A DNA stretch of 64,000 nucleotides from Streptomyces cadmiisoli (GTDB lineage: Bacteria > Actinomycetota > Actinomycetes > Streptomycetales > Streptomycetaceae): assembly GCF_003261055.1 (NCBI RefSeq), contig NZ_CP030073.1:5084001-5148000 (forward strand), in the 5' to 3' direction. Position 1 is the first letter of the stretch. Each line of letters opens with the position of its first letter. The notes beneath the pieces were generated by a model that did no database searches, had not been told where the DNA came from, and saw only the letters and a program-made list of their open reading frames with translations. Positions 1 to 64,000 of the stretch are shown one piece after another. A program made the translations under genes and the position numbers.

Positions 1-18
1 CGTGCCCGCCTTCGCCCG

Positions 19-1527
19 TTACTTCACCGTCCCGGAATAGCGCTCGCGCAGCTTGTACTTGAGCACCTTGCGCAGTGTCTCGCCGCGCGGAAGGGCGTCC
101 ACCACCTCCAGTTGCTCCGGCAGCTTGTGCACCGACAGCCCTTCCGCGCGCAGATACGACGTCATCGCCTCCAGGGTCAGCGCACCCGCTCCCGGGGCCT
201 GTTCGACCACCGCGCAGACCCGCTCGCCGCGCTCGGCGTCCGGCAGCCCGATCACCGCCGCGTCGCCGACCGCCGGATGCTGGTGCAGCAGGTCCTCGAT
301 CTCCTTGGCCGAGATGTTCTCGCCCTTGCGGATGATCACGTCCTTGAGCCGGCCGGTCAGGACGAGATGCCCGCTGTCCGTCAGGTGCCCCAGGTCGCCC
401 GTGCGCAGGAACCCCTCCTCGTCGAAGGCCTCCGCGGTCTGCGCCGGGTCCAGATAGCCCCGGCAGACCGCCTCCCCGCGCAGCCGCACCTCCCCGTCCA
501 CGATCCGGACCTCCATGCCCTCGGGGGGCCTGCCCTCGGTGGTGGCCAGGTTCTCGGGTGTGTCGTCGGGCGCGCCCATCGTGATCATCGGGACCTCGGT
601 CATGCCGTACCCGTGGGTGAGCTGCACCCCCATCTCCCGTACCACGGCGCGGTAGACCTCCGGGGGCTTCGGCGCGCCGCCGCCGGCCAGCAGCCGCAGG
701 GCGGGCAGCAGCGGCGAGTCCGGCTGCTTGCGCTGCTCGGTGAGGAACATCGAGTAGAAGGCGGTCGAGCCTCCGGCCAGCGTCACCCCGTGCCTGCGGT
801 ACACCGTCAGCGCCTCCGGCAGCGCGAACTGCTCGACCAGCACCGCGGGGAAGCCGTAGAGCAGCAGCATCACCATGTAGTCGGGGCCGCCGATGTGCGC
901 GTACGGGAAGGCGATCGAGCCCACGTCCCCGGCGGTGGGCCGCAGCGCGTGGGCCAGGCAGGAGCCGCCCGCGATCAGTGAGCGGTCGGTGTGCAGCACG
1001 CCCTTGGGCTCGGAGGTGGTGCCGGAGGTCCAGTAGATCCAGCGGACCTCGGTGCCCTGCGCGGGCGGCGGCGGCAGTACGGCCGGATCGCCGTCGGGCA
1101 GGTCCTCGTACGCCTCGAAGACCCCCTTCGCGCCGAGCCGGCGGGCCATCTCCGTGTGGTCGAAACCGCGCCACACGCCGGGCACGGCGAGGTACTCGGC
1201 CCGTGACTCGCGCAGCGCGAAGCCGACCTCGCGCTCCCGCAGGAACGGGATCAGCGGTGTCTGCACGGCGCCGAGGCGGGCCAGCGCGAAGGACAGCACG
1301 GCCGTCTCGACGCGGGTCGGCAACTGCCAGGCGACGACCGTGCCGGGCCGCACCCCCATGCCGTACAGGCCGGCCGCGGTCCGCTCGGCCCGGTCGCGCA
1401 GCGCGCCGAAGCTCACCGAGCGGCCGTCCTGGAGCAGGGCCGGGCGGTCGGGGGTGCGGTCGGCGCGGCGGACCAGCAGGTCCCAGAGGGTGCGGGAGGT
1501 GCTGAGCGCGTGCGCGGTGTCGTTCAC
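19..1527 (-). CDS. AMP-forming acyl-CoA synthetase (FadD-type)
   Basis: A 502-residue ANL-superfamily ligase that should activate a carboxylic acid with ATP and CoA in the cytoplasm. The adenylate-binding loop YWTSGTTSEPKG lies near residues 165-176 and GYGMTE near residue 305. The hinge GRLKDVIIRKGENISAKE and the C-terminal catalytic-lysine region (LPRGETLRKVLK) are present, so the enzyme looks complete. It resembles cyclohexanecarboxylate-CoA ligase/FadD13-like proteins, but the substrate is unknown. It is divergent from the amidohydrolase at 1674, and a CTGACG-type palindrome at 1545-1559 sits just upstream of its ATG, placing it in the regulon described in the findings. The start is the ATG at 1527. 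Family is sure; substrate is not. Confidence 0.88.
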   Translation of the reverse strand: MNDTAHALSTSRTLWDLLVRRADRTPDRPALLQDGRSVSFGALRDRAERTAAGLYGMGVRPGTVVAWQLPTRVETAVLSFALARLGAVQTPLIPFLREREVGFALRESRAEYLAVPGVWRGFDHTEMARRLGAKGVFEAYEDLPDGDPAVLPPPPAQGTEVRWIYWTSGTTSEPKGVLHTDRSLIAGGSCLAHALRPTAGDVGSIAFPYAHIGGPDYMVMLLLYGFPAVLVEQFALPEALTVYRRHGVTLAGGSTAFYSMFLTEQRKQPDSPLLPALRLLAGGGAPKPPEVYRAVVREMGVQLTHGYGMTEVPMITMGAPDDTPENLATTEGRPPEGMEVRIVDGEVRLRGEAVCRGYLDPAQTAEAFDEEGFLRTGDLGHLTDSGHLVLTGRLKDVIIRKGENISAKEIEDLLHQHPAVGDAAVIGLPDAERGERVCAVVEQAPGAGALTLEAMTSYLRAEGLSVHKLPEQLEVVDALPRGETLRKVLKYKLRERYSGTVK

Positions 1528-1544
1528 GTCGGCCCCCTGTCCAG

Positions 1545-1559
1545 CTGACGGGTAGTCAG
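1545..1559. promoter_or_regulatory. Palindromic operator, site 1
   Basis: CTGACGGGTAGTCAG, an imperfect copy of CTGACG-N3-CGTCAG, 18 bp upstream of the acyl-CoA ligase ATG (minus strand). It pairs with site 2 in the same divergent promoter region, one site per promoter. Its symmetry and repetition across the window suggest a TetR-type repressor site. Confidence 0.75.
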
Positions 1560-1633
1560 ATAGTGGGGTGAGCGTAGGGCTCGGCGCCTTGTCGGTCCAG
1601 GGGGGCGGGACTAGCCTTCCCGTAGCGCACTAT

Positions 1634-1648
1634 CTGACGGGTCATCAG
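1634..1648. promoter_or_regulatory. Palindromic operator, site 2
   Basis: CTGACGGGTCATCAG with AT-rich flanks, 25 bp before the ATG at 1674. It probably controls the amidohydrolase/acyl-CoA dehydrogenase operon 1674-4958. Confidence 0.78.
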
Positions 1649-1673
1649 ATCTGTATCCACGGCGGAGGGCCCC

Positions 1674-2870
1674 ATGACCGAACTGCCCCGCATCGTCAGC
1701 GTCGACGACCATGTGATCGAACCCGCGCACCTCTTCGAGACCTGGCTGCCGGAGAAGTACCGCGAGCGCGGCCCGAAACCCCTCACCGCCGGTATCGGCG
1801 AGCTCGCCTACGTCGGCGGCAAGTACCGGATCACCATGGACCCGGACGGTCCGCCCACCGACTGGTGGATCTACGAGGACCTGAAGTTCCCGTACAAGCG
1901 CAACATCGCCGCCGTCGGCTTCGACCGCGACCAGATGACCCTGGAGGGCATCACGCGCGCGGAGATGCGACCCGGCTGCTGGGACCCCGCCGAGCGGCTC
2001 AAGGACATGGACCTCAACCACGTCGAGGCCTCCCTGTGCTTCCCGACCTTCCCGCGCTTCTGCGGGCAGACCTTCGCCGAGGCGCACGACAAGGAGGTCG
2101 CGCTGGCCTGTGTGCGGGCCTACAACGACTGGATGGTCGAGGAGTGGTGCGGGGACAGCGGCGGCCGGCTCATCCCGCTGTGCCTCATCCCGCTGTGGGA
2201 CATCGGCCTCGCGGTCGCGGAGATCCGGCGCAACGCCGCGCGCGGGGTGCGGGCGGTCACCTTCTCCGAGATCCCCACCCATCTCGGGCTGCCGTCCATC
2301 CACTCCGGCTACTGGGACCCGTTCTTCGCGGTCTGCCAGGAGACCGGGACCGTCGTCAACATGCACATCGGCTCGTCCTCGCAGATGCCGGCCGCGTCCC
2401 CGGACGCCCCGCCCGCCGTCCAGGCCTCGCTGTCCTTCAACAACGCCATGGCCTCGATGATGGACTTCCTGTTCAGCGGCGTGCTCGTGAAGTTCCCGGC
2501 GCTGCGGCTCGCCTACTCCGAGGGCCAGATGGGCTGGATCCCGTACGCCCTGGAGCGCGCCGACGACGTCTGGGAGGAGCACCGCGCCTGGGGCGGTGTC
2601 CGCGACACGATCCCGGAGCCCCCGTCCACCTACTACTACCGGCAGATCTTCTGCTGCTTCTTCCGCGACAAGCACGGCATCGCCTCGCTGGACGTCGTCG
2701 GCCGGGACAACGCCACCTTCGAGACCGACTACCCGCACGTCGACTCCACCTTCCCGCACACCAGGCAGGTGGCCCTCGACCACGTCGAGGGCCTGGACGA
2801 CGAGACGGTCTACAAGCTGATGCGGGGCAACGCGATCCGGATGCTCGGCCTCGACCTGGACCGCCGGTGA
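1674..2870 (+). CDS. Amidohydrolase family 2 protein (ACMSD-like fold)
   Basis: A 398-residue TIM-barrel metal-dependent hydrolase or decarboxylase of the amidohydrolase-2 group. The N-terminal motif SVDDHVIEP supplies the first metal ligands, HIGSSS is a central histidine strand, and ETDYPHVDSTFP carries the late catalytic aspartate. The family includes hydrolases and non-oxidative decarboxylases, so the reaction is uncertain. It has a close paralogue at 38488 sharing the blocks CFPTFPRFCGQTF and AYNDWMVEEWCG, and both genes lead an operon behind the same operator. The downstream acyl-CoA dehydrogenase begins inside its stop codon (GTGA), so translation is coupled. The ATG at 1674 was chosen because the operator lies immediately upstream. 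Confidence 0.85.
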   Translation: MTELPRIVSVDDHVIEPAHLFETWLPEKYRERGPKPLTAGIGELAYVGGKYRITMDPDGPPTDWWIYEDLKFPYKRNIAAVGFDRDQMTLEGITRAEMRPGCWDPAERLKDMDLNHVEASLCFPTFPRFCGQTFAEAHDKEVALACVRAYNDWMVEEWCGDSGGRLIPLCLIPLWDIGLAVAEIRRNAARGVRAVTFSEIPTHLGLPSIHSGYWDPFFAVCQETGTVVNMHIGSSSQMPAASPDAPPAVQASLSFNNAMASMMDFLFSGVLVKFPALRLAYSEGQMGWIPYALERADDVWEEHRAWGGVRDTIPEPPSTYYYRQIFCCFFRDKHGIASLDVVGRDNATFETDYPHVDSTFPHTRQVALDHVEGLDDETVYKLMRGNAIRMLGLDLDRR

Positions 2871-4000
2871 ACCTGACGTACACCCCCGAGGAGGAGGACT
2901 TCCGGGCGCGGCTGCGGGAGTGGCTGGGCAAGGTGCTGCCCACGCTGCCCGCCAAGCCGTCCCCCGACGACTGGCCGGGCCGCCGCGCCTACGACCTCGG
3001 CTGGCAGCGGACGCTGTACGACGCCGGGTACGCCGACGTCCACTGGGACGCGTCCCCGACCGTGCGGCTGATCTTCCTGGAGGAGACGGAGAAGGCGGGC
3101 GCGCCCTACGTGGGGGCGAACTTCGTGGGGCTGCTGCACGCGGGCCCGACCATCGCCGCCGAGGGCACGCCCGCGCAGCGGGAGCGCTGGCTGCCGCCGA
3201 TCCTGCGCGGGGAGGAGGCCTGGTGCCAGGGCTTCAGCGAACCGGACGCCGGCTCCGACCTGGCGTCCCTGCGCACCCGCGCGCGCCGGGACGGCGACCA
3301 CTACCTGGTGAGCGGGTCGAAGATCTGGACCTCGCACGCGGAGGCCGCCGACTGGTGCGAACTGCTGGTGCGCACCGACCCGCGGGCGCCCCGGCACGGG
3401 GGGATCACCTGGCTCGCCATGCCCATGGACGCGCCGGGCGTGACCGTACGGCCGCTGCGCACGCTTGCCGGTTCGGCTGAGTTCGCCGAGGTGTTCCTCG
3501 ACGACGTGCCGGTACCGGTGGCCAACCGGGTGGGGGAGGAGAACGACGGCTGGCGGGTGACCATGGTGACGCTGTCGTTCGAGCGCGGTACGGCGTTCGT
3601 CGGGGAGGTCGTGGCCTGCCGGCGGGTGCTCGGCGAACTGGCCCGGGAGGCCCGGTCCAACGGGCGCTGGGACGACCCGGCACTGCGGCGCCGCCTCGGG
3701 CGGCTCAACGCCGACTTCCTGGCGCTGTGGCGGCTGACCCAGTGGAACGTGAGCGAGGCGCAGGCGACGGGCGGCGTCCCCGGCGTCGGCGGTTCGGTCT
3801 TCAAGCTGAGGTACTCGCACGCGCGTCAGGAGCTGTACGACGCCGCGGCCGACGTGCTGGGTCCCGACGCGCTGGACCTCGGGAGGCCGTGGACGCTGGA
3901 CCGGCTCTCCTCGCTGTCGTACACCATCGCGGCCGGCACCTCGCAGATCCAGCGCAACATCGTGGCCGAACGCATCCTCGGCCTGCCGAAGGGGCGGTGA
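2867..4000 (+). CDS. Acyl-CoA dehydrogenase, large-type subunit
   Basis: A 377-residue FAD-dependent acyl-CoA dehydrogenase that would introduce an alpha,beta double bond into a CoA thioester. Typical blocks are visible: WCQGFSEPDAGSDLAS (flavin/substrate region), KIWTSHAEAADW, and the C-terminal GTSQIQRNIVAERILGLP. The frame is open far upstream, but the real start is the GTG at 2867, which overlaps the amidohydrolase stop in GTGA and restores normal family length. The next gene, 10 bp downstream, is a shorter relative. Adjacent unequal pairs like this often form alpha2beta2 enzymes in actinobacterial steroid degradation (FadE26/27, FadE28/29); heteromer formation here is inferred. Confidence 0.88.
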   Translation: MNLTYTPEEEDFRARLREWLGKVLPTLPAKPSPDDWPGRRAYDLGWQRTLYDAGYADVHWDASPTVRLIFLEETEKAGAPYVGANFVGLLHAGPTIAAEGTPAQRERWLPPILRGEEAWCQGFSEPDAGSDLASLRTRARRDGDHYLVSGSKIWTSHAEAADWCELLVRTDPRAPRHGGITWLAMPMDAPGVTVRPLRTLAGSAEFAEVFLDDVPVPVANRVGEENDGWRVTMVTLSFERGTAFVGEVVACRRVLGELAREARSNGRWDDPALRRRLGRLNADFLALWRLTQWNVSEAQATGGVPGVGGSVFKLRYSHARQELYDAAADVLGPDALDLGRPWTLDRLSSLSYTIAAGTSQIQRNIVAERILGLPKGR

Positions 4001-4010
4001 TCAGCGCGCC

Positions 4011-4958
4011 ATGCGTTTCCAACTCACCGAGGACCAGCGGGCCTTGCGGGACGGGGTGCGGCAGTTGCTGGCGCGGCGGTTCGACGCCGACGCGCTGCGG
4101 GCCGCGGTGCGGCGGCCGGGACGGCTCGACCGGGCGCTGTGGCGGGAGCTGGGCGCCGCGGGCTTCTTCGCGCTCCGGCTGCCCGAGGCGGACGGCGGGG
4201 TCGGACTCGGGCTGCCCGAGGCGGTGTTGGCGTTCGAGGAGGCGGGGCGGGCCCTGCTGCCCGGCCCGTTGCTGGCCACGCATCTCGCCGCGGGCGCGGT
4301 GCCCGGCGCGGCCGACGGATCGGTCGTCGTCGCGGCCGCCGGCGGCGGCGGGACGGTGGAGTGGCTGGCGGAGGCCGACGTGGTGCGCGGGGACGCCACC
4401 GGGGCCGTCGAGCTGCGGTCGGTGGACCCGCTCACACCGCTGCACCGGCTGCCCCGCGGGTCCGGGTCCGCGGCGGCGGACGAGCGGGCGGCGGCCCGGG
4501 TGCCCGGCCCGTACACGTCCCCGACCGGCGTACCGGACGCGTCGGCCGCCGTGCTCCTCACCGCCGCGGAACAGCTCGGCTCGGCCGTGCGCACCTGTGA
4601 GCTGGCGGTGCAACACGCCCGGACCCGCGAGCAGTTCGGACGGCCGATCGGCGCCTTCCAGGCCGTGCAGCACCTGTGCGCGGGGATGCTGGTCCGGGTG
4701 GAGGTGGCCCGCGTCGCCGTGTACGCGGCGGCGGTCACCGCCGACCCCGTGGACGTCGCCGCGGCCCGGCTGCTCGCCGACGAGGCGGCGGTGCGCGGCG
4801 CCCGCGACTGCCTCCAGGTGCACGGCGGCATGGGCTTCACCTGGGAGGCAGAGGTGCACCTGCACCTGAAGCGGGCCTGGGTGCGGACCCACCGTACGGG
4901 CGGCGCTACGGAGAGTGAGGAGATGTTGGCGGACGCACTGACGGCCGGCACGCGCTGA
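4011..4958 (+). CDS. Acyl-CoA dehydrogenase, short partner subunit
   Basis: A 315-residue acyl-CoA dehydrogenase homologue, shorter than the usual 380 or so residues because the middle beta domain is reduced. The C-terminal helical domain is intact, with REQFGRPIGAFQAVQH and LQVHGGMGFTWEAEVHLHLKR, the signature of FadE28-like subunits whose glutamate follows the HGGMGFTW block. It lies 10 bp after a full-length relative and is the last gene of the operon starting at 1674. I infer that it works as a heteromer with the preceding gene rather than alone. The ATG is preceded by the overlapping tail of the upstream gene, and no strong ribosome-binding site is seen, which fits coupling. Confidence 0.82.
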   Translation: MRFQLTEDQRALRDGVRQLLARRFDADALRAAVRRPGRLDRALWRELGAAGFFALRLPEADGGVGLGLPEAVLAFEEAGRALLPGPLLATHLAAGAVPGAADGSVVVAAAGGGGTVEWLAEADVVRGDATGAVELRSVDPLTPLHRLPRGSGSAAADERAAARVPGPYTSPTGVPDASAAVLLTAAEQLGSAVRTCELAVQHARTREQFGRPIGAFQAVQHLCAGMLVRVEVARVAVYAAAVTADPVDVAAARLLADEAAVRGARDCLQVHGGMGFTWEAEVHLHLKRAWVRTHRTGGATESEEMLADALTAGTR

Positions 4959-5453
4959 CGCGGCGCTGGTCTGCGGTTTCGGCGGCCCGGCCGCGGGGGA
5001 GTGTCGCGGATTGTGGCATACCGGAATCACTGAGCGTTGATACCGGCTTGTGTCCCAGGCGTGACTTGTCACGTCCTGGAGTCGAAGGTCCGCTCCGGTA
5101 CCTTGTGTGGGATGCGAGTGGTTCCGAGTGCGAGCCGTGCCGGTGTTGCCCCTGGGGTGACTCCGGGACCTGCGGTGCGCGCCGCTGCTCGCCGGGCGGG
5201 AGGGCCCTGTTCCGCCGCCTGTTCGACCCCCCGTGACGAGCGTCGCACAGTATGCCGCACGGGTACTCCTTGGCGCTGGAATATGCCCGAAGCGCTTGTT
5301 GGGGTGACTGTACGTCAACCATGCTGGTTCGTAAGGGAATCACGTTCCGTGATCCCTGCTCTGGCCGTTGTTCTGGTCATGCTGAAAATGGCTACGATCG
5401 TGGCCCTCGTGAGGCGCGAGCCTTGGTGTCCACCGGTTCGGATGGTGTGAGCG
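4959..5453. other. 495-bp gene-free region with several palindromes
   Basis: No convincing gene is present. The stretch contains a 14-bp perfect palindrome CGTGACTTGTCACG (5060-5073) flanked by CCAGG/CCTGG, AACCATGCTGGTT (5317-5329), and a hairpin with arms ATCACG/CGTGAT inside 5335-5356. A possible -10 hexamer TACGAT lies at 5393-5398, about 55 bp before the ATPase start. It is probably a complex promoter for the gene at 5454. Confidence 0.45.
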
Positions 5454-5966
5454 GTGCAGGTGCTTCAAGTGCAGCTGGAGATCCGGCCCGACCCCGCGGA
5501 AGTGGGGCGCGCCCGGAGATGGGCTCGTTCACGGCTCGCCGGATGTGGCATAGAGGTCGACGAATCGCTCGCCGAGACCCTGATCCTGCTCGTCTCCGAA
5601 CTGGTCACCAACGCTGTCGTGCACACCGGTTGTCCCGCCGTGCTGAGGCTGTCCCTCGCGCAGTCCGCCGCCGAATCGGCCACGGTCCGTGTCGAGGTGG
5701 CCGACGGCAGCGCCCGCGCCCCGGTGCCCCGCTGGGTGGACGGTGACGCGACCGGCGGCCGCGGCCTGGCGCTCGTGGACGGGCTCGCCGACCGCTGGGG
5801 CTGGAGTCCCGACGGGGCGGGCAAGCAGATCTGGTGCGAACTGGACCGCTGCGCCGAGCCCCGGAGGGCGGCGATGGCGTACGGCGGCGGGGTGTCGGGG
5901 CGGGACGGCGTCGACGGACTCGACGGCTACGAGGGCTACGAGGGGCTCGCGTACGAGGCGGTCTGA
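5454..5966 (+). CDS. Anti-sigma-type ATP-binding protein (HATPase_c, RsbW-like)
   Basis: A 170-residue single-domain GHKL ATPase of the RsbW/SpoIIAB type that is abundant in Streptomyces. The N box is SELVTNAVVHTG (about residues 44-55) and the G1 box is GDATGGRGLALVDGLADRWG (about residues 97-116). Such proteins usually act as anti-sigma factors or serine kinases toward STAS partners; no partner gene is adjacent. The tail after residue 140 is rich in Gly, Asp, Glu and Tyr and looks disordered. The start is GTG. A long upstream region with palindromes suggests its own regulated promoter. It sits among the catabolic operons without carrying the shared operator, so it is probably unrelated to them. 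Confidence 0.8.
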   Translation: MQVLQVQLEIRPDPAEVGRARRWARSRLAGCGIEVDESLAETLILLVSELVTNAVVHTGCPAVLRLSLAQSAAESATVRVEVADGSARAPVPRWVDGDATGGRGLALVDGLADRWGWSPDGAGKQIWCELDRCAEPRRAAMAYGGGVSGRDGVDGLDGYEGYEGLAYEAV

Positions 5967-6409
5967 GGGACCGTCGTGCCGGGCGGTGCGCCGACCCGTC
6001 GACGTGACTGCGGGCGGTGGACGGGCCGGAGATGTGCCGGTCTCGGCGTGAGGCGTGGCAGGGCGGGGGCACGGGCGCAGGTGCGCCGGGACCCTTCCGG
6101 CCGGCCGGGGGCGTCGTGCGCCCGGATGTGCTTCCGTGCGCGCCTGTGTCAAAAAGGGCGTTGGGTAATAAATCCCCGAACAGGTGTTGACGCGACGTGA
6201 CGGTTTGATCACGCTGGTGGTCAGCGATTCGCCGCGAGGGGACGTCGAGGGGTTCGGTGACGGGAGCCCTCGGCGAGTGTGGGTCGTGATTCGGCGTCGG
6301 TTCTTTTCAGGGGTGAGTGGAACCGGGGCGGGAACGCCGGAGCCGGATGGCGGCGCACGGTGCCGTGCTCGGGGCGGGCGCTGTCGCGCCGCCAGCCGGA
6401 CTCGCGTCA
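5967..6409. other. 443-bp gene-free region
   Basis: It lies between the convergent ends of the ATPase gene and the cyclase gene. It is mostly GC-rich with a small A/T-rich patch around 6150-6180 (aaaaagg, ggtaataaatcc). Short open frames here lack codon bias and recognisable sequence. No clear terminator or RNA gene was recognised. Confidence 0.4.
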
Positions 6410-7336
6410 CTACAGAACGGCGACGGGTGCCACCGGTGTCCCCGTGGCGCCGACGAACGGTTCGGGCATCGCCGACAGCAGAAACGTGTGGCGGCCGACT
6501 TCTCCACAGGCTGTGGACAATTCTTCGAGTTGCCAGTTCTGGCCCTGCGGCATCCCCATCTCCACCAGGTGCAGCGCGTGCACGGGCAGCCACAGGTTCT
6601 CCGTCTCGGGCGGAAAGATCTCGAAGGTGAGGGTGTCGTTCGCGACGGCCGCCACGTCGCGCGCGTGGAACCACTCCGGCGTCCGGATCGACAGACCCGG
6701 CGACGGATACCCGTATCCGTGCTTGTCGCCCGCGAGATACACCCGCATCTGCCCGGTCCGCACCAGCACGATGTCGCCGGCCCGCACCCGGGTCCCGGCC
6801 AGTTCCTCGGCCGCGTCCAGATCCTCCGGGGTGACCGCGTGCCCGCCGGGCAGCCGGTCCGTCCCCAGCGCGCGGGCGACGTCCAGCAGGACGCCGCGGG
6901 AGACGATGTGCCGGGCCTTGTCGATGCCGGAGTACCGCGCGCCGTCGTGCGCGGTGACGGTGGCCGCCGGGCGGCCGTTGTAGAGCTTCCCCGAGTGCGA
7001 GACATGGGGCAGCCCGTCCCAGTGGGTCGCCGCCTGGAGCCCCATGGTCACGGCGTCGTCGCTGCACGCGACCGTGCCGGGACCGAACAGCTCCTGGTTG
7101 ATCTGCACCATGACGTGCAGTGGGTTGACCCGCCCGGGGATCATCCCCGTCTGCACACCGTCCTGTTGCAGGGGCAGGGCCAGCGGGATCCGCCGGCCTG
7201 TGCGGACCTCGGCGGCGGCCCCGCGCACGACCTCGTCGGTGATCAGGTTGAGGGTCCCGATCTCGTCGTCCGTCCCCCAGCGGCCCCAGTTGTTCACGCG
7301 CTCGGCGATGTCGTGGAACTCGGCCGGCAGTGACAT
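6410..7336 (-). CDS. Cyclase family protein (kynurenine formamidase-like)
   Basis: A 308-residue member of the metal-dependent cyclase/formamidase family. The metal-binding signature appears as THWDGLPHVSH near residue 90, matching the family pattern HxDxPxH. Members hydrolyse N-formylkynurenine, isatin or other cyclic amides and lactones; the substrate here is unknown. The open frame extends upstream, but the ATG at 7336 is preceded by GGGAGG and gives the family start MSLPAEFHDIAERVNNWG. The gene is divergent from the SDR at 7421, with an operator at 7384-7398 between them, so both are likely co-regulated. A role in ring hydrolysis within the pathway is inferred. Confidence 0.82.
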   Translation of the reverse strand: MSLPAEFHDIAERVNNWGRWGTDDEIGTLNLITDEVVRGAAAEVRTGRRIPLALPLQQDGVQTGMIPGRVNPLHVMVQINQELFGPGTVACSDDAVTMGLQAATHWDGLPHVSHSGKLYNGRPAATVTAHDGARYSGIDKARHIVSRGVLLDVARALGTDRLPGGHAVTPEDLDAAEELAGTRVRAGDIVLVRTGQMRVYLAGDKHGYGYPSPGLSIRTPEWFHARDVAAVANDTLTFEIFPPETENLWLPVHALHLVEMGMPQGQNWQLEELSTACGEVGRHTFLLSAMPEPFVGATGTPVAPVAVL

Positions 7337-7366
7337 GGGCCCTCCCGGGGGCTTGTGTCCAGGCGT

Positions 7367-7381
7367 CTGGCGGGTCATAAA
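7367..7381. promoter_or_regulatory. Degenerate operator-like copy next to site 3
   Basis: CTGGCGGGTCATAAA matches the left and middle part of the operator family but has lost most of the right half-site. It lies 17 bp (start to start) from site 3 on the cyclase side. It may be a weak secondary site or chance. Confidence 0.3.
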
Positions 7382-7383
7382 AT

Positions 7384-7398
7384 CTAACGGGTCGTCAG
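7384..7398. promoter_or_regulatory. Palindromic operator, site 3
   Basis: CTAACGGGTCGTCAG, one mismatch in the left half-site. It is the only good copy in the divergent region between the cyclase and the SDR-acyl-CoA dehydrogenase-alcohol dehydrogenase operon, and ends 22 bp before the GTG at 7421. Confidence 0.73.
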
Positions 7399-7420
7399 AA
7401 ACTGCGGGAAGGGGCCGGGT

Positions 7421-8332
7421 GTGGGGAACTTCTTGGCAGGCGGGGTCGTCGCCGTGACCGGGGCCGGCCGGGGTATCGGGCGGGCGGTGGCGCTCGCGTC
7501 GGCCGCGGCCGGGGCGCGGGTGGTGGTCAACGATCACGGGGTGACCGTCGACGGTGCCTCACCGGGCGGCGAGCCGGCGGCGGCCGTGGTCAAGGAGATC
7601 GAGGCGCTGGGCGGCGAGGCCGTCGCGGTGTCCGACGACATCTCCACCATGGCCGGCGGCCAGCGGGTCGTGGACACGGCGCTGGAGTCGTACGGACGGC
7701 TCGACGGTGTCGTGTGCGTCGCCGGGATCCTGCGCGAGCGGATGCTGTTCAACATGACCGAGGAGGAGTGGGACCCGGTCGTCGCCACCCACCTCAAAGG
7801 GACGTTCACGGTGTTCCGGGCCGCGTCGGCCGTGATGCGCAACCAGCGGTCGGGCACCCTGATCGGTTTCACCAGCGGCAACCACCAGGGGTCCGTCTCG
7901 CAGGCCAACTACAGCGCCGCCAAGGGCGGGATCATCTCGCTCGTGCGCAGCGCCGCGCTGGGGCTGCACAAGTACGGCGTGACGGCGAACGCGGTGGCGC
8001 CCGTGGCCCGCACCCGGATGTCCGCGAACGTGCCCATGGAGTTGGCGGAGATCGGCGAACCGGAGGACGTGGCCGCGCTCGTGGTCTACCTGCTGTCGCG
8101 GCGGGCCCGGGAGGCCGGTGTCACCGGGCAGGTCTACACGATCGCCGGGCCGAAGATCGCGGTGTGGGCGCAGCCGAGGGAGCTGCGGGCGGCGTACGCC
8201 GAGGGCTCCTGGACGCCGGAGCGGATCGCGGACTTCCTGCCGGGGACGGTGGGCGTGGACCCGATGCCGCTGCTGGAGCGGGTGGCGGGGATGGAGCGGG
8301 CGGCCAAGGAGGGGGCCCGGCCGAACACGTAG
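7421..8332 (+). CDS. SDR oxidoreductase, MFE-2-like hydroxyacyl-CoA dehydrogenase
   Basis: A 303-residue classical short-chain dehydrogenase with an extended C-terminus. The NAD(P)-binding motif is TGAGRGIG (about residues 13-20), the catalytic serine is in FTSGN, and the YxxxK pair is in NYSAAKGG. The longer C-terminal region (KIAVWAQPRELRAAYAEG onward) resembles (3R)-hydroxyacyl-CoA dehydrogenases of the multifunctional-enzyme type. It probably oxidises a 3-hydroxyacyl-CoA. The GTG start follows GGGAAGGGG. It heads a three-gene operon with an acyl-CoA dehydrogenase (26 bp gap) and an alcohol dehydrogenase, behind operator site 3. Confidence 0.82.
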   Translation: MGNFLAGGVVAVTGAGRGIGRAVALASAAAGARVVVNDHGVTVDGASPGGEPAAAVVKEIEALGGEAVAVSDDISTMAGGQRVVDTALESYGRLDGVVCVAGILRERMLFNMTEEEWDPVVATHLKGTFTVFRAASAVMRNQRSGTLIGFTSGNHQGSVSQANYSAAKGGIISLVRSAALGLHKYGVTANAVAPVARTRMSANVPMELAEIGEPEDVAALVVYLLSRRAREAGVTGQVYTIAGPKIAVWAQPRELRAAYAEGSWTPERIADFLPGTVGVDPMPLLERVAGMERAAKEGARPNT

Positions 8333-8358
8333 CGGGCACGGGACGTTGGGAGGACAGC

Positions 8359-9507
8359 GTGGAGTTCGGGTTCACCGAGGCGGACCGGGCGTTCCGGCGC
8401 GAAGCCAGGGCGTGGCTCGCCGCGCACGCCGATGCCGGGCAGGACCGCCGCACCTGGGAGCGCACCCTCGGCAAGGCCGGCTGGATCGGCCTCGGCTGGC
8501 CCGAGGACGGCTGGGGCAACCGCGTGGCGACGCTGACCCAGCAGGTCGCGTGGGCGGAGGAGTACGCGCGCTCGCCCGCGCCCCCGCGCTCGGGGCACAT
8601 CGGCGAGAACCTGCTCGCCCCCACCCTCATCGCCCACGGCACCGAGGAGCAGAAGGCCCGCTTCCTGCCCCCGGTCGCCGCCGGTGAGGAACTCTGGTGC
8701 CAGGGCTACAGCGAGCCGGACGCGGGCTCCGACCTGGCCGGGGTGCGCACCGCCGCGGTCCGCGAGCCGGGCGGGACCCACTACCGCGTCACCGGCCGCA
8801 AGATCTGGACCTCGCTCGCCCACGAGGCCGACTGGTGCTTCGTGCTGGCCCGCACCGAGCCCGGCTCGCGACGCCACCACGGGCTCAGCTTCCTGCTGGT
8901 GCCCATGGACCAGCCGGACCGGATCGAGGTCCGCCCGATCCGGCAGATGACGGGCACCAGCGACTTCAACGAAGTCCTGTTCGACGGCGCACGCGCACGC
9001 GTGGAGCACGTCGTCGGCGGCGAGGGCCGCGGATGGCGGGTCGCGATGAGCCTGCTCGGGTTCGAGCGCGGGGTCTCGACACTCGCCCAGCAGATCGGGT
9101 TCGCCGAGGAACTGGGGCAGGTGGTGCGGGCCGCGCTCGACTCCGGCACGGTGTCCGACCCCGTCCTGCGGGACCGGCTGGTGGGGCAGTGGGCCGAGCT
9201 GCGCACCATGCGGTGGAACGCGCTGCGGACGCTCGGCGGTTCGGCGGACGCGGGCGCGCCCAGCGTCGCCAAGCTGCTGTGGAGCGGCTGGCACCAGCGG
9301 CTCGGGGAGCTCGCGATGCAGGTGCGGGGCGCGGCGGCCGGGGTGGGCCCGGCGGACTGGTCGCCCTCGGCGCCGTACGAACTCGACGCGTTGCAGCATC
9401 TGTTCCTGTTCTCCCGGGCCGACACCGTCTACGGCGGTTCGGACCAGATACAGCGCACGATCATCGCCGAGCGCGCGCTCGGCCTGCCGAGGGAACCGAA
9501 GGGCTGA
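8359..9507 (+). CDS. Acyl-CoA dehydrogenase
   Basis: A 382-residue acyl-CoA dehydrogenase with the full three-domain layout. Visible blocks are WCQGYSEPDAGSDLAG, GRKIWTSLAHEADWC, MTGTSDFNEVLFDG, and the C-terminal GGSDQIQRTIIAERALGLP. It should use FAD and pass electrons to ETF. The open frame runs far upstream, but the GTG at 8359 follows GGGAGGA and gives the standard start MEFGFTEADRAFRREAR. It is the second gene of the operon from 7421. A single, unpaired copy here contrasts with the pair at 2867/4011 and suggests a different acyl-CoA step. Confidence 0.87.
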   Translation: MEFGFTEADRAFRREARAWLAAHADAGQDRRTWERTLGKAGWIGLGWPEDGWGNRVATLTQQVAWAEEYARSPAPPRSGHIGENLLAPTLIAHGTEEQKARFLPPVAAGEELWCQGYSEPDAGSDLAGVRTAAVREPGGTHYRVTGRKIWTSLAHEADWCFVLARTEPGSRRHHGLSFLLVPMDQPDRIEVRPIRQMTGTSDFNEVLFDGARARVEHVVGGEGRGWRVAMSLLGFERGVSTLAQQIGFAEELGQVVRAALDSGTVSDPVLRDRLVGQWAELRTMRWNALRTLGGSADAGAPSVAKLLWSGWHQRLGELAMQVRGAAAGVGPADWSPSAPYELDALQHLFLFSRADTVYGGSDQIQRTIIAERALGLPREPKG

Positions 9508-9519
9508 GGGGGCGGTGTG

Positions 9520-10569
9520 ATGCGGGGCGTGGTGTTCGACGGGCGGCGGGTCGAGGTCGTGGACGACCTGGAGGTACGGGATCCGGGGCCCGGCGAGGTG
9601 CGGGTGGCGATCACCGCGGCGGGGCTGTGCCACAGCGATCTGTCCGTGGTGGACGGGACCATCCCGTTCCCCGCCCCCGTGGTGCTGGGGCACGAGGGCG
9701 CGGGGATCGTCGAGTCGGTGGGCGACGGCGTCACGCACGTCGCGCCCGGGGACCAGGTGGCGCTGTCCACCCTTGCCAACTGCGGCACGTGCGCGGAGTG
9801 CGACCGGGGACGGCCGACGATGTGCCGGCGGGCCATCGGACGGCCCGGCCGGCCGTTCTCGAGGGCCGGCCGGCCGGTGTACCAGTTCGCCTCCAACTCC
9901 GCCTTCGCCGAGCTGACGGTGGTCCGGGCCGTACAGGCGGTCCGGATCGGTGAGGGCGTTCCCGCGACGTCCGCCGCGCTGATCGGCTGCGGTGTGCTGA
10001 CCGGTGTGGGGGCGGTGCTGAACCGGGCGCGGGTGGAGCGCGGGGACAGCGTCGTGGTGATCGGCGCCGGCGGGATCGGACTGAACGTGATCCAGGGCGC
10101 GCGGTTGGCTGGTGCCCTGCGGATCGTCGCCGTGGACGCCAACCCGGCGAAGGAGGCGGTGGCCCGGCTGTTCGGGGCGAGCCACTTCCTGACCTCCGTG
10201 GAGGGGGTGCGGGACATCCTGCCGACGGGCGCGGACCACGCCTTCGAGTGCGTCGGCCGGGTCGAACTCGTCCGGGCCGCGGTCGACCTGCTGGACCGGC
10301 ACGGGCAGGCGGTGCTGCTCGGGGTGCCGCCGGCCACGGCCGAGGCGTCGTTCGTGGTGTCGTCGATGTACCTGGACAAGTCGATCCTGGGCTGCCGCTA
10401 CGGCTCGTCGCGGCCGCAGCGGGACATCGCGCTGTACGCCGAGCTGTACCGGGAGGGCCGGCTGATGCTGGACGAGTTGGTGACCCGGACGTATCCGGTG
10501 GAGGACTTCGGCAAGGCGGCCGAGGACGCGGAGGCGGGGCGGGTGGCGCGCGCGGTGCTGACGTTCTGA
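9520..10569 (+). CDS. Zinc-dependent alcohol dehydrogenase
   Basis: A 349-residue medium-chain dehydrogenase. Catalytic-zinc ligands appear in LCHSDLS and GHEGAG, the structural-zinc lobe is CGTCAECDRGRPTMC, and the Rossmann motif is GAGGIGLN near residue 185. It resembles class III/NDMA-type alcohol dehydrogenases of actinobacteria and would oxidise a primary alcohol or reduce an aldehyde. A GTG at 9517 precedes the ATG at 9520; GAGGGGG at 9506-9512 is better spaced for the ATG. It is the third and last gene of the operon starting at 7421. A role in oxidising a pathway alcohol is inferred. Confidence 0.85.
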   Translation: MRGVVFDGRRVEVVDDLEVRDPGPGEVRVAITAAGLCHSDLSVVDGTIPFPAPVVLGHEGAGIVESVGDGVTHVAPGDQVALSTLANCGTCAECDRGRPTMCRRAIGRPGRPFSRAGRPVYQFASNSAFAELTVVRAVQAVRIGEGVPATSAALIGCGVLTGVGAVLNRARVERGDSVVVIGAGGIGLNVIQGARLAGALRIVAVDANPAKEAVARLFGASHFLTSVEGVRDILPTGADHAFECVGRVELVRAAVDLLDRHGQAVLLGVPPATAEASFVVSSMYLDKSILGCRYGSSRPQRDIALYAELYREGRLMLDELVTRTYPVEDFGKAAEDAEAGRVARAVLTF

Positions 10570-10599
10570 GGCGCGGGCCGTCGACGTGGGGGCCTGTGG

Positions 10600-10710
10600 G
10601 CCGTCCACGTGACGGCCGTCCAGGTGGCTGCCGCGCCGGTGCCGGTGCCCGTCGCATGCGAGGTGCCTGCCGTACACGTGCACGTGCCCCTCGCTCCCGC
10701 CGTACACGTG
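10600..10710. repeat. Four copies of a 12-mer GCCGTMCASGTG
   Basis: GCCGTCCACGTG at 10600, GCCGTCCAGGTG at 10615, and GCCGTACACGTG at 10669 and 10699. They lie in the 164-bp convergent gap between the alcohol dehydrogenase and the GlxA-type regulator. The function is unknown; they could be regulator sites or repeat decay. Confidence 0.5.
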
Positions 10711-10733
10711 CCCGTGCCGGTGTGCGGGGCGGT

Positions 10734-11762
10734 TCAGACCCGGGCGTCCGCGTTCCCCCGGCGTTCGGAGCCGTCGGCGCCCGAGCGGAAGGTGCGACGG
10801 TAGGCGGTGGGGGTGACGCCGAGCGCGGCCTGGAGGTGCTGCCGCATCGACTGCGCGGTGCCGAAGCCCGCGTCCCGGGCCACCTGGTCCACGGACAGAT
10901 CGGTGGACTCCAGCAGATGGCGGGCGCGTTCGATCCGCTGCTGGGTGAGCCACTGGCCGGGGCTGACACCGGCCTCCTCGCGGAAGCGCCGGGTGAAGGT
11001 GCGTACGGACATCGCCTGCTGCCCGGCCATGTCGCGCAACTGGATCGGCTCGTGCAGCCGGCCGAGCGCCCAGGCGCGGGCGGCCGTGGTGGTCGCCTGC
11101 TGCGGGTCGGGCACCGGCCGGTGGATGTACTGCGCCTGGCCGCCGTCGCGGTGCGGCGGGACGACGGTGCGCCGGGCCACCTCGTTGGCCACGGCGGTGC
11201 CGTGGTCGCGGCGCACGATGTGCAGGCACAGATCGATGCCGGCGGCCACGCCGGCCGAGGTCAGCACGTCGCCGTCGTCGATGAACAGCACGTCCGCGTC
11301 GACCTCGACCCGCGGGAAGATCCGCTGGAAGTGCTCGGCGTCGGCCCAGTGCGCGGCGGCGGGGCGGCCGTCCAGACGTCCGGCCGCGGCGAGGACGTAT
11401 CCGCCGTTGCAGATGGCGGCGAGCCGGGTGCCGGGGCGGATGAGCGCGAAGGCGGCGGCCAGTTCCGCGGTCAGGACGCCCTCCTCGTGGACCGGGCCGA
11501 GCTCGTAGGACGCCGGGACGACGACGGTGTCGGCGGTGGCCAGGGCCTCCGGTCCGTTCGCGACGAGGACGGCGAAGTCGCTGTCCGTCCCGACCGGGCC
11601 CGGCGGCCGGACCGAGCAGGTGACGACCTCGTAGAGCCTGCGGCCCGCGGAGTCCCTGGCGCGCTGGAAGATGCGGTGCGGGATGCCGAGCTCGAAGGGC
11701 AGCAGCCCGTCCAGGGCGAGGACGACGACACGGTGCGGTCGGGACGCGGGCTCTGCGGTCAT
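10734..11762 (-). CDS. GlxA-type transcriptional regulator (DJ-1/PfpI plus AraC HTH)
   Basis: A 342-residue regulator. The N-terminal half (about residues 10-190) is a DJ-1/PfpI domain with the elbow AAICNGGYVLAAAGRLDG; the C-terminal 110 residues form the AraC double helix-turn-helix (MSVRTFTRRFREEAG and DQVARDAGFGTAQSMRQHL). Relatives control amidase, catabolic or stress genes. It is divergent from the MFS transporter at 11810 with a 47-bp gap, so it may regulate that transporter. No CTGACG operator is found here, so it appears to be outside the main regulon. The start is the ATG at 11762. Confidence 0.87.
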   Translation of the reverse strand: MTAEPASRPHRVVVLALDGLLPFELGIPHRIFQRARDSAGRRLYEVVTCSVRPPGPVGTDSDFAVLVANGPEALATADTVVVPASYELGPVHEEGVLTAELAAAFALIRPGTRLAAICNGGYVLAAAGRLDGRPAAAHWADAEHFQRIFPRVEVDADVLFIDDGDVLTSAGVAAGIDLCLHIVRRDHGTAVANEVARRTVVPPHRDGGQAQYIHRPVPDPQQATTTAARAWALGRLHEPIQLRDMAGQQAMSVRTFTRRFREEAGVSPGQWLTQQRIERARHLLESTDLSVDQVARDAGFGTAQSMRQHLQAALGVTPTAYRRTFRSGADGSERRGNADARV

Positions 11763-11809
11763 GGCCCGATCCTAACGAATGCTGACCGTCGGGCCACTCG
11801 CTCGGGGAG

Positions 11810-13138
11810 ATGCCACGTCGGAAGCTCAGTGACGTGACACAGACAACGGATGCCGCCGCGGTGGAGGAACCCCGCTCGGGCAGGACGGGCCGGATCCACC
11901 GCGCGTGGTTCGTCGCCGCCGTCACCTTCGTGACGATCATCGGCGCGGCCGCCTTCCGCTCCCTGCCGGGGCTGCTCATCGATCCGCTGCACCAGGAGTA
12001 CGGCTGGTCGCGCGGCACGATCGGCGCGGCCGTCTCCGTCAACCTCGCCCTGTACGGACTGACGGCCCCCTTCGCCGCCGCGCTGATGGACCGCTTCGGC
12101 ATCCGGCGGGTGGTCGCGGGCGCGCTGACCGTGATCGCGGTCGGCTCGGGCCTGACGGTGTGGATGACGGCGGCCTGGCAGCTGCTGCTGTGCTGGGGCC
12201 TGCTGGTGGGTCTGGGCAGCGGTTCGATGGCGCTGGCCTTCGCGGCGACCGTCACCGACCGCTGGTTCACCGAGCGGCGCGGACTGGTCACCGGCATCCT
12301 CACCGCCGCCTCGGCCTCCGGCCAGTTGATCTTTCTGCCGGTGCTGTCCTGGATCGTCGAGACGCACGACTGGCGCCCCGCGGCCGTCACCGTGTCCCTC
12401 GCCGCCCTCGCGGTCGTGCCCTTCGTCTGGCTGCTGCTGCACGACCACCCCGCGGACGTGGGCCAGAAGCCGTACGGGGCCAAGGAGTTCGTGCCGAAGC
12501 CGGACCCCGTGCCGGGTGCCGCCCGCCGCGCGGTGACGGTGCTCCTGTCCGCCGTCCGCACCGGGCCGTTCTGGCTGCTGGCCGGCACCTTCGCGATCTG
12601 CGGCGCCTCCACCAACGGCCTGATCCAGACCCACTTCGTCCCGGCCGCCCACGACCACGGCATGCCCATCACGGCCGCGGCCTCGCTGCTCGCGGTCATC
12701 GGGGTGTTCGACGTGGTCGGCACGGTGGCCTCGGGCTGGTTCACCGACCGCTTCGACCCGCGCCGGCTGCTGGCCGTGTACTACGCGCTGCGGGGTGTCT
12801 CGCTGCTGTTCCTGCCGATGCTGCTGGCGCCGAGCGTCCACCCTCCGATGCTCTTCTTCATCGTCTTCTACGGCCTCGACTGGGTCGCCACGGTGCCGCC
12901 GACCATGGCGCTGTGCCGGGAGCGGTACGGCGAGGACAGCGCCATCGTCTTCGGCTGGGTGCTCGCCTCGCACCAGGTCGGCGCGGCCGTCGTGGCCTTC
13001 CTGGGCGGCGTCGCGCGGGACGTCTTCGGCTCCTACGACGTGGTCTGGTACGCCTCGGGCGCGCTGTGCGCGGCGGCGGCGCTGATGGCGCTGGTGATCC
13101 GCCGGCGGCCGGAGACGGCACGCCTCGCGACGGCCTGA
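11810..13138 (+). CDS. MFS transporter
   Basis: A 442-residue major facilitator with about 12 predicted membrane helices. The loop between helices 2 and 3 reads ALMDRFGIRRV, a variant of the MFS motif A, and the equivalent loop in the second half reads GWFTDRFDPRR. The N-terminal 30 residues are hydrophilic. The start is uncertain: the ATG at 11810 has GGGGAG only one base away, while the GTG at 11834 has GGAAG about nine bases upstream and would remove eight residues. It resembles monocarboxylate/oxalate-type MFS exporters or importers; the substrate is unknown. It is divergent from and probably controlled by the GlxA-type regulator. Confidence 0.85.
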   Translation: MPRRKLSDVTQTTDAAAVEEPRSGRTGRIHRAWFVAAVTFVTIIGAAAFRSLPGLLIDPLHQEYGWSRGTIGAAVSVNLALYGLTAPFAAALMDRFGIRRVVAGALTVIAVGSGLTVWMTAAWQLLLCWGLLVGLGSGSMALAFAATVTDRWFTERRGLVTGILTAASASGQLIFLPVLSWIVETHDWRPAAVTVSLAALAVVPFVWLLLHDHPADVGQKPYGAKEFVPKPDPVPGAARRAVTVLLSAVRTGPFWLLAGTFAICGASTNGLIQTHFVPAAHDHGMPITAAASLLAVIGVFDVVGTVASGWFTDRFDPRRLLAVYYALRGVSLLFLPMLLAPSVHPPMLFFIVFYGLDWVATVPPTMALCRERYGEDSAIVFGWVLASHQVGAAVVAFLGGVARDVFGSYDVVWYASGALCAAAALMALVIRRRPETARLATA

Positions 13139-13213
13139 CCCGGCGCCGCGGACCCGAACGGCCGGTCTGGCGGGCCCGGGAGGAACCGCCCGGCCCAGGG
13201 CGTGCTTCGCCCC

Positions 13214-13266
13214 AGTGCCGGGTCAGGCAACGTTTGCGCGGGGCGAACGTCGCCTGACGCGGCACT
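13214..13266. terminator. 53-bp inverted-repeat element, copy A (convergent terminator)
   Basis: Outer arms AGTGCCG/CGGCACT, inner arms GTCAGGC/GCCTGAC and AACGTT/AACGT. It lies between the convergent MFS and flavin reductase genes. Its right end CTAG supplies the TAG stop of the flavin reductase. It is a sequence relative of copy B at 53036-53100. It is likely a bidirectional terminator and member of a dispersed repeat family. Confidence 0.65.
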
Positions 13267-13876
13267 AGAGGAACCGCCCCCGGTGGAACAGCAGCGGCGC
13301 GTCGTCCGTCCCGGTGGTGCCGAGGGCGGTCACGCGGCCGACCACGATGAGGTGGTCGCCGCCGGTGTGGACGGCGTGGACGGCGCAGTCGATCCAGGCC
13401 AGGGCGCCCGCGAGGCGGGGGGAGCCGGAGACGGGCGCCGCGTCGTGGGCCACTCCGGCGAACTTGTCCCCGCCGCTGACCGCGAAGCCGCGGCACAGCT
13501 CGCCCTGGCGTGAGCCGAGCACGTTCACGCAGAACACGCCCGCGTGCGCGATGCGCGGCCAGGTGGTCGACGTACGGCCGACCATGAAGGCCACCAGGGG
13601 CGGGTCGAGGGAGAGCGACGAGAAGGACTGGCAGGCGAATCCGGCGGGGCCGTCGGCGCAGGGCGCGGTGACGACGGTGACGCCGGTCGCGAAGTTGCCG
13701 AGGACGCGCCGGAACTCCGCGGGGTCGACGGGCGCCCGCTCGTCCGCGCCGACGCAGCGCAGCTCGGGGCGCGGCAGTGCTTCGACCCGGCGCGGCGCCG
13801 CGGAGGTGCCCCGGACGGACCTGAGGTATCGGACGGCGGCGTCCGCCATCCCGGCATGTCCCATCACACCGACCAT
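13265..13876 (-). CDS. Flavin reductase family protein
   Basis: A 203-residue flavin reductase (HpaC/FMN-binding split-barrel) that would supply reduced flavin to a monooxygenase. Family blocks are FRRVLGNFATGVTVVTA, FSSLSLDPPLVAFMV, FCVNVLGSRQGELCRGFA and the C-terminal GGDHLIVVGRV. The frame is open to 13924, but the operator at 13882-13896 lies inside that extension, so translation should start at the ATG at 13876 or an ATG just downstream (13864 or 13855). No strong ribosome-binding site is visible. The oxygenase partner is not adjacent; the flavin monooxygenase at 17169 usually reduces its own flavin. Confidence 0.8.
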   Translation of the reverse strand: MVGVMGHAGMADAAVRYLRSVRGTSAAPRRVEALPRPELRCVGADERAPVDPAEFRRVLGNFATGVTVVTAPCADGPAGFACQSFSSLSLDPPLVAFMVGRTSTTWPRIAHAGVFCVNVLGSRQGELCRGFAVSGGDKFAGVAHDAAPVSGSPRLAGALAWIDCAVHAVHTGGDHLIVVGRVTALGTTGTDDAPLLFHRGRFL

Positions 13877-13881
13877 TGAAA

Positions 13882-13896
13882 CTGACGGAGTGTCAG
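13882..13896. promoter_or_regulatory. Palindromic operator, site 4
   Basis: CTGACGGAGTGTCAG followed by AT, 5 bp from the flavin reductase ATG at 13876. It lies between that gene and the end of the enoyl-CoA hydratase, giving the reductase its own controlled promoter. Confidence 0.75.
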
Positions 13897-13937
13897 ATGG
13901 GAAGGGGTGCGCGGGTCCGGACACCGCCGTGACCTGC

Positions 13938-14759
13938 TCAGCGTCCCCGGAAGCCGGGGGTGCGGCGCTCGACGAAGCTCGCCACGCCCTCCCGTGCGTC
14001 CTCCGTCGCCATGTTGATCTCCTGCGCGGCGGCCTCGGCGGCGAAGGCGGTGCCGCGGTCGGTGTCGAGGGACGCGTTGACGAGCTGCTTGGTCAGCGCG
14101 AGGGCCCGGGTCGGACCCGCCGCGAGCCGGTCGGCCCACTCACGGGCCGTCTTGTCCAGCTCGGCGTCCGGCACGACGCGGTTGACCAGCCCGAGGCGTT
14201 CGGCGTCCGCCGCGCCGAGGGCGTCCCCGAAGAACATCAGCTCCTTGGCGCGCTGCGGGCCGATCAGCCGCGGCAGCAGATAGGCGCCGCCGCCGTCGGG
14301 TACGAGGCCGCGCCGGACGAACACCTCGATGAACCGGGCGGACTCCGCGGCGAGCACGAGGTCGCAGGCGAACGCCAGATGGGCGCCGAGTCCGGCCGCC
14401 GTGCCGTTGACGGCGGCGATCACCGGCTTCTCGCAGTCGAGGACGGCGGCGATCAGGCGCTGGGCGCCGACCCGGAGCGTGCGGGCCACGTCGCCGGCGA
14501 TCCGTTCGCCGGCCGGGGCCGCGCCGCGCAGATCCGCCCCGGCGCAGAAGCCGCGGCCCGTGCCGGTGACGACGACCGCCCGCACGCCGGGGTCGGCGGA
14601 GGCCGCACCGAGCAGTTCGATGATGCGTTCGCGCTGGTCAGGGGTGATCGCGTTGAGCGCCTCGGGCCGGTCGAGGGTGATCCGCGCGACGTGGTTGTCA
14701 GTGGCGTGCGTTATCCATGACGCAGGGGGAGATGCGGACTGCCGGGGGGAGTCGGGCAT
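13938..14759 (-). CDS. Enoyl-CoA hydratase/isomerase
   Basis: A 273-residue crotonase-fold enzyme. The oxyanion-hole segments are GRGFCAGADLRG (about residue 90) and NGTAAGLGAHLAFACD (about residue 139), and the catalytic-acid region reads RRGLVPDGGGAYLLPRL. It would hydrate an enoyl-CoA or isomerise a double bond. It follows the ADP-forming ligase with a 52-bp gap, so the two probably form an operon read from 17040. The C-terminus ERRTPGFRGR is typical of the family. The ATG at 14759 gives an 18-residue Ser/Pro-rich lead before the core; a later start is possible. Confidence 0.87.
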   Translation of the reverse strand: MPDSPRQSASPPASWITHATDNHVARITLDRPEALNAITPDQRERIIELLGAASADPGVRAVVVTGTGRGFCAGADLRGAAPAGERIAGDVARTLRVGAQRLIAAVLDCEKPVIAAVNGTAAGLGAHLAFACDLVLAAESARFIEVFVRRGLVPDGGGAYLLPRLIGPQRAKELMFFGDALGAADAERLGLVNRVVPDAELDKTAREWADRLAAGPTRALALTKQLVNASLDTDRGTAFAAEAAAQEINMATEDAREGVASFVERRTPGFRGR

Positions 14760-14811
14760 GGGTGTGCTCCGTTTCGTACGAGAGGTCGTGGGCGCCGTGC
14801 GCCGCCGGCGT

Positions 14812-17040
14812 TCAGCGGCAGACGGCCAGCGCGTCGAGGGCCACGGCCCCCTGCCCCCTGGGCAGCACCATCAGCGGGTTGATGTCGAGTTCCGCCAGGT
14901 CGTCGCCGAGCTCCAGCGCCATGCGCTGCACCCGCAGGACGACTTCGACGAGCGCGTCGAGATCGGCCGGCGGGCGTCCGCGCACCCCGTCGAGCAGGGC
15001 CCGGCCGCGCAGTTCGGTCAGCATGTCCCGGGCCTGGTCCTCGCCGAACGGCGGCACCCGCACCGCCGCGTCCCGCAGCACCTCCACGAGCACACCGCCG
15101 AGCCCGACGGTCACGGTCGGCCCGAAGAGGTCGTCGTGGGTGACGCCGACGACCATCTCCACGCCCTGCTCGACCATCTGGCACACCAGCACACCGTCCA
15201 GCGGGACGCCCTCGTAGCGGGCGATGTCGGTCAGCTCGCGGTAGGCGTCGCGGACCTGCGCGGCCGAGGTCAGCCCGATCTTCACCAGGCCCAGCTCGGT
15301 CTTGTGGGCCAGGCGCGCTCCGGACGCCTTCATCACCACCGGGTAGCCCACCTGCCCCGCCGACCGGACGGCCGCCGCGGCGCTGGTCACCAACTGCTCG
15401 CGCGGCACCCGGATCCCGTAGGCCCGCAGCAGCATCTTGGCCGCGTGCTCGCTCAGCTGCTGCCCCGGCCGCATCAGCTCGCGCGCCTTGCGGAAGGAGG
15501 GCGAGGGGCTGCGCGGGGCGTCGTCGAAGGGGGAGCGGTAGTCGCGTACGAAGCGGTGGTGGGCGAGATGGGCGCGCACCGCCGTGAGGCAGTTGGCGAC
15601 GGAGCGGAAGGTGGCCACCCGCGAGGAGCCGAGCAGCACCTCGCGGTAGGCCGGCTCGGTGCCGACCGGCGACCCCCACACGACGCACACCAGTTTGTCG
15701 GTCTGCTCCGCCGCGTCCACCAGATCCCGTACGAGCCGGTCGCTCAGCGGCGGGAAGGGCCCGGTGATCGGGCAGATCAGCACCCCCACCTCGGGGTCGT
15801 CGAGGATCGCGTCGATGATCTTCCGGCCGCGCCAGTCGCCGACCGGGTGCCCCCCGTTGTCGACCGGGTTGGCCACGTTCAGATACGGCGGGATCCACTG
15901 GTGCAGCTCGGCCTGCCTGGCCTGCGACAGCACCGGCAGCCGCAGTCCGGCCGCCACCGCGAGATCGGCGACGTGCGCGCCCGTGCCGCCCGAGATCGAA
16001 TACACGGCGACACCGTCGGCGCGCGGCGGACGGGCACGGGCCAGCAGGGCCGCGGTGTCCTGGAGCTCGTCCAGCCCGTCGACCCGGATCACGCCGTACT
16101 GCCGCATCGCCGCGTCCACCACCGCGTCCGCGCCGGTCAGCTTGCCGGTGTGGGAGGCGGCCGTGCGCGCGCCGGTCTCGGTGCGGCCCACCTTGACCGC
16201 GACGACCGGCACCTTGCGCCGGGCGGCCCGGTCGGCGGCGAGCAGGAAGGACCTGCCGTCCTTGAGCCCCTCGACATAGGCGGCGATGGCGCCGACCTCG
16301 GGCCGCTCGGCGAACCAGGAGATGAAGTCGGCGGCCTCCAGATCGGCCTCGTTGCCGGTCGGGGCCCAGTGGGAGAGGCGGACACCGAGTTCCTGGAGGG
16401 CGAAGACGGGCCGGCCCTGGTGCCCGGACTGGGTGATCAGGGCGATGGCCGGCCCGTCCAGGTCCTCGCGGAACTCCTCGAAGGCGTTGAGGTTGGTGTT
16501 CGGCCCCAGCAGCCGGGTCCCGGACCGCCGGACGGCGGCGGCGAGACGGGCCTGCGCCGCCGCGCCCTCCTCGCCGGTCTCGGCGAACCCGGCGGCGAAG
16601 GCCACCGCGAACCGCACCTTGGCCTCGGCGAGTTGCTCGACCACCGGCAGCGGGTCGGCGACCAGCAGCACGGCGAGATCGACCTGCTCGGGCAGGTCGG
16701 CGACGGAAGGGACGCAGGGGATGCCGAAGACCGACTCACGGGTGGGGTGGACGGGGTGCAGCCGCGCCCCGACCCGCTCCGCCCATGCCGTCAGCTGCCG
16801 GGTGATCCCGGTGTTCGGGCGCCCCTCGGCGTCCGAGGCGCCGATCACCGCGACGGACTCGGGGCGGAAGAAGCGGTCCAGATCGGGGACCTCCGCGTGC
16901 AGCGGCCGCCCGCTGACGTCCAGGTCCGCCACATCGGCCGGGCGGCCGTGGACGGCGGGGTGGGGCCGCCGCTCGCCGCAGGCGATGACCCGGGCCCGGC
17001 GGGCGTCGGTGGTGAGGGTGCCGTGGGTTGATCCAAGCAT
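14812..17040 (-). CDS. ADP-forming acyl-CoA synthetase (acetate-CoA ligase family)
   Basis: A 742-residue fusion of the alpha-type region (CoA-binding Rossmann domain with FFRPESVAVIGASD, then two ligase-CoA domains) and a C-terminal ATP-grasp beta region (LLRAYGIRVPREQLVTSAA onward). The phosphate-binding block YSISGGTGAHVADL is visible. It forms acyl-CoA using ATP with release of ADP, via a phosphohistidine in the family. It has no acetyltransferase domain, so it is not a PatZ-type fusion. The frame is open to 17115, but the operators at 17083 and 17107 lie in that stretch, so the ATG at 17040 is the start. It is a third chemistry of CoA activation in the regulon. Confidence 0.86.
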   Translation of the reverse strand: MLGSTHGTLTTDARRARVIACGERRPHPAVHGRPADVADLDVSGRPLHAEVPDLDRFFRPESVAVIGASDAEGRPNTGITRQLTAWAERVGARLHPVHPTRESVFGIPCVPSVADLPEQVDLAVLLVADPLPVVEQLAEAKVRFAVAFAAGFAETGEEGAAAQARLAAAVRRSGTRLLGPNTNLNAFEEFREDLDGPAIALITQSGHQGRPVFALQELGVRLSHWAPTGNEADLEAADFISWFAERPEVGAIAAYVEGLKDGRSFLLAADRAARRKVPVVAVKVGRTETGARTAASHTGKLTGADAVVDAAMRQYGVIRVDGLDELQDTAALLARARPPRADGVAVYSISGGTGAHVADLAVAAGLRLPVLSQARQAELHQWIPPYLNVANPVDNGGHPVGDWRGRKIIDAILDDPEVGVLICPITGPFPPLSDRLVRDLVDAAEQTDKLVCVVWGSPVGTEPAYREVLLGSSRVATFRSVANCLTAVRAHLAHHRFVRDYRSPFDDAPRSPSPSFRKARELMRPGQQLSEHAAKMLLRAYGIRVPREQLVTSAAAAVRSAGQVGYPVVMKASGARLAHKTELGLVKIGLTSAAQVRDAYRELTDIARYEGVPLDGVLVCQMVEQGVEMVVGVTHDDLFGPTVTVGLGGVLVEVLRDAAVRVPPFGEDQARDMLTELRGRALLDGVRGRPPADLDALVEVVLRVQRMALELGDDLAELDINPLMVLPRGQGAVALDALAVCR

Positions 17041-17082
17041 GGGCCCGCCCGCTCCTGTGTGACAGCCACCAGCAACAAATAA

Positions 17083-17097
17083 CTGACGCACTGTCAG
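17083..17097. promoter_or_regulatory. Palindromic operator, site 5
   Basis: CTGACGCACTGTCAG, the proximal member of a close pair upstream of the ligase-hydratase operon (ATG at 17040). Confidence 0.76.
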
Positions 17098-17106
17098 ATT
17101 ACTGAA

Positions 17107-17121
17107 CTGACGCATTGTCAG
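17107..17121. promoter_or_regulatory. Palindromic operator, site 6
   Basis: CTGACGCATTGTCAG, one base different from site 5 and 24 bp away centre to centre. The near-identity suggests a local duplication or selection for two-dimer binding. Confidence 0.76.
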
Positions 17122-17168
17122 GAACCGGTGTGCAGCCGGGAAATCGGGCGGGCGGGACCCGGTGGGGC

Positions 17169-18449
17169 TCAGCCGGGGAGCCGGGAGACCCGGTCGGCGC
17201 TCCTCCTGGCGATGGTCCGGGCGATCTTCTCCGCGTCGATCGCCAGCTCGCGGAACATGCCGCTGATCGGGTTGGTGAAACCGGTGAAGTACAGGTCGGG
17301 GGCGTTGCGCGGGGTGCGGGCACCGTGCACGACGGGCCTGCCGCGGTCGTCCAGGACGTCGAGATGGCCGACGAGGGGCTCCAGCGCGCGGCGGTAGCCC
17401 GTCGCGGCGACGACGGCGTCCGGGGTGACCCGGCTGCCGTCCGCGAGCAGGACCTCGCCGTCCTCGAACGCCTGTACCGCGGCGACGATCTCGACCCTGC
17501 CGCCGCGCACCGCGTCGACCAGGCCGACGTCCTGCACGGGGATCGAGCCCTCGGTGACCCTGCTGTACAGGCCGGTCGCGGGGCGGGGCAGGCCGTGCGC
17601 GCTCAGGTCCGGCACGCTGACCTTGGCCAGCGGGCGGGCGAGCCGGTCGACGAGCCGGACCGGCAGCCGGCGCACGAGCACACCGGTGTACTGGGCCGCC
17701 CAGCCGGCCGTGGAGCGGCGGACGATGTGCGGGGCGGTGCGCACCGACAGCCGCACCCGGGCCGCGCCGCCCTCGACGAGGTCGACCGCGATCTCCGCGC
17801 CGGTGTTGCCGACGCCGACGACGAGGACGTCCTGGCCGGCGTAGGGCTCGGGGTTGCGGTAGTCGCGGGCGTGGCGCAGTTCGCCGGAGTAGGTGTCCCG
17901 GCCCGGCCAGTCCGGAAGGCGCGGGGTGTGGTTGTGGCCGGTGGCGACGACCACGGCGCCGCCGGTCAGTTCACGGCCGCCGGTGGCGTGCAGCAGCCAG
18001 CCGGTGCCGTCGGGCGCCCGCTCGACGCGGGAGACCTCGACGCCGGTCACGATCTCCAGTTGGTGGTGCTCGGCGTACTTCTCCAGGTAGCGCACCACGT
18101 CGTCCCGGGAGACCCAGCGTCCGAAGCGGCGCGGCATCGGCAGTCCGGGCAGCGCGGACAGCCGGCGGGTGGTGTGCAGGTGCAGCCGGTCGTAGTGGCG
18201 TCGCCAGGACGCGCCGACCCGGTCGGACTTCTCCAGTACGACCGCGCGGATGCCGCGGGCCCGCAGCGCCCGGGCGACGGAGAGGCCGCCCGGTCCGCCG
18301 CCGATGACGTAGACGGGCCGGTCGGCGGGGCTTTGCGAGGGGCGCGGGCCGCCGTCGTCCCGGGAGGTCTCGGGGCTCGCGGACGTCGGTTCCTCCCGCT
18401 GCGGGGACGTGGGTCCCTCGGGTTGGGTGGGCGCTGTGGAGTCGGGCAT
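17169..18449 (-). CDS. Flavin-containing monooxygenase
   Basis: A 426-residue FAD/NADPH monooxygenase of the FMO/YUCCA type. The FAD Rossmann motif is VIGGGPGGLSVARALR (about residue 50), the linking block is VVATGHNHTP, and the NADPH motif is VGVGNTGAEIAVDL. The first 45 residues are Pro/Ser/Glu-rich and look disordered. Such enzymes insert oxygen into carbon, nitrogen or sulfur centres. The ATG at 18449 (MPDSTAP) was preferred over an upstream GTG. It is divergent from the DoxX-DUF35 operon; operator site 7 lies about 180 bp from its start, so co-regulation is possible but not certain. Confidence 0.85.
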   Translation of the reverse strand: MPDSTAPTQPEGPTSPQREEPTSASPETSRDDGGPRPSQSPADRPVYVIGGGPGGLSVARALRARGIRAVVLEKSDRVGASWRRHYDRLHLHTTRRLSALPGLPMPRRFGRWVSRDDVVRYLEKYAEHHQLEIVTGVEVSRVERAPDGTGWLLHATGGRELTGGAVVVATGHNHTPRLPDWPGRDTYSGELRHARDYRNPEPYAGQDVLVVGVGNTGAEIAVDLVEGGAARVRLSVRTAPHIVRRSTAGWAAQYTGVLVRRLPVRLVDRLARPLAKVSVPDLSAHGLPRPATGLYSRVTEGSIPVQDVGLVDAVRGGRVEIVAAVQAFEDGEVLLADGSRVTPDAVVAATGYRRALEPLVGHLDVLDDRGRPVVHGARTPRNAPDLYFTGFTNPISGMFRELAIDAEKIARTIARRSADRVSRLPG

Positions 18450-18630
18450 GTCCCGGAGCGTAACCACATGCCGGGTTGATGGGTCTCGGTCAAGACCGAA
18501 ATTGGTTGCGGATCGATCACGGGTGGGGGAGGAGTGGGTGGAGCTTGTGGCGCCGGGCGACTGGTTGTGAGTGATCGGGGAGGACCGGGCGCGGGGCGAG
18601 GGGTGGACACCCGGGGGCCGTGCCGATTAA

Positions 18631-18645
18631 CTGACGTACCGTCAG
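18631..18645. promoter_or_regulatory. Palindromic operator, site 7
   Basis: CTGACGTACCGTCAG, perfect half-sites CTGACG/CGTCAG, 29 bp before the DoxX ATG at 18675. Confidence 0.78.
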
Positions 18646-18674
18646 ATACGGCGGGACCGTCGGCGGGAGAGCCC

Positions 18675-19127
18675 ATGGACACGATCTGGCTGAGCGGTGC
18701 GCAGTGGCTGGCCGTGCTGCGCATCGGGCTCGGGCTGTGGTGGCTGGAGAGCTGGCGGCACAAGGACAAGAAGGGCTGGTTCGAGCGGGGCACCGGGATC
18801 GCCTGGGCGGCGGACGTGGCGGCGGAGCACCGCTGGGGCGTGGTGCGTTCGGGATTCCGGCGCGTCGTCGCCCCCCGGCCGCGGGTGATGGCGTACGTCG
18901 TCGTGTACGCGGAACTCGCCCTGGGACTCGGCCTGATCACCGGATTCCTCACCCCGGTCGCCCTGGCCGGCGGGCTGCTGCTCAACGTCCTCTACTTCAG
19001 CCTCATGATCCACGACTGGGCCGAGCAGGGGCAGAACCTCATGATGGCGCTGATCTCCACCGTCGCCCTGTTCGGGATGTCCTGGCAGACCTGGTCGCTG
19101 GACGCCGCCCTGGGGTGGCTGCCGTGA
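18675..19127 (+). CDS. DoxX family membrane protein
   Basis: A 150-residue membrane protein with four likely helices (QWLAVLRIGLGLWWL, VMAYVVVYAELALGLGLI, VALAGGLLLNVLYF, LMMALISTVALFGM). DoxX proteins are linked to terminal quinol oxidases and membrane redox complexes, but their function is poorly known. The frame is open from 18534, but the operator at 18631 lies in that part, and the ATG at 18675 follows GGGAGA. The DUF35 gene overlaps its stop in GTGA, so the two are translationally coupled. A membrane DoxX partner for an acyl-CoA-binding DUF35 protein is unusual. Confidence 0.78.
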   Translation: MDTIWLSGAQWLAVLRIGLGLWWLESWRHKDKKGWFERGTGIAWAADVAAEHRWGVVRSGFRRVVAPRPRVMAYVVVYAELALGLGLITGFLTPVALAGGLLLNVLYFSLMIHDWAEQGQNLMMALISTVALFGMSWQTWSLDAALGWLP

Positions 19128-19525
19128 GCGCGCGGCACGATCTGCCGGACGTCGACGCGTTCACCCGGACCTACTGGGACGCCGCGGCGGGCGGGCGGCT
19201 GCTGGTGCGGCGCTGCCGGGCGTGCGGGCGGGCGCACCACTACCCCCGGGAGTTCTGCCCGTACTGCTGGAGCGAGGACGTGGGCTGGGAGGAGGCCTCC
19301 GGTCGCGCCACGCTCTACACCTGGTCCGTCGTGCACCGCAACGACCTGCCGCCCTTCGGGGAGCGCACCCCGTACGTCGCCGCGGTCGTTGACCTCGCCG
19401 AGGGGCCGCGGATGATGACCGAGGTGGTCGAGTGCGGGCCGGACGACCTGCGGGCGGGGGCGGAACTGGCGGTGGCGTTCCGGGAGGGAGTGCCGGTCTT
19501 CCGGGTCCGGCGGGATCGGGGGTGA
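19124..19525 (+). CDS. DUF35/OB-fold zinc-ribbon acyl-CoA-associated protein (ChsH2-like)
   Basis: A 133-residue protein with an N-terminal zinc ribbon (CRACGRAHHYPREFCPYC, four cysteines) and a C-terminal OB fold (TLYTWSVVHRND onward). DUF35 proteins bind acyl-CoA and partner with thiolase-like lipid-transfer proteins; ChsH2 in Mycobacterium assembles with a hydratase and with Ltp2 aldolase. The GTG start lies inside the DoxX stop. Its natural partner could be the thiolase-like protein at 21686, which has its own operator and no DUF35 gene next to it. This pairing is inferred. Confidence 0.82.
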   Translation: MSARHDLPDVDAFTRTYWDAAAGGRLLVRRCRACGRAHHYPREFCPYCWSEDVGWEEASGRATLYTWSVVHRNDLPPFGERTPYVAAVVDLAEGPRMMTEVVECGPDDLRAGAELAVAFREGVPVFRVRRDRG

Positions 19526-19556
19526 TTCACCGCCGACGAGGAGATTGAATGGGGCG

Positions 19557-20159
19557 ATGTCCCACATACGCGCCCGGTCCCTCGTCTCCCAGCCCTTCCC
19601 CGAGCCGCACGGCCACGGTCTGCGGCTGTGCCGCTGGGACCCGGATTCCGACGCCGACGCCGAGAACTGGCTGCGCGGCATGTCCGACCCGGAGTTCCAG
19701 CGCTGGAACACTCCGCTGAAGCAGATCACCGGGCTGTCCGAGGCCCGTGCCTCCCTCCGCGCCAAGGCGGAGAGCTGGGCGAACGGTTCCGGCGCGTCGT
19801 TCCGCGTCGCGGACGCCGCCACGGGCACCACGCTCGGCCACCTCGGTGTCAACGAGATCGACCATGTCTTCCGCGTGGCGCGGGTCGGCTACTGGACCCT
19901 CCCCGAGGCCCGCGGCCGGGGCGTCGCCGCCCGCGCCCTCGTCCTCGCCGCCGACTGGGCGTTCACGGACCTCGGCCTGCACCGCCTGGAACTGGGCCAC
20001 GCCCTCGGCCACGAGGCCTCCTGCCGGATCGCGCAGCGCTGCGGATTCCCCTACGAGGGGACCCTGCGCGGCGCGATGTGGGAGGCCGGGCGGCAGGACA
20101 CGTTCCGCGACGTGCACCTGCACGGCCGACTGGCCACCGACCCGCCGGTCCGGCTGTGA
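19557..20159 (+). CDS. GNAT N-acetyltransferase (RimJ/RimL type)
   Basis: A 200-residue acetyltransferase using acetyl-CoA. The core block VGYWTLPEARGRGVAARAL contains the acetyl-CoA loop (RGRGVA), and EASCRIAQRCGFPYEGTLRGAM is the RimJ/RimL-like end motif. Targets may be a protein N-terminus or a small amine; none can be named. The ATG at 19557 starts MSHIRARSLVS; a TTG at 19545 is in frame but sits only two bases after GAGGAG. It lies 31 bp after the DUF35 gene but has no link to the pathway in content, so read-through is possible while function is likely independent. Confidence 0.82.
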   Translation: MSHIRARSLVSQPFPEPHGHGLRLCRWDPDSDADAENWLRGMSDPEFQRWNTPLKQITGLSEARASLRAKAESWANGSGASFRVADAATGTTLGHLGVNEIDHVFRVARVGYWTLPEARGRGVAARALVLAADWAFTDLGLHRLELGHALGHEASCRIAQRCGFPYEGTLRGAMWEAGRQDTFRDVHLHGRLATDPPVRL

Positions 20160-20172
20160 ACGCGGCCCGGTC

Positions 20173-20838
20173 TCAGGGCCACAGGAGCTGCCGGGTCCAG
20201 CCGTCCGGGGTGCGCCGGTAGGCCAGCCGGACGTGGCGCCGCCGGGCGTCGCCCTGGAAGAACTCGACCTCGTCGGGCAGGAGTCGGTAGAGCGTCCAGG
20301 TGGGGACCGGGGCCTGCGGGGTGTCCCGTGCCCGGGTCCAGGCCTCGTCCGAGGCGCGGGCGAGTTCGTCCAGGGAGCCGAGGGGTTCGCTCTGGTGGCC
20401 GGTGAGCGCGGCGGCCAGCGCGCCCGTGGAGCGGGCGTGCAGGTCGGACCGGCTCTCCTCGGCCGGGGCCGTGGTGACCGGGCCCCGCACCCGGACCTGC
20501 CGGCCCTGGGCGGGCCAGTAGAAGCCCAGGGCGGCATAGGGGCGGGCCGTGAGATGGCCGCCCTTGCGGCTGGTGAGGTGGGTCGCGAAGGACCAGCCGT
20601 GTGCGTCGGCGCCGTGCAGCATCACCGTGCGCACATCGGGCCGGCCCTCCTCGTCCGCCGTGGCCAGGGACATGGTGTGCGGTTCGGGCTGGCCCGCGGC
20701 CACCGCCTGCGCCAGCCATCCGGTGAACAGGGGCAGCGGTTCGGCGGGCGCCGCGGCGGGGTCGAACGGCGGCAGCTCGGTGGCCTCCGGGTCCCACACC
20801 CGCAGCGACCTCAGCAGCTCGTGAAGATCCGGTTCCAT
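20173..20838 (-). CDS. Pyridoxamine 5'-phosphate oxidase-like protein (PdxH family)
   Basis: A 221-residue FMN-binding split-barrel protein resembling PdxH. Family blocks are PHTMSLATADEEGRPDVRTVML, YWPAQGRQVRVRGPV and the C-terminal FFQGDARRRHVRLAYRR. PdxH oxidises pyridoxine or pyridoxamine phosphate to PLP with oxygen. The last residues QLLWP differ from the usual RLAP ending, so it may be a relative with another substrate. The ATG at 20838 gives MEPDLHELLRSL. It is convergent with the acetyltransferase (13-bp gap). Confidence 0.78.
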   Translation of the reverse strand: MEPDLHELLRSLRVWDPEATELPPFDPAAAPAEPLPLFTGWLAQAVAAGQPEPHTMSLATADEEGRPDVRTVMLHGADAHGWSFATHLTSRKGGHLTARPYAALGFYWPAQGRQVRVRGPVTTAPAEESRSDLHARSTGALAAALTGHQSEPLGSLDELARASDEAWTRARDTPQAPVPTWTLYRLLPDEVEFFQGDARRRHVRLAYRRTPDGWTRQLLWP

Positions 20839-21143
20839 GGGGCGAGTATCCCCCCGCGGGCCGCCGCGACGGCCTGGGGCCTGCCGTCGGATTCCCGCCT
20901 GTCCCGCGACGCCCGGCGCGCTCCCCCACTGCCTGAAAGGTGTGGGAGGTGCCCCCGCTCGCGGCACCGGGGGAAGGCCCGGGTACGTCCGGTACGAAAA
21001 CTTCCGCCCGGCATTCCCCCGGCCTCCGGCCGGGGACCCCCGGAGCGCGCACCGGACGCCGCGGGGCCGCCCTTCGGGCGACGACGCCGCGGGGCCGCCC
21101 TTCGGGCGACGACAGCAATGTGACGACAGGCCCTGGACCAGCC
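20839..21143. other. 305-bp gene-free region rich in hairpins
   Basis: It lies between two minus-strand PNPO-like genes. It holds an inverted repeat around 20920-20955 (ctcccccac...gtgggag, a pattern common between Streptomyces genes), a GGCCTCCGGCC hairpin near 21030, and the 28-bp tandem repeat at 21055-21110. No gene is supported. Confidence 0.5.
21055..21110. repeat. Perfect 28-bp tandem duplication with hairpins
   Basis: Two adjacent identical 28-bp units (21055-21082 and 21083-21110). Each contains a hairpin CGCCC-TTC-GGGCG. It lies 34 bp after the end of the PPOX gene, so the pair may serve as a double terminator. Confidence 0.75.
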
Positions 21144-21569
21144 CTAGACCGACCCGAGGTCCGAGGACACCCACCGCTCGGGCCGCATCCGGATGACGAC
21201 CTGCTCGCCGTGGTTCTTCGCGGCGAAGTCGACATAGCCGTCGACCTTGTCGGCGGGGAGGTAGCGGGCGGCCAGCTCCCGCAGCTCCTCGACGGTCGCG
21301 GAGGTGGTCCCGATCACCGGGCCCTCGACGGAGACGTAGCGGATGGTCGGTTCTACGCGGTCGACCATCAGGGAGAACCGGCCCGCCGCGCCGAGCAGCT
21401 CGTTCTTGCGGGAGTCGCGGCCGGTCATGATCCAGATGTTGCCGCCGGGCGCGTACTGGTACCAGATCGGCACGGTCAGCGGGGCCCTGCCCGCCATCCC
21501 GGCCACCGCAAACGCGGCCACGTGGGGTTCGGCCAGGAACTGTTCGCGTTCCTCACGGGACAGTGCCAT
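21144..21569 (-). CDS. PPOX-class F420/FMN split-barrel protein
   Basis: A 141-residue single-domain split beta-barrel protein of the pyridoxamine phosphate oxidase-like group, such as the F420-dependent Rv1155-type family. Visible blocks are REEREQFLAEPHVAAFAVAG, PLTVPIWYQYAPGGNIWIMTG and the C-terminal VVIRMRPERWVSSDLG. It likely binds F420 or FMN and reduces an unknown substrate. The ATG at 21569 follows GGAGAG; an upstream extension has no family similarity. It fits the F420 theme of the window but carries no operator and may be independent. Confidence 0.8.
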   Translation of the reverse strand: MALSREEREQFLAEPHVAAFAVAGMAGRAPLTVPIWYQYAPGGNIWIMTGRDSRKNELLGAAGRFSLMVDRVEPTIRYVSVEGPVIGTTSATVEELRELAARYLPADKVDGYVDFAAKNHGEQVVIRMRPERWVSSDLGSV

Positions 21570-21685
21570 GATCGCTCTCCTTCGAGTGCTCCAGGTCCGC
21601 GGGCATCCGCTTGTCCCTGTCAGCGTGCCCCGGCGGGGGCCGTATTCCGGGTAGCCGGGCCGCTGGGTGCCGGGGGAATGCGGAT

Positions 21686-22852
21686 TCACCCGCGTCCCAG
21701 GATCACCGTCCCGGAGGAGCAGAACCAGCCCCCCGTCCCCGAGGCCACCCCGAGCCGGGGCAGTTCGCCGTCCCGCGCGCGCACCTGGCGGGCACCCGCC
21801 TCCCCGCGCAACTGCCGCACCGCCTCCACGAGCAGGAACAGCCCGCGCATACCGGGGTGCTGGGCCGACAGGCCGCCCCCGTCGGTGTTCACCGGCAGTT
21901 CCCCGCCCTCGACCCTGAGCCGGCCCTTCTCCACGAACGCGCCGCCCTCGCCCTTCGCGCAGAAGCCGAGGTCCTCCAGGGTCACCAGGGTCATGTAGGT
22001 GAAGGCGTCGTAGATCTCGGCGAAGTCGATCTCGTCCGGGCGCACTCCGGCGCGTTCGAAGGCCAGCCGTCCGCTCACCGCCGCCGGGGACACGGTGAAG
22101 TCGGTCCACTGCGACATGGCGGCGTGCGAGACGTGCTCACCGGTGCCGAGGATCCACACGGGGGCGGTACGGCAGTCCCGTACGAACTCCTCGGCCGCCA
22201 GCAGCACCGCCGCGCCGCCGTCGGAGCGGATGCAGCAGTGCAGCTTGGTGAACGGCTCGGCGACGGGCGGGCCGGACAGGACGTCGTCGACCGTGATGGG
22301 GTCGCGGAACATCGCCTCGGGGTTGAGCGCGGCGTTGGCCCGCGCCTGGACGGCGACCTGGGCCAACTGCTCGACGGTCGTGCCGTGTTCGATCATGTGG
22401 CGGCGGGCGGCCATGGCGTACTTCGCGATCAGGGTGTGGCCGTACGGCACCTCGAACTGGAGCGGGCCGCGGGCGCCGAAGGAGAGGGTGCCGGTGCGCC
22501 GGCCCGCCCTGAGGTCCGCGCGGGCCGTGGAGCCGTAGGCCAGCAGCACCGCGTTCGCGTGGCCGGCGGCGATCGCGTCGGCGGCGTGGGCCGCCATGAC
22601 CTCCCAGGTCGAGCCGCCGACCGAGGTGGAGTCGACCCAGGTCGGGCGCAGGCCGAGGTAGTCGGCCACCTCCGCGGGTGCCAGCGTGCCCGTGCCGGCG
22701 GACGCGAAGCCGTCGACCAGGCCGCGGTCGAGCCCGGCGTCGGCGAGGGCCCGGCGGGCGGCCTGGGCGTGCAGGGTGTACGGGGTTGCCTGGTCCACAC
22801 GGCCGCAGGCGGACAGGGAAACGCCCACCACGGCCACTCTCCGGGTCCGCAT
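21686..22852 (-). CDS. Thiolase-like lipid-transfer protein (Ltp/SCP-x type)
   Basis: A 388-residue thiolase-fold protein. Family features are VVGVSLSACGR at the N-terminus, KLHCCIRSDGGAAVLL, EIYDAFTYMTLVTLEDLGFC and the late block LPVNTDGGGLSAQHPG. These proteins lack full degradative thiolase signatures; relatives such as mycobacterial Ltp2 act as retro-aldolases on acyl-CoAs with a DUF35 partner. No DUF35 is adjacent; the one at 19124 may serve. It is divergent from the acyl-CoA dehydrogenase at 22952, with operator sites 8 and 9 between them. The ATG at 22852 precedes site 8 by 5 bp. Confidence 0.82.
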   Translation of the reverse strand: MRTRRVAVVGVSLSACGRVDQATPYTLHAQAARRALADAGLDRGLVDGFASAGTGTLAPAEVADYLGLRPTWVDSTSVGGSTWEVMAAHAADAIAAGHANAVLLAYGSTARADLRAGRRTGTLSFGARGPLQFEVPYGHTLIAKYAMAARRHMIEHGTTVEQLAQVAVQARANAALNPEAMFRDPITVDDVLSGPPVAEPFTKLHCCIRSDGGAAVLLAAEEFVRDCRTAPVWILGTGEHVSHAAMSQWTDFTVSPAAVSGRLAFERAGVRPDEIDFAEIYDAFTYMTLVTLEDLGFCAKGEGGAFVEKGRLRVEGGELPVNTDGGGLSAQHPGMRGLFLLVEAVRQLRGEAGARQVRARDGELPRLGVASGTGGWFCSSGTVILGRG

Positions 22853-22856
22853 GAAT

Positions 22857-22871
22857 CTGACGGTACATCAG
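22857..22871. promoter_or_regulatory. Palindromic operator, site 8
   Basis: CTGACGGTACATCAG with AT on both flanks, 5 bp from the thiolase-like ATG on the minus strand, so it would overlap the promoter or start of that transcript. Confidence 0.76.
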
Positions 22872-22920
22872 ATCGGTGGTTCCCCGGCAGGTCTGGGTAT
22901 CGCGGCCCCGCTGCCCTAAC

Positions 22921-22935
22921 ATGACGACCCGTCAG
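22921..22935. promoter_or_regulatory. Palindromic operator, site 9
   Basis: ATGACGACCCGTCAG, one mismatch in the left half-site, 16 bp before the acyl-CoA dehydrogenase ATG at 22952. It lies 64 bp from site 8. Confidence 0.74.
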
Positions 22936-22951
22936 ATCCTGGAGGTCGCTC

Positions 22952-24133
22952 ATGGACGCCGGCTTCACCCCCGAGCAGGACGAGATCCGCCGCACGCTGC
23001 GCGAGCTGCTCCGCCGCAACCGCGACGCCGAGCGGGAGCGGGCCGCCCCGCACGGCCCGGACGGACACGACCGACGCCTGTGGACCGGCCTCGCCGCCGG
23101 ACTCGGCCTGCCGGGCCTGGCGCTGCCCGAGGCGTACGGCGGGGTCGGCTGCTCGGCGACCGAACTGGCCCTCGCCTGCGAGGAGACCGGCCGGACACCG
23201 TTCCCCTCACCGCTGCTCGCCACCGGCGTCCTGGTGGCCCCCCTCGTGCTCGCCCTGGGCACGGACGCCCAGCGCGCCGACCTGCTCCCGCGCATCGCCT
23301 CCGGCCGCCTCACCGCCGCCCTCGCCGTTCCCGGCGCGCGGCTGGCCACCGCCCTCGCGCTGACCGGCGGCAACCGGGGCGACTGGGCCGGCGGCGGCCG
23401 GGCGGGCGGTGTGCAGGCCCGCCGGGCCGACGGCGGCTGGCGGCTCTACGGGGAGGCCGACCAGGTCCTCGACGGGCACAGCGCGGACCTGCTCGTGGTG
23501 GCCGCGCACGCCGGGGGGTTCGCCCGCTCGCGGACCCTGCTGTTCCTGGTGCCGGGTGAGGCCGCCGGTGTCGTACGGGTGCGGCTGACCGCCCTGGACC
23601 CGTCCCGGCCGCGGGCCCGTGTGCAACTGCGCGACGTACCCGCGCAATTGCTGGGGGAGGACGGGGCGGACGTCCCGGGGGCCCTGGCCGCGGTCGGGAA
23701 CACCGCCGCCGCCGCGCTCGCCGCCGAGTCCGTCGGGGCAGCCGACGGCATCCTGGCGCGGACCGTGGAACACGTCGGTCGGCGTGAGCAGTTCGGCCGG
23801 CCCATCGGCTCCTTCCAGGCCGTCAAGCACCGCCTGGCCGACGTGTACGTCCAGGTGCAGGCGGCCCGCTCGGCGGCCTACTACGCGGCCTGGGCCACTG
23901 CCCGCGCGGAGCCGGTCGGCGGGCTGGCGCTCGCGCAGGCCCTCCAGGCGCTGCGCGTCGCGGCGGCCGAGGGGATCCAGTTGCACGGCGGGCTGGGCTT
24001 CACCTGGGAGCACGAGGCCCACCTGTACTTCAAGCGCGCCGCCGGCGACGAGCTCCTCTTCGGGCCCGTCCACCGGCTGCGCGACCATGCCGCCGGTTCG
24101 GCGGGGCTGTTCGAGGGAGAGGTGGCTGTCTGA
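22952..24133 (+). CDS. Acyl-CoA dehydrogenase (FadE28-like type)
   Basis: A 393-residue acyl-CoA dehydrogenase. The C-terminal signature REQFGRPIGSFQAVKHRLADVYVQ and LQLHGGLGFTWEHEAHLYFKRA places it in the same subtype as the short subunit at 4011. The middle domain (about residues 130-230) is divergent and lacks the usual flavin-loop motif WCQGxSEPxAGSD, so it may need a partner subunit. The ATG at 22952 is preceded by GGAGG. The stop overlaps the next start (TGATG), coupling it to the F420-type gene. It is controlled by operator site 9. Confidence 0.84.
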   Translation: MDAGFTPEQDEIRRTLRELLRRNRDAERERAAPHGPDGHDRRLWTGLAAGLGLPGLALPEAYGGVGCSATELALACEETGRTPFPSPLLATGVLVAPLVLALGTDAQRADLLPRIASGRLTAALAVPGARLATALALTGGNRGDWAGGGRAGGVQARRADGGWRLYGEADQVLDGHSADLLVVAAHAGGFARSRTLLFLVPGEAAGVVRVRLTALDPSRPRARVQLRDVPAQLLGEDGADVPGALAAVGNTAAAALAAESVGAADGILARTVEHVGRREQFGRPIGSFQAVKHRLADVYVQVQAARSAAYYAAWATARAEPVGGLALAQALQALRVAAAEGIQLHGGLGFTWEHEAHLYFKRAAGDELLFGPVHRLRDHAAGSAGLFEGEVAV

Positions 24134-24609
24134 TGGCCTCGGGTCTGCGCGGCGCGGTGCAGAAGGTGTCCTCCACCAGGGCCTTCGCGAAGGCCGCCCC
24201 TCATGTCGTGCCCGCCCTGGACCGCGCCGTCCACCGGCTCAGCCGGGGCAGGGTGCTGCTCAGCGCCCTGATGCTGCCCGGAGTGATCCTCACCGCCACC
24301 GGCGCGCGGAGCGGACTGCCCCGGCGCACCCCGCTGGCCTGTCTGGCCGAGGCCGACGGAGGCGGCTGGATCCTGGTCGGCTCCAACTTCGGCCGGCCGG
24401 GCCATCCCGCCTGGACGCACAACCTCCTCGCCCGCCCGGCCGCCGAGATCAACTGGCGGGGCGAGGACATCCCGGTCACGGCCGTGCTGCTGGCGGGGGA
24501 GGAGCGCGCGCGGGCCTGGCGCGCGGTGCTGGAGTTCTGGCCGCCGTACGCGGCGTACCAGGCACGGGTGGAGCGGGAGATCAGGGTCTTCCGGCTCGTG
24601 CGACGGTGA
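24133..24609 (+). CDS. Deazaflavin (F420)-dependent nitroreductase-family protein
   Basis: A 158-residue Ddn-like split-barrel protein. Family blocks are LTATGARSGLPRRTPLACLA, ILVGSNFGRPGHPAWTHNLLARP, and PPYAAYQARVEREIRVFRLVR at the end. Members use reduced F420 to reduce quinones, enones or nitro compounds. It overlaps the acyl-CoA dehydrogenase by one base (TGATG), so the two are coupled and share operator site 9. The first 40 residues are basic and could associate with the membrane. A role reducing an enoyl or quinone intermediate is inferred. Confidence 0.83.
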   Translation: MASGLRGAVQKVSSTRAFAKAAPHVVPALDRAVHRLSRGRVLLSALMLPGVILTATGARSGLPRRTPLACLAEADGGGWILVGSNFGRPGHPAWTHNLLARPAAEINWRGEDIPVTAVLLAGEERARAWRAVLEFWPPYAAYQARVEREIRVFRLVRR

Positions 24610-24613
24610 GCGG

Positions 24614-25237
24614 CTACAGCGTCGCCAGCCGCTGCACCAGCAGAAACGTGCCGATGCCCAGCATCGCGGCGCCCGAGGTGCGGGCGACGGCGCGGGCGGC
24701 GGCCGGACGGGTCCCGAGGACGGCGCGGGCCGCGACGCCGACCGCGAGGTAGACGACGGCGCAGCACGCCATGTGCAGCAGGCCGAGCACCGCCGTCTGG
24801 GCCGGTACGGGCAGATGCGCGCCGTCCACGGTCAGGAACTGCGGCAGGACCGAGAGGTAGAGCAGCAGGCCCTTGGGGTTCAGGCCGCTGATCGCGGCGC
24901 CGCGCAGGAAGACCCGTGCCCGGCCGGTCCGGGCCGGCTCCTCGGACGCCTGCGGCGTACCCGGTCGGCGCAGCACGCCCCAGCCCAGCACGACCAGGTA
25001 CAGCGCTCCCGCCGCGGTCAGCGCGGTGAGCAGGACCGGGGACCCGGCCACCAGGACCGCGAGACCGGCCGCCGCCAGCAGGGTGTGCAGGGCGTAACCG
25101 CCGACCAGGCCCGCCACCGCCGTCACCGGCGACCGGTCGCGCAGACCGGCCGAGATCACGTACGCCCAGTCGGCGCCCGGCACGCACACCAGCAGCAGGT
25201 CGAGGGCCAGGAAGGAGAACAGCACCGCCAATTCCAT
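24614..25237 (-). CDS. LysE-family amino-acid/metabolite exporter
   Basis: A 207-residue LysE/RhtB exporter with about six membrane helices. The N-terminal block FLALDLLLVCVPGADWAYVISAG and the family segment ISGLNPKGLLLYLSVLPQF are clear. Family members export amino acids such as lysine, leucine or homoserine lactone. The ATG at 25237 gives MELAVLFSFLALD. It is divergent from the Lrp/AsnC regulator at 25320, an arrangement typical for Lrp-controlled exporters, so amino-acid export under Lrp control is likely. Confidence 0.86.
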   Translation of the reverse strand: MELAVLFSFLALDLLLVCVPGADWAYVISAGLRDRSPVTAVAGLVGGYALHTLLAAAGLAVLVAGSPVLLTALTAAGALYLVVLGWGVLRRPGTPQASEEPARTGRARVFLRGAAISGLNPKGLLLYLSVLPQFLTVDGAHLPVPAQTAVLGLLHMACCAVVYLAVGVAARAVLGTRPAAARAVARTSGAAMLGIGTFLLVQRLATL

Positions 25238-25319
25238 GGCGGCGAGATTATGCGTGATCGGCGCGAAAGTGTTCCTTAAGTTTGCCCAGCACAGGGCCCT
25301 CATGAGAAGAATCTTCGCC

Positions 25320-25772
25320 ATGGACGACATAGACCGGAAAATTCTTGCCGAGCTCCAGACGGACGGGCGGCTGACCGTGACCGAGCTGGCCGCGCGGGTG
25401 CGGCTGAGCGTCTCGCCCTGCCACCGCAGGCTGCGGGAGCTGGAGCGGTCGGGGGCGATCAGCGGCTACCGGGCCGTGGTGGATCCCGCGGCCGTGGGGC
25501 TGACCTTCGAGGCGCTGGTCTTCGTCTCCATGCGGCAGGAGGACCGGGAGACCGTCGTCGAGTTCGAGCGCGCGGTCGGCGAGGTGGAGCACGTCCTGGA
25601 CGCCCAGCGGCTGTTCGGGGACCCCGACTATCTGCTGCGGGTCGCCACCGCGGACCTCGCCGCCTTCCAGCGGCTGTACGACGAGCGGCTGGCGACGCTG
25701 CCCGGCGTGCAGCGGCTGACCTCGACGCTGGTGATGAAGCACGTCGTCAAGGACCGCCCGATGCCCGCCTGA
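25320..25772 (+). CDS. Lrp/AsnC family transcriptional regulator
   Basis: A 150-residue Lrp-type regulator. The N-terminal helix-turn-helix reads MDDIDRKILAELQTDGRLTVTELAARVRLSVSPCHRRLREL, and a RAM effector domain follows (TFEALVFVSMRQEDRETV, GDPDYLLRVATADL). It senses an amino acid or related metabolite and probably controls the divergent LysE exporter. The frame is open from 25236; the ATG at 25320 fits the family start, with an alternative ATG at 25302. Confidence 0.87.
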   Translation: MDDIDRKILAELQTDGRLTVTELAARVRLSVSPCHRRLRELERSGAISGYRAVVDPAAVGLTFEALVFVSMRQEDRETVVEFERAVGEVEHVLDAQRLFGDPDYLLRVATADLAAFQRLYDERLATLPGVQRLTSTLVMKHVVKDRPMPA

Positions 25773-25790
25773 ACGGCCCCGGACAGCACA

Positions 25791-25826
25791 GCGGGCGGTG
25801 GCCCACCCGGGTGAACCGCCGCCCGC
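25791..25826. terminator. Bidirectional terminator hairpin
   Basis: GCGGGCGGT pairs with the following ACCGCCGCCCGC (with a three-base slip) around a 15-nt loop, between the convergent ends of the Lrp and TetR genes. Confidence 0.6.
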
Positions 25827-25873
25827 CTGACAGGACTTCGGACAGGGACAAGAAGGTGCGCCCGCCGCGCGGG

Positions 25874-26521
25874 CTACTTCGTCGGCTTCTTGCCCGTGAT
25901 GCCCAGATGCACCAGCAGCGCCAGATTCGGCTTGAGTTCGGCCTGCTTCACACCCCAGGACTGGAAGCCCTTCTGGTGCGAGGCGACCGCCGCCAGCATC
26001 GCGACGATCGAACCGGCCATCGCCGCCGGGTTCACGTCCTTGTCGACGCGGCCCTTGGACTGGAGCTCGGCGACCGCGTCCACCAGGGAGTTGTTCACCG
26101 AGTTCAGGATCTTCATACGGAGTTTGTAGAACCGCTTGTCGCCCTCGGCGGCCCCGAGGTCGACGACGCGCAGGATGGCGTCGTTGCGGCGCCAGAACTC
26201 CAGGAAGCCGTCCACGAGTTCCTGGGCGGTCTGCCAGCCGGCCTTGCCGGTCCAGGAGCGGCCGGCCAGCAGCTCGGTCAACCCGGCGCCCTCGGTGGCC
26301 ATTTGCTCGGCGATCTCCAGGACGGCGCCTTCGACGTCCGGGAAGTACTGGTAGAAGGTGGCGGGCGAAGTGCCCGCCTTCCGGGCGACATCGATGACTT
26401 TGACGTCCCGGTACGGGGAGGAGCTGAGCATCTCGCTGAGGCAGTCGAGCAGCTTCTGCCGGGTCGCCTGCCCACGCCGACCGGCCACGCGGCCGTCGAC
26501 GGTACGCACTTGTCCTGTCAT
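25874..26521 (-). CDS. TetR/AcrR family transcriptional regulator
   Basis: A 215-residue TetR regulator. The N-terminal helix-turn-helix spans about residues 36-66 (YRDVKVIDVARKAGTSPATFYQYF), and the rest is a ligand-binding helical domain. It is the only TetR gene in the window and sits amid the catabolic operons, so it is the best local candidate to bind the CTGACG-N3-CGTCAG sites. Its own upstream region lacks a full palindrome; only a half-site CCGTCAG occurs at 26522-26528, next to the ATG. The ligand would be a CoA ester or pathway acid by analogy with KstR-type repressors. It neighbours the possible KbpA and AfsK genes. Family is sure; the regulon assignment is inferred. Confidence 0.86.
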   Translation of the reverse strand: MTGQVRTVDGRVAGRRGQATRQKLLDCLSEMLSSSPYRDVKVIDVARKAGTSPATFYQYFPDVEGAVLEIAEQMATEGAGLTELLAGRSWTGKAGWQTAQELVDGFLEFWRRNDAILRVVDLGAAEGDKRFYKLRMKILNSVNNSLVDAVAELQSKGRVDKDVNPAAMAGSIVAMLAAVASHQKGFQSWGVKQAELKPNLALLVHLGITGKKPTK

Positions 26522-26643
26522 GCCGTCAGCTTACCGAGGGGTGATCGGACCGCGATTCGGCCGACTGCAAATGGGGTGCACGGCGGGAAACGCGGTGGTG
26601 TGGCAGGTGGGCGGGGTGCGTGAAGGACGATTAGCTTGACCAT

Positions 26644-27378
26644 ATGGCCGAAAACAGGGCATCTGCTCGCGACGAGGCGTTCCTGGAGGGTGTCCCCTGC
26701 TGGGTGGACGCACAGCTCGCGGACGTGGAGGCGGGCAAGCGGTTCTACGGTGGGCTCTTCGGGTGGTCCTTCACGGCGTCGCACGGCGGCGGTGTGTGGG
26801 CCCGGCGGGAGGGCGAACCCGTGGCGGCGCTGGCGCGCAAGGCGGACGGCCGCCTGCCCACGGTGTGGACGGTGTACTTCGCGACCCCGGACGCCGACGC
26901 GCTCGCGCGGCGCGTCCGGGCGGGCGGCGGCCAGGTGGTCACCGCTCCGGCGCAGGTCGGGGAGCTGGGCACCGCCGCGCTGGTCACCGACCCCGAGGGC
27001 GCCGTCCTCGGTCTGTGGCAGCCGGGGTCCCACCGGGGCTTCGGGCGGCGCCACGAGCCCGGCACGTTCGCCTGGGCCGAGCTGTACGCCCGCGACACGG
27101 CCGCCGCCAACGCCTTCTACGGGGAGCTGTTCCACGACGCCCTGTTCGGCCCCGACGCCGAGCCGGACTTCGGCCGCGCCCCGCTCGTCGATGTCTTTCC
27201 CGCCGAGATGCCGCCCCATTTCCTGGTCCATTTCGCCGTCGAGGACTGCGAGGCCGCGCTCGCGGCGGTGAGACGGCTCGGCGGCCGCGTCCAGGCGGGG
27301 CCCTTCGCCACTTCGTACGGGACAGTGGGCGTCGTGGCGGACGACCAGGGGGCGTCGTTCGCGGTTCTCCAGCGCTGA
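26644..27378 (+). CDS. VOC (glyoxalase-like) protein, possible AfsK-binding protein KbpA
   Basis: A 244-residue protein of two tandem VOC domains (about residues 15-125 and 138-243), each with the beta-alpha-beta-beta-beta layout. The N-terminal domain begins FLEGVPCWVDAQLADVEAGKRFYGGLFGW and the second FAWAELYARDTAAANAFYGELF. From memory, KbpA, the inhibitor of AfsK autophosphorylation in S. coelicolor, is about 250 residues and encoded near afsK; this gene has matching size and lies just before afsK on the same strand. That identity was not verified. An ordinary VOC dioxygenase/resistance role is the alternative. The ATG at 26644 was chosen. Confidence 0.75.
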   Translation: MAENRASARDEAFLEGVPCWVDAQLADVEAGKRFYGGLFGWSFTASHGGGVWARREGEPVAALARKADGRLPTVWTVYFATPDADALARRVRAGGGQVVTAPAQVGELGTAALVTDPEGAVLGLWQPGSHRGFGRRHEPGTFAWAELYARDTAAANAFYGELFHDALFGPDAEPDFGRAPLVDVFPAEMPPHFLVHFAVEDCEAALAAVRRLGGRVQAGPFATSYGTVGVVADDQGASFAVLQR

Positions 27379-27555
27379 CCTGCTGCTTTTGATCTGATAA
27401 AAGGCGTGACACCCCATATGTCGCCGGGTTCGCAACCTGTGGCCCGGACAGGAAGAATCAGGGTGCGTGCCGCCACGGCGGTGCGGTGGTGAGACGCTGC
27501 ACTGGGTCGCGTACATATGGAGGTGGCGCGGCTCGTACGGGGAGGTGGCAGGCAA

Positions 27556-29907
27556 GTGGTGGATCAGCTGACACAGCACGATCCGCGGCGGATCGGGCCG
27601 TTCGAGGTGCTGGGACGACTGGGCGCCGGCGGCATGGGACTGGTTTATCTCGCACGCTCGGCGTCCGGCCGGCGCGTGGCGATCAAGACCGTCCGGACGG
27701 AGCTCGCCGAGGACCAGCTGTTCCGGGTCCGGTTCACGCGCGAGGTCGAGGCGGCCCGCGCGGTGTCCGGCTTCTACACGGCGGCCGTGGTCGACGCCGA
27801 CCCGCGCGCCGCCGTGCCGTGGCTGGCCACCGCGTACGTGCCCGCGCCCTCGCTCGAGGAGATAGTGAACGACTGCGGGCCGCTGCCGGCCCAGGCGGTG
27901 CGCTGGCTGGCGGCGGGCGTCGCGGAGGCCCTCCAGTCCATCCACGGCGCCGGGCTCGTCCACCGGGACCTCAAGCCCTCCAACGTCCTGGTCGTCGAGG
28001 ACGGTCCCCGGGTGATCGACTTCGGGATCGCCTCCGGCGTGTCGAACACCCGTTTGACGATGACGAACGTCGCCGTCGGCACCCCCGCCTACATGTCGCC
28101 CGAGCAGGCGAAGGACTCGCGCTCCGTCACCGGCGCCAGCGACGTCTTCTCGCTGGGCTCCACCCTCGTCTTCGCCGCCACCGGGCACCCTCCCTTCCAC
28201 GGCGCCAACCCGGTCGAGACCGTCTTCATGCTGCTGCGCGAGGGCCCCGACCTGGAGGGACTCCCGGACGAGCTGCGCCCGCTGATCGAGTCCTGTATGC
28301 AGATGGACCCCTCGGCCCGTCCCACCCCCGCCGATCTCCAGGCCCAGCTCGCCCCGCACCTGTTCGGCTCCGGCTCCGACGACAGCGGAACGGCCTCGGC
28401 ATGGCTGCCGGAGAAGGCCGTCGGCCTGATCGAGACCCGCCGCGGCGGACGCCCCGCGGTCAGACCGGCCCCGGGAACGGGCCGCAGCGCGGGCCGGCCG
28501 CACGCCGTGCCGCCCCCGCCGTCCCACGACCCCGTCGTACCGGCCCCGCCCGTGCCCGCCCCGGTCGGCGCCCCCGACGGCGGCCCGGTCCGGCTGGCCG
28601 GCGCCCCGATGCCGATCGGCCCCGGCCCCCGGGTCGCCGACGCCCGTGCCGCCGCGGTCAAGGCGCCTCCCCCCGAGGCCGGTCTCGTCGCGTCCTGGTC
28701 CAGGCCCCGCCCCGGTGTCAACGGCGCCGAACCCGCCGTCCCGGCCGCGGCCCCGCCGCCGCTGCCGGAGAGCCCGGCCGGCTGGCGCCCCTGGCGCTTC
28801 CGCATGTCCAACGACGTCTGGGGCACCCCCGCCGTCGCCGACGACCTGGTGTACGTCACGTCCTTCGAGGTCCACGCCCTGGACGTGGCCACCGGCCGGC
28901 GCCGCTTCAAGACCCGTGACGTGGCCTGGTCGATGGCGGTCGCCGACGGCAGGGTGCACGCCTCCGACGGACCCACCCTGTTCGCCCTGGACGCCCGCGA
29001 GGGCGGCGACCTGTGGCGGCTGTCGACGGACGCCTGGGTGTACTCCCTGAAGGCCGAACGCGGCACCGTCGTCACCGGCACCCGCGGCGGCGGCGTGCAG
29101 GCCTGGGAGGCCGCCAGCGGCCTCAAGCTGTGGGAGATCGGCGGCTGCCAGAGCGACTTCGAGTCGCCCGAGGCCGGGCCCGCCCTGCACGACGGCACGG
29201 TGTACGTGTGGCAGGACGCCAGGCTGCGCGCCCTGGACGCCCGCACCGGCGACGAGCGCTGGTCGTACCCGATCGGCGACGCGGCCTCCTGCGGCGGCGT
29301 CCCGGTCCGGATCACGCCCGCCCCCGACGGCTACGTCTACGTCTGCGCCGGCACCCGCGTCCTGGCCGTCGAGGCGGCCGGCGGGCACGTCCGCTGGCAC
29401 TTCGAGGCACCCGCGGTGTTCCTCTCCCCGCCCGCCTTCGCGCCCGGCCCCGCCGTCACCGGCGGCGGCGTCTACCTCGCCGACTACCTCGGCACGGTCT
29501 ACGCCCTCGACGCCACCGACGGCCGCGACCGCTGGCGGATCGCCACCGAGTCAAGGTCGTCCATCGAGCCGGTGCTGGTCGCCGCCGGCCACGTCCATGT
29601 CGGCAGCGGCACCGGCCTGTACACGCTGGACGCGGTCACCGGCACGCCCAAGTGGCGCTTTCAGGCGGGCGGCGACATCGTGGGCTCGCCCTCGGTCGCC
29701 GAGGGCCGGATCCACTTCGGCTCCACCGACCACCTGCTGTACACCCTGAAGGCCGACGACGGCCGGCTGCGCTGGAAGCTCGCCACGGGCGGCGAGATCA
29801 CCGGCTCCCCGGTGGTCAAGGACGGCATCGTGTACGCGTGCAGCAAGGACCGCTGTGTGTACGCGCTGGACGCGGAGAAGGGCACCGGTACGGCGCGGAC
29901 CGCCTGA
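27556..29907 (+). CDS. afsK: Serine/threonine protein kinase AfsK
   Basis: A 783-residue kinase that phosphorylates AfsR and links growth to antibiotic production and hyphal branching in Streptomyces. Kinase motifs are GAGGMG (residues 23-28), the ATP lysine K44, HRDLKPSN (from residue 136) and DFG (155-157). A Pro/Ala-rich linker follows, then a PQQ-type beta-propeller from about residue 415 to the end, with repeats such as [15 protein letters not shown]. The domain order and much of the sequence match S. coelicolor AfsK from memory. The GTG at 27556 (start [12 protein letters not shown]) agrees with that protein; an ATG at 27517 is also in frame. No membrane helix is visible, consistent with loose membrane association. 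Confidence 0.93.
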
Positions 29908-30021
29908 GCGGCACCGGGGCCGGCCGTCGAACGGGCTCGGCGGGGGCTCCGGACGGCGGCGGTCGCCCCGGACACCACGCCCGGTCCGCGGCACCCGCCA
30001 CGCGGTGGGCGCGCTCCCGGC

Positions 30022-30798
30022 TCACCGGACCCGGAAGCCGTCCGGCCGCCGTGCGGCGAACAGTTCGGCCTGCCGCTCGGCGGGCAGATTACCCAGCGCG
30101 ACCAGATGCGGGGCCAGGGCCAACGCCTGGGAGAGGGCCGCCTCCCGGGCCGCCCAGCAGGCGCGCACGGTGCCCTGCACGGCCTCGGGCGGACACCCCG
30201 CGATGGTCTCGGCGCAGCGCACGGCCGCCGCCACCGCCTCGCCGGGGGCGGTGACCTCCGACACCAGGCCCACCTCGTACGCCCGCCGCGCGGAGATCCG
30301 CTCCGCGGTGCCCATCAACGCCATCCTCGCCACCTCCCCGGGCGGCATCCGCTGCGCCAGGTACATCGACTCGTACGCGCTGACCATGCCGTAGGTCGTG
30401 TGCGGGTCGAAGAAGGTGGCGGTCTCGTCCGCGACGACGAACTCGGCCTCGCCCAGCAGGTAGAAGGCGCCGCCGCAGGCCATGCCGCGCACGGCCGCGA
30501 CGACCGGTTTCCACAGGTCGTTCGCCTTCGGGCCGACGGTGAGCAGCGGGTCGTCCACCATGTACGGCGAGCCGGGCTGCGGCACCTCGGCGCCGCGGTC
30601 GATGCCGGTGCAGAAGGCCCGTTCCCCGGCGCCGGTCAGGACGACGGCCCGTACGGAGTCGTCGAACCGGAACTCCCGCCAGACCGCGGCGAGGTCGGCC
30701 GCCGTCGCGAGATCGACGGCGTTGAGCCGTTCGGGTCGGTCCAGGGTGACGACGGCGACGCCGGTGGCCTTGTCGGCGGTGACCCGGACGCCGCTCAC
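30022..30798 (-). CDS. Enoyl-CoA hydratase/isomerase family protein
   Basis: A 258-residue crotonase-fold protein. Oxyanion-hole blocks are GERAFCTGIDRG and VRGMACGGAFYLLGEAEFVVAD; the region after it reads DPHTTYGMVSAYESMYLAQRM, unlike typical hydratases, so the catalytic residues may be unusual. The GTG start lies inside the DUF35 stop (GTGA), a coupled end of the Ltp2-DUF35-hydratase operon. In steroid side-chain degradation a hydratase, a DUF35 protein and Ltp2 act in sequence; here that order is inferred from gene content. Confidence 0.84.
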   Translation of the reverse strand: MSGVRVTADKATGVAVVTLDRPERLNAVDLATAADLAAVWREFRFDDSVRAVVLTGAGERAFCTGIDRGAEVPQPGSPYMVDDPLLTVGPKANDLWKPVVAAVRGMACGGAFYLLGEAEFVVADETATFFDPHTTYGMVSAYESMYLAQRMPPGEVARMALMGTAERISARRAYEVGLVSEVTAPGEAVAAAVRCAETIAGCPPEAVQGTVRACWAAREAALSQALALAPHLVALGNLPAERQAELFAARRPDGFRVR

Positions 30799-31211
30799 AC
30801 CCGCTCCAGCACCCATTGCGGGAGGCCGTCGCCGTCGAAGACGACGCGGACCCGCGCGCCGATCCGGATCCCGCCGGGCGCCACGGAGTCGAGGCGGGCG
30901 CCGGGTTCGCGGACGAGGTTGCCGACGAGCCGGACGGCGGGTGCGTCGGCCAGCTCGACGACGATCACGTTGTACGGCGCCTGTTCGGCGTAGTCGGGCA
31001 GCAGCGGCGGGTGCGGCACGACGTACGACCAGATCCGTCCGTGGCCGCCGACCGCGCGCCACTCCGTCGCGAAGGACCGGCAGCGCGGGCAACAGGGCCG
31101 GGGCGGGAACCGGAACCCGCCGCAGTCGGCGCAGGCCTGGATCCGCAGTTCGCCCCGGGCGGCGTACCGCCAGAAGGGGGCGCCGTCGGCGTCGATGGCG
31201 GGGCTGAGCAT
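30795..31211 (-). CDS. DUF35/OB-fold zinc-ribbon protein (ChsH2-like)
   Basis: A 138-residue DUF35 protein. The zinc ribbon is CADCGGFRFPPRPCCPRC (four ligand cysteines plus one extra), followed by an OB fold beginning IWSYVVPHPPLLPDY. It sits between the Ltp2-like gene (9-bp gap) and the hydratase (4-bp overlap). In Mycobacterium, Ltp2 needs a DUF35 domain for retro-aldol activity, so a complex with the product of 31221 is expected. The ATG follows GAGGAG with six bases between. This is the second DUF35 gene of the window. Confidence 0.86.
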   Translation of the reverse strand: MLSPAIDADGAPFWRYAARGELRIQACADCGGFRFPPRPCCPRCRSFATEWRAVGGHGRIWSYVVPHPPLLPDYAEQAPYNVIVVELADAPAVRLVGNLVREPGARLDSVAPGGIRIGARVRVVFDGDGLPQWVLERV

Positions 31212-31220
31212 GTCGACTCC

Positions 31221-32369
31221 TCAGTTCCGGAGCAGCAGGGCGGAGGTGGGGACGCCCTCACCGGCCGTGACCAGGCAGGTGGCGGCGCCGGGGACCTGCG
31301 CGGTACTGGTCCCCCGCAGTTGCTTGACACCCTCGGTGATGAGGTTGAACCCGTGGACGTAGGCCTCGCTGAGCCCGCCGCCGCCGGTGTTCAGCGGCAG
31401 CCGCCCGCCGGTCTCCAGGGCGCCCCCCTCGGTGAAGGCGCCGCCCTCACCGCGGTCGCAGAAGCCGTAGCCCTCCAGGGAGAGCGGGACGAGGGCGGTG
31501 AACGCGTCGTAGATCTGGGCGACGTCCACGTCCTGCGGGGTGAAGTCGGCGTGCTTCCACAGGTGCCGGGCCGCGGTCCAGGCGGGGCCGGTGAGCGGGT
31601 CGTCGTTCCAGTAGTTGACCATGCCGTGGTGCTGGGCGGGCAGGCCCTGCGCGGCGGAGTGGACGTAGACGGGCCGGCTCCGGCAGTCCCGGGCCCGCTC
31701 GCGCGAGACGACGACGCAGGCCAGCGCGCCATCGGTCTCCAGGCAGTTGTCGAACAGGCAGAGGGGTTCGCTGATCCAGCGGGAGGTCATGTACATCTCG
31801 CGGGTCAGCGGCCGGTCGTACATCACCGCGGCGGGGTTCTGGTTGGCCCGGTTCCGGCAGGCGAGGGCCACATTGAACAGGTGGTCCCGGGTGGTGCCGT
31901 ACTCGTGCATGTGGCGGCGGGCGAGCATGGCTATCTCGTCGGCCGGGCGCAGCAGCCCGAAGGGGCGGGTCCACTGGGCCGGGGTGGGGAGCTGGACGGT
32001 GGTGTTCGTCCAGGGCCGCGGCCCGCTGCCCCGTTTGCGGGACCGCCAGGCGACCCCGACCGTGGCCTGCCCGGTGGCGACGGCGGCGGCGAGGTGGGCG
32101 ACGGTGGCGCAGGAGCCGCCGCCCCCGTAGCCCACCTTGCTGAAGAAGGTGAGGTCGCCGAGGCCCAGGCTCTTGGCGAGCTCCACCTCGTCGGTCTCCT
32201 CCATCGTGTAGGAGGCCAGCGCGTCGACCTCCCGCGGGGCGATCCCGGCGTCGTCCAGGGCGGCGAGCACGGCACGGCACGCGAGGGTCCGCTCGTCCTC
32301 CGGAAGGCGCCGGGCGAAGGCGGTCTGCCCGATCCCGACGATCGCCGTCGCGTCCTTCAGCCCTGCCAT
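31221..32369 (-). CDS. Ltp2-like retro-aldolase (thiolase/lipid-transfer family)
   Basis: A 382-residue thiolase-fold protein closely resembling mycobacterial Ltp2 from memory, sharing blocks such as LTFFSKVGYGGGGSCATV, SRWISEPLCLFDNCLETDGA, GGRLPLNTGGGGLSEAYVHG and QLRGTS...VTAGEGVPTS. Ltp2 cleaves a beta-hydroxy acyl-CoA of the steroid side chain, releasing propionyl-CoA, so a retro-aldol cleavage is the best guess. Substrate identity is not shown. The ATG at 32369 follows GGAGGTG. It leads the operon with DUF35 and hydratase and is divergent from the FadD3-like ligase, with sites 10 and 11 between. Confidence 0.87.
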   Translation of the reverse strand: MAGLKDATAIVGIGQTAFARRLPEDERTLACRAVLAALDDAGIAPREVDALASYTMEETDEVELAKSLGLGDLTFFSKVGYGGGGSCATVAHLAAAVATGQATVGVAWRSRKRGSGPRPWTNTTVQLPTPAQWTRPFGLLRPADEIAMLARRHMHEYGTTRDHLFNVALACRNRANQNPAAVMYDRPLTREMYMTSRWISEPLCLFDNCLETDGALACVVVSRERARDCRSRPVYVHSAAQGLPAQHHGMVNYWNDDPLTGPAWTAARHLWKHADFTPQDVDVAQIYDAFTALVPLSLEGYGFCDRGEGGAFTEGGALETGGRLPLNTGGGGLSEAYVHGFNLITEGVKQLRGTSTAQVPGAATCLVTAGEGVPTSALLLRN

Positions 32370-32397
32370 GAGCACACCTCCGCAACGGTCCGGTCTG

Positions 32398-32412
32398 CTG
32401 ACAGTCCGTCAG
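32398..32412. promoter_or_regulatory. Palindromic operator, site 10
   Basis: CTGACAGTCCGTCAG, one mismatch in the left half, 28 bp upstream of the Ltp2-like ATG. It pairs with site 11, 27 bp away. Confidence 0.74.
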
Positions 32413-32424
32413 GCTACCGCTAAT

Positions 32425-32439
32425 CTGACGGGTAGTCAG
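32425..32439. promoter_or_regulatory. Palindromic operator, site 11
   Basis: CTGACGGGTAGTCAG, identical to site 1, in the promoter of the FadD3-like ligase. It ends two bases before an in-frame ATG, so that ATG is unlikely to be the start. Confidence 0.77.
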
Positions 32440-32462
32440 CTATGGGTTCGGGGAGGCCGGTT

Positions 32463-34046
32463 GTGCGAGGGGACGAGGAGTGGGGCAGCATCCCGGCGCT
32501 GGTGCGGAGCGCGGCCGAACGGTACGGCGACGCCGAGGCGGTGGTGGAGGGCAGGACCAGGATCTCGTACGCCGAACTGGGCGCCCGCGTGGAACGCGCG
32601 GCGGCGGCCTGTCTGGCGTACGGGGTGGCGCCCGGCGACCGGGTCGCGGTCTGGGCGCCGAACACCCTGGACTGGATCGTCTCGGCGCTGGGCGCGGTGT
32701 CGTCCGGCGCGGTCCTGGTCCCGCTGAACACGCGCTTCAAGGGCACGGAGGCCGCGGACGTCCTGCGGCGCAGCCGCGCGCGGCTGCTGTTCGTCACGGG
32801 CACGTTCCTGGGGACGTCGTACGTGGCGTCGCTGCGGCGGGCCGCGGGGGAGGGCGACGGGCGGGGCCCGCTGCCCGGACTGCCGTCCCTGGAACAGGTG
32901 GTGGTCCTGTCGGACGACGCCCCGGCCGACTTCCGCACCTGGAAGGACTTCCTGGCCGGCGGCGACCGGGTGGCGGGGGCCGCCGTGCGGGCCCGGGCCG
33001 ACGCCGTCGAGCCGTCCCGGCCGTCGGACATCGTCTACACCTCGGGCACCACCGGCCGCCCCAAGGGCGCGGTGATCACCCATGCGCAGAGCCTGCGCGC
33101 CTACGAGGTCTGGAGCGACCTGGCGGGCCTGCGCGGCGACGACCGCTACCTCATCGTGAACCCCTTCTTCCACACCTTCGGCTACAAGGCGGGGATCCTG
33201 GCCTGTCTGATGCGGGGCGCGACGATGATCCCCCAGCCGGTCTTCGACGTGGACACGGTCCTGGCGAACATCGCGGCGGAACGGGTGTCCGTCCTGCCCG
33301 GCCCGCCCGCCCTGCACCAGGCCCTGCTGGACCACGCCTCCCGCGACGCCCACGACCTGTCCGCGCTGCGCCTGGTGGTGACCGGTGCCGCGGTCGTCCC
33401 GCTGCGTCTGGTCGAGCGCCTGCGCGGCGAACTCGGTGTGGACACCGTCCTGACGGCGTACGGCCTGTCCGAGGCGAGCGGCATCGTCACGATGTGCCGG
33501 CGCGGCGACGACCCCGCGGTGATTGCGTCGACGTCCGGCCGGGCGATCCCGGGCACGCGGGTGCGGGTCGACGCGCCCGCCGGCAGTCCCGGGGAGGTCC
33601 TGGTCAGCGGATTCAACGTGATGGCCGGCTACTTCGAGGACGACGCGGCCACGGCCGAGGTGCTGGGGGCGGACGGCTGGCTGCGCACCGGCGACGTGGG
33701 CGTGCTGGACGCGGCGGGAAACCTGCGCATCACCGACCGGATCAAGGACATGTTCATCGTCGGCGGCTTCAACGCCTATCCCGCCGAGATAGAGCAGGCG
33801 CTCGGCCTGCATCCGGCGGTGGCCGACGTCGCCGTGATCGGCGTTCCCGACGCCCGGCTGGGTGAGGTCGGCAAGGCCTACGTGGTGCGGCGCCCGGGGG
33901 CCGTGCTGACCGCGGACGACCTGATCGCCTGGGCGCGCCGGGAGATGGCGAACTACAAGGTGCCCCGGACGGTGGAGTTCGTGGGGGAGCTGCCGCGCAA
34001 CGCGAGCGGCAAGGTGGTGAAGGGGGAGCTGCGGGCGCGGCGCTGA
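32463..34046 (+). CDS. FadD3-like acyl-CoA synthetase
   Basis: A 527-residue AMP-forming ligase. Adenylation motifs are YTSGTTGRPKGA, AYGLSE and the hinge DRIKDMFIVGGFNAYP; the catalytic lysine region ends NASGKVVK. From memory it resembles mycobacterial FadD3, which activates the steroid C/D-ring propionate HIP, sharing NPFFHxFGYKAGILACL. No ring-cleavage genes such as ipdAB are present, so a HIP-like but possibly different substrate is inferred. The start is the GTG at 32463 with GGGGAGG six bases upstream; the ATG at 32442 lies against operator site 11. Confidence 0.86.
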   Translation: MRGDEEWGSIPALVRSAAERYGDAEAVVEGRTRISYAELGARVERAAAACLAYGVAPGDRVAVWAPNTLDWIVSALGAVSSGAVLVPLNTRFKGTEAADVLRRSRARLLFVTGTFLGTSYVASLRRAAGEGDGRGPLPGLPSLEQVVVLSDDAPADFRTWKDFLAGGDRVAGAAVRARADAVEPSRPSDIVYTSGTTGRPKGAVITHAQSLRAYEVWSDLAGLRGDDRYLIVNPFFHTFGYKAGILACLMRGATMIPQPVFDVDTVLANIAAERVSVLPGPPALHQALLDHASRDAHDLSALRLVVTGAAVVPLRLVERLRGELGVDTVLTAYGLSEASGIVTMCRRGDDPAVIASTSGRAIPGTRVRVDAPAGSPGEVLVSGFNVMAGYFEDDAATAEVLGADGWLRTGDVGVLDAAGNLRITDRIKDMFIVGGFNAYPAEIEQALGLHPAVADVAVIGVPDARLGEVGKAYVVRRPGAVLTADDLIAWARREMANYKVPRTVEFVGELPRNASGKVVKGELRARR

Positions 34047-34103
34047 GCGGGGGTGGGGGGCGGGGGTGCGGGGCGCCGTGCGGCGACGCCCCGCCATGTC
34101 CGT

Positions 34104-34126
34104 CCGGCCGGAGGCACTCCGGCCGG
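34104..34126. terminator. Bidirectional terminator hairpin
   Basis: Perfect 10-bp stem CCGGCCGGAG/CTCCGGCCGG with loop GCA, between the convergent FadD3-like and phospholipase A2 genes. Confidence 0.75.
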
Positions 34127-34133
34127 CGCCGGG

Positions 34134-34586
34134 TCAGCCGAAGGCCCGCACGGCCTGGTAGTACGTCCACGCGGTGCTGTTGCAGGCCGCCTTGGTGGCG
34201 CCGCCGTATCCGTTGCAGACGCGCTTGAGGTCCTCGTAGAAGGCGCTGTCGAGGCGGGCCTTGTTGGCGTCGAAGGCGCCGGCCGCCTTGTAGTTGCGGT
34301 AGCCGAAGTCGTGACGGGCGCAGGACGTGGCGAAGGGGAAGCCGAAGGGGTTGTCGGGCGAGGTGGAGCAGTAGTCGGTCGACCAGTCGAAGCCGTAGGC
34401 GGCCCAGGCGGACTGGTTGGCACGGGCCGCCACCCAGGCGTTGTAGCTGGACGCGCTGGTCTGCGTCCAGCTCGACAGGACCTGGGGCTTGTCGGCGGGA
34501 GCGGCGCCGGCGGCCGTCGCGGTGGCGACGACGGTGCCGAGAGCCAGGGTCGAGGCGGCAAGAGCGGTTGCGAGTCTGCGGTGCAT
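34134..34586 (-). CDS. Secreted phospholipase A2 (S. violaceoruber type)
   Basis: A 150-residue secreted lipase. A signal peptide covers about residues 1-28 (RR near the start, hydrophobic core ALAASTLALGTVVA, AxA site), giving a mature protein starting near APADKPQV. The catalytic His-Asp pair is in CARHDFGYRNYK, and cysteines in DYCST, TSCARH, RVCNGY and KAACN match the two disulfides of Streptomyces PLA2. It hydrolyses the sn-2 ester of phospholipids outside the cell. The ATG at 34586 follows GGAGGTG. It lies downstream of afsS on the same strand but behind a terminator hairpin. Confidence 0.92.
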   Translation of the reverse strand: MHRRLATALAASTLALGTVVATATAAGAAPADKPQVLSSWTQTSASSYNAWVAARANQSAWAAYGFDWSTDYCSTSPDNPFGFPFATSCARHDFGYRNYKAAGAFDANKARLDSAFYEDLKRVCNGYGGATKAACNSTAWTYYQAVRAFG

Positions 34587-34772
34587 CCCACACCTCCATG
34601 AGGCTGCCGCCCGTCCGTCGGACAGCAGGTTCATGCCAAGAGAATCGCCATCGGACCCGTGGTTTCACACCTCGTCAGGCCGAATAGACTTTGAATTGTG
34701 GGATGTGACAGGAGTTCGGTACGTGAACTTCAGGTGTTCCTGGGACTTGTGCCGCAGCGTCAGAAATGCCGC

Positions 34773-34807
34773 GGCCGCGGCGGCTCCCCCTCCGCGCCGC
34801 CGCGGCC
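34773..34807 (-). terminator. Terminator hairpin after afsS
   Basis: An 11-bp stem GGCCGCGGCGG/CCGCCGCGGCC with a 13-nt loop, 35 bp past the afsS stop on the minus strand. Confidence 0.65.
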
Positions 34808-34841
34808 GATCCCCGTGCGATCCCCCGCCGTTGCCGCGGTC

Positions 34842-35042
34842 CTAGTTGGCCGGCTCGCTCGACGCGTGGGCGTCGGTCGGCTTGACCTCGGTGCCCGAAG
34901 CGTGGGCGTCCGCGGGCTTGAGCGGCCCGCTCGACGCGTGCGCGTCCTGCGTAGTCAGCTCCTCGCCGGAGGCGTGTGCGTCGTTCGGCTTGACGGCGTC
35001 CTTGCCGTCGGTGGTGCCGGCGTTCTGGGCGTTCTCGGCCAT
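34842..35042 (-). CDS. afsS: AfsS, small AfsR-controlled activator of antibiotic production
   Basis: A 66-residue acidic protein whose expression is switched on by AfsR and which raises antibiotic production in Streptomyces. The key feature is four copies of DAHAS, spaced 12 to 13 residues apart, each preceded by K/T-P/Q-x, as expected of AfsS, whose known sequences have such repeats. No domain or membrane segment is visible. The ATG at 35042 follows GGGAAG; upstream on the minus strand is the AfsR-type direct repeat. Identity rests on the repeat, the size, and the adjacent afsR. Confidence 0.9.
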   Translation of the reverse strand: MAENAQNAGTTDGKDAVKPNDAHASGEELTTQDAHASSGPLKPADAHASGTEVKPTDAHASSEPAN

Positions 35043-35209
35043 GTGAGTCAACTTCCCTGTGCGTGCAGCCAAATGGTCGTCCGGCCCGCTCGGCGGCTCC
35101 CCCGTGAGCCCCCGAGCGGACCGAGCAGGCCGTTCACCCTAGCGGGGCGGCCGTGCCGGTCCGTCTGCCCCCCGATGCGACGGACCGGCAGGAAGAGAGA
35201 CTGCCACCA

Positions 35210-35231
35210 GTCGATAAACGATCGATGAACG
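35210..35231 (-). promoter_or_regulatory. AfsR-binding direct repeat upstream of afsS
   Basis: On the minus strand, CGTTCATCGAT is followed directly by CGTTTATCGAC: two 11-bp direct repeats with CGTTCA/CGTTTA, the pattern recognised by AfsR and other SARPs. It lies 168 bp upstream of the afsS ATG and just past the 3' end of afsR. The -10 and -35 boxes could not be assigned with confidence. Confidence 0.65.
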
Positions 35232-35265
35232 GCCCGCTCACGGTGACCGGGCCCGTCGACCGTGA

Positions 35266-38235
35266 TCAGGCCACGGCCGACGGCGACAGCAGCAGGCGCA
35301 CCGACTCGGCCTCCGGCGAGCCGAGTTCCTCGAAGATCGCCAGCGCCTCGCTCCAGCAGACCCGGGCCCGGTCGGTCTGGCCGATGGCGGCCAGCCCGCG
35401 GCCCAGCACGGTCAGCACGTTGCCGCGCCGCCACTCGCCGCCGATCCCGTGCAGGACGGACAGGGCCTGTTCGGCCTGGGTCGCCGCCAGGGCCGGGCGC
35501 CGGTCCGCCAACTGCACCTCGGCGAGCCGGTACAGGGTCATCCCCTGCCAGAACCGCTGGCGGCTGTCGCGGAAGACCTCCAGCGCCTCGGTCAGCACGT
35601 CACGGGCCCGCGCGGTCTGTCCGGCGCCGGTCAGGGCGAGGCCGAGCGCGTACTTGCCGTTGGCCAGCCGCAGCGCCAGTCCGGACCGGTCCTCCTCGTA
35701 GAGGGCGATGCCCTGGCCCGCCAGTTCCACGGCGGTGGCCGTCCGCCCGGTGGCCAGGTGCACCCGCGAGAGATTGCACAGCGCCGCGGCCTCGCCGGGC
35801 TTGTTGCCGTCCGCCCGGAACGCCGCCAGGGCCTCCGACAGATGGGCCTCCGCGTCCTCGTGCCTGGCCTCGTACAGGGCGATGATCCCGCGCTGGTTGG
35901 GCGCCTGGCCGCTGGAGACCGGATCGCCCGCCGGCAGCCCGACCGCGAGGGCCCGCCGCGCCTCCGCGTCGGCCTCCGCGAACCGCCCGCAGATGCTGTG
36001 CACATGGGTCAGCATGGTCCGGGCCCGGGCCTCGGCCCAGGGGTCCCCGGCCTCCGCGGCGGCCTCGCTCACCGCGGCGGCGACCTTGGTGAACTGAAGG
36101 GAGCCGGCACCGGACTCGCCCAGGTCCACCGCCGCCATGAGCAGGTCCGCCGCCTTGCGGTGCAGACCGGCCGACGTGGCCTGCCGGGCGCACGCCAGCA
36201 GGCAGTTCGCCTCGCCGAACAGCCACTCCAGTGCCTGGTCGCGGTCCTGGAAGGACAGGCCCGGGTGCCGGGTCTTCGCGATGTGCTCCAGGACCCGCTC
36301 GCCGGGCCGCTCGATCGCGTAGACGCGGGACGCGGTGGCCAGATGGAAGTCCAGCAGGCGGGCGAACGCCGCGTCGCGTTCGCTCGGCGGCTGCTCGTCC
36401 CGCTCGGCGCACGCGCGCGCGTAGAGCCGGACGAGGTCGTGGTACCGGTAGCGGCCGGGCGCCGCCGACTCCAGCAGGGACATGTCGACCAGGGACTCCA
36501 GCAGGTCCTCGGCGTCCTCCGGCGGCAGATCCAGCACCGCGGCCGCGGCCGGCAGCGAGACGTCCGGCCCGTCCGCGATTCCCAGCAGCCGGAACGCCCG
36601 TGCCTGGGCCGGTTCCAGCTGGCCGTACCCCAGCTCGAAGGTCGCCTTGACGGCGAGGTCGCCGGCCTGGAGCTCGTCCAGCCGGCGGCGTTCGTCGGCG
36701 AGCTTCGCGGCCAGCACGGACACCGTCCAGGTGCGGCGGGCGGCCAGCCGGGACGCGGCGATCCGGATCGCCAGCGGCAGGAAGCCGCACGCCGCCACCA
36801 CGTCCAGCGCCGCCTTGCGCTCGGCGGTGACCCGCTCCGCGCCGACGATCTTCGTGAACAGCGACAGCGCCTCGTCGGGCGACATCACGTCGAGGTCGAC
36901 CAGATGCGCCCCGGCCAGGTCCACCATCCGGGCGCGGGAGGTGACCAGCGCCGCGCAGCCGGAGGTGCCGGGCAGCAGCGGGCGCACCTGGGCGGCGTCG
37001 CGGGCGTTGTCCAGCAGCACCAGCACCCGGCGGCCGTCCAGTACGGACCGGTACAGCGCCGCCCGCTCGTCCAGGGTGTCCGGGATCGCCGAGTCGGCCG
37101 TCCCGAGCGCCCGCAGGAACGAGCCGAGCACCGACTCCGGCTCCGACGCCCGGCCGCCGGCTCCTTGCAGGTCGACGTACAGCTGTCCGTCCGGGAAGGC
37201 GGCCCGCGCCTGGTGCGCGACATGCACCGCGAGCGTCGTCTTGCCCACGCCGCCGATCCCGGCCACCGCCGAGACGGCCATCACCCGGCCCTCGGCCGAC
37301 GCCAGCACCTCGCTCAGCTCGGCGACGAAGGAGCTGCGGCCGGTGAAGTCCTGGACCGTCGCCGGAAGCTGGGCCGGGCGCACCCGCGCGGTCGGCGCTT
37401 CGGCGGCCGGGGCCGCCGGTGCCGCGAGGTCCGGGTCCGCGCGCAGGATCCGCTGCTGCAACTCGCCGAGGCCCCGCCGCGGATCCACTCCCAGCTCGTC
37501 CGCCAGCAGCCGCCGGGTGTCCGCGTAGACCGCCAGCGCCTCCGCCTGCCGGCCGCTGCGGTACAGCGCCAGCATCAGCAGCTCGCGCAGCCTCTCGCGC
37601 AGCGGGTGGGCGGCCGTCAGCGCGGTCAGCTCCGAGACCGCCTCGGCGTGGCAGCCCTGTTCGAGGTCCATGTCCAGGCGGGACTCCAGCAACTGGAGCC
37701 GCCATTCCTCCAGCCGTACGCGCTGGGCCTGCGCGTACGGCCCGGGTACGCCGGCCAGCGCCTCGCCGTCCCACAGGGCCAGGGCCCGCCCGAGCAGGTC
37801 CCGCGCCCGGCACAGGTCCCCCGTGTGCCCGGCCCGGTCGGCCTCCGCAGCCAGCTCCCGCGCGACGGCCAGGTCCAGCGCGCCGTCGGGGAGGGAGCGG
37901 ATGGCGTACCCGCCGGACTCGCTCACCAGGACCCCGGGGTCCAGCACCTTGCGCAGCCGGGAGGCGTAGGTCCGCAGGGCGGCCAGCGCCTGCGACGGGG
38001 GCTCGTCGCCCCACAGGGCGTCGATCAGCTCCGGCGCGGTGGCCGTACGGCCCTCGCGCAGCAGCAGCGCGGCCAGCAGCGCGCGTTGCTGGGGGGAACC
38101 CGTGGCGAGCGGTTCCGCGCCGCGCGAGGCGCGCACGGGACCGAGGACGCAGAAGCGCAGCGCACCCGGATCGCCGAAGGCATCCGGGAAGTCCGGCTGC
38201 CGTTGCGCCGGCACCCGCGGTGGTACCCCTTCCAT
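35266..38235 (-). CDS. afsR: AfsR, SARP/NB-ARC/TPR global regulator
   Basis: A 989-residue regulator phosphorylated by AfsK that activates afsS transcription. The N-terminal SARP region (about residues 25-270) contains an OmpR-like winged helix (FCVLGPVRASRG, LATGSPQQRALLAALLLREG) and the bacterial transcriptional activator domain. A central NB-ARC ATPase has Walker A AGIGGVGKTTLAVHVAHQ near residue 330 and Walker B RRVLVLLDNARD. A C-terminal TPR region (about residues 640-985) completes it. The ATG at 38235 follows AAGGGGA. Length and order match S. coelicolor AfsR (993 residues, from memory). It is divergent from the operon at 38488. Confidence 0.94.
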   Translation of the reverse strand: MEGVPPRVPAQRQPDFPDAFGDPGALRFCVLGPVRASRGAEPLATGSPQQRALLAALLLREGRTATAPELIDALWGDEPPSQALAALRTYASRLRKVLDPGVLVSESGGYAIRSLPDGALDLAVARELAAEADRAGHTGDLCRARDLLGRALALWDGEALAGVPGPYAQAQRVRLEEWRLQLLESRLDMDLEQGCHAEAVSELTALTAAHPLRERLRELLMLALYRSGRQAEALAVYADTRRLLADELGVDPRRGLGELQQRILRADPDLAAPAAPAAEAPTARVRPAQLPATVQDFTGRSSFVAELSEVLASAEGRVMAVSAVAGIGGVGKTTLAVHVAHQARAAFPDGQLYVDLQGAGGRASEPESVLGSFLRALGTADSAIPDTLDERAALYRSVLDGRRVLVLLDNARDAAQVRPLLPGTSGCAALVTSRARMVDLAGAHLVDLDVMSPDEALSLFTKIVGAERVTAERKAALDVVAACGFLPLAIRIAASRLAARRTWTVSVLAAKLADERRRLDELQAGDLAVKATFELGYGQLEPAQARAFRLLGIADGPDVSLPAAAAVLDLPPEDAEDLLESLVDMSLLESAAPGRYRYHDLVRLYARACAERDEQPPSERDAAFARLLDFHLATASRVYAIERPGERVLEHIAKTRHPGLSFQDRDQALEWLFGEANCLLACARQATSAGLHRKAADLLMAAVDLGESGAGSLQFTKVAAAVSEAAAEAGDPWAEARARTMLTHVHSICGRFAEADAEARRALAVGLPAGDPVSSGQAPNQRGIIALYEARHEDAEAHLSEALAAFRADGNKPGEAAALCNLSRVHLATGRTATAVELAGQGIALYEEDRSGLALRLANGKYALGLALTGAGQTARARDVLTEALEVFRDSRQRFWQGMTLYRLAEVQLADRRPALAATQAEQALSVLHGIGGEWRRGNVLTVLGRGLAAIGQTDRARVCWSEALAIFEELGSPEAESVRLLLSPSAVA

Positions 38236-38451
38236 CGCCGTCCCCTTAGACATCCTGAACAACCCTGTCAGTTTGCCTTGCTCGTGGTGTTTGCGTCAGT
38301 GGCGCGAGACCACACTCACAGTCGGCGGTGCGGTGCCTCACAAAGCCTTCACATTCTCATCGCCCACTTCCGTACTGATCAGAGCGCGAAGGGCCGTCCG
38401 AGATACACCGGGGGTGCCGCGAGGGGCCCGGGGCCGATCCCGCCGCCGTAG

Positions 38452-38466
38452 CTGACGGGTCGTCAG
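38452..38466. promoter_or_regulatory. Palindromic operator, site 12
   Basis: CTGACGGGTCGTCAG, perfect half-sites, in the promoter of the operon at 38488. It lies 217 bp from the afsR ATG. An in-frame ATG at 38467 touches the site, so the ATG at 38488 is the more likely start. Confidence 0.79.
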
Positions 38467-38487
38467 ATGAGCGCTACCGTGGCCGGC

Positions 38488-39714
38488 ATGGACACCCAGC
38501 CGACCTTTCCCCGGATCATCTCCGTCGACGACCACACCGTCGAACCGCCGAACGTCTGGCAGGACCGGCTCCCGAAGAGGTATCTGGACACGGGTCCGCG
38601 CACCGTGCGCGCCCCGCTGAAGGAGATGACCTTCCTCGGCGGCCGGTTCAAGCCCGTGATGGGCGCCCCCGGCGACGACGGCCCGATCGGCGACTGGTGG
38701 GTCTACGAGGACCTGCACCGGCCGCTGACCCGACTGGACACCGCCGTCGGGTACGCCCGGGACGAGATCAAACTGGAGATCATCACCTACGAGCAGATGC
38801 GCCCCGGGTCCTACGACGTCCCCGCGCGCCTGGCCGACATGGACGTCAACCACGTCCAGTCCGCGCTCTGCTTCCCGACCTTCCCGCGCTTCTGCGGCCA
38901 GACCTTCACCGAGGCCGCCGACCGCGAGCTGGCCCTGCTCTGCGTGCGCGCCTACAACGACTGGATGGTGGAGGAGTGGTGCGGGCCCGAGGCGCGGGGC
39001 CGGCTGATCCCGCTCACCCTCATCCCGCTGTGGGATCCCGTGCTCGCCGCCGAGGAGGTCCGGCGCAACGCGCGACGCGGTGTGCGCGCGGTCGCCTTCT
39101 CCGAGATACCCCCGCACCTCGGACTGCCCTCCGTCCACACCGACGCCTGGGACCCCTTCCTCGCCGCCTGCGACGAGACCGGCACGGTGGTCGCGATGCA
39201 CATCGGCTCCAGCAGCCGGATGCCCTCCACCTCCGCCGACGCCCCGCCCGCCGTCGGGTCCACGATCACCTTCGCCAACTGCTGCTTCTCGATGGTGGAC
39301 TGGCTGATGAGCGGGAAGCTGGAACGCTTCCCGAACCTGCGGATCATGTACGCCGAGGGGCAGATCGGCTGGATCCCCTACATCCTGGAGCGCGCCGACG
39401 TCGTCTGGGAGGAGAACCGCGCCTGGGGCGGGGTCGCCGACAAGGTGCGCCGTCCGCCGTCGGAGCTGTTCGCCGAGCACGTCCACGGCTGCTTCTTCGA
39501 CGACGCCTTCGGGCTGCGCAACCTCGACGCGATCGGCGTCGGCAACGTCCTGTACGAGACCGACTACCCCCACTCCGACTCCACCTGGCCGAAGTCGCGC
39601 CAGGTCGGTGAGGAGCAGATGGCGCACCTGGACGCGCCGACGGTCGAGCGGATCGTGCGCGGCAACGCCATCGAGCTGCTCGGGCTCACCCCGGACGGAC
39701 TGTGGTCGCCGTGA
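38488..39714 (+). CDS. Amidohydrolase family 2 protein, paralogue of 1674
   Basis: A 408-residue amidohydrolase-2 protein with metal-ligand regions SVDDHTVEPP, HIGSSSRM and YETDYPHSDSTWP. It shares many exact blocks with the 1674 gene product (CFPTFPRFCGQTF, CVRAYNDWMVEEWCG), showing duplication. Both head operons under the shared operator, so they likely catalyse related hydrolytic or decarboxylation steps; which is unknown. The next gene, an LLM oxidoreductase, begins inside its stop (GTGA). The ATG at 38488 was chosen over 38467 because the operator abuts the latter. Confidence 0.85.
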   Translation: MDTQPTFPRIISVDDHTVEPPNVWQDRLPKRYLDTGPRTVRAPLKEMTFLGGRFKPVMGAPGDDGPIGDWWVYEDLHRPLTRLDTAVGYARDEIKLEIITYEQMRPGSYDVPARLADMDVNHVQSALCFPTFPRFCGQTFTEAADRELALLCVRAYNDWMVEEWCGPEARGRLIPLTLIPLWDPVLAAEEVRRNARRGVRAVAFSEIPPHLGLPSVHTDAWDPFLAACDETGTVVAMHIGSSSRMPSTSADAPPAVGSTITFANCCFSMVDWLMSGKLERFPNLRIMYAEGQIGWIPYILERADVVWEENRAWGGVADKVRRPPSELFAEHVHGCFFDDAFGLRNLDAIGVGNVLYETDYPHSDSTWPKSRQVGEEQMAHLDAPTVERIVRGNAIELLGLTPDGLWSP

Positions 39715-40634
39715 GCCGGCTCCGCTACGGCATCCAGCTGCCGGTGCAGTCCCAGAGCACGCTCTACGCGGAGGCCTGGGAGGCGGACGCCGGACCCGAG
39801 GACCTCGTCGCCGTCGCCCGCGCCGCCGACCGGGCCGGCTTCGACTACGTCGCCTGCTGCGACCACGTCGCCGTACCGCGCCGGCTCGCGACCGCGATGA
39901 GCACGGTGTGGTACGACCCCGTGGCCACCCTCGCCCACCTCGCCGCGGTCACCGAACGCGTCCGCCTGCTCTCCCATGTCGCCGTCGTCGGTCTGCGGCA
40001 CCCGCTGGTCACGGCCAAGCAGTACGCCACCCTCGACCACCTCTCCGGCGGCCGGCTCGTCCTCGGGGTCGGGGCCGGGCACGTGGCCGAGGAGTTCGAG
40101 GCGCTCGGCGTGGACTTCCGGCGCCGCGGCCCGGTGCTCGACGAGGTGATCGACGCCCTGCGGGCCGCGCTCGGGCCGGAGGAGTTCCCCGTGCACCACG
40201 GGAAGCTGTACGACTTCGAAGGGCTCGGGCAGTTGCCCCGGCCCGCACAGCGGCACGTGCCCGTCTGGGTCGGCGGCTCCTCGCCCGCCGCGGTGCGCCG
40301 GGCCGCGCTCAAGGGCGACGGCTGGCTGCCGCAGGGCGACCCGCGGGAGCGGATGCCCGGGCAGATCGCGCGGCTCACCCGGCTGCGCGCGGAGGCGGGG
40401 ATCGACGCGCCCCTGACCGTGGGCGCCCTCACCGAGCCGCTGTACGTGGGCCGGCCGGACCGGCCCGTCGGCCGCCGCACCCTGACCGGATCGCCGGACG
40501 AGCTGGCCGAGTCGCTGCGGGAGTACCGGGCGATGGGCGTGCACCAGATCCAGGTGCGGTTCCGCAGCCGTGACCGCGGCGAACTCGTCGACCAGATCGC
40601 CGCCTTCGGCGCCGAAGTGGCTCCTCACCTCTAA
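39711..40634 (+). CDS. LLM-class F420-dependent oxidoreductase
   Basis: A 307-residue TIM-barrel luciferase-like oxidoreductase. Features are the N-terminal LRYGIQLPVQSQ, AGFDYVACCDHVAVP, the family block ATLDHLSGGRLVLGVGAGH and the C-terminal GVHQIQVRF. The family binds F420 (or FMN) and oxidises or reduces alcohols and ketones. The GTG start is inside the stop of the amidohydrolase. An SDR follows after nine bases, giving a three-gene operon under site 12. Confidence 0.85.
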   Translation: MSRLRYGIQLPVQSQSTLYAEAWEADAGPEDLVAVARAADRAGFDYVACCDHVAVPRRLATAMSTVWYDPVATLAHLAAVTERVRLLSHVAVVGLRHPLVTAKQYATLDHLSGGRLVLGVGAGHVAEEFEALGVDFRRRGPVLDEVIDALRAALGPEEFPVHHGKLYDFEGLGQLPRPAQRHVPVWVGGSSPAAVRRAALKGDGWLPQGDPRERMPGQIARLTRLRAEAGIDAPLTVGALTEPLYVGRPDRPVGRRTLTGSPDELAESLREYRAMGVHQIQVRFRSRDRGELVDQIAAFGAEVAPHL

Positions 40635-40643
40635 GGAGAGCGC

Positions 40644-41414
40644 ATGGGCAAGCTGGACGGACGCGTCGTGATCGTCACCGGCGCGGCACGCGGACAGGGG
40701 GAACGGGAGGCCCGGCTGTTCCGGGAGGAGGGCGCCGAGGTCGTCGTGACCGACGTCCTCGACGACCAGGGCGAGGCGCTGGCCAAGGAGATCGGTGCCC
40801 GCTACGTCCATCTCGACGTGGGCCTCGAGGACGACTGGCGGGCCGCGGTGGCCGCCGCCAAGGAGGCGTACGGCCGTGTAGACGGGCTCGTCAACAACGC
40901 CGGCGTACTGCGCTTCAACTCCCTCGTCGACACCCCCCTCGACGAGTTCATGCAGGTGGTGCGGGTCAACCAGGTCGGCTGCTTCCTGGGCATCAAGTCC
41001 GTGGCACCCGAGATGACCGGCGGCGGCACGATCGTCAACACCGCCTCGTACACCGGCATGACCGGAATGGCTGCGGTCGGCACCTACGCGGCGACCAAGC
41101 ACGCCGTCCTCGGCCTCACCCGGGTCGCCGCGCTGGAGCTGGCCCACCGGGGCATCCGGGTCAACGCCATGTGCCCCGGCGCGATCGACACGGCGATGTC
41201 CAACCCGGCCCGTCTGGATCCGCAGGCCGACCCGGAGGCGACCTCGCTCGCGCTGGACCGGCTGTACCGCAAGCTCGTGCCGCTGGGGCGGATCGGGCGG
41301 CCGGAGGAGGTGGCGCGGCTGGCGCTGTTCCTGTCCTGCGAGGACTCCTCGTACATCACCGGCCAGCCGTTCGTGATCGACGGGGGATGGCTGGCGGGCG
41401 TCAGTGTCCTGTGA
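40644..41414 (+). CDS. SDR oxidoreductase (20-beta-hydroxysteroid dehydrogenase-like)
   Basis: A 256-residue classical short-chain dehydrogenase with TGAARGQG (NAD binding), NNAGVLRF, serine in NTASYTG, YAATK active site and MCPGAIDTAMS. It resembles 3-alpha,20-beta-hydroxysteroid dehydrogenase and glucose-1-dehydrogenase groups, so it oxidises or reduces a secondary alcohol. The ribosome-binding site AAGGAGAG precedes the ATG by five bases. It is the last gene of the 38488 operon. Two operators (sites 13 and 14) follow it, before the next operon. Confidence 0.86.
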   Translation: MGKLDGRVVIVTGAARGQGEREARLFREEGAEVVVTDVLDDQGEALAKEIGARYVHLDVGLEDDWRAAVAAAKEAYGRVDGLVNNAGVLRFNSLVDTPLDEFMQVVRVNQVGCFLGIKSVAPEMTGGGTIVNTASYTGMTGMAAVGTYAATKHAVLGLTRVAALELAHRGIRVNAMCPGAIDTAMSNPARLDPQADPEATSLALDRLYRKLVPLGRIGRPEEVARLALFLSCEDSSYITGQPFVIDGGWLAGVSVL

Positions 41415-41423
41415 CCCATCCAT

Positions 41424-41438
41424 CTGACTGTTCGTCAG
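41424..41438. promoter_or_regulatory. Palindromic operator, site 13
   Basis: CTGACTGTTCGTCAG, 10 bp after the SDR stop at 41414, about 90 bp upstream of the LLM gene at 41527. It forms a pair with site 14, 62 bp away. Confidence 0.72.
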
Positions 41439-41485
41439 CTATTGACGGTGCACACCCTCGGTGCCACAGTCGGCGGCAGACGAAT

Positions 41486-41500
41486 CTGACGGTCCATCAG
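41486..41500. promoter_or_regulatory. Palindromic operator, site 14
   Basis: CTGACGGTCCATCAG with AAT/AAA flanks, 26 bp before the TTG start of the LLM gene at 41527. Confidence 0.75.
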
Positions 41501-41526
41501 AAAATGACTGGGGACGGTGAACCTCC

Positions 41527-42648
41527 TTGGAATTCGGGCTCTTTGTACAGGGGTACGTGGGCAAGCGCGCCGAGACCGACCCGCTCGCCGAGCACAAGGC
41601 GCTGATGGAGGAGACCGAGTACGTCATCCAGGCGGACAGGTCCGGGTTCAAGTACGCCTGGGCGTCCGAGCACCACTTCCTGGAGGAGTACTCGCACCTC
41701 TCCGCCAACGACGTCTTCCTCGGCTACCTCGCCCACGCCACCGAACGCATCCACCTGGGCTCCGGCATCTTCAACCCGCTCGCCCAGGTCAACCACCCGG
41801 TCAAGGTGGCCGAGAAGGTCGCCATGCTCGACCACCTCTCCGGCAACCGCTTCGAGTTCGGCAGCGGCCGCGGCGCCGGCTCGCACGAGATCCTCGGCTT
41901 CCTCCCCGGCATCACCGACATGAACCACACGAAGGAGATCTGGGAGGAGACGATCGCCGAGTTCCCGAAGATGTGGCTCCAGGACGAGTACGAGGGCTTC
42001 CAGGGCAAGCACTGGTCACTGCCGCCCCGGAAGGTGCTCCCGAAGCCGCACGGGCCCGCGCACCCGGCGATGTGGTACGCGGCCGGTTCGCCGCCGTCGT
42101 ACGCGATGGCCGCGCGCAAGGGCCTCGGGGTGCTCGGCTTCAGCGTGCAGAAGGTCTCCGACATGGAGTGGGTGCTGGAGCAGTACAAGTCCGCGATCGT
42201 CGACGCCGAGCCGATCGGCGCCTTCGTCAACGACAACGTGATGGTCACCACCACCGCCGTCTGCGCCCCCACCCACGACGAGGCGATACGGATCGCGGTC
42301 GAGGGCGGGTTGCACTACCTGCCCTCCCTCGTCTTCCGCTACCACGACACCTTCCCGCGCCCCGAGGGCTTCCCCGTGTGGCCGGAGACCCTGCCCGAGT
42401 ACACAGCCGAGTTCGTCGAACTCCTCATCGAGGAGGAGCTGCTGATCTGCGGCGACCCCGACGAGGTGCTCCGGCAGTGCAAGCGGTGGGAGCAGGCCGG
42501 CGCCGACCAGCTCAGCTTCGGGCTGCCGGTCGGGGTGCCGAAGGAGGAGACGCTGCAGACGATCCGGCTGATCGGCGAGCACGTGATCCCGAAGATCGAC
42601 ACGGATCCGGTCCACCGCACCTCGCGGTTCCGGGCCTCCGCCGCGTGA
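41527..42648 (+). CDS. LLM-class F420-dependent oxidoreductase
   Basis: A 373-residue LLM oxidoreductase, longer than the other two in the window. Visible are FGLFVQGYVG (first beta strand), AWASEHHFLEEYSHL, VAMLDHLSGNRFEFGSGRGAG and the C-terminal AGADQLSFGLPVG. The EHHF block is that of bacterial luciferase-like FMN/F420 monooxygenases. The only start that keeps the first strand is TTG at 41527, with GGGGACGG about nine bases upstream; TTG is rare. It leads the three-gene operon with the deacylase-type amidohydrolase and an aldehyde dehydrogenase, behind sites 13 and 14. Confidence 0.8.
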   Translation: MEFGLFVQGYVGKRAETDPLAEHKALMEETEYVIQADRSGFKYAWASEHHFLEEYSHLSANDVFLGYLAHATERIHLGSGIFNPLAQVNHPVKVAEKVAMLDHLSGNRFEFGSGRGAGSHEILGFLPGITDMNHTKEIWEETIAEFPKMWLQDEYEGFQGKHWSLPPRKVLPKPHGPAHPAMWYAAGSPPSYAMAARKGLGVLGFSVQKVSDMEWVLEQYKSAIVDAEPIGAFVNDNVMVTTTAVCAPTHDEAIRIAVEGGLHYLPSLVFRYHDTFPRPEGFPVWPETLPEYTAEFVELLIEEELLICGDPDEVLRQCKRWEQAGADQLSFGLPVGVPKEETLQTIRLIGEHVIPKIDTDPVHRTSRFRASAA

Positions 42649-42678
42649 GCCGCCCGCCGGAGCCGGGGGAGGAGACCC

Positions 42679-44409
42679 ATGCTTGATCACGTCATCAAGG
42701 GCGCGACCGTCGTGGACGGCACGGGCGCGCCCGCGTTCACCGCCGACGTCGGCGTGCGCGACGGGCGGATCGCCGCCGTCGGCCGGGTCACCGAGCGGGC
42801 CCGCACCAGCGAGGACGCCTCCGGCCTCGTCCTCGGGCCCGGCTTCGTCGACCCGCACACCCACTACGACGCCCAGCTGTTCTGGGACCCGTACGCCACC
42901 CCGTCCCTCAACCACGGGGTGACCACCGTCGCCGGCGGCAACTGCGGCTTCACCCTCGCCCCGCTCAACCCCGACCGCCCCGAGGACGCCGACTACACCC
43001 GCCGCATGATGTCCAAGGTCGAGGGCATGTCCCTGGTCGCCCTGGAGGAGGGGGCGCCCTGGAACTGGCACACCTTCGGCGAGTACCTGGACGCGCTGGA
43101 GGGGCGGATCGCGGTCAACGCGGGCTTCATGGCGGGGCACTGCGCCCTGCGCCGCCACGTGATGGGCCCGGACGCGGTCGGCGGGCAGCCGAGCGAGGAG
43201 CAGCTCGCGGCCATGGTCCGGCTGCTCCACGACGCGATGGACGCCGGCGCCTGGGGCCTGTCCACCACCCAGTCGTCCACCCACTCCGACGGGGACGGGC
43301 GGCCCGTCGCCTCCCGGCACGCCGCGCCCGACGAACTGCTGGCGCTGTCCCGGGCCGTCGGCGAGCACGAGGGCACCCAGATCGAGGCGATCGTGGCCGG
43401 CTGCCTCGACCAGTTCAGCGACGCCGAGATCGAGCTGTTCGTGGAGATGAGCGCGGTGGCCGGCCGGCCGCTGAACTGGAACGTGCTGACCGTCGACGCG
43501 GCCGTGCCCGAACGCGTCCCGCGCCAGCTCCTGGCGAGCGAGCGGGCCCGGAAGGCCGGCGGCCGGGTCGTGGCGCTCACCATGCCGATCCTCACGCCGA
43601 TGAACATGTCCCTCGGCACCTTCTGCGCGCTGAACCTCATCCCGGGCTGGGGGCCGGTGCTGAGTCTGCCCGTGCCCGAGCGCGTCGCGCGGCTGAAGGA
43701 CCCCGTCGTGCGGGCCGAGCTGCTGCGCCGGGCCGACAGCAGGGAGGCGGGCGTCTTCCGGCGGCTGGCGGACTTCGCGCGGTACGTCGTCGGGGACACC
43801 TACAGCGAGGCGAACCGCGGCCTGACCGGGCGCGTGGTCGGCGACATCGCCGCCGAACGCGGCCAGGACCCGTTCGCCTGCCTGGTCGACATCTGCGCCG
43901 AGGACGACCTGCGCACGGTCCTGTGGCCGATGCCGCCCGACAACGATCCGGCGTCCTGGGCGCTGCGCGCCGAGACCTGGCGGCACGAGGACGTGCTGCT
44001 CGGCGGCTCCGACGCGGGCGCCCACCTGGACCGGATGTGCGGCGCGCCGTACACCACCCGCTTCCTCGGGGACTGCCTGCGCGGCCGGAAGCTGGCGGGA
44101 CTGGAGCAGGCGGTGAAGATGCTGACGGACGATCCCGCGCGGCTGTTCGGACTGCGGGACCGGGGCCGGATCCGGGAGGGCTGGCATGCCGACCTCGTCC
44201 TGTTCGACCCGGAACGCGTCGACGCCGGCCCCGCCACGCTGGTGCACGACCTGCCGGGAGACAGCCCGCGCCTGGACTCCCGCGCGATCGGTGTGCGGGC
44301 GGTCTGGGTCAACGGCGTCGAGGCGATCCGCGACGACGTGGTGAGCGGAGCGGTGCCCGGCCGGGTGCTGCGTTCGGGCCGGGACACGAGGACGGTGAGC
44401 ACCCGGTGA
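42679..44409 (+). CDS. D-aminoacylase-type amidohydrolase
   Basis: A 576-residue amidohydrolase of the N-acyl-D-amino-acid deacylase group (composite beta domain plus TIM barrel). The metal-binding motif is GFVDPHTHYDAQLFWDP (about residues 54-70), with GNCGFTLAP next, and LLGGSDAGAHLDRMC carries the late aspartate. The N-terminal segment HVIKGATVVDGTGAPAFTADVGVRDGRIAAVG is standard. The family cleaves N-acyl amino acids, cyclic imides or lactams. The gene starts 30 bp after the LLM gene and its stop overlaps the aldehyde dehydrogenase start (GTGA). Its place in a CoA pathway is unexplained. Confidence 0.85.
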   Translation: MLDHVIKGATVVDGTGAPAFTADVGVRDGRIAAVGRVTERARTSEDASGLVLGPGFVDPHTHYDAQLFWDPYATPSLNHGVTTVAGGNCGFTLAPLNPDRPEDADYTRRMMSKVEGMSLVALEEGAPWNWHTFGEYLDALEGRIAVNAGFMAGHCALRRHVMGPDAVGGQPSEEQLAAMVRLLHDAMDAGAWGLSTTQSSTHSDGDGRPVASRHAAPDELLALSRAVGEHEGTQIEAIVAGCLDQFSDAEIELFVEMSAVAGRPLNWNVLTVDAAVPERVPRQLLASERARKAGGRVVALTMPILTPMNMSLGTFCALNLIPGWGPVLSLPVPERVARLKDPVVRAELLRRADSREAGVFRRLADFARYVVGDTYSEANRGLTGRVVGDIAAERGQDPFACLVDICAEDDLRTVLWPMPPDNDPASWALRAETWRHEDVLLGGSDAGAHLDRMCGAPYTTRFLGDCLRGRKLAGLEQAVKMLTDDPARLFGLRDRGRIREGWHADLVLFDPERVDAGPATLVHDLPGDSPRLDSRAIGVRAVWVNGVEAIRDDVVSGAVPGRVLRSGRDTRTVSTR

Positions 44410-45869
44410 GCACCCGGCTGTTCATCGGCGGGGAGTGGGTCGAACCGGCGGGCGGCCACTACGCCGTGGTCGACCCGGCGACCGAGGAGACCGTGGGATG
44501 GGCGCCGGAGGCCTCGACCGAGCAGGTGCACGCCGCCTGCGCCGAGGCCCGCGCCGCCTTCGACTCCTGGTCGCGCACCCCCGCCCAGGAGCGCGCGGCG
44601 GTCCTCGCCAGGGCCGCCGACCACATCCGCGCCCGGCTGGTGCCCCACGCCGAACTCGCGCAGGCGGAGACCGGGGCGACGACCCCCACCGCCCGCGCCA
44701 TGCAGGTGGGGGTCGCCGCCGCCCGCTTCCGCCGGTACGCCGCGGTCGAACCCGCCGAGTGGGCGATCGCGCCGCAGATCGGCGAGGGCGGGCGGAAGGG
44801 CGCCGCGTCGGCGCTCGGCGGCGGGGGCGTGCTGGGCGCGCTGGCCGTACGCCAGCCCGTCGGCGTCGTCACCTGCATCACCTCGTACAACAACCCCTGG
44901 GCGAACCCGGCCGGCAAGGTCGCCCCCGCCCTGGCGATGGGCAACACGGTGGTGGTGAAACCGGCCCCGCAGGACCCCCTGTCCGTCTACCGCATGGCGG
45001 AGGCCCTGGACGCGGCGGGCGCGCCGCCCGGCGTGCTCAACGTGGTCTGCGGACGGTCGGTGGAGGTGGGGGAGGCCGCCGTGGCCTCCGCGGACGTCGA
45101 CATGGTCAGCTTCACCGGTTCCACCGCCGTCGGACAGCGCATCGCCGAGGTCTGCGGGCGGGACATGAAACGCCAGCTGATGGAGCTGGGCGGCAAGGGG
45201 GCGGCACTCGTCCTCGACGACGCCGACCTCGGCTCCGCGGTGGCCGGCATCGGCACCACGTTCTCCTTCTACAGCGGGCAGATCTGCACGGCACCGACGC
45301 GGGTGCTGGCACAACGCGGGGTGTACGAGCGGCTGGTCGAGCAACTGGCGGCGTACGCCCGCCGGCTGAAGGTCGGCGACCCCCGCGCGGCGGACACCGT
45401 CGTCGGCCCGGTGATCTCCGCGGCGCACCGGGAGCGGGTGGAGTCGTACGTCGCCCTCGGCCGCAAGGAGGGCGCGGTGACCGTCGTCGGCAGCGAACGC
45501 CCCGACGTGGAACGGGGCTTCTACGTCGCGCCCACCGTCCTGGCCGACTGCACCAACGACATGCGTGTCGCCCGCGAGGAGATCTTCGGTCCCGTCGTGG
45601 TCGTCATCCCCTTCGACGAGGAGGACGAGGGCGTCGCCCTGGCCAACGACTCCGACTACGGCCTGATCGACTACGTCTGGTCGGCCGACGTCTCCCGCGC
45701 CTTCCGGGTGGCACGGCGGCTGCGGGCGGGCGGCGTCGGCGTCAACACCGTCGGCCGCAACATGGAGGCGCCGTTCGGCGGGTTCAAGCGGAGCGGAGTG
45801 GGCCGCGACGTCGGCTCGTACGCCCTGCACGCGTACAGCGAGGTGCAGTCGATCGTCTGGCCGGGGTGA
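44406..45869 (+). CDS. NAD(P)-dependent aldehyde dehydrogenase
   Basis: A 487-residue aldehyde dehydrogenase. Motifs are VKPAPQDPLSVYRMAEAL, FTGSTAVGQRI, the glutamate block LMELGGKGA, the nucleophile region FSFYSGQICTAPTRVL (catalytic cysteine), and EEIFGPVVVVIPF. It oxidises an aldehyde to a carboxylate. The GTG start is inside the deacylase-type gene's stop (GTGA). It is the last gene of the 41527 operon and would convert an aldehyde from the previous steps into an acid ready for CoA activation, which is inferred. Confidence 0.89.
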   Translation: MSTRLFIGGEWVEPAGGHYAVVDPATEETVGWAPEASTEQVHAACAEARAAFDSWSRTPAQERAAVLARAADHIRARLVPHAELAQAETGATTPTARAMQVGVAAARFRRYAAVEPAEWAIAPQIGEGGRKGAASALGGGGVLGALAVRQPVGVVTCITSYNNPWANPAGKVAPALAMGNTVVVKPAPQDPLSVYRMAEALDAAGAPPGVLNVVCGRSVEVGEAAVASADVDMVSFTGSTAVGQRIAEVCGRDMKRQLMELGGKGAALVLDDADLGSAVAGIGTTFSFYSGQICTAPTRVLAQRGVYERLVEQLAAYARRLKVGDPRAADTVVGPVISAAHRERVESYVALGRKEGAVTVVGSERPDVERGFYVAPTVLADCTNDMRVAREEIFGPVVVVIPFDEEDEGVALANDSDYGLIDYVWSADVSRAFRVARRLRAGGVGVNTVGRNMEAPFGGFKRSGVGRDVGSYALHAYSEVQSIVWPG

Positions 45870-45915
45870 GCGGGCCCGCCGGGAGACCGCGACGCGGGCC
45901 GGGGGCCCGGGGACC

Positions 45916-46311
45916 TCAGCCGTCCAGGTCCACCCGCACCGTCAGCAGGTCCGTGCCGATCGCGCGTACCGCCGCGCTGTTCAGCCGCGGCAGCCGGCGC
46001 AGCCGCGCCCCGGCGTCGTCCTCCGGCAGGACGTGGGCCGTGCCGGCGTGCCAGCGGCCCCCGATCCGTACGCGTACCCGGGGATCGGCCCGGATGTTGC
46101 GGATGTACTGGGAGCGTTCGCCGAACTCCGAGACCAGCCAGAAGGAGTCACCGACGCGCCGGCCGCCCACCGGGGTGCGGCGGGCGAGTCCGGAGACGCG
46201 GCCCGTGGTCTCCAGGACCGTGTGCGGCGGGAAGCGCCGCATGAGGGGGTTGGCGAGCCGGCGCTGGACGGCGGTGGCCGTCCGGAACTTCAGTTCGGCG
46301 AGACGGGACAT
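45916..46311 (-). CDS. Deazaflavin (F420)-dependent nitroreductase-family protein
   Basis: A 131-residue split-barrel protein of the Ddn family. Family blocks are LANPLMRRFPPHTVLETTGRVSG, FWLVSEFGERSQYIRNIRADP and VRVRIGGRWHAGTAHVLPEDD. It uses reduced F420 as hydride donor. The ATG at 46311 gives MSRLAELKFRTAT; the frame extends to 46356. It is divergent from the nuclease/phosphatase gene and convergent with the aldehyde dehydrogenase, with no operator nearby. It is a second Ddn-type protein beside the one at 24133. Confidence 0.78.
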   Translation of the reverse strand: MSRLAELKFRTATAVQRRLANPLMRRFPPHTVLETTGRVSGLARRTPVGGRRVGDSFWLVSEFGERSQYIRNIRADPRVRVRIGGRWHAGTAHVLPEDDAGARLRRLPRLNSAAVRAIGTDLLTVRVDLDG

Positions 46312-46391
46312 GATCCGTGCGGCTCCTGTGTCGTGCGGCGGTGGCTGTTGCTTCAATGGTCCTCGGACGTGGTGCGACGAGGGCGGTGGCC

Positions 46392-47222
46392 ATGCGGGTC
46401 GTGACCTGGAATCTGTGGTGGCGGTTCGGCCCCTGGGCGGAACGGCAGAAGGCGATCCTCGGCGCGCTGCGGGAACTGCGCCCCGACGTCGTGGGCTTGC
46501 AGGAGGTGTGGGCCACCGACGGGGAGAACCTGGCCGAGTGGCTGGCCGGGGAACTCGGACTGCACTGGACGTGGGCCCCCTCGCACGCCCCCGAGCGCTG
46601 GCAGCGCCGGATCGGCGACCCCGGTGTGCGCATCGGCAACGCGGTCCTCAGCCGCTGGCCGGTCGAGGCGCGGGCGGTGCTGCCGCTGCCCGCCCCGGCG
46701 GAGGTCGACGACGGCCGGCTCGCCCTCTGCACCCGGATCGTGACCCCCACCCACGACGTGCCCTTCTTCACCACGCACCTCACCTCGGCCCTGGACGGCT
46801 CGGCCACCCGCTGCCGGCAGGTCTCCGTCCTCGCCGAGTTCGTCGGGGAGCACTCCGGCGGCACGCCGTTCCCGGCGATCGTCACCGGCGACTTCAACGC
46901 CTGGCCCGACTCCGACGAGATCCGCCTGTTCGGCGGGTACCGGACCGCGCCGGTCGTGCCCGGGCAGGTGCTGCTCGACGCCTGGCAGTACGCCGAGCCG
47001 GGCGCTCCGTCCGTCACCTGGGACCCGGCCAACCCGTACGTAGGGGAGGGCCGGTACCCCGGCGCGCGGATCGACTACATCCATGTGGCACCCCCCGGTC
47101 CGGGCGGCCTCGGTCATGTACGGGCGGTCCGGCGCGCTTGCGACCGCCCGGTCGACGGCGTCTGGGCCTCCGACCACGCGGCCGTCGTCGCCGACCTCGC
47201 CGACCGGCCCGACCACGCCTGA
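46392..47222 (+). CDS. Endonuclease/exonuclease/phosphatase family protein
   Basis: A 276-residue metal-dependent EEP-fold hydrolase. Motifs are VVTWNLWWRF at the start, ELRPDVVGLQEVW (glutamate), HLTSALDGS, VTGDFNAWPDS and GVWASDHAAVVADL (final Asp-His pair). It cleaves phosphodiesters or phosphomonoesters; the target may be DNA, sphingomyelin or inositol phosphate. No signal peptide is seen. Its 3' end overlaps that of the opposing PHP gene by 109 bp. Confidence 0.84.
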   Translation: MRVVTWNLWWRFGPWAERQKAILGALRELRPDVVGLQEVWATDGENLAEWLAGELGLHWTWAPSHAPERWQRRIGDPGVRIGNAVLSRWPVEARAVLPLPAPAEVDDGRLALCTRIVTPTHDVPFFTTHLTSALDGSATRCRQVSVLAEFVGEHSGGTPFPAIVTGDFNAWPDSDEIRLFGGYRTAPVVPGQVLLDAWQYAEPGAPSVTWDPANPYVGEGRYPGARIDYIHVAPPGPGGLGHVRAVRRACDRPVDGVWASDHAAVVADLADRPDHA

Positions 47223-48733
47223 CGGCGTCCGAGGAACACCGGGTTCGTGAACGCCGCCAGCGCCCCCGGCAGCGGCGCCAGCACCGCCTCGTGGCGCAGC
47301 TCGGCCCGCACGTAGGCGGCGTACGCCGCGGTCGTCCGCCACTCCACCACCCCCGAACCCGTCACCGGCAGGGGAGCGCTGGTGTGCAGCACGCCCTGGT
47401 CCGTGACGAACCGGACCGCGCAGCGCGGGGCACCGGTGACCTCCAGCCGGACGGTCACCGGGGTGTCCGGGCCGACGTCCAGACGCTCGCCGATGCCCGC
47501 GTGCTCACCCCGCCCGCCGGACGCCGTGAACGACAGGACGACGTTCTTCGACTCCGCCACGTACGAGCGCCCCGCGCGGATGCCCGCCAGGACGGCCTCG
47601 CGGGTCAGGTCGTCGGCCAGGACCACGGTCTGCGGAAGGCCGACCACGTCCGGGTCGCGGTGGGCGTCGCTGCCGCCCATCGCCGGGATCCAGTCCCGGC
47701 CCTCGCGCACCGAGGCCACGAGCGTGCCGTCCCAGTCGGCCAGCGACACCTCGTCGTCGGGGGTGTAGGGGCCGTTCCACACCTCGACGGCGTCCGCCTC
47801 GCCGAAGCCGAACTTCCAGTTGCAGCCGATGCAGGTGGCGTGCGGATGGGCCGGTACGACCAGACCGCCGGCCCGGCGGATCTGCCGGGCGAACCGGCCG
47901 AAGCGGTTGTCGCGGGCCCGGTAGCGCCAGTCGACGAAGGTGCCGGGCTCCGTGCCGACGGCCACCACGTGCCCGTTGCGGGTGGTGACCTCCTCGCCCA
48001 GCATCACCAGCAGGTCGTCGCTGGCGACGTCCGCCCAGTGGGCGTGGCCGGCGTGCGTGTTGTGCTCGGAGGTGTTGATGAAGTCCAGCCCCGCCGCCCG
48101 CGCGAGGGCCCCGATCTCCGCGGGGGTGCGGCGGCCGTCGGAGTGCCAGGAGTGCAGATGGCAGTCGCCCCGGTACCAGTCCCGGCCCCGGCCCTTCGCC
48201 CGCCGCGGCGGGTGGACGGGCGCGGCGACGGCGCCCTGCTCACCGCGGACGAGTGTGACGTCGATCTCGTACGTCATGCCCTGCGGCGCCACCGTGTAGG
48301 GGCCGAGCACGATGTGCCAGGTGCCGCGGCGGATCGGCCCGGGGAGGTATCCGGGCGTGGCGTCGTCCGCGCGCAGGAAGAACTCCGTGCGCGCGCCGCC
48401 CGACCAGCCGCGGAAGCCCCGGCCGCCCAGGTCGGTGCCGCGTTCGTCGAAGATGCCGATGTCGAGGGCGTTGCCCGCGGTGCCCGCCGGGACGGAGGGC
48501 CGGTCGTAGGTGTACGCGACCCTGATCTCCCGTACGCCGGAGGGGATCTCCAGCGGCAGGTACACGAAATCCGGCGAACCGGTGGGCAGCGTGCCCCGCA
48601 CCGTCCGTGTCTCCTGGTCGCCGTCCGCGGCCCCGGCGCCGCTCGCGAAGGTCACGCCACCCAACGTAAGGGCGGTCGCGGCTCCCGTCACGACCAACGC
48701 GCGTCTGCCGATGCCCTCGTGGTCCTCGCACAT
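47114..48733 (-). CDS. PHP-domain metallohydrolase (CehA/McbA-like), exported
   Basis: A 539-residue protein. An N-terminal twin-arginine-like stretch (GRRALVVTGAATALTLGG) and AxA suggest export. A beta-sandwich region follows, then a PHP phosphoesterase domain with GDCHLHSWHSDGR, NTSEHNTH, VPAHPHATC and GGSDAH (metal ligands). Its role is likely phosphoesterase or carbamate/amide hydrolase. The ATG at 48733 was chosen. The last 36 residues overlap the opposing nuclease gene by 109 bp and have no family similarity, so the natural stop could be earlier in related strains. Confidence 0.8.
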   Translation of the reverse strand: MCEDHEGIGRRALVVTGAATALTLGGVTFASGAGAADGDQETRTVRGTLPTGSPDFVYLPLEIPSGVREIRVAYTYDRPSVPAGTAGNALDIGIFDERGTDLGGRGFRGWSGGARTEFFLRADDATPGYLPGPIRRGTWHIVLGPYTVAPQGMTYEIDVTLVRGEQGAVAAPVHPPRRAKGRGRDWYRGDCHLHSWHSDGRRTPAEIGALARAAGLDFINTSEHNTHAGHAHWADVASDDLLVMLGEEVTTRNGHVVAVGTEPGTFVDWRYRARDNRFGRFARQIRRAGGLVVPAHPHATCIGCNWKFGFGEADAVEVWNGPYTPDDEVSLADWDGTLVASVREGRDWIPAMGGSDAHRDPDVVGLPQTVVLADDLTREAVLAGIRAGRSYVAESKNVVLSFTASGGRGEHAGIGERLDVGPDTPVTVRLEVTGAPRCAVRFVTDQGVLHTSAPLPVTGSGVVEWRTTAAYAAYVRAELRHEAVLAPLPGALAAFTNPVFLGRRQAWSGRSARSATTAAWSEAQTPSTGRSQARRTART

Positions 48734-48887
48734 ACCGTCAGTGTGTCGGACACTGGTGAACTGCGGTACAGGAAAAGGGAATTGGGGTTCCTGGGAGCCT
48801 CGCCCGCCGGCGTTCCGGCCGGCCTCTCCCGGTGAATCCCGACCGGTCGGTATGGACAGATGCGGCGCCTGCGGGTAGAGATGGGGC

Positions 48888-49736
48888 ATGCGTATCGCCG
48901 TCACGATCTTCCTCACCGACGAGACCGTCACCCCGATCCGGCTCGCCCGTGAGCTGGAGCAGCGGGGCTTCGCCGGGCTGTATCTGCCCGAACACACCCA
49001 CATCCCCGTCGAGCGGACCACCCCCTACCCGGCGGGCGGCGAGCTGCCGCCCGAGTACGGCCGCACCCTCGACCCGTTCGTCGCGCTCGGCCAGGCCGCC
49101 GCCGTCACCGAACGCCTCGGGCTCGGCACCGGCATCACGCTGGTCGCCCAGCACGACCCGATCGGCCTGGCCAAGCAGATCGCCACCCTGGACCACCTCT
49201 CCGACGGCCGCTTCACCCTGGGTCTCGGCTTCGGCTGGAACGTGGAGGAGGCCGCCGACCACGGGGTCGACTGGACGACCCGGCGCGAACTGGTCCGCGA
49301 CCGGATGGCGCTGATGCGCGCCCTGTGGGCGGAGGAACCGACCGCCCACGACGGGGAGTTCGGCAGCGTCCGGGCGAGCTTCGCGCACCCCAAGCCGGCG
49401 CAGAAGCCGCGCGGCCCGGTGGCCGGTCCGCGCACCCTCGTCGGCGGTGCCGCCGGACCGAAGCTGTTCACGCACATCTGCGAGTACGCCGACGGCTGGC
49501 TGCCCATCGGCGGGCGCGGCCTGTCCGAGTCGCTGCCGCGGCTGCGTGCCGCCTGGACCGACGCGGGCCGTGACCCGGCCGCCCTCCAGGTCGTCCCGTA
49601 CGCCGTGTACCCCACCCCGGGCAAGCTCGCGCACTACGCGCAACTGGGCATCGAGGAGGTCGTCGTGCAACTGCCGCCGGCCGGGGAGGCCGAGGTGCTG
49701 CGGGTGCTGGACGGGTACGGCGCCTTCCTCGACTGA
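48888..49736 (+). CDS. LLM-class F420-dependent oxidoreductase
   Basis: A 282-residue LLM-family oxidoreductase. The start MRIAVTIFLTDETVTPIRLAR leads into GLYLPEHTHIPVER; ATLDHLSDGRFTLGLGFGW and ICEYADGWLPIGGRG are family blocks. It precedes fbiC on the same strand by 38 bp, so it may share F420-related expression. No CTGACG operator is near, suggesting that it is not part of the main regulon. The substrate is unknown. Confidence 0.85.
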   Translation: MRIAVTIFLTDETVTPIRLARELEQRGFAGLYLPEHTHIPVERTTPYPAGGELPPEYGRTLDPFVALGQAAAVTERLGLGTGITLVAQHDPIGLAKQIATLDHLSDGRFTLGLGFGWNVEEAADHGVDWTTRRELVRDRMALMRALWAEEPTAHDGEFGSVRASFAHPKPAQKPRGPVAGPRTLVGGAAGPKLFTHICEYADGWLPIGGRGLSESLPRLRAAWTDAGRDPAALQVVPYAVYPTPGKLAHYAQLGIEEVVVQLPPAGEAEVLRVLDGYGAFLD

Positions 49737-49774
49737 GCCCCGGGCCCTGATCACGTCGACCGTATGCTCGAAGG

Positions 49775-52360
49775 ATGACGACTTCCGCGACCTCTGGAAC
49801 CGGACCCACCGAGAACTCCCTGCGTCGCGCCCTCAAACGCGCCCGTGACGGCGTCGCCCTCGACGTCGGCGAGGCGGCCGTCCTGCTCCAGGCCCGCGGC
49901 GAGGCACTCGAGGACCTCGCCGCGTCCGCCGCCCGGGTGCGGGACGCGGGCCTGGAGGCGGCGGGCCGCCCCGGCGTCATCACGTACTCCAAGAGCGTCT
50001 TCGTCCCGCTGACCAGGCTGTGCCGGGACAAGTGCCACTACTGCACCTTCGTCACCGTGCCCGGCAAGCTGCGCCGTGCCGGGCACGGGATGTTCATGTC
50101 CCCGGACGAGGTCCTCGACATCGCCCGCAAGGGTGCCGCGCTCGGCTGCAAGGAAGCCCTCATCACCCTCGGCGACAAGCCCGAGGACCGCTGGCCCGAA
50201 GCACGCGAATGGCTCGACGCGCACGGGTACGACGACACCATCGCCTACGTCCGGGCGATCTCGATCCGGATCCTGGAGGAGACGGGCCTGCTGCCCCATC
50301 TCAACCCCGGGGTCATGACCTGGACCGACTTCCAGCGGCTCAAGCCCGTGGCCCCGTCCATGGGCATGATGCTGGAGACCACCGCCACTCGCCTGTGGTC
50401 CGAGCCGGGCGGCCCGCACCACGGCTCCCCCGACAAGGAGCCCGCCGTCCGGCTGCGCGTCCTGGAGGACGCCGGCCGCTCCTCGGTCCCCTTCACGTCC
50501 GGGATCCTGATCGGGATCGGCGAGACGTACGAGGAGCGCGCGGAGTCCCTCTTCGCGCTGCGGAAGGTCGCCCGCGCCCACCACGGCATCCAGGAACTGA
50601 TCATCCAGAACTTCCGCGCCAAGCCGGACACCGCGATGCGCGGCATGCCGGACGCGGAACTCGACGAACTGGTCGCCGCGGTCGCCGTCGCCCGGCACAT
50701 CATGGGCCCCTCGGCCTGCCTCCAGGCCCCGCCGAACCTGGTCGACAGCGAGTACGAGCGGCTGATCGGCGCCGGTGTCGACGACTGGGGCGGGGTCTCC
50801 CCGCTCACCATCGACCACGTCAACCCCGAACGCCCCTGGCCGCAGATCGAGGAGCTCGCCCGCAGGTCCGCGGCGGCCGGCTTCGAGCTGCGCGAGCGCC
50901 TGTGCGTGTACCCGGAGTTCGTCACCCGCGGCGAACCCTGGCTGGACCCGAGGCTGCTCCCGCACGTCCGGGCACTGGCCGACCCGGCGACGGGCCTGGC
51001 ACTCCCGGACGCGGTGGTGGAGGGCCGCCCCTGGCAGGAGCCGGACGAGGCCGTCCGGCCCTCGGGCCGCACCGACCTGCACATCACGATCGACACCGAG
51101 GGCCGCACCGGCGACCGGCGGACGGACTTCGACGTCGTCTACGGCGACTGGGAGGCCCTGCGCGAGGCGGCGGCCCCCGGCATGGCGCCCGAGCGCATCG
51201 ACACCGACGTCCGCCAGGCGCTGCGCACCGCCGCCGACGACCCGACCCGGCTGACGGACGAGGAGGCGCTGGCCCTGCTGCACGCGGACGGCACGGCACT
51301 GGACGCGCTGTGCCGGGTCGCGGACGACGTGCGCAGGTCGGCGGTCGGCGACGACGTCACCTACATCGTCACCCGGAACATCAACTTCACCAATGTCTGC
51401 TACACGGGCTGCCGCTTCTGCGCCTTCGCCCAGCGCCGCACCGACGCGGACGCCTACACGCTCTCCCTGGACCAGGTCGCCGATCGCGCCCAGCAGGCGT
51501 GGGACGTCGGCGCGGTGGAGGTCTGCATGCAGGGCGGCATCCACCCCGATCTGCCCGGCACGGCCTACTTCGACATCGCGAAGGCGGTCAAGGCGCGCGT
51601 CCCCGGCATGCACGTGCACGCCTTCTCGCCGATGGAGGTCGTCAACGGCGCGACCCGCACCGGCATGTCCGTGCGCGAGTGGCTGACCGCGGCCAAGGAG
51701 GCCGGACTGGACTCCGTGCCCGGCACGGCCGCGGAGATCCTCGACGACGAGGTCCGCTGGATCCTGACGAAGGGCAAACTGCCGGCGGCCACCTGGATCG
51801 AAGTGATCACCACGGCGCACGAGCTGGGCATCCGCTCGTCGTCGACGATGATGTACGGCCATGTGGACCAGCCCCGGCACTGGCTCGGCCATCTGCGCAC
51901 CCTGGCCGGCATCCAGCAACGCACCGGCGGCTTCACGGAGTTCGTGACGCTTCCGTTCATCCACACCAACGCTCCGGTCTATCTGGCGGGCATCGCCCGG
52001 CCCGGCCCGACGGCGCGCGACAACCGGGCGGTGACGGCGATGGCCCGGCTGCTGCTGCACCCGTGGATCCCGAACATCCAGACCAGCTGGGTGAAGCTCG
52101 GCGCGCAGGGCGCGGCGGAGATGCTCCGCTCCGGCGCCAACGACCTGGGCGGCACGCTCATGGAGGAGACGATCTCCCGGATGGCGGGCTCCTCCTACGG
52201 CTCGTACAAGTCGGTCAAGGACCTGATCGCGGTGGCCGAGGCCGCGGGCCGCCCGGCCCGCCCCCGGACGACGCTGTACGGCGAGGTGCCCGAGGAGCGC
52301 CGCCGGGCGGCCGAGGCCTCGGACGGGCACCTGCCGGCGCTGCTGCCGGTACTGGACTGA
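49775..52360 (+). CDS. fbiC: FO synthase FbiC (CofG-CofH fusion)
   Basis: An 861-residue fusion of two radical-SAM enzymes that builds FO, the deazaflavin core of cofactor F420. The first CxxxCxxC cluster is C83-RDK-C87-HY-C90 and the second is C542-YTG-C546-RF-C549. The N-terminal CofG half and the C-terminal CofH half are both full length. Actinobacteria carry this fused form, while archaea often have two genes. Tyrosine and diaminouracil are the family substrates. It supplies F420 for the LLM and Ddn-like enzymes in the window. The ATG at 49775 was chosen. Confidence 0.94.
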
Positions 52361-52365
52361 GCCGG

Positions 52366-52398
52366 GATCCGCGGCCGGGGCGGCCCCGGCCGCGGATC
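52366..52398 (+). terminator. Terminator hairpin after fbiC
   Basis: Perfect 16-bp stem GATCCGCGGCCGGGGC/GCCCCGGCCGCGGATC with one centre base, 6 bp after the fbiC stop. Confidence 0.75.
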
Positions 52399-52466
52399 GC
52401 CCGGTCGGGCGCTCACAGTACGATGATCCGACCCTCGACACCGGGGGTCGGAGACTGAGGAGATGC

Positions 52467-53039
52467 GTGCCCGTGCCTGCCCGACGGCTTCCCTCGTGGG
52501 CCTGGGTCAGCGGCCTGACCGCGGGGGCGGTCGCGGCGGTCGCCGTGCTGGCCGTGCAGGCCGGCCAGGGAACCCGCCCCACCGCCACGGCGACCGTGCC
52601 GAGCCCGTCGGCGTTCCCCAGCGCGCGTCCCACCGCCGAGCGGCCGCCGGCCCCGCCGGCGGTCCCGGACGACTCCGGCACCGGGCGCCGCATCGTCTAC
52701 TCCCTCGCCGAGCGGCGGGTCTGGCTGGTCGACGTCAACGACAGCCCCCGGCGTACGTTCACCGTCTGGCCCGGCACGGTCGACCCCGACCCCGGCAGCT
52801 ACACGGTTGGCACCCGCACCGACGCCACGACCGGCTCGGACGGCGTGCCGGTCGAGCACGTCGTGTTCTTCGCCCTCAAGTCCGGCGTCAACTTCGCCTT
52901 CTCCGCGGCCGTGGACGGCTCCTCGCCGCCGCCGGCCGAGCCGGGTGCCCGGACCGGCGGCATCCGTATGAAGTCGGCCGACGGCTCCGCCCTGTGGACG
53001 TTCGGGTCGGCGGGCACGACCGTGACGGTCGTCGACTAG
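52467..53039 (+). CDS. Degenerate L,D-transpeptidase (YkuD-like) protein
   Basis: A 190-residue exported or membrane-anchored protein. A hydrophobic helix is at about residues 11-30 (WVSGLTAGAVAAVAVLAVQ), a Pro/Ser/Ala linker follows, then a YkuD-like fold from about residue 75 (RIVYSLAERRVWLVDV). The catalytic motif of L,D-transpeptidases, SHGCIRM, appears as TGGIRM, so the nucleophilic cysteine is glycine and the histidine is threonine. Cross-linking activity is therefore unlikely; a binding or regulatory role is possible. The GTG at 52467 follows GAGGAG, with GTG 52473 as an alternative. The stop TAG is formed by the CTAG end of the repeat at 53036. Confidence 0.72.
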   Translation: MPVPARRLPSWAWVSGLTAGAVAAVAVLAVQAGQGTRPTATATVPSPSAFPSARPTAERPPAPPAVPDDSGTGRRIVYSLAERRVWLVDVNDSPRRTFTVWPGTVDPDPGSYTVGTRTDATTGSDGVPVEHVVFFALKSGVNFAFSAAVDGSSPPPAEPGARTGGIRMKSADGSALWTFGSAGTTVTVVD

Positions 53040-53100
53040 TGCCGTGGCAGGCAACGTTTGCCCGTCGCGACGGCGCGAACGTTGCGTGCTACGGCACTAG
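53036..53100. terminator. 65-bp inverted-repeat element, copy B (convergent terminator)
   Basis: Outer arms CTAGTGCCGT/ACGGCACTAG and inner arms GGCAACGTT/AACGTTGC around a short G/C core. It lies between the convergent YkuD-like and DoxX genes and supplies the TAG stop of the first through CTAG. It is a relative of copy A at 13214-13266. Confidence 0.7.
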
Positions 53101-53152
53101 GACCTGTCGGTAAGGCGGTGTCCGGTCCCCGCTACGTCCGGTGCGCCACGGT

Positions 53153-53704
53153 TCACCTCAGGGCCAGCACGATCGCGGCTCCGGCACAGCCGAGGAGCAG
53201 GGCGAAGCCCGCCGGGCCCCAGCCGCCGTCCCGCCAGGGGAAGGGCACGTCGAGGGAGAGCCGGCCCGGCCCCACGGCGGCGATGGTGAAGGCGCCGACG
53301 GCCAGCAGCATGGGGTAGGAGAAGGCCGGCCCGGTCGACGACCACAGGCTGAAGTGGGGCGCGATCTCCATCGCGTTGATCATGACCCCGATCGAGGCCG
53401 CCGCGGCGAGCGGAGTGAGCAGCCCGACGGCCAGGCCGAGCCCGCCGAGGAACTCGGAGGCCCCGGCGAGCACGGCGTAGAAGAGGGCGGGGTCGTATCC
53501 CAGCTGGGCGAACCCGGCGGCCGTCGCGTCCGGGCCGGACCCGCCGAACCAGCCGAACAGCTTCTGGGCCCCGGCTCCCGCGAGGATCAGGCCGACGGCC
53601 AGGCGGAGCATCAGCATCGCGACGTCGGAGGCACCGGCCGGCATCGGCGCGGCACCCGTGCCCGGAACGACGGGCTGATCGGGACGCTCGGTGTGCAGTT
53701 TCAT
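53153..53704 (-). CDS. DoxX family membrane protein
   Basis: A 183-residue membrane protein with about four helices (MLMLRLAVGLILAGAGAQKLFG, ALFYAVLAGASEFLGGLGLAVGLL, LAAAASIGVMINAM and a final FALLLGCAGAAIVLAL). The RLAVGLILAGAGAQKLFGWFGG start is typical of DoxX/DoxD proteins. It is likely part of a membrane redox system but has no known reaction. The ATG at 53704 follows GGAGGTG. It differs from the DoxX-type gene at 18675, and no operator is near. Confidence 0.8.
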   Translation of the reverse strand: MKLHTERPDQPVVPGTGAAPMPAGASDVAMLMLRLAVGLILAGAGAQKLFGWFGGSGPDATAAGFAQLGYDPALFYAVLAGASEFLGGLGLAVGLLTPLAAAASIGVMINAMEIAPHFSLWSSTGPAFSYPMLLAVGAFTIAAVGPGRLSLDVPFPWRDGGWGPAGFALLLGCAGAAIVLALR

Positions 53705-54104
53705 CGTGGAGTCACCTCCAGCGTCGCCGGTCCCGGTCGCCGGAGGTGACGGCGGCCCGGGGCGCCGCCGACGCGGTCAGGTGGAGAAGGCGGGCCGGCG
53801 CGGCCGGTCCGGGAGAGCCGGGCCGACGGTGCCGGGCACAGGAGTCGGACGGAGAACTCGGGCCGGGTACGTCGGGCGCCCCGGCTCCTCGGGCTCTCCA
53901 CCCACCGTACTGCCCTGCCCACCACGACGCGTGACGACCGGGCGCCGCCGAGGCATCCGCAATGTCACCTGGTACGGCCGATAGCCGACCAGTCACGACA
54001 AGTTCGGTCACATTCCACATACCGATTCGCCTCTGATCCGACGCTTCCCGGTCGAATACAGTGCTGTGCTGTCGTACGTACGGACGGTGCCCCGGGGAGG
54101 TCTG
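53705..54104. other. 400-bp gene-free region
   Basis: It separates the divergent DoxX and ADP-ribosylglycohydrolase-like genes. The left part is very GC-rich and the right part (about 53990-54070) is less so, with stretches such as acaagttcggtcacattcc that could hold promoter elements. No gene or repeat was recognised. An alternative GTG start for the next gene at 54066 lies at the end. Confidence 0.4.
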
Positions 54105-55217
54105 GTGGATGCGACAGCCGGCGCCGTCTGGGGCCGCACCGAGCAGCAGGACTTCCGCAGCCGGGTGCGCGGAACGCTGCTCGGCGTGGCCGTCGGGGAC
54201 GCCCTCGGCGCGCCCGTCGACACGCTCGACCTGGACGCGATACGGCAGGCGCACGGCCCGGAGGGCGTCGTCGATCTCGCGCCCGCGTACGGCCGGCGCG
54301 GCGCCGTGACCGACCGTACCCAGCTCACCCTGTTCACGGTCGACGGGCTGATCCGCGCCCAGGTGCGCCGTGACACCGGCGCCTGGCATCCGCCGACCGA
54401 TCTGCACCGGGCGTATCTGCGGTGGGCCACCACGCAGCGTGACTGGGGGCCGGACGAGCGGCGCAAGGACGACGGCTGGCTGGCCCGCGAGGAGTGGCTG
54501 TACGCCCGCCGCGATCCGGCCCGCGCCCTGCTGCTCGGTCTCGGTGACGAGATCATGGGCACACCGGACGTGCCGAAGAACCCGGGCGAGGCGGGCCCGG
54601 AGGCCGCCGCCCGTTCCGCGCCGTTCGGTCTGCTCGTCGGCTGGGAGCCGCAGCTGGTCGCCCAGCTCGCCGTGGAGTGCGCGGCCCAGACCCACGGCCA
54701 TCCCACCGCGTATCTCGCCGCGGCGGCCTACGCCGTGATCGTGCACGCCCTGGCGCGGGGCGAGACGCTCGACGGTGCCGTGCAGCGGACGCTCGCCCTG
54801 CTCGCCGCCCGGCCGGGGCACCAGCCGGTGTCGGAGGCGCTCCAGCACGCGCTCGGCGCGGTGCGCCAGGGGATCCCGACCCCGGCACGCGTCGCCGACC
54901 TGGCCGGCGCGGGCACCGCGGACGGGGCGGTGTCGGCCGCCGTCTACTGCGCCATGGTCGGCGAGGACGTCCGGCACGGTCTGCGCCTCGCCGCCAACCA
55001 CGACGGCCCCTCGGCCACCGTCGCCGCCCTCACCGGCGGACTGCTCGGTGCCCTGCACGGCGAGACGGCCCTCCCGCCGGCCTGGCTGGCCGAGCTGGAG
55101 GGCCGTCCCACGATCCTGGAACTCGCCGACGACTTCGCGATGGAGATGACCCAGGGTCCGGCCCTGCACGGCCCGGCCGGCGCGTCACCCGCGTGGCTGG
55201 CGCGCTACCCCCGGTAG
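54105..55217 (+). CDS. ADP-ribosylglycohydrolase-fold protein, degenerate active site
   Basis: A 370-residue DraG-fold protein. The core opens RGTLLGVAVGDALGAPVD, as in ADP-ribosylglycohydrolases. However, the first metal motif TDDT reads TDRT and the late motif GGDxDT reads HDGPSAT, so several magnesium ligands are missing. Hydrolase activity is doubtful; a pseudoenzyme or ADP-ribose-binding role is possible. The GTG at 54105 follows GGGGAGG; an upstream GTG at 54066 is also in frame. It stands apart from the regulon. Confidence 0.75.
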   Translation: MDATAGAVWGRTEQQDFRSRVRGTLLGVAVGDALGAPVDTLDLDAIRQAHGPEGVVDLAPAYGRRGAVTDRTQLTLFTVDGLIRAQVRRDTGAWHPPTDLHRAYLRWATTQRDWGPDERRKDDGWLAREEWLYARRDPARALLLGLGDEIMGTPDVPKNPGEAGPEAAARSAPFGLLVGWEPQLVAQLAVECAAQTHGHPTAYLAAAAYAVIVHALARGETLDGAVQRTLALLAARPGHQPVSEALQHALGAVRQGIPTPARVADLAGAGTADGAVSAAVYCAMVGEDVRHGLRLAANHDGPSATVAALTGGLLGALHGETALPPAWLAELEGRPTILELADDFAMEMTQGPALHGPAGASPAWLARYPR

Positions 55218-55248
55218 AGAGGTGGAGAGAGGGCGCGGCCCGCCGCGC

Positions 55249-56811
55249 TCAGTCCTTCACCGGCGCGGTGTCGTCGGCCCCGGCCTGCGCCGGGACGACC
55301 GCCGCGGCACCGTCGTCGTCGGTGTTGATCCGCTCGATGAGGGCGTCCCGCTCGGGGGTGTCCTCCGGCTTCACGTATCCGATCAGGATGTACAGGGTCA
55401 GGGAGACGGCCAGCGGCACCGACACCTGGTACTGCAACGGCACCCCGCCGTCGACGCTCCAGTGGATCGGGTAGTTCACCAGCCAGAAGGCCAGCAGGCC
55501 CGCGGCCCAGCTGGTGAGCGCCGCGGTCGGGCCGGAGCGCCGGAAGGTCCGCAGCAGACCCAGCATCATCGGGATCGCGATCGGGCCCATCAGACCGGCC
55601 ACCCACTTGATGACGACCGTGATGATGTCCTTGAACGTGGGCGAGTTGACCTGCGTCGCCACCGCCATGGACAGCGCCAGGAACACCACCGTGGTCAGCC
55701 GCGCCGCGATCAGCCCGGACCGCTCCGACCACGACCGCGCCTTCGCCGACAGCACCGGCGCCACGTCCCGGGTGAACACCGCGGCGATGGCGTTGGCGTC
55801 GGAGGAGCACATGGCCATGGTGTGCGAGAAGAAGCCGACGATGACCAGGCCCAGCAGGCCGTGCGGCAGGAGCTGCTCGGTCATCAGGGCGTAGGAGTCG
55901 GAGCCGTCCGTCTTCTGCGACTCGACCAGCAGTGGCGACATCCACATGGGGAAGAACAGCACCAGCGGCCAGATCAGCCACAGCGCGGCCGACAGCCGGG
56001 CCGACCGGGTGGCCTCGTGCGGCGTCGGCGTGGCCATGTACCGCTGCGCCTGGTTGAGCATGCCGCCGTTGTACTCGAACAGCTTGATGAACAGGAACGC
56101 GAGCAGGAAGACCGTCCCGTACGGTCCCACCAGCGGCTTGTCGTGGCCCTGGAGCGCCGGTTCGTCCCAGGCGCCGAAGAACCCGATGCCCTTGTCGTCG
56201 AGTTCCATGATGACCGCGACGAACATCGCGAGTCCGGCCAGCAGTTGGATGACGAACTGGCCCAGCTCGGTCAGCGCGTCCGCCCACAGCCCGCCGATGG
56301 TGCAGTAGATGCCGGTGATCACACCGGTGATGAGGATGCCCTGGTTCAGCGAGATGCCGGTGAACACCGACAGCAGTGTGGCGATCGCCGCCCACTTGGC
56401 ACCCACGTCCACGATCTTCAGCAGCATGCCGGACCAGGCCAGCGCCTGCTGCGTCTGGAGGTTGTACCGGTTCTTCAAGTACTCCAGCGGGGAGGCCACA
56501 TGGAGCCTTGACCGCAGCCGGTTGATGCGCGGCGCGAACAGCTTCGACCCGATGGCGATACCGAGGGCGATCGGGAAGGACCAGGTCACGAACGAGGTCA
56601 CGCCGTAGGTGTAGGCGATCCCCGCGTAGCCGGTGAACATCACCGCGCTGTATCCGGACATGTGGTGCGAGATGCCGGACAGCCACCACGGCATCTTCCC
56701 GCCCGCGGTGAAGAAGTCGCTGACGTTGTCGACACGTTTGTGCGACCAGACGCCGATCGCGACCATCACGCCGAAGTAGCCGATGAGCACGGCCCAGTCG
56801 AGACTGTTCAT
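55249..56811 (-). CDS. Sodium:solute symporter (SSS family)
   Basis: A 520-residue symporter with about 12 to 13 membrane helices. The N-terminal LDWAVLIGYFGVMVAIG and GISHHMSGYSAVMFTG blocks, and FVIQLLAGLAMFVAV, are typical of SSS proteins that import solutes with Na+. The substrate may be a sugar, acid or amino acid. The ATG at 56811 follows GGAAGG; an upstream extension lacks family sequence. A 20-bp palindrome lies 118 bp upstream. The C-terminal 40 residues are hydrophilic and acidic. Confidence 0.88.
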   Translation of the reverse strand: MNSLDWAVLIGYFGVMVAIGVWSHKRVDNVSDFFTAGGKMPWWLSGISHHMSGYSAVMFTGYAGIAYTYGVTSFVTWSFPIALGIAIGSKLFAPRINRLRSRLHVASPLEYLKNRYNLQTQQALAWSGMLLKIVDVGAKWAAIATLLSVFTGISLNQGILITGVITGIYCTIGGLWADALTELGQFVIQLLAGLAMFVAVIMELDDKGIGFFGAWDEPALQGHDKPLVGPYGTVFLLAFLFIKLFEYNGGMLNQAQRYMATPTPHEATRSARLSAALWLIWPLVLFFPMWMSPLLVESQKTDGSDSYALMTEQLLPHGLLGLVIVGFFSHTMAMCSSDANAIAAVFTRDVAPVLSAKARSWSERSGLIAARLTTVVFLALSMAVATQVNSPTFKDIITVVIKWVAGLMGPIAIPMMLGLLRTFRRSGPTAALTSWAAGLLAFWLVNYPIHWSVDGGVPLQYQVSVPLAVSLTLYILIGYVKPEDTPERDALIERINTDDDGAAAVVPAQAGADDTAPVKD

Positions 56812-56928
56812 GTGCCAACCTTCCGGATTCCGCCTGGTGAACGGCCCGCTCATCGTGGGTGCGGCGACACGGACACGACAAGCGAGAGGAAGGTCAAGAG
56901 CAGGCAAAAAAGTTCTGTGAGATGACTC

Positions 56929-56948
56929 ACGTTCATGAACATGAACGT
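56929..56948. promoter_or_regulatory. 20-bp palindrome upstream of the symporter
   Basis: ACGTTCATGAACATGAACGT, perfectly symmetric, 118 bp upstream of the symporter ATG (minus strand). Being AT-rich and not GC-rich, it looks like a regulator site, distinct from the CTGACG family. Confidence 0.55.
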
Positions 56949-56959
56949 CGCCGAAGGTG

Positions 56960-57745
56960 TCAGCGCATCAGCTCCCCGGCGTTGACCAGCAGCGACTGCC
57001 CCGTGATGGCCCGCGCCCGGTCCGAGGCCAGGAACACCGCGGCGTCCGCCACGTCCCCGTCCGTGGCCAGCTCCGGCAGCGCCATCCGGCCGGTCAGCCG
57101 CTCCAGCACCTCGTCCTCGGGTACCCCCTCGGTGTGTGCGGTGAACTGCACGTACGCCTGCACCGGCGGCCCCCACATCCACCCCGGCAGCACGGTGTTG
57201 ACCCGTATCCGGTGCGGCCCGAGCTCCCGCGCGAGCGAGTACATCGCGCTGGTCAGCGCCCCCTTCGAGGCCGCGTACGCCGCCTGCCGCACCTGAGAGG
57301 GGGCCGCCACCGCCGACTGCGTCCCGACGAACACCACCGAGCCGCCGCACTCCTTGAGCCCCGGCAGGCACGCCCGGGTCATCCGCAGCGTGCCCAGCAG
57401 ATTCACGTCGATCACCGAGCGCCAGGTGTCGAAGTCGGCGTCCTGGAGTCCGCCGAAGTGGCTGTCCCAGGCGGCCACGTGCACCACGGCGTCGAGCCGG
57501 CCGAACCGTTCCCGGGCCAGCCCGGCCAGTTCCTCGCACTGCGCCTCGTCGGTGATGTCCGTCGCCCGGTACGCCGTGTGCGCGCCGTCCGGGTCGATCG
57601 AGGCGGCGCTCTTGGCGAGGTTCGCCTCCGTCCGCGCGCCGAGCACGGCGTTCCCGCCGTCCCGTACGACCGCCGCCGCGACCTGGTGGCCCAGTCCGGC
57701 GCCGACGCCCGAGACGACCACGGTCCTTCCCTCCAGCAGTGACAT
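56960..57745 (-). CDS. SDR family oxidoreductase
   Basis: A 261-residue short-chain dehydrogenase. The NAD-binding motif is SGVGAGLGHQ (variant of TGxxxGxG), the serine lies in GTQSAVAAP, and the active-site pair is in YAASKGAL. It ends SLLVNAGELMR. It likely oxidises a secondary alcohol or hydroxyacyl-CoA. It is divergent from the EthD-like gene at 57819, with operator site 15 between them. The ATG at 57745 gives MSLLEGRTVVVSG; the frame is open to 57832. Membership in the regulon is inferred from the operator. Confidence 0.85.
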   Translation of the reverse strand: MSLLEGRTVVVSGVGAGLGHQVAAAVVRDGGNAVLGARTEANLAKSAASIDPDGAHTAYRATDITDEAQCEELAGLARERFGRLDAVVHVAAWDSHFGGLQDADFDTWRSVIDVNLLGTLRMTRACLPGLKECGGSVVFVGTQSAVAAPSQVRQAAYAASKGALTSAMYSLARELGPHRIRVNTVLPGWMWGPPVQAYVQFTAHTEGVPEDEVLERLTGRMALPELATDGDVADAAVFLASDRARAITGQSLLVNAGELMR

Positions 57746-57772
57746 CGCAGACTCCCCGCTCTGGCACTTTCC

Positions 57773-57787
57773 CTGACGGACCGTCAG
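57773..57787. promoter_or_regulatory. Palindromic operator, site 15
   Basis: CTGACGGACCGTCAG, perfectly symmetric in its half-sites, between the divergent SDR (ATG at 57745) and the EthD-like gene (ATG at 57819). Confidence 0.79.
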
Positions 57788-57818
57788 AGTATGGGCGACC
57801 GGAGGAAAGGGGAACCGC

Positions 57819-58658
57819 ATGAGCGAGGACACCCGCAGCGAGCTGTACGCCGAACTGGCCGCCGTCGGCCCCTACGGCGTCCGCCCCGGCCACGCGCTGA
57901 TCACCATGGTCGAACCGCACCCGGGTCACGAGTACGCCTACAACCGCTGGTACGAGGACGACCACTACTACGCCGGCGCCATGGCGATGCCCTGGATGTA
58001 CGCCGGGCGCCGCTGGGTGGCCACCCGCGATCTGCAACTGCTGCGCCACCCCGAGAAGTCGGCCGTCGCCCAGCCCGTCACCACCGGCTGCTACCTGTCC
58101 ACGTACTGGATCACCGCCGGCCGGCACGCCGACCACATGCGCTGGACCGTGGGCATCAACAAGCGCCTCAACCACGACGCCCGCGTCTACCGCGACCGCA
58201 CCCATGTCTTCACCGCGTTCCAGGACCACCGGACGACCGTCTACCGCGACGGAGCGGCAGGCCCCCGCGACTTCCACGCGCTCGACCACCCCTACGCGGG
58301 ACTGGTCCTCCAGGTGATCGACGCCGAATCGGCCGAGCAGCGTGCCGCACTGCTCGACTGGCTGCGCACCCGGCACCTGCCCAAGCGGCTGGCCGGCTCC
58401 CCGACCGCGCTGGTCACCGTCTTCCGCCCGGTGCCGCTGCCCGGTGACCGGATGACGTACGTCCGCCAGGTCGAGGGGGTCGACACCCGGCTGACCCTGC
58501 TGTGGTTCCTGGAGGCGGACCCCAGGGAGTGCTGGGAGCGGCACTTCGCCGGGCAGTCCGACGCCGTCGAGGAGACGGGGCTCGGCCGGGTGGAGCTGGT
58601 CGCGCCGTTCATCCCCACCGTGCCGGGGACCGACCGCTATGTGGACCAGCTGCGCTGA
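57819..58658 (+). CDS. EthD-like dimeric alpha-beta barrel protein of unknown function
   Basis: A 279-residue protein not recognised beyond a likely EthD/dimeric ferredoxin-like fold. Aromatic-rich YNRWYEDDHYYAGAMAMPWMY (near residues 45-65) resembles EthD family starts, where such proteins act in small-molecule chemistry. The second half (about 180-270) may repeat the fold (TALVTVFRPVP and HFAGQSDAVEE). The ATG follows GGAGGAAAGGGG. It is under operator site 15, so a role in the pathway is inferred, perhaps as an isomerase or small-molecule binding protein. Confidence 0.65.
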   Translation: MSEDTRSELYAELAAVGPYGVRPGHALITMVEPHPGHEYAYNRWYEDDHYYAGAMAMPWMYAGRRWVATRDLQLLRHPEKSAVAQPVTTGCYLSTYWITAGRHADHMRWTVGINKRLNHDARVYRDRTHVFTAFQDHRTTVYRDGAAGPRDFHALDHPYAGLVLQVIDAESAEQRAALLDWLRTRHLPKRLAGSPTALVTVFRPVPLPGDRMTYVRQVEGVDTRLTLLWFLEADPRECWERHFAGQSDAVEETGLGRVELVAPFIPTVPGTDRYVDQLR

Positions 58659-58687
58659 CCCCGCGGCAGGGCGCCGTCAGCCGGCCG

Positions 58688-58716
58688 GGTGACGCCCGGA
58701 CCGGTGTCCGGTCACC
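58688..58716. terminator. Convergent terminator hairpin
   Basis: Stem CCGGAC/GTCCGG with loop CGGT, extended by GGTGA/TCACC with a small bulge, between the EthD-like gene and the membrane-protein gene. The TCA stop of the latter lies in the hairpin. Confidence 0.6.
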
Positions 58717-60547
58717 GCAGCTCCTCCGGGCACGGCGTGCCGCGCGGCAGGTCGTACGGCGACGCCAGCCGGTAAGTGCCCGCCCGCGGAGCGAGCAGCA
58801 CCGTCCACCGGTCGCCCTTCGCGTCCTCCTCCGTCTCCATCAGGCAGCCGCTGACGTTGCGATACGTCTTCGGCATGCCTTCCGGGCGGTCCTCGGAGGC
58901 CTTGGTCTCCTGCGGCGGCTGGACGCCCTTGCCCTCCGCGTCGACGAGCTTGAGCCAGGGGGAGTACGGGACCCGGATCAGGACCCGGCCCGGCTCCCGG
59001 ATCCGCAGCGTCATCTCGCCCTGCTCGGCCCGTTCGACGGTGGCGGGCGGGTCGGCCAGCGGCGTCGGGTCGGTCACCGCGAACAGCTGCCAGTTGGCGT
59101 CGCCCCAGATCTGCTTCAGATACGGCAGCCCGCGCTGCACCAGTTCCCGCTCCCGCTCCCCGCCGTCGCCGTCCGGCTCGTCCTTGGGCAGCACGACGTA
59201 GTGCACAGCCCAGCGCTTGAGCCAGTCGTGGTAGTTCGCCGAGTTGAGAGTGTCGTCGTAGAACAGCGGGTTGCGCTCCATGTCGGCCTGGCGGTTCCAG
59301 CCGCGGGCCAGATTGACGTACGGGGCGAGCGCGGAGGCCTCGCGGTGGGAGCGGGCCGGGACCACCTCGACGCGGCCCTTCCCGGCACCGGCCTGCTGGA
59401 GCTGGTTGACCAGCGGCGCCAGCTCACGCGCCCAGGAAGCCCGGGGCGTGGTGTGGACGACGTCGTCGACCGACTTGAAGCCGATCCAGGCGACGAAACC
59501 GGCCGAGGCCACCACGATCGCGTACCACTTGCGTGAGCGCGGCACCGCGAACGGCAGCGCCGCCAGCAGGGCCACCCCGGCGAACAGCATCGCCAGCCGG
59601 GTGATGTTCGAGCCGATCTGCGAGCTGATCAGCCACACCAGCAGCACCGACAGGCCGTACACGGCGGCCGTGATCCGCACCGTCCGCCAGTCCCGCGGAA
59701 CCAGCAGGAACACCAGGGCCGCGTACAGCAGCGGAAGGGAGGCCGAACCGAACGACATCGGCTGGGTCCCGGAGAACGGGAACAGCCACGCGGACACCGC
59801 GACCACGGCGGTCGGCGCGAGCCCCAGCGCCCACGCGCCCGGCCGCCGCTTCTGGAGGAACAGCGCCACCGCCACCAGACCCACGAACAACCCGGCGACC
59901 GGCGACGACATGGTGGCGAGCGCGGCCAGCGGAGCCGCGCACAGCGCCTTCGCCCACCGTTTGTGGCGCCAGCGGTACGGCCAGCAGAACACCACGGCCA
60001 CCGCGCCGAGGGCGAACAGCGTGCCCAGGCCGTAGGTCACCCGCCCGGACGCCGCGTTGCACAGCAGGGAGAACACCCCGACGGCGGCCGGCCAGAACGG
60101 TCGCCGGACCGCCCGGCTGCGCACCAGGACCAGCGTCAGCAGTCCGGCGGACAGCGTCCCCGCGATCATCATCGTGGTCCGCACACCGAGCAGGGACATC
60201 AGATACGGCGACACCGCGCTGTACGACACCGGGTGCATCCCGCCGTACCAGGCGAGGTTGTACGCCGAGTCCGGATGGCGGCCGACGAACTCGGCCCACG
60301 CGTCCTGCGCCGCGAGATCGCCGCCACTGTTCGCGAACGTGAAGAACCAGATGAGGTGCAGCAGTCCGGAGACCGTGGTGGCGACGAGGACGGGATGCCG
60401 GTTCAGCCGCTCACTCAGCCCGGACGGCTCCGGCCGGCCACCGGGCCCGCCGGGCGCGCCCGGCTGATCCGAGGGCACACGTATTCGCGGACCGGTTCCC
60501 GAACCCGGACCGGTGTCGTCGGTGCGTGTCGGCTCCGCAGTGGCCAC
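58712..60547 (-). CDS. Large polytopic membrane protein, unknown function
   Basis: A 611-residue protein with an N-terminal disordered, Pro/Gly-rich stretch of about 50 residues, then 10 or more membrane helices and a C-terminal soluble domain of about 200 residues. The block FYDDTLNSANYHDWLKRWAVHYVVLP in the soluble part resembles sequence seen in GT-C-type glycosyltransferases, so a lipid-linked sugar transferase is possible but unproved. The GTG at 60547 follows GGGGAG; an ATG at 60649 is also in frame. It is convergent with the EthD-like gene. Confidence 0.7.
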   Translation of the reverse strand: MATAEPTRTDDTGPGSGTGPRIRVPSDQPGAPGGPGGRPEPSGLSERLNRHPVLVATTVSGLLHLIWFFTFANSGGDLAAQDAWAEFVGRHPDSAYNLAWYGGMHPVSYSAVSPYLMSLLGVRTTMMIAGTLSAGLLTLVLVRSRAVRRPFWPAAVGVFSLLCNAASGRVTYGLGTLFALGAVAVVFCWPYRWRHKRWAKALCAAPLAALATMSSPVAGLFVGLVAVALFLQKRRPGAWALGLAPTAVVAVSAWLFPFSGTQPMSFGSASLPLLYAALVFLLVPRDWRTVRITAAVYGLSVLLVWLISSQIGSNITRLAMLFAGVALLAALPFAVPRSRKWYAIVVASAGFVAWIGFKSVDDVVHTTPRASWARELAPLVNQLQQAGAGKGRVEVVPARSHREASALAPYVNLARGWNRQADMERNPLFYDDTLNSANYHDWLKRWAVHYVVLPKDEPDGDGGERERELVQRGLPYLKQIWGDANWQLFAVTDPTPLADPPATVERAEQGEMTLRIREPGRVLIRVPYSPWLKLVDAEGKGVQPPQETKASEDRPEGMPKTYRNVSGCLMETEEDAKGDRWTVLLAPRAGTYRLASPYDLPRGTPCPEELR

Positions 60548-60763
60548 CTGTTGGCACTCCCCGTGTCCCGTCTTCTGTTCTCGGCCGCACGCGCCGTTTC
60601 CGGCCGGTTCGCGGCTCCGTGGCCGGGGGTTCGCGCCCCCGCCCCGCACGCGGGCGTCCTGTCCCGTTTCGTGACGCTAGCACGCACCCCGCCGGCGGGC
60701 TCCCCGGGAGGGGCCCACCGACGGGGTGCGCCGGTCGGTGCCGCGTTCGGGCGGCGCCGGGAG

Positions 60764-63544
60764 TCAGCCGATGCGGGTCAGCTTGTCCGTGAAGCCCGGC
60801 TCGGCGAGGTCCGACTTCAGGGCGACCGGCACCTCGACGGCGCCGCCGCTGCCGTCGCCCACGGTGAGCGTGCCCACCTTGGCGCCCGCCTTCGCGGTGT
60901 GCGGTACGACGTCGGCCTCGAACGACAGCTTCACCTTCAGCCCGGCCCAGCCGACCGCGGTGACGTCCTGCGTGGCCACGACCGGGGTACGGCCGCCGAG
61001 CCGGTCGTCGACGTATCCGACGACGTCGCCCTTCTTCAGGATCTTCGCCGAGGCCAGCGCCTCCTGGGCGGCGAGCAGCGCGGTCTTGCTGACCGCGTTC
61101 ACCGTGTCGATGATCGGGGCCTTGTGCTGGCCGAGGATCGCGCCGACCACGGTCACCGTCTCACCGCCGACCTCCTTGCGGGCGGCGAACAGGAGGTTGC
61201 CGCCGGCCGCGGTGGTGCTGCCGGTCTTGATGCCGATGGCGCCGTTGTAGGGGACGAGCGTGTTGTAGTTGTAGTGCTTCCGCCCGGCCGGGTCGACCCA
61301 CTCGCCCATCGAGGAGATCTCCACCAGGGCCGGGATCTTCACCAGCTCGTTGCCCAGCTTCACCTGGTCCTCGGCGGTGGAGACGGTGGTCTCCTTCAGC
61401 CCCGAGGCGTCGGTGTAGGTGGTGTCGGTCATACCGAGCTCCTCGGCGGCGTCGTTCATCTTCTTGATGAACTCCGCCTCCGTGCCGGAGTCCCAACGGG
61501 CCAGCAGCCGGGCGATGTTGTTCGCGGAGGGGATCATGATGGCGGACAGGGCCTGCCGCTCGCTGATCCGGTCGCCCTCCTTGACGTTGTTGAGCGTGGA
61601 CTCGCCCTGCTGGTCGAAGCCGCCCTCCTCCTCGGCGGTGGCGTCGACCTCGATGTCCGGGCCCTCCTCACCGGACTTCAGCGGGTGCTCCTTGAGGATG
61701 ACGTACGCCGTCATCGCCTTGGCCACCGAGCCGATGGCGACCGGCTTCTGGTCGCCGAAGCTGTCCATCGTGCCGATGCCGGTGCCGTCCATCCAGCCCT
61801 GGCCCTCGTTCGGCCACGGCAGTCCGACCCGGTCGCCGTCGAACGAGTAGGTCTCCTCGGCCGTGAGCTCCAGCGTCGGCGTCGGCAGCGGACGCACGGC
61901 CTGCGCGATCGCAAAGACGACCACCAGCAGAAGCAGCAGCGGCGTCCAGATCTTCACCCTGCGGACCGTCGTGCGGAGCGGCGTCTCCGGGGGCGGCGGC
62001 GTGTTCGTCAGCTCCGCCAGCAGATCCAGCGGCGGCTTGGGCGGCAACGGCTGCTGCGTGGTGCGCTCGGGCCCGACCTGCGGCACGGCCGCGGTCGCCT
62101 CGGCGGGAACCTTGGGCAGCGCGGTGGTGGCCGCCGGGGGCGGCTTGCGGGTCGACGGGTCGTCCAGCGGCTTGAGCGCGACGAACCTGCTGGTGCGCTC
62201 GGCCTCCGCGGCCGCCTTCTGGGCGTCCCCCAGCTTCAGCATGGTGGTCGGCTGGTCCACGGGCGGCTTCGGCGCCATGGTCCGGAAGACGGCGGTGGGC
62301 TGATCGACGGCCTTGCCGCGGGGCTCGGCGTCGTCCGTGTCGCCGCCCCGGGCGCCGGGGCCGCCGCCCTTCGGCGCGCCGCCTCCGGTGCCGGTGCCGG
62401 GCCGGTCGCCGTCCTCGGCGTCGTCCGTCGCGCCGGCCCCGGCGGAGTCGTCGCCGGACTCACCCTCGGCCGCGTCGGACTTCGCGCCCGCGCCGCCCTC
62501 GTCGGAGGCCCGGCCCTTTTCGGGCGTCCCGCGCTCCTCGGAGGTCGCGCCCTCTTCGGCCTTCCCGGACCCTGCGAACTGTCCGGCCTTCGGGGCTTCT
62601 TCGGGCTTTGCGCCGCTTTCGGCCTTCGCGGTGCCGTCGGCCTTCGGGGCTTCTTCGGGCCTGGCGGCGCCGTCACGCGTCTCGGCCTCTTCGGCCTTCC
62701 CGGCCGCTCCGAACTGTCCGGACTTCCCGGCCTCTTCGGCCTTCCCGGACTTCGCGGACTGTCCGGACTTCCGGGCTTCCCCGGCCTTCGCGGTGCCCTC
62801 GGACTTCTGCGCCTCTTCGGACTTCGCGCCGCTTTCGGACTTCGCGCCGCCTTCAGCCTTCGCGGTCGCTTCGGGCTTGGTGGCGGCGGGGGCGGTGGGC
62901 TCCGCGTCATCCCCGCCCTTGTCGGCGGCACCGGCCTTGGCCTCGGAGGCCCCCTGCGCCCGCGCGGCGGCCTCCTCGCCCCCGGCGTCGCTTCCCGCGT
63001 CGGCGTCGGCGTCGGTGTCGTCCGCCGCCTCGCCGTCCGTGCCGCCGTCGCCGTCGCCGCCGGCGTCGTTCCGCGCCCCGGCGTCCGAGGCGTCGGACCG
63101 CCCGTTCCCGGTGCCGTCCTCGCCGTCCGTGTCGCCGCCGTCCTCCTCGGCGGTGGCGTCCGCGCCGTCCCGCGGGCCCGCCGAGGTCACCCATGCGGCG
63201 ACGGCCGCCCGCAGGCGGTCGTCACCCACCGTCTCGGTCCCGCCGCCCCGCTCGGCCCCGGCCTCCGTCCCGGCGGAATCGCTCACTTCTTCGGAACGTT
63301 CGGCCTCCGCGGATCCCTCGGACTCCTCGGCCTCCGCGGGCCGCGCGGAGCGGTCCCGTACGGAGAGCACCTGCGTCGCCGTGTCGGCGCGTGCGCCGGT
63401 GTCCGGCGCGGACTCCCGTGCCACGGCGAGCCGGGGATCACTGGGTGCGCCCTTGCGGGCCTCGGGAACCGGACCCGCGCTCCCCGACGTCGGTTCTTCC
63501 GACGACTCGCGCTGCTTCGACCTGTCGGGGGACTCGCCCGCCAC
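60764..63544 (-). CDS. D-alanyl-D-alanine carboxypeptidase with a long disordered N-terminus
   Basis: A 926-residue low-molecular-weight penicillin-binding protein. The catalytic motifs of the serine peptidase are SVAK (S606, K609), SAN (S673-N675) and KTG (773-775). A helix at about residues 530-550 (WTPLLLLLVVVFAIAQAV) anchors it; the first 520 residues are cytoplasmic, highly acidic and Ala/Gly/Lys/Glu-rich, with repeats around 170-430. It trims peptidoglycan stem peptides. The GTG at 63544 is preceded by GGAGGAGG five bases upstream; an ATG at 63559 is in frame. From memory it corresponds to the S. coelicolor D,D-carboxypeptidase SCO4439. Confidence 0.88.
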   Translation of the reverse strand: MAGESPDRSKQRESSEEPTSGSAGPVPEARKGAPSDPRLAVARESAPDTGARADTATQVLSVRDRSARPAEAEESEGSAEAERSEEVSDSAGTEAGAERGGGTETVGDDRLRAAVAAWVTSAGPRDGADATAEEDGGDTDGEDGTGNGRSDASDAGARNDAGGDGDGGTDGEAADDTDADADAGSDAGGEEAAARAQGASEAKAGAADKGGDDAEPTAPAATKPEATAKAEGGAKSESGAKSEEAQKSEGTAKAGEARKSGQSAKSGKAEEAGKSGQFGAAGKAEEAETRDGAARPEEAPKADGTAKAESGAKPEEAPKAGQFAGSGKAEEGATSEERGTPEKGRASDEGGAGAKSDAAEGESGDDSAGAGATDDAEDGDRPGTGTGGGAPKGGGPGARGGDTDDAEPRGKAVDQPTAVFRTMAPKPPVDQPTTMLKLGDAQKAAAEAERTSRFVALKPLDDPSTRKPPPAATTALPKVPAEATAAVPQVGPERTTQQPLPPKPPLDLLAELTNTPPPPETPLRTTVRRVKIWTPLLLLLVVVFAIAQAVRPLPTPTLELTAEETYSFDGDRVGLPWPNEGQGWMDGTGIGTMDSFGDQKPVAIGSVAKAMTAYVILKEHPLKSGEEGPDIEVDATAEEEGGFDQQGESTLNNVKEGDRISERQALSAIMIPSANNIARLLARWDSGTEAEFIKKMNDAAEELGMTDTTYTDASGLKETTVSTAEDQVKLGNELVKIPALVEISSMGEWVDPAGRKHYNYNTLVPYNGAIGIKTGSTTAAGGNLLFAARKEVGGETVTVVGAILGQHKAPIIDTVNAVSKTALLAAQEALASAKILKKGDVVGYVDDRLGGRTPVVATQDVTAVGWAGLKVKLSFEADVVPHTAKAGAKVGTLTVGDGSGGAVEVPVALKSDLAEPGFTDKLTRIG

Positions 63545-63785
63545 CGATGCCTCCTCCATGCGCCGCACGTTATCCGTGCGCCTACCCCAAACCGTGGAAA
63601 CGACCGCCTGGCAAACCGTTCCACAGCGCTGTCCGAACCGTGTATCAGTGTCCTGTGTGTGGGCTTGACCCCTGAGGTAGACGAGAACGACATACCTACT
63701 GGTTCCACTACGAACCGGTCACGCACCCTCGACAGACCAATGTGAGAGGGGTCACCCTGTCATTCATCCACGCGGGGAGGCATGG
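63545..63785. promoter_or_regulatory. Divergent promoter region of the carboxypeptidase and GPP34 genes
   Basis: A 241-bp region less GC-rich than its neighbours. It contains an inverted repeat ACTGGTTC...GAACCGGT at 63698-63719 (one mismatch). It probably holds promoters in both directions, but the -10 and -35 boxes were not fixed. Confidence 0.4.
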
Positions 63786-64000
63786 ATGGGCAGGAGCCGC
63801 AGAACACTTCCGGAGGAGCTTCTGCTGCTGGCACTGGACCCGACCACGGGTACCACTGCACAGCCGCAGTCGCTCGACCTTGGTCTGGCCGGAGCACAGC
63901 TAGTGGAGCTGGCGCTGGCCGGACGGATAGCCCCAGACGGGGATCGTATCGCCGTGGTGTCCCCACGGCCGACTGGAGATCCGACCCTGGACAGCGCGTT
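63786..64000 (+). CDS. GPP34 family protein, 5' part only
   Basis: The first 71 residues of a GPP34 (Golgi phosphoprotein 3-like) protein, truncated by the window end. The beginning MGRSRRTLPEELLLLALDPTTG and DLGLAGAQLVELALAGRI match the family, whose eukaryotic members bind phosphoinositides and whose actinobacterial function is unknown. The ATG at 63786 follows GGGGAGG (63774-63780). Confidence 0.8.
   Translation, partial: MGRSRRTLPEELLLLALDPTTGTTAQPQSLDLGLAGAQLVELALAGRIAPDGDRIAVVSPRPTGDPTLDSA

Follow-up and report, generated by a model that had tools for sequence, protein, structure and literature searches.

Palindromic sites in the catabolic locus

The question raised by a 64,000-nucleotide stretch of the Streptomyces cadmiisoli chromosome (NZ_CP030073.1, positions 5,084,001 to 5,148,000; hereafter the window) is which regulator acts on the palindrome that recurs before its catabolic genes, and what these genes jointly degrade. 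The first-pass annotation listed 15 copies of CTGACG-N3-CGTCAG, all intergenic and within about 100 bp of a catabolic gene or operon, and ascribed them to one repressor and one pathway. A search for this pattern with at most one mismatch returned exactly these 15 sites at the listed positions, three of them perfect and 12 with one mismatch, while the same search in 100 shuffled sequences gave a mean of 0.52 and a largest count of 3. Independent GC-frame gene calls placed all 15 between genes, with a called start within 100 bp of each site centre; this distance was 8-50 bp in 13 cases, and the exceptions, 17107 (74 bp) and 41424 (96 bp), are each the outer member of a site pair. The matrix built from the sites, with a consensus of about ATCTGACGGNCCGTCAGAT, gave them 20-33 bits; the palindrome arms are constant and the centres variable. 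Beyond these sites and the one at the TetR gene described below, nothing in the window scored above 12 bits, hence no site lies at the kinase, transporter and 49775 genes, as had been noted. A search with three mismatches gave 62 matches vs 75 by chance, i.e., below chance, and was uninformative because most such matches are background and the signal sits in the set with at most one mismatch. Predicted palindromic operators thus lie at putative target promoters, as is typical of a TetR regulon.

Every one of the 15 was detected by both pattern and matrix. The site at 1545..1559 has its centre 25 bp before the acyl-CoA ligase gene g1 (19..1527, minus strand), and that at 1634..1648 precedes a plus-strand operon of an Amidohydro_2 protein (g2, 1674..2870), an acyl-CoA dehydrogenase (g3, 2867..4000) and a protein of the same family without a middle-domain match (g4, 4011..4958). 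The site at 7384..7398 stands before the plus-strand genes of an SDR (g7, 7421..8332), an acyl-CoA dehydrogenase (g8, 8359..9507) and a zinc-type alcohol dehydrogenase (g9, 9517..10569), and 55 bp from the start of g6 (cyclase family). The flavin reductase gene g12 (13265..13876, minus) follows 13882..13896. Twin sites at 17083..17097 and 17107..17121, 24 bp apart centre to centre, precede the minus-strand g14-g13 operon (ADP-forming type acyl-CoA synthetase, 14812..17040; enoyl-CoA hydratase/isomerase, 13938..14759). The site at 18631..18645 lies before g16-g17, encoding DoxX-like and DUF35 (ChsH2_C) proteins (18675..19525, plus), and 171 bp from the start of the FMO-type g15. An SCP2/Ltp-type thiolase gene (g21, 21686..22852, minus) and the pair g22-g23 (acyl-CoA dehydrogenase and F420H2-quinone reductase family, 22952..24609, plus) are preceded by 22857..22871 and 22921..22935, respectively. 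A second twin, 27 bp apart, comprises 32398..32412, before g31-g30-g29 (Ltp2-like, 6ok1_A, E 1.6e-96; DUF35; enoyl-CoA hydratase; 30022..32375, minus), and 32425..32439, before the acyl-CoA ligase gene g32 (32463..34046, plus). Directly after 38452..38466 begins g36-g37-g38 (DitZ/PtmU3-like protein, F420/LLM oxidoreductase and SDR; 38467..41414, plus), and an outer (41424..41438) and an inner site (41486..41500) precede g39-g40-g41 (LLM oxidoreductase, Amidohydro_3 and aldehyde dehydrogenase; 41527..45869, plus). The last site, 57773..57787, separates the divergent g51 (SDR, 56960..57745, minus) and g52 (57819..58658, plus), a conserved protein of no known family, with neither a Pfam nor an NCBIfam match.

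The Pfam scan, which covered 40 of the 54 called genes, provided the assignments of g1, g7, g8, g9, g12, g13, g16, g17, g22, g23 and g51. Of the catabolic families named in the first-pass annotation, the SDRs in the covered operons number three (7421, 40644, 56960) instead of four, the gene at 9517 encoding the alcohol dehydrogenase and not a further SDR. NCBIfam models, run on 10 window proteins, give no precise function, since among the matches shown the cut-off was passed only by the LLM proteins g37 and g45.

The TetR-family protein and its link to the operator

The regulator nominated for these sites is encoded by g26 (25874..26521, minus). Its product matches PF00440 and PF19352 above the Pfam cut-offs and carries a TetR_C_38 domain; the predicted model (mean pLDDT 84) is all-helical with an EthR-like fold, consistent with a TetR-family protein with an N-terminal helix-turn-helix. 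The gene is single-copy in the genome, where the remaining TetR matches are weak. A weaker operator (26515..26529; 14.8 bits, two mismatches, rank 16 in the window) covers its start codon and makes g26 a candidate for autoregulation. This site is kept in all 80 Streptomyces loci compared, at 11.9-15.2 bits, and sites lie within about 100 bp upstream of the TetR gene in three of 13 distant loci; in one genome of the genus (G246) the TetR is present and the start-codon site lost. Part of the start-codon site is coding sequence, and conservation extends in any case to the flank upstream of it.

Regulator and operator also go together from genome to genome. At least four flanked sites were found in 16 of 296 Actinomycetota genomes, all 16 being among the 20 that hold a g26-type TetR, while none of the 276 TetR-less genomes reached this number (largest count 3); the threshold was chosen after the counts were seen, and the counts are uncorrected for shared ancestry. 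Within the genus, G171 and G246 hold the TetR with two and six sites, respectively. The 13 distant TetR loci, from 11 genomes, contain 16 sites above 18 bits, distributed over 10 loci and absent at this score from three, vs 0-1 sites for 30 permuted palindromic matrices; around the TetR gene in L110 and L119 (14 and 20 kb), no site exceeded 18 bits. Of the 247 sites that score above 20 bits in the 80 Streptomyces loci, 242 lie between genes, although coding calls take up 87% of this DNA. The outcome that would have spoken against the annotation, an equal frequency of sites in other DNA or within genes, was therefore not observed: they are clustered in the window and lie outside genes.

In nine distant orthologues of g26 (38-51% identity; the alignment took in nine of the 13 loci), identity is 59-72% in the DNA-binding part and reaches 73-100% in the recognition helix, vs 30-43% in the remainder of the protein. 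The choice of this TetR is thus supported by the genome-by-genome match, by the start-codon site and by the occurrence of the same operator near distant orthologues.

The predicted regulon beyond the window

The predicted regulon is not limited to the window. Exact CTGACN5GTCAG occurs 45 times in the genome, 10 times within the window; all 35 exact sites outside were inspected, plus 12 further places picked by eye. The 20 kb on each flank contain nothing above 14 bits. Permuted matrices predict about three sites above 20 bits per genome (a rough figure, from 0.55 Mb of the genome's DNA), so lone weak outside sites may be due to chance. Some of the strong outside sites stand beside genes for a tyrosinase, a peptidase, an NlpC/P60 protein or an aspartate decarboxylase, or beside a capsule-type gene, and an isochorismatase gene 2.2 Mb away has its own site. 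Of the proposal of one repressor and one pathway, the first half, a single TetR, is supported, and the second is less certain, as tyrosinase, peptidase and capsule-type genes adjoin outside sites and the substrate is a putative one.

At locus L022, an operon (3175-5674) behind a 30.6-bit site contains ChsH2-, ChsH1- and Ltp2-type genes in this order, the first assigned by a PDB match and the other two by Pfam and 47% identity to g31; judged by these assignments, a steroid side-chain aldolase module lies behind the operator. In distant genomes, proteins 50-69% identical to g2, g3, g6, g7, g8, g32, g40 and g45 are encoded behind sites, and the operator precedes IpdA/EchA20-type genes. These data on gene content, and not on enrichment, derive from 20 distant loci picked for holding pattern sites, of which L179 and L205 have one site in common; the Pfam tally of site-associated proteins comprises 126 of 138, 12 being left out. 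Around the 13 distant TetR loci, isochorismatase homologues adjoin the TetR, or stand one gene off, in seven. A conserved repressor of soil bacteria thus appears to recognise one DNA word before dozens of genes that seem suited to breaking down steroid- or terpene-like ring compounds, and repressor, word and genes recur in distant relatives.

Probable substrate class and comparison with known systems

The enzymes point to acyl-CoA-type breakdown of polycyclic isoprenoids. Among solved chains, the closest relatives of g2 and g36 are DitZ and PtmU3, that of g31 is Ltp2, and those of the FadE26-like g3 are Tcur3483 (6wy9) and 4x28, all of them diterpenoid or steroid enzymes; ChsH2-like proteins agree with this. 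Across 101 genomes of the genus, g2 and IpdA were both present in 75, both absent in 24 and discordant in two; genomes with many sites and without IpdA also exist, among them G338 (16 sites), G296 (16) and G371 (22), the latter two less than 80% complete. In S. cadmiisoli, the IpdAB-type cluster has no CTGACG-type site above 12 bits (best score 11.7 bits, inside a gene), and a KstR-like pattern was not found in the 40 kb around it. TIGR03213 (HsaC/BphC-type) has no match in this genome at E 1e-3; five of 14 control genomes, none of them a known steroid degrader, match below the cut-off.

The system resembles the KstR and KstR2 regulons, as generally described in Mycobacterium and Rhodococcus, in its predicted TetR repressor, many scattered operons and single palindrome, and in its CoA ligases, acyl-CoA dehydrogenases, SDRs and DUF35-Ltp aldolases, joined in distant genomes by IpdA/EchA20-type genes. 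It differs in its operator and in leaving the IpdAB-type cluster of this genome outside the regulon. Moreover, g26 belongs to TetR_C_38, whereas the KstR2-like protein here is a TetR_C_24 member encoded separately at 6.466 Mb and so labelled by its position beside IpdAB-type genes, not by comparison with KstR2 itself. Neither the regulator nor the DNA of the IpdAB-type cluster, therefore, suggests membership in a KstR2 regulon. EthR of M. tuberculosis is the closest solved fold to g26 (Foldseek TMq 0.76, 18% identity) and also its best match by sequence, over the DNA-binding region. EthR has one known divergent target, a Baeyer-Villiger type enzyme, whereas dozens of sites are predicted for g26, and its proposed operator is not that of EthR. 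Dit diterpenoid catabolism and platensimycin (ptm) tailoring share the DitZ and PtmU3 relatives noted above; their regulators differ, and the Pfam scan, over 40 of the 54 genes called in the window, revealed no ring-hydroxylating dioxygenase. The mycobacterial Mce3R regulon, as usually described, likewise places acyl-CoA dehydrogenase, crotonase, LLM and SDR genes under TetR-type control, but Mce3R is a double-length TetR protein belonging to mce genes.

Alternative explanations

Chance may account for single weak outside sites, given the three or so per genome expected from permuted matrices, but as an origin of the whole set chance or mobile repeats are next to inconceivable and were ruled out by shuffles and permuted matrices: the sites are enriched and lie between genes, and vary at their centres while the arms stay constant. 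That another regulator co-occurring with g26, such as a KstR2-type TetR or the AraC-type g10, binds the palindrome is very improbable. The KstR2-like TetR, used as a control, is held by 48 of the 296 genomes and is enriched among those with at least four sites (8/48 holders vs 8/248 non-holders, p 0.001), a weak association expected if the pathways travel together. However, eight of the 16 genomes with at least four sites lack it, the count stays below four in 40 of its 48 holders, and its own cluster has no CTGACG site, while g26 occurs in 16/16 and the distant loci have g26 and the operator in common. We therefore rejected the KstR2-like TetR as the binder.

Some TetR proteins act as activators, and some outside sites stand by non-catabolic genes, so that g26 might be an activator or a wider metabolic switch not confined to catabolism; we hold this to be unlikely, because the prevailing 8-50 bp spacing to gene starts is rarely an activator position and suits repression. 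A larger, though still minor, likelihood attaches to a regulon serving non-isoprenoids, such as general branched or aromatic acids, amides or nitrogen-ring compounds. Pathways for nitrogen compounds also employ proteins of the Amidohydro_3, isochorismatase, cyclase, flavin reductase and LLM families, and the best solved match of the ligase g32 is a feruloyl-CoA synthetase. Against this stand the diterpenoid and steroid relatives of g2, g36, g31 and g3, the ChsH2-ChsH1-Ltp2-type and IpdA-type genes behind the operator, and the g2-IpdA co-distribution.

Proposed function and significance

In our opinion, the sites are most probably the operator of the g26 TetR, which would control catabolic operons for polycyclic isoprenoid breakdown. 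We infer that a TetR dimer binds at or immediately past the promoters of at least 12 operons, as well as that of the TetR gene itself, and holds them off. The inducer would be a pathway intermediate, most likely a polycyclic-isoprenoid acyl-CoA or acid (steroid-like or diterpenoid-like), whose binding to the C-terminal domain would release the TetR from DNA. The derepressed regulon would supply CoA ligases, diiron, flavin and F420 oxygenases and reductases, acyl-CoA dehydrogenases, hydratases and DUF35-Ltp retro-aldolases, which may shorten side chains, open rings and feed the separately regulated IpdAB-type lower pathway of the same genome. A more specific version, which we offer as speculation and regard as rather doubtful, is an undescribed upper pathway for polycyclic isoprenoids that bypasses the classical, aromatising ring cleavage of the HsaC type. 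The rings of CoA thioesters would be opened by DitZ/PtmU3-like and luciferase-like oxygenases together with several DUF35-Ltp retro-aldolases, and the separately regulated IpdAB pathway would receive an indanone-propionate-like product. On this version, g2 and IpdA would be inherited together in the genus because the regulon product feeds that pathway.

If the proposed function is correct, genes of this kind would have a further operator type next to those of KstR and KstR2, and role-less proteins such as g52 would gain a setting. The use of steroid- and terpene-like compounds by these soil bacteria would become testable, and in an easy laboratory genus, since S. violaceoruber NRRL S-981 carries the TetR together with five strong sites. 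One TetR with a clear operator would then be an entry point to a large catabolic regulon that spans Streptomyces and distant Actinomycetota.

Putative operator sites and their placement in the window

With at most one mismatch allowed, CTGACGNNNCGTCAG was matched in the window at exactly the 15 places where the first-pass annotation had listed an operator, versus a mean of 0.52 and a maximum of 3 in 100 dinucleotide shuffles, and all 15 sites lie between called genes, as had been proposed. Genes were called from GC by codon position, their start positions being uncertain; the distance from site centre to the nearest downstream start was 8-50 bp in 13/15 sites, the other two (17107 and 41424) being outer members of site pairs. 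Since an outer AT is frequent among the aligned sites, the full operator consensus is approximately ATCTGACGGNCCGTCAGAT. A 23-column scoring matrix, built from the 15 window sites in both orientations, assigned them 20.2-32.8 bits; the match ranked 16th (14.8 bits, 26515) covers the start codon of the gene of the proposed repressor, TetR (25874-26521, minus strand), and rank 17 falls to 11.8 bits. Twin sites are spaced by 24 bp (17083/17107) and 27 bp (32398/32425), and the commonest spacings of neighbouring sites in 80 Streptomyces loci were 27 (27 cases), 24 (10), 72 (9) and 73 (7). The earlier estimate of about 28 covered genes held, with three SDRs counted instead of the four claimed.

In the interval 27556-38262, the site-bearing catabolic genes g29-g32 are flanked by a kinase gene, named afsK-like in the first-pass annotation, and an AfsR-like SARP gene with BTAD, NB-ARC and TPR domains.

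Correspondence between TetR and the operator

TetR is single-copy in this genome, the remaining matches to it being weak. Among 296 Actinomycetota genomes it was detected (E at most 1e-20) in 20, and WNCTGACN5GTCAGNW occurred at least four times in 16, all of them TetR holders. The TetR genomes G171, G050, G040 and G016 have two such motifs each, and none of the 276 TetR-less genomes exceeds three (Fisher p 4e-23, uncorrected for ancestry and with the threshold of four chosen after the counts had been seen). The KstR2-like TetR, a separate TetR_C_24 protein of the same genome named by its position beside an IpdAB-type cluster, served as a control: it is present in 48/296 genomes, only eight of which reach at least four sites. 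As the site-linked regulator it was rejected, since 8 of the 16 high-site genomes are devoid of it.

In 13 distant TetR loci (11 genomes, 228 kb), 16 sites above 18 bits were found, distributed over 10 loci, and 30 permuted palindromic matrices gave 0 or 1 site on the same DNA. In nine aligned distant orthologues, identity is 73-100% across the recognition helix (residues 50-60) versus 30-43% after residue 66; the helix value is lowest in the TetR of L171, a locus without a site. The predicted fold of TetR (shallow alignment, mean pLDDT 84) is nearest to EthR, with TMq about 0.76 and 18% identity.

Within Streptomyces, the start-codon site is kept in 80/80 TetR loci at 11.9-15.2 bits (TetR identity 93-98%), and in 72 loci the available flanking DNA contains one or more sites exceeding 18 bits; of the remaining eight loci, six lie on short contigs (about 3-5 kb) and two, L110 and L119, on longer ones. 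In these related loci, where the counts are non-independent, called genes take up 87% of the DNA, yet 242/247 sites above 20 bits are intergenic, and 241/247 are both intergenic and precede a called start by no more than 200 bp.

Sites elsewhere in the genome

Over the whole genome (10.24 Mb, two contigs, window included) CTGACN5GTCAG occurs 45 times, 10 of them inside the window, versus 7 for the reversed-pattern control, and the flanked pattern WNCTGACN6TCAGNW occurs 41 and 37 times on the two strands versus 2 and 1. The matrix scan found no site above 14 bits in the 20 kb on either side of the window. A site above 20 bits was present in 13/35 outside CTGACN5GTCAG loci, each time intergenic, and in 8/12 further outside loci chosen from flanked-pattern matches. 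The expectation per genome from permuted matrices, estimated roughly on 0.55 Mb, is about 2.8 sites scoring over 20 bits and 0.3 scoring over 24 bits; the stronger outside sites are therefore genuine as a set, the weak ones being individually uncertain.

The outside targets include a ChsH2-ChsH1-Ltp2-type operon (L022), a DUF35-thiolase pair with an M15 peptidase on the other side (L033), a nitronate-monooxygenase/CoA-ligase pair (L035), a CoA ligase/hydratase/DUF35/thiolase group (L036), a thiolase with a P450 (L136) and an isochorismatase with a PNPOx-type gene (L034), as well as an NlpC/P60 protein (L133), a capsule-type protein (L038) and an aspartate decarboxylase (L017). In L026, a tyrosinase gene is an unexpected target: it follows a small gene, 160 bp upstream of which lies a 31.4-bit site (3001). 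For the 29.5-bit site at 3003 of L141, gene calling placed no start within 300 bp. At a distance of 2.2 Mb from the window, an isochorismatase-family gene (L185, 10774-11415) has its own 30.5-bit site; its homologues (about 50%) adjoin TetR or sit one gene off in 7/13 distant loci.

Gene content behind the operator

In distant genomes, best matches behind the operator were 52-69% identical for the DitZ/PtmU3-like g2 (seven distinct genes), 57-66% for the Amidohydro_3 protein g40 (four), and 49-52% for the acyl-CoA dehydrogenase g8. The CoA ligase g32 gave 54-57% in three full-length cases and about 33% in others, and single values were 61% for g3 (acyl-CoA dehydrogenase), 63% for g7 (SDR), 55% for g45 and 56% for g6. 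The 126 site-linked distant proteins include, by Pfam, 16 acyl-CoA dehydrogenases, 15 SDRs, 8 LLM and 8 Amidohydro_2 proteins, 7 CoA transferases, 7 thiolases and 5 AMP-binding proteins.

Among solved structures, DitZ is a relative of g2 (4e-56) and g36 (1e-54), and PtmU3 is likewise related to both; these are presumably diterpenoid enzymes. The Ltp2-like g31 matches the lipid-transfer protein of 6ok1 (1.6e-96), whose partner chain is a ChsH2 DUF35 protein, and an L022 protein matches ChsH2 chains. Relatives of g3 are Tcur3483 (6wy9) and 4x28, which we take to be FadE26. In the distant genome G025 (L188), an operator is followed by four genes, encoding a crotonase that passes the NF005925 cut-off (presumably EchA20), a match to 6con_A (2.4e-95; 6con is assumed to be IpdA), a 242-residue protein and a FabK/NMO-type protein; we read the run as echA20-ipdA-ipdB-ipdC. 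Runs similar in length and order stand behind sites in L190, L193 and L203.

The product of g52 (57819-58658) has no match in Pfam or NCBIfam; its homologues in distant genomes occur in L169 near TetR (46%) and in L189 behind a site (35%), and it is possibly a new protein family of the TetR regulon. Upstream of g45 (48888-49736, LLM/F420 type) the best score is only 7.2 bits, which is not a good site; in L169 and L204, by contrast, homologues with 55% identity to it sit behind the operator.

Relation to the IpdA cluster and overall reading

At 6.470 Mb this genome carries an IpdA orthologue (58%), whose gene cluster also encodes two acyl-CoA dehydrogenases, SDRs, a thiolase, an NMO-type protein and the TetR_C_24 regulator; no CTGACG site was found in this cluster. 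By eye, two divergent promoters of the cluster (L210 13640-13725 and the L210/L211 junction) have in common a palindrome-like stretch, CCTAACAAGTGTTTGGTAGG and CACCAAACATTTGTTAGGTG, which an exact 6-bp-arm scan did not report and which may serve the KstR2-like TetR as its operator. A BphC/HsaC-type dioxygenase model, searched without a positive control, gave no match in this genome. Among 101 same-genus genomes (E at most 1e-120 for g2 and 1e-60 for IpdA), both genes are present in 75, neither in 24, and only two (G314, G371) are discordant; the median site count is 20 (11-37) with IpdA and 6 (0-22) without. Since the g2 and IpdA loci are 1.4 Mb apart in this genome, their co-occurrence, uncorrected for shared ancestry, exceeds linkage.

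The TetR regulon works like those of KstR and KstR2, and differs from that of KstR2 in both features tested: a KstR2-type regulator at IpdAB-type genes, and an operator common with the IpdAB-type cluster. The site, its placement and its regulator are well supported, and repression is predicted because of the site position and the TetR family. The inducer and the substrate are inferred. We read TetR as a repressor with its own operator, which would control acyl-CoA type catabolism of polycyclic isoprenoids.
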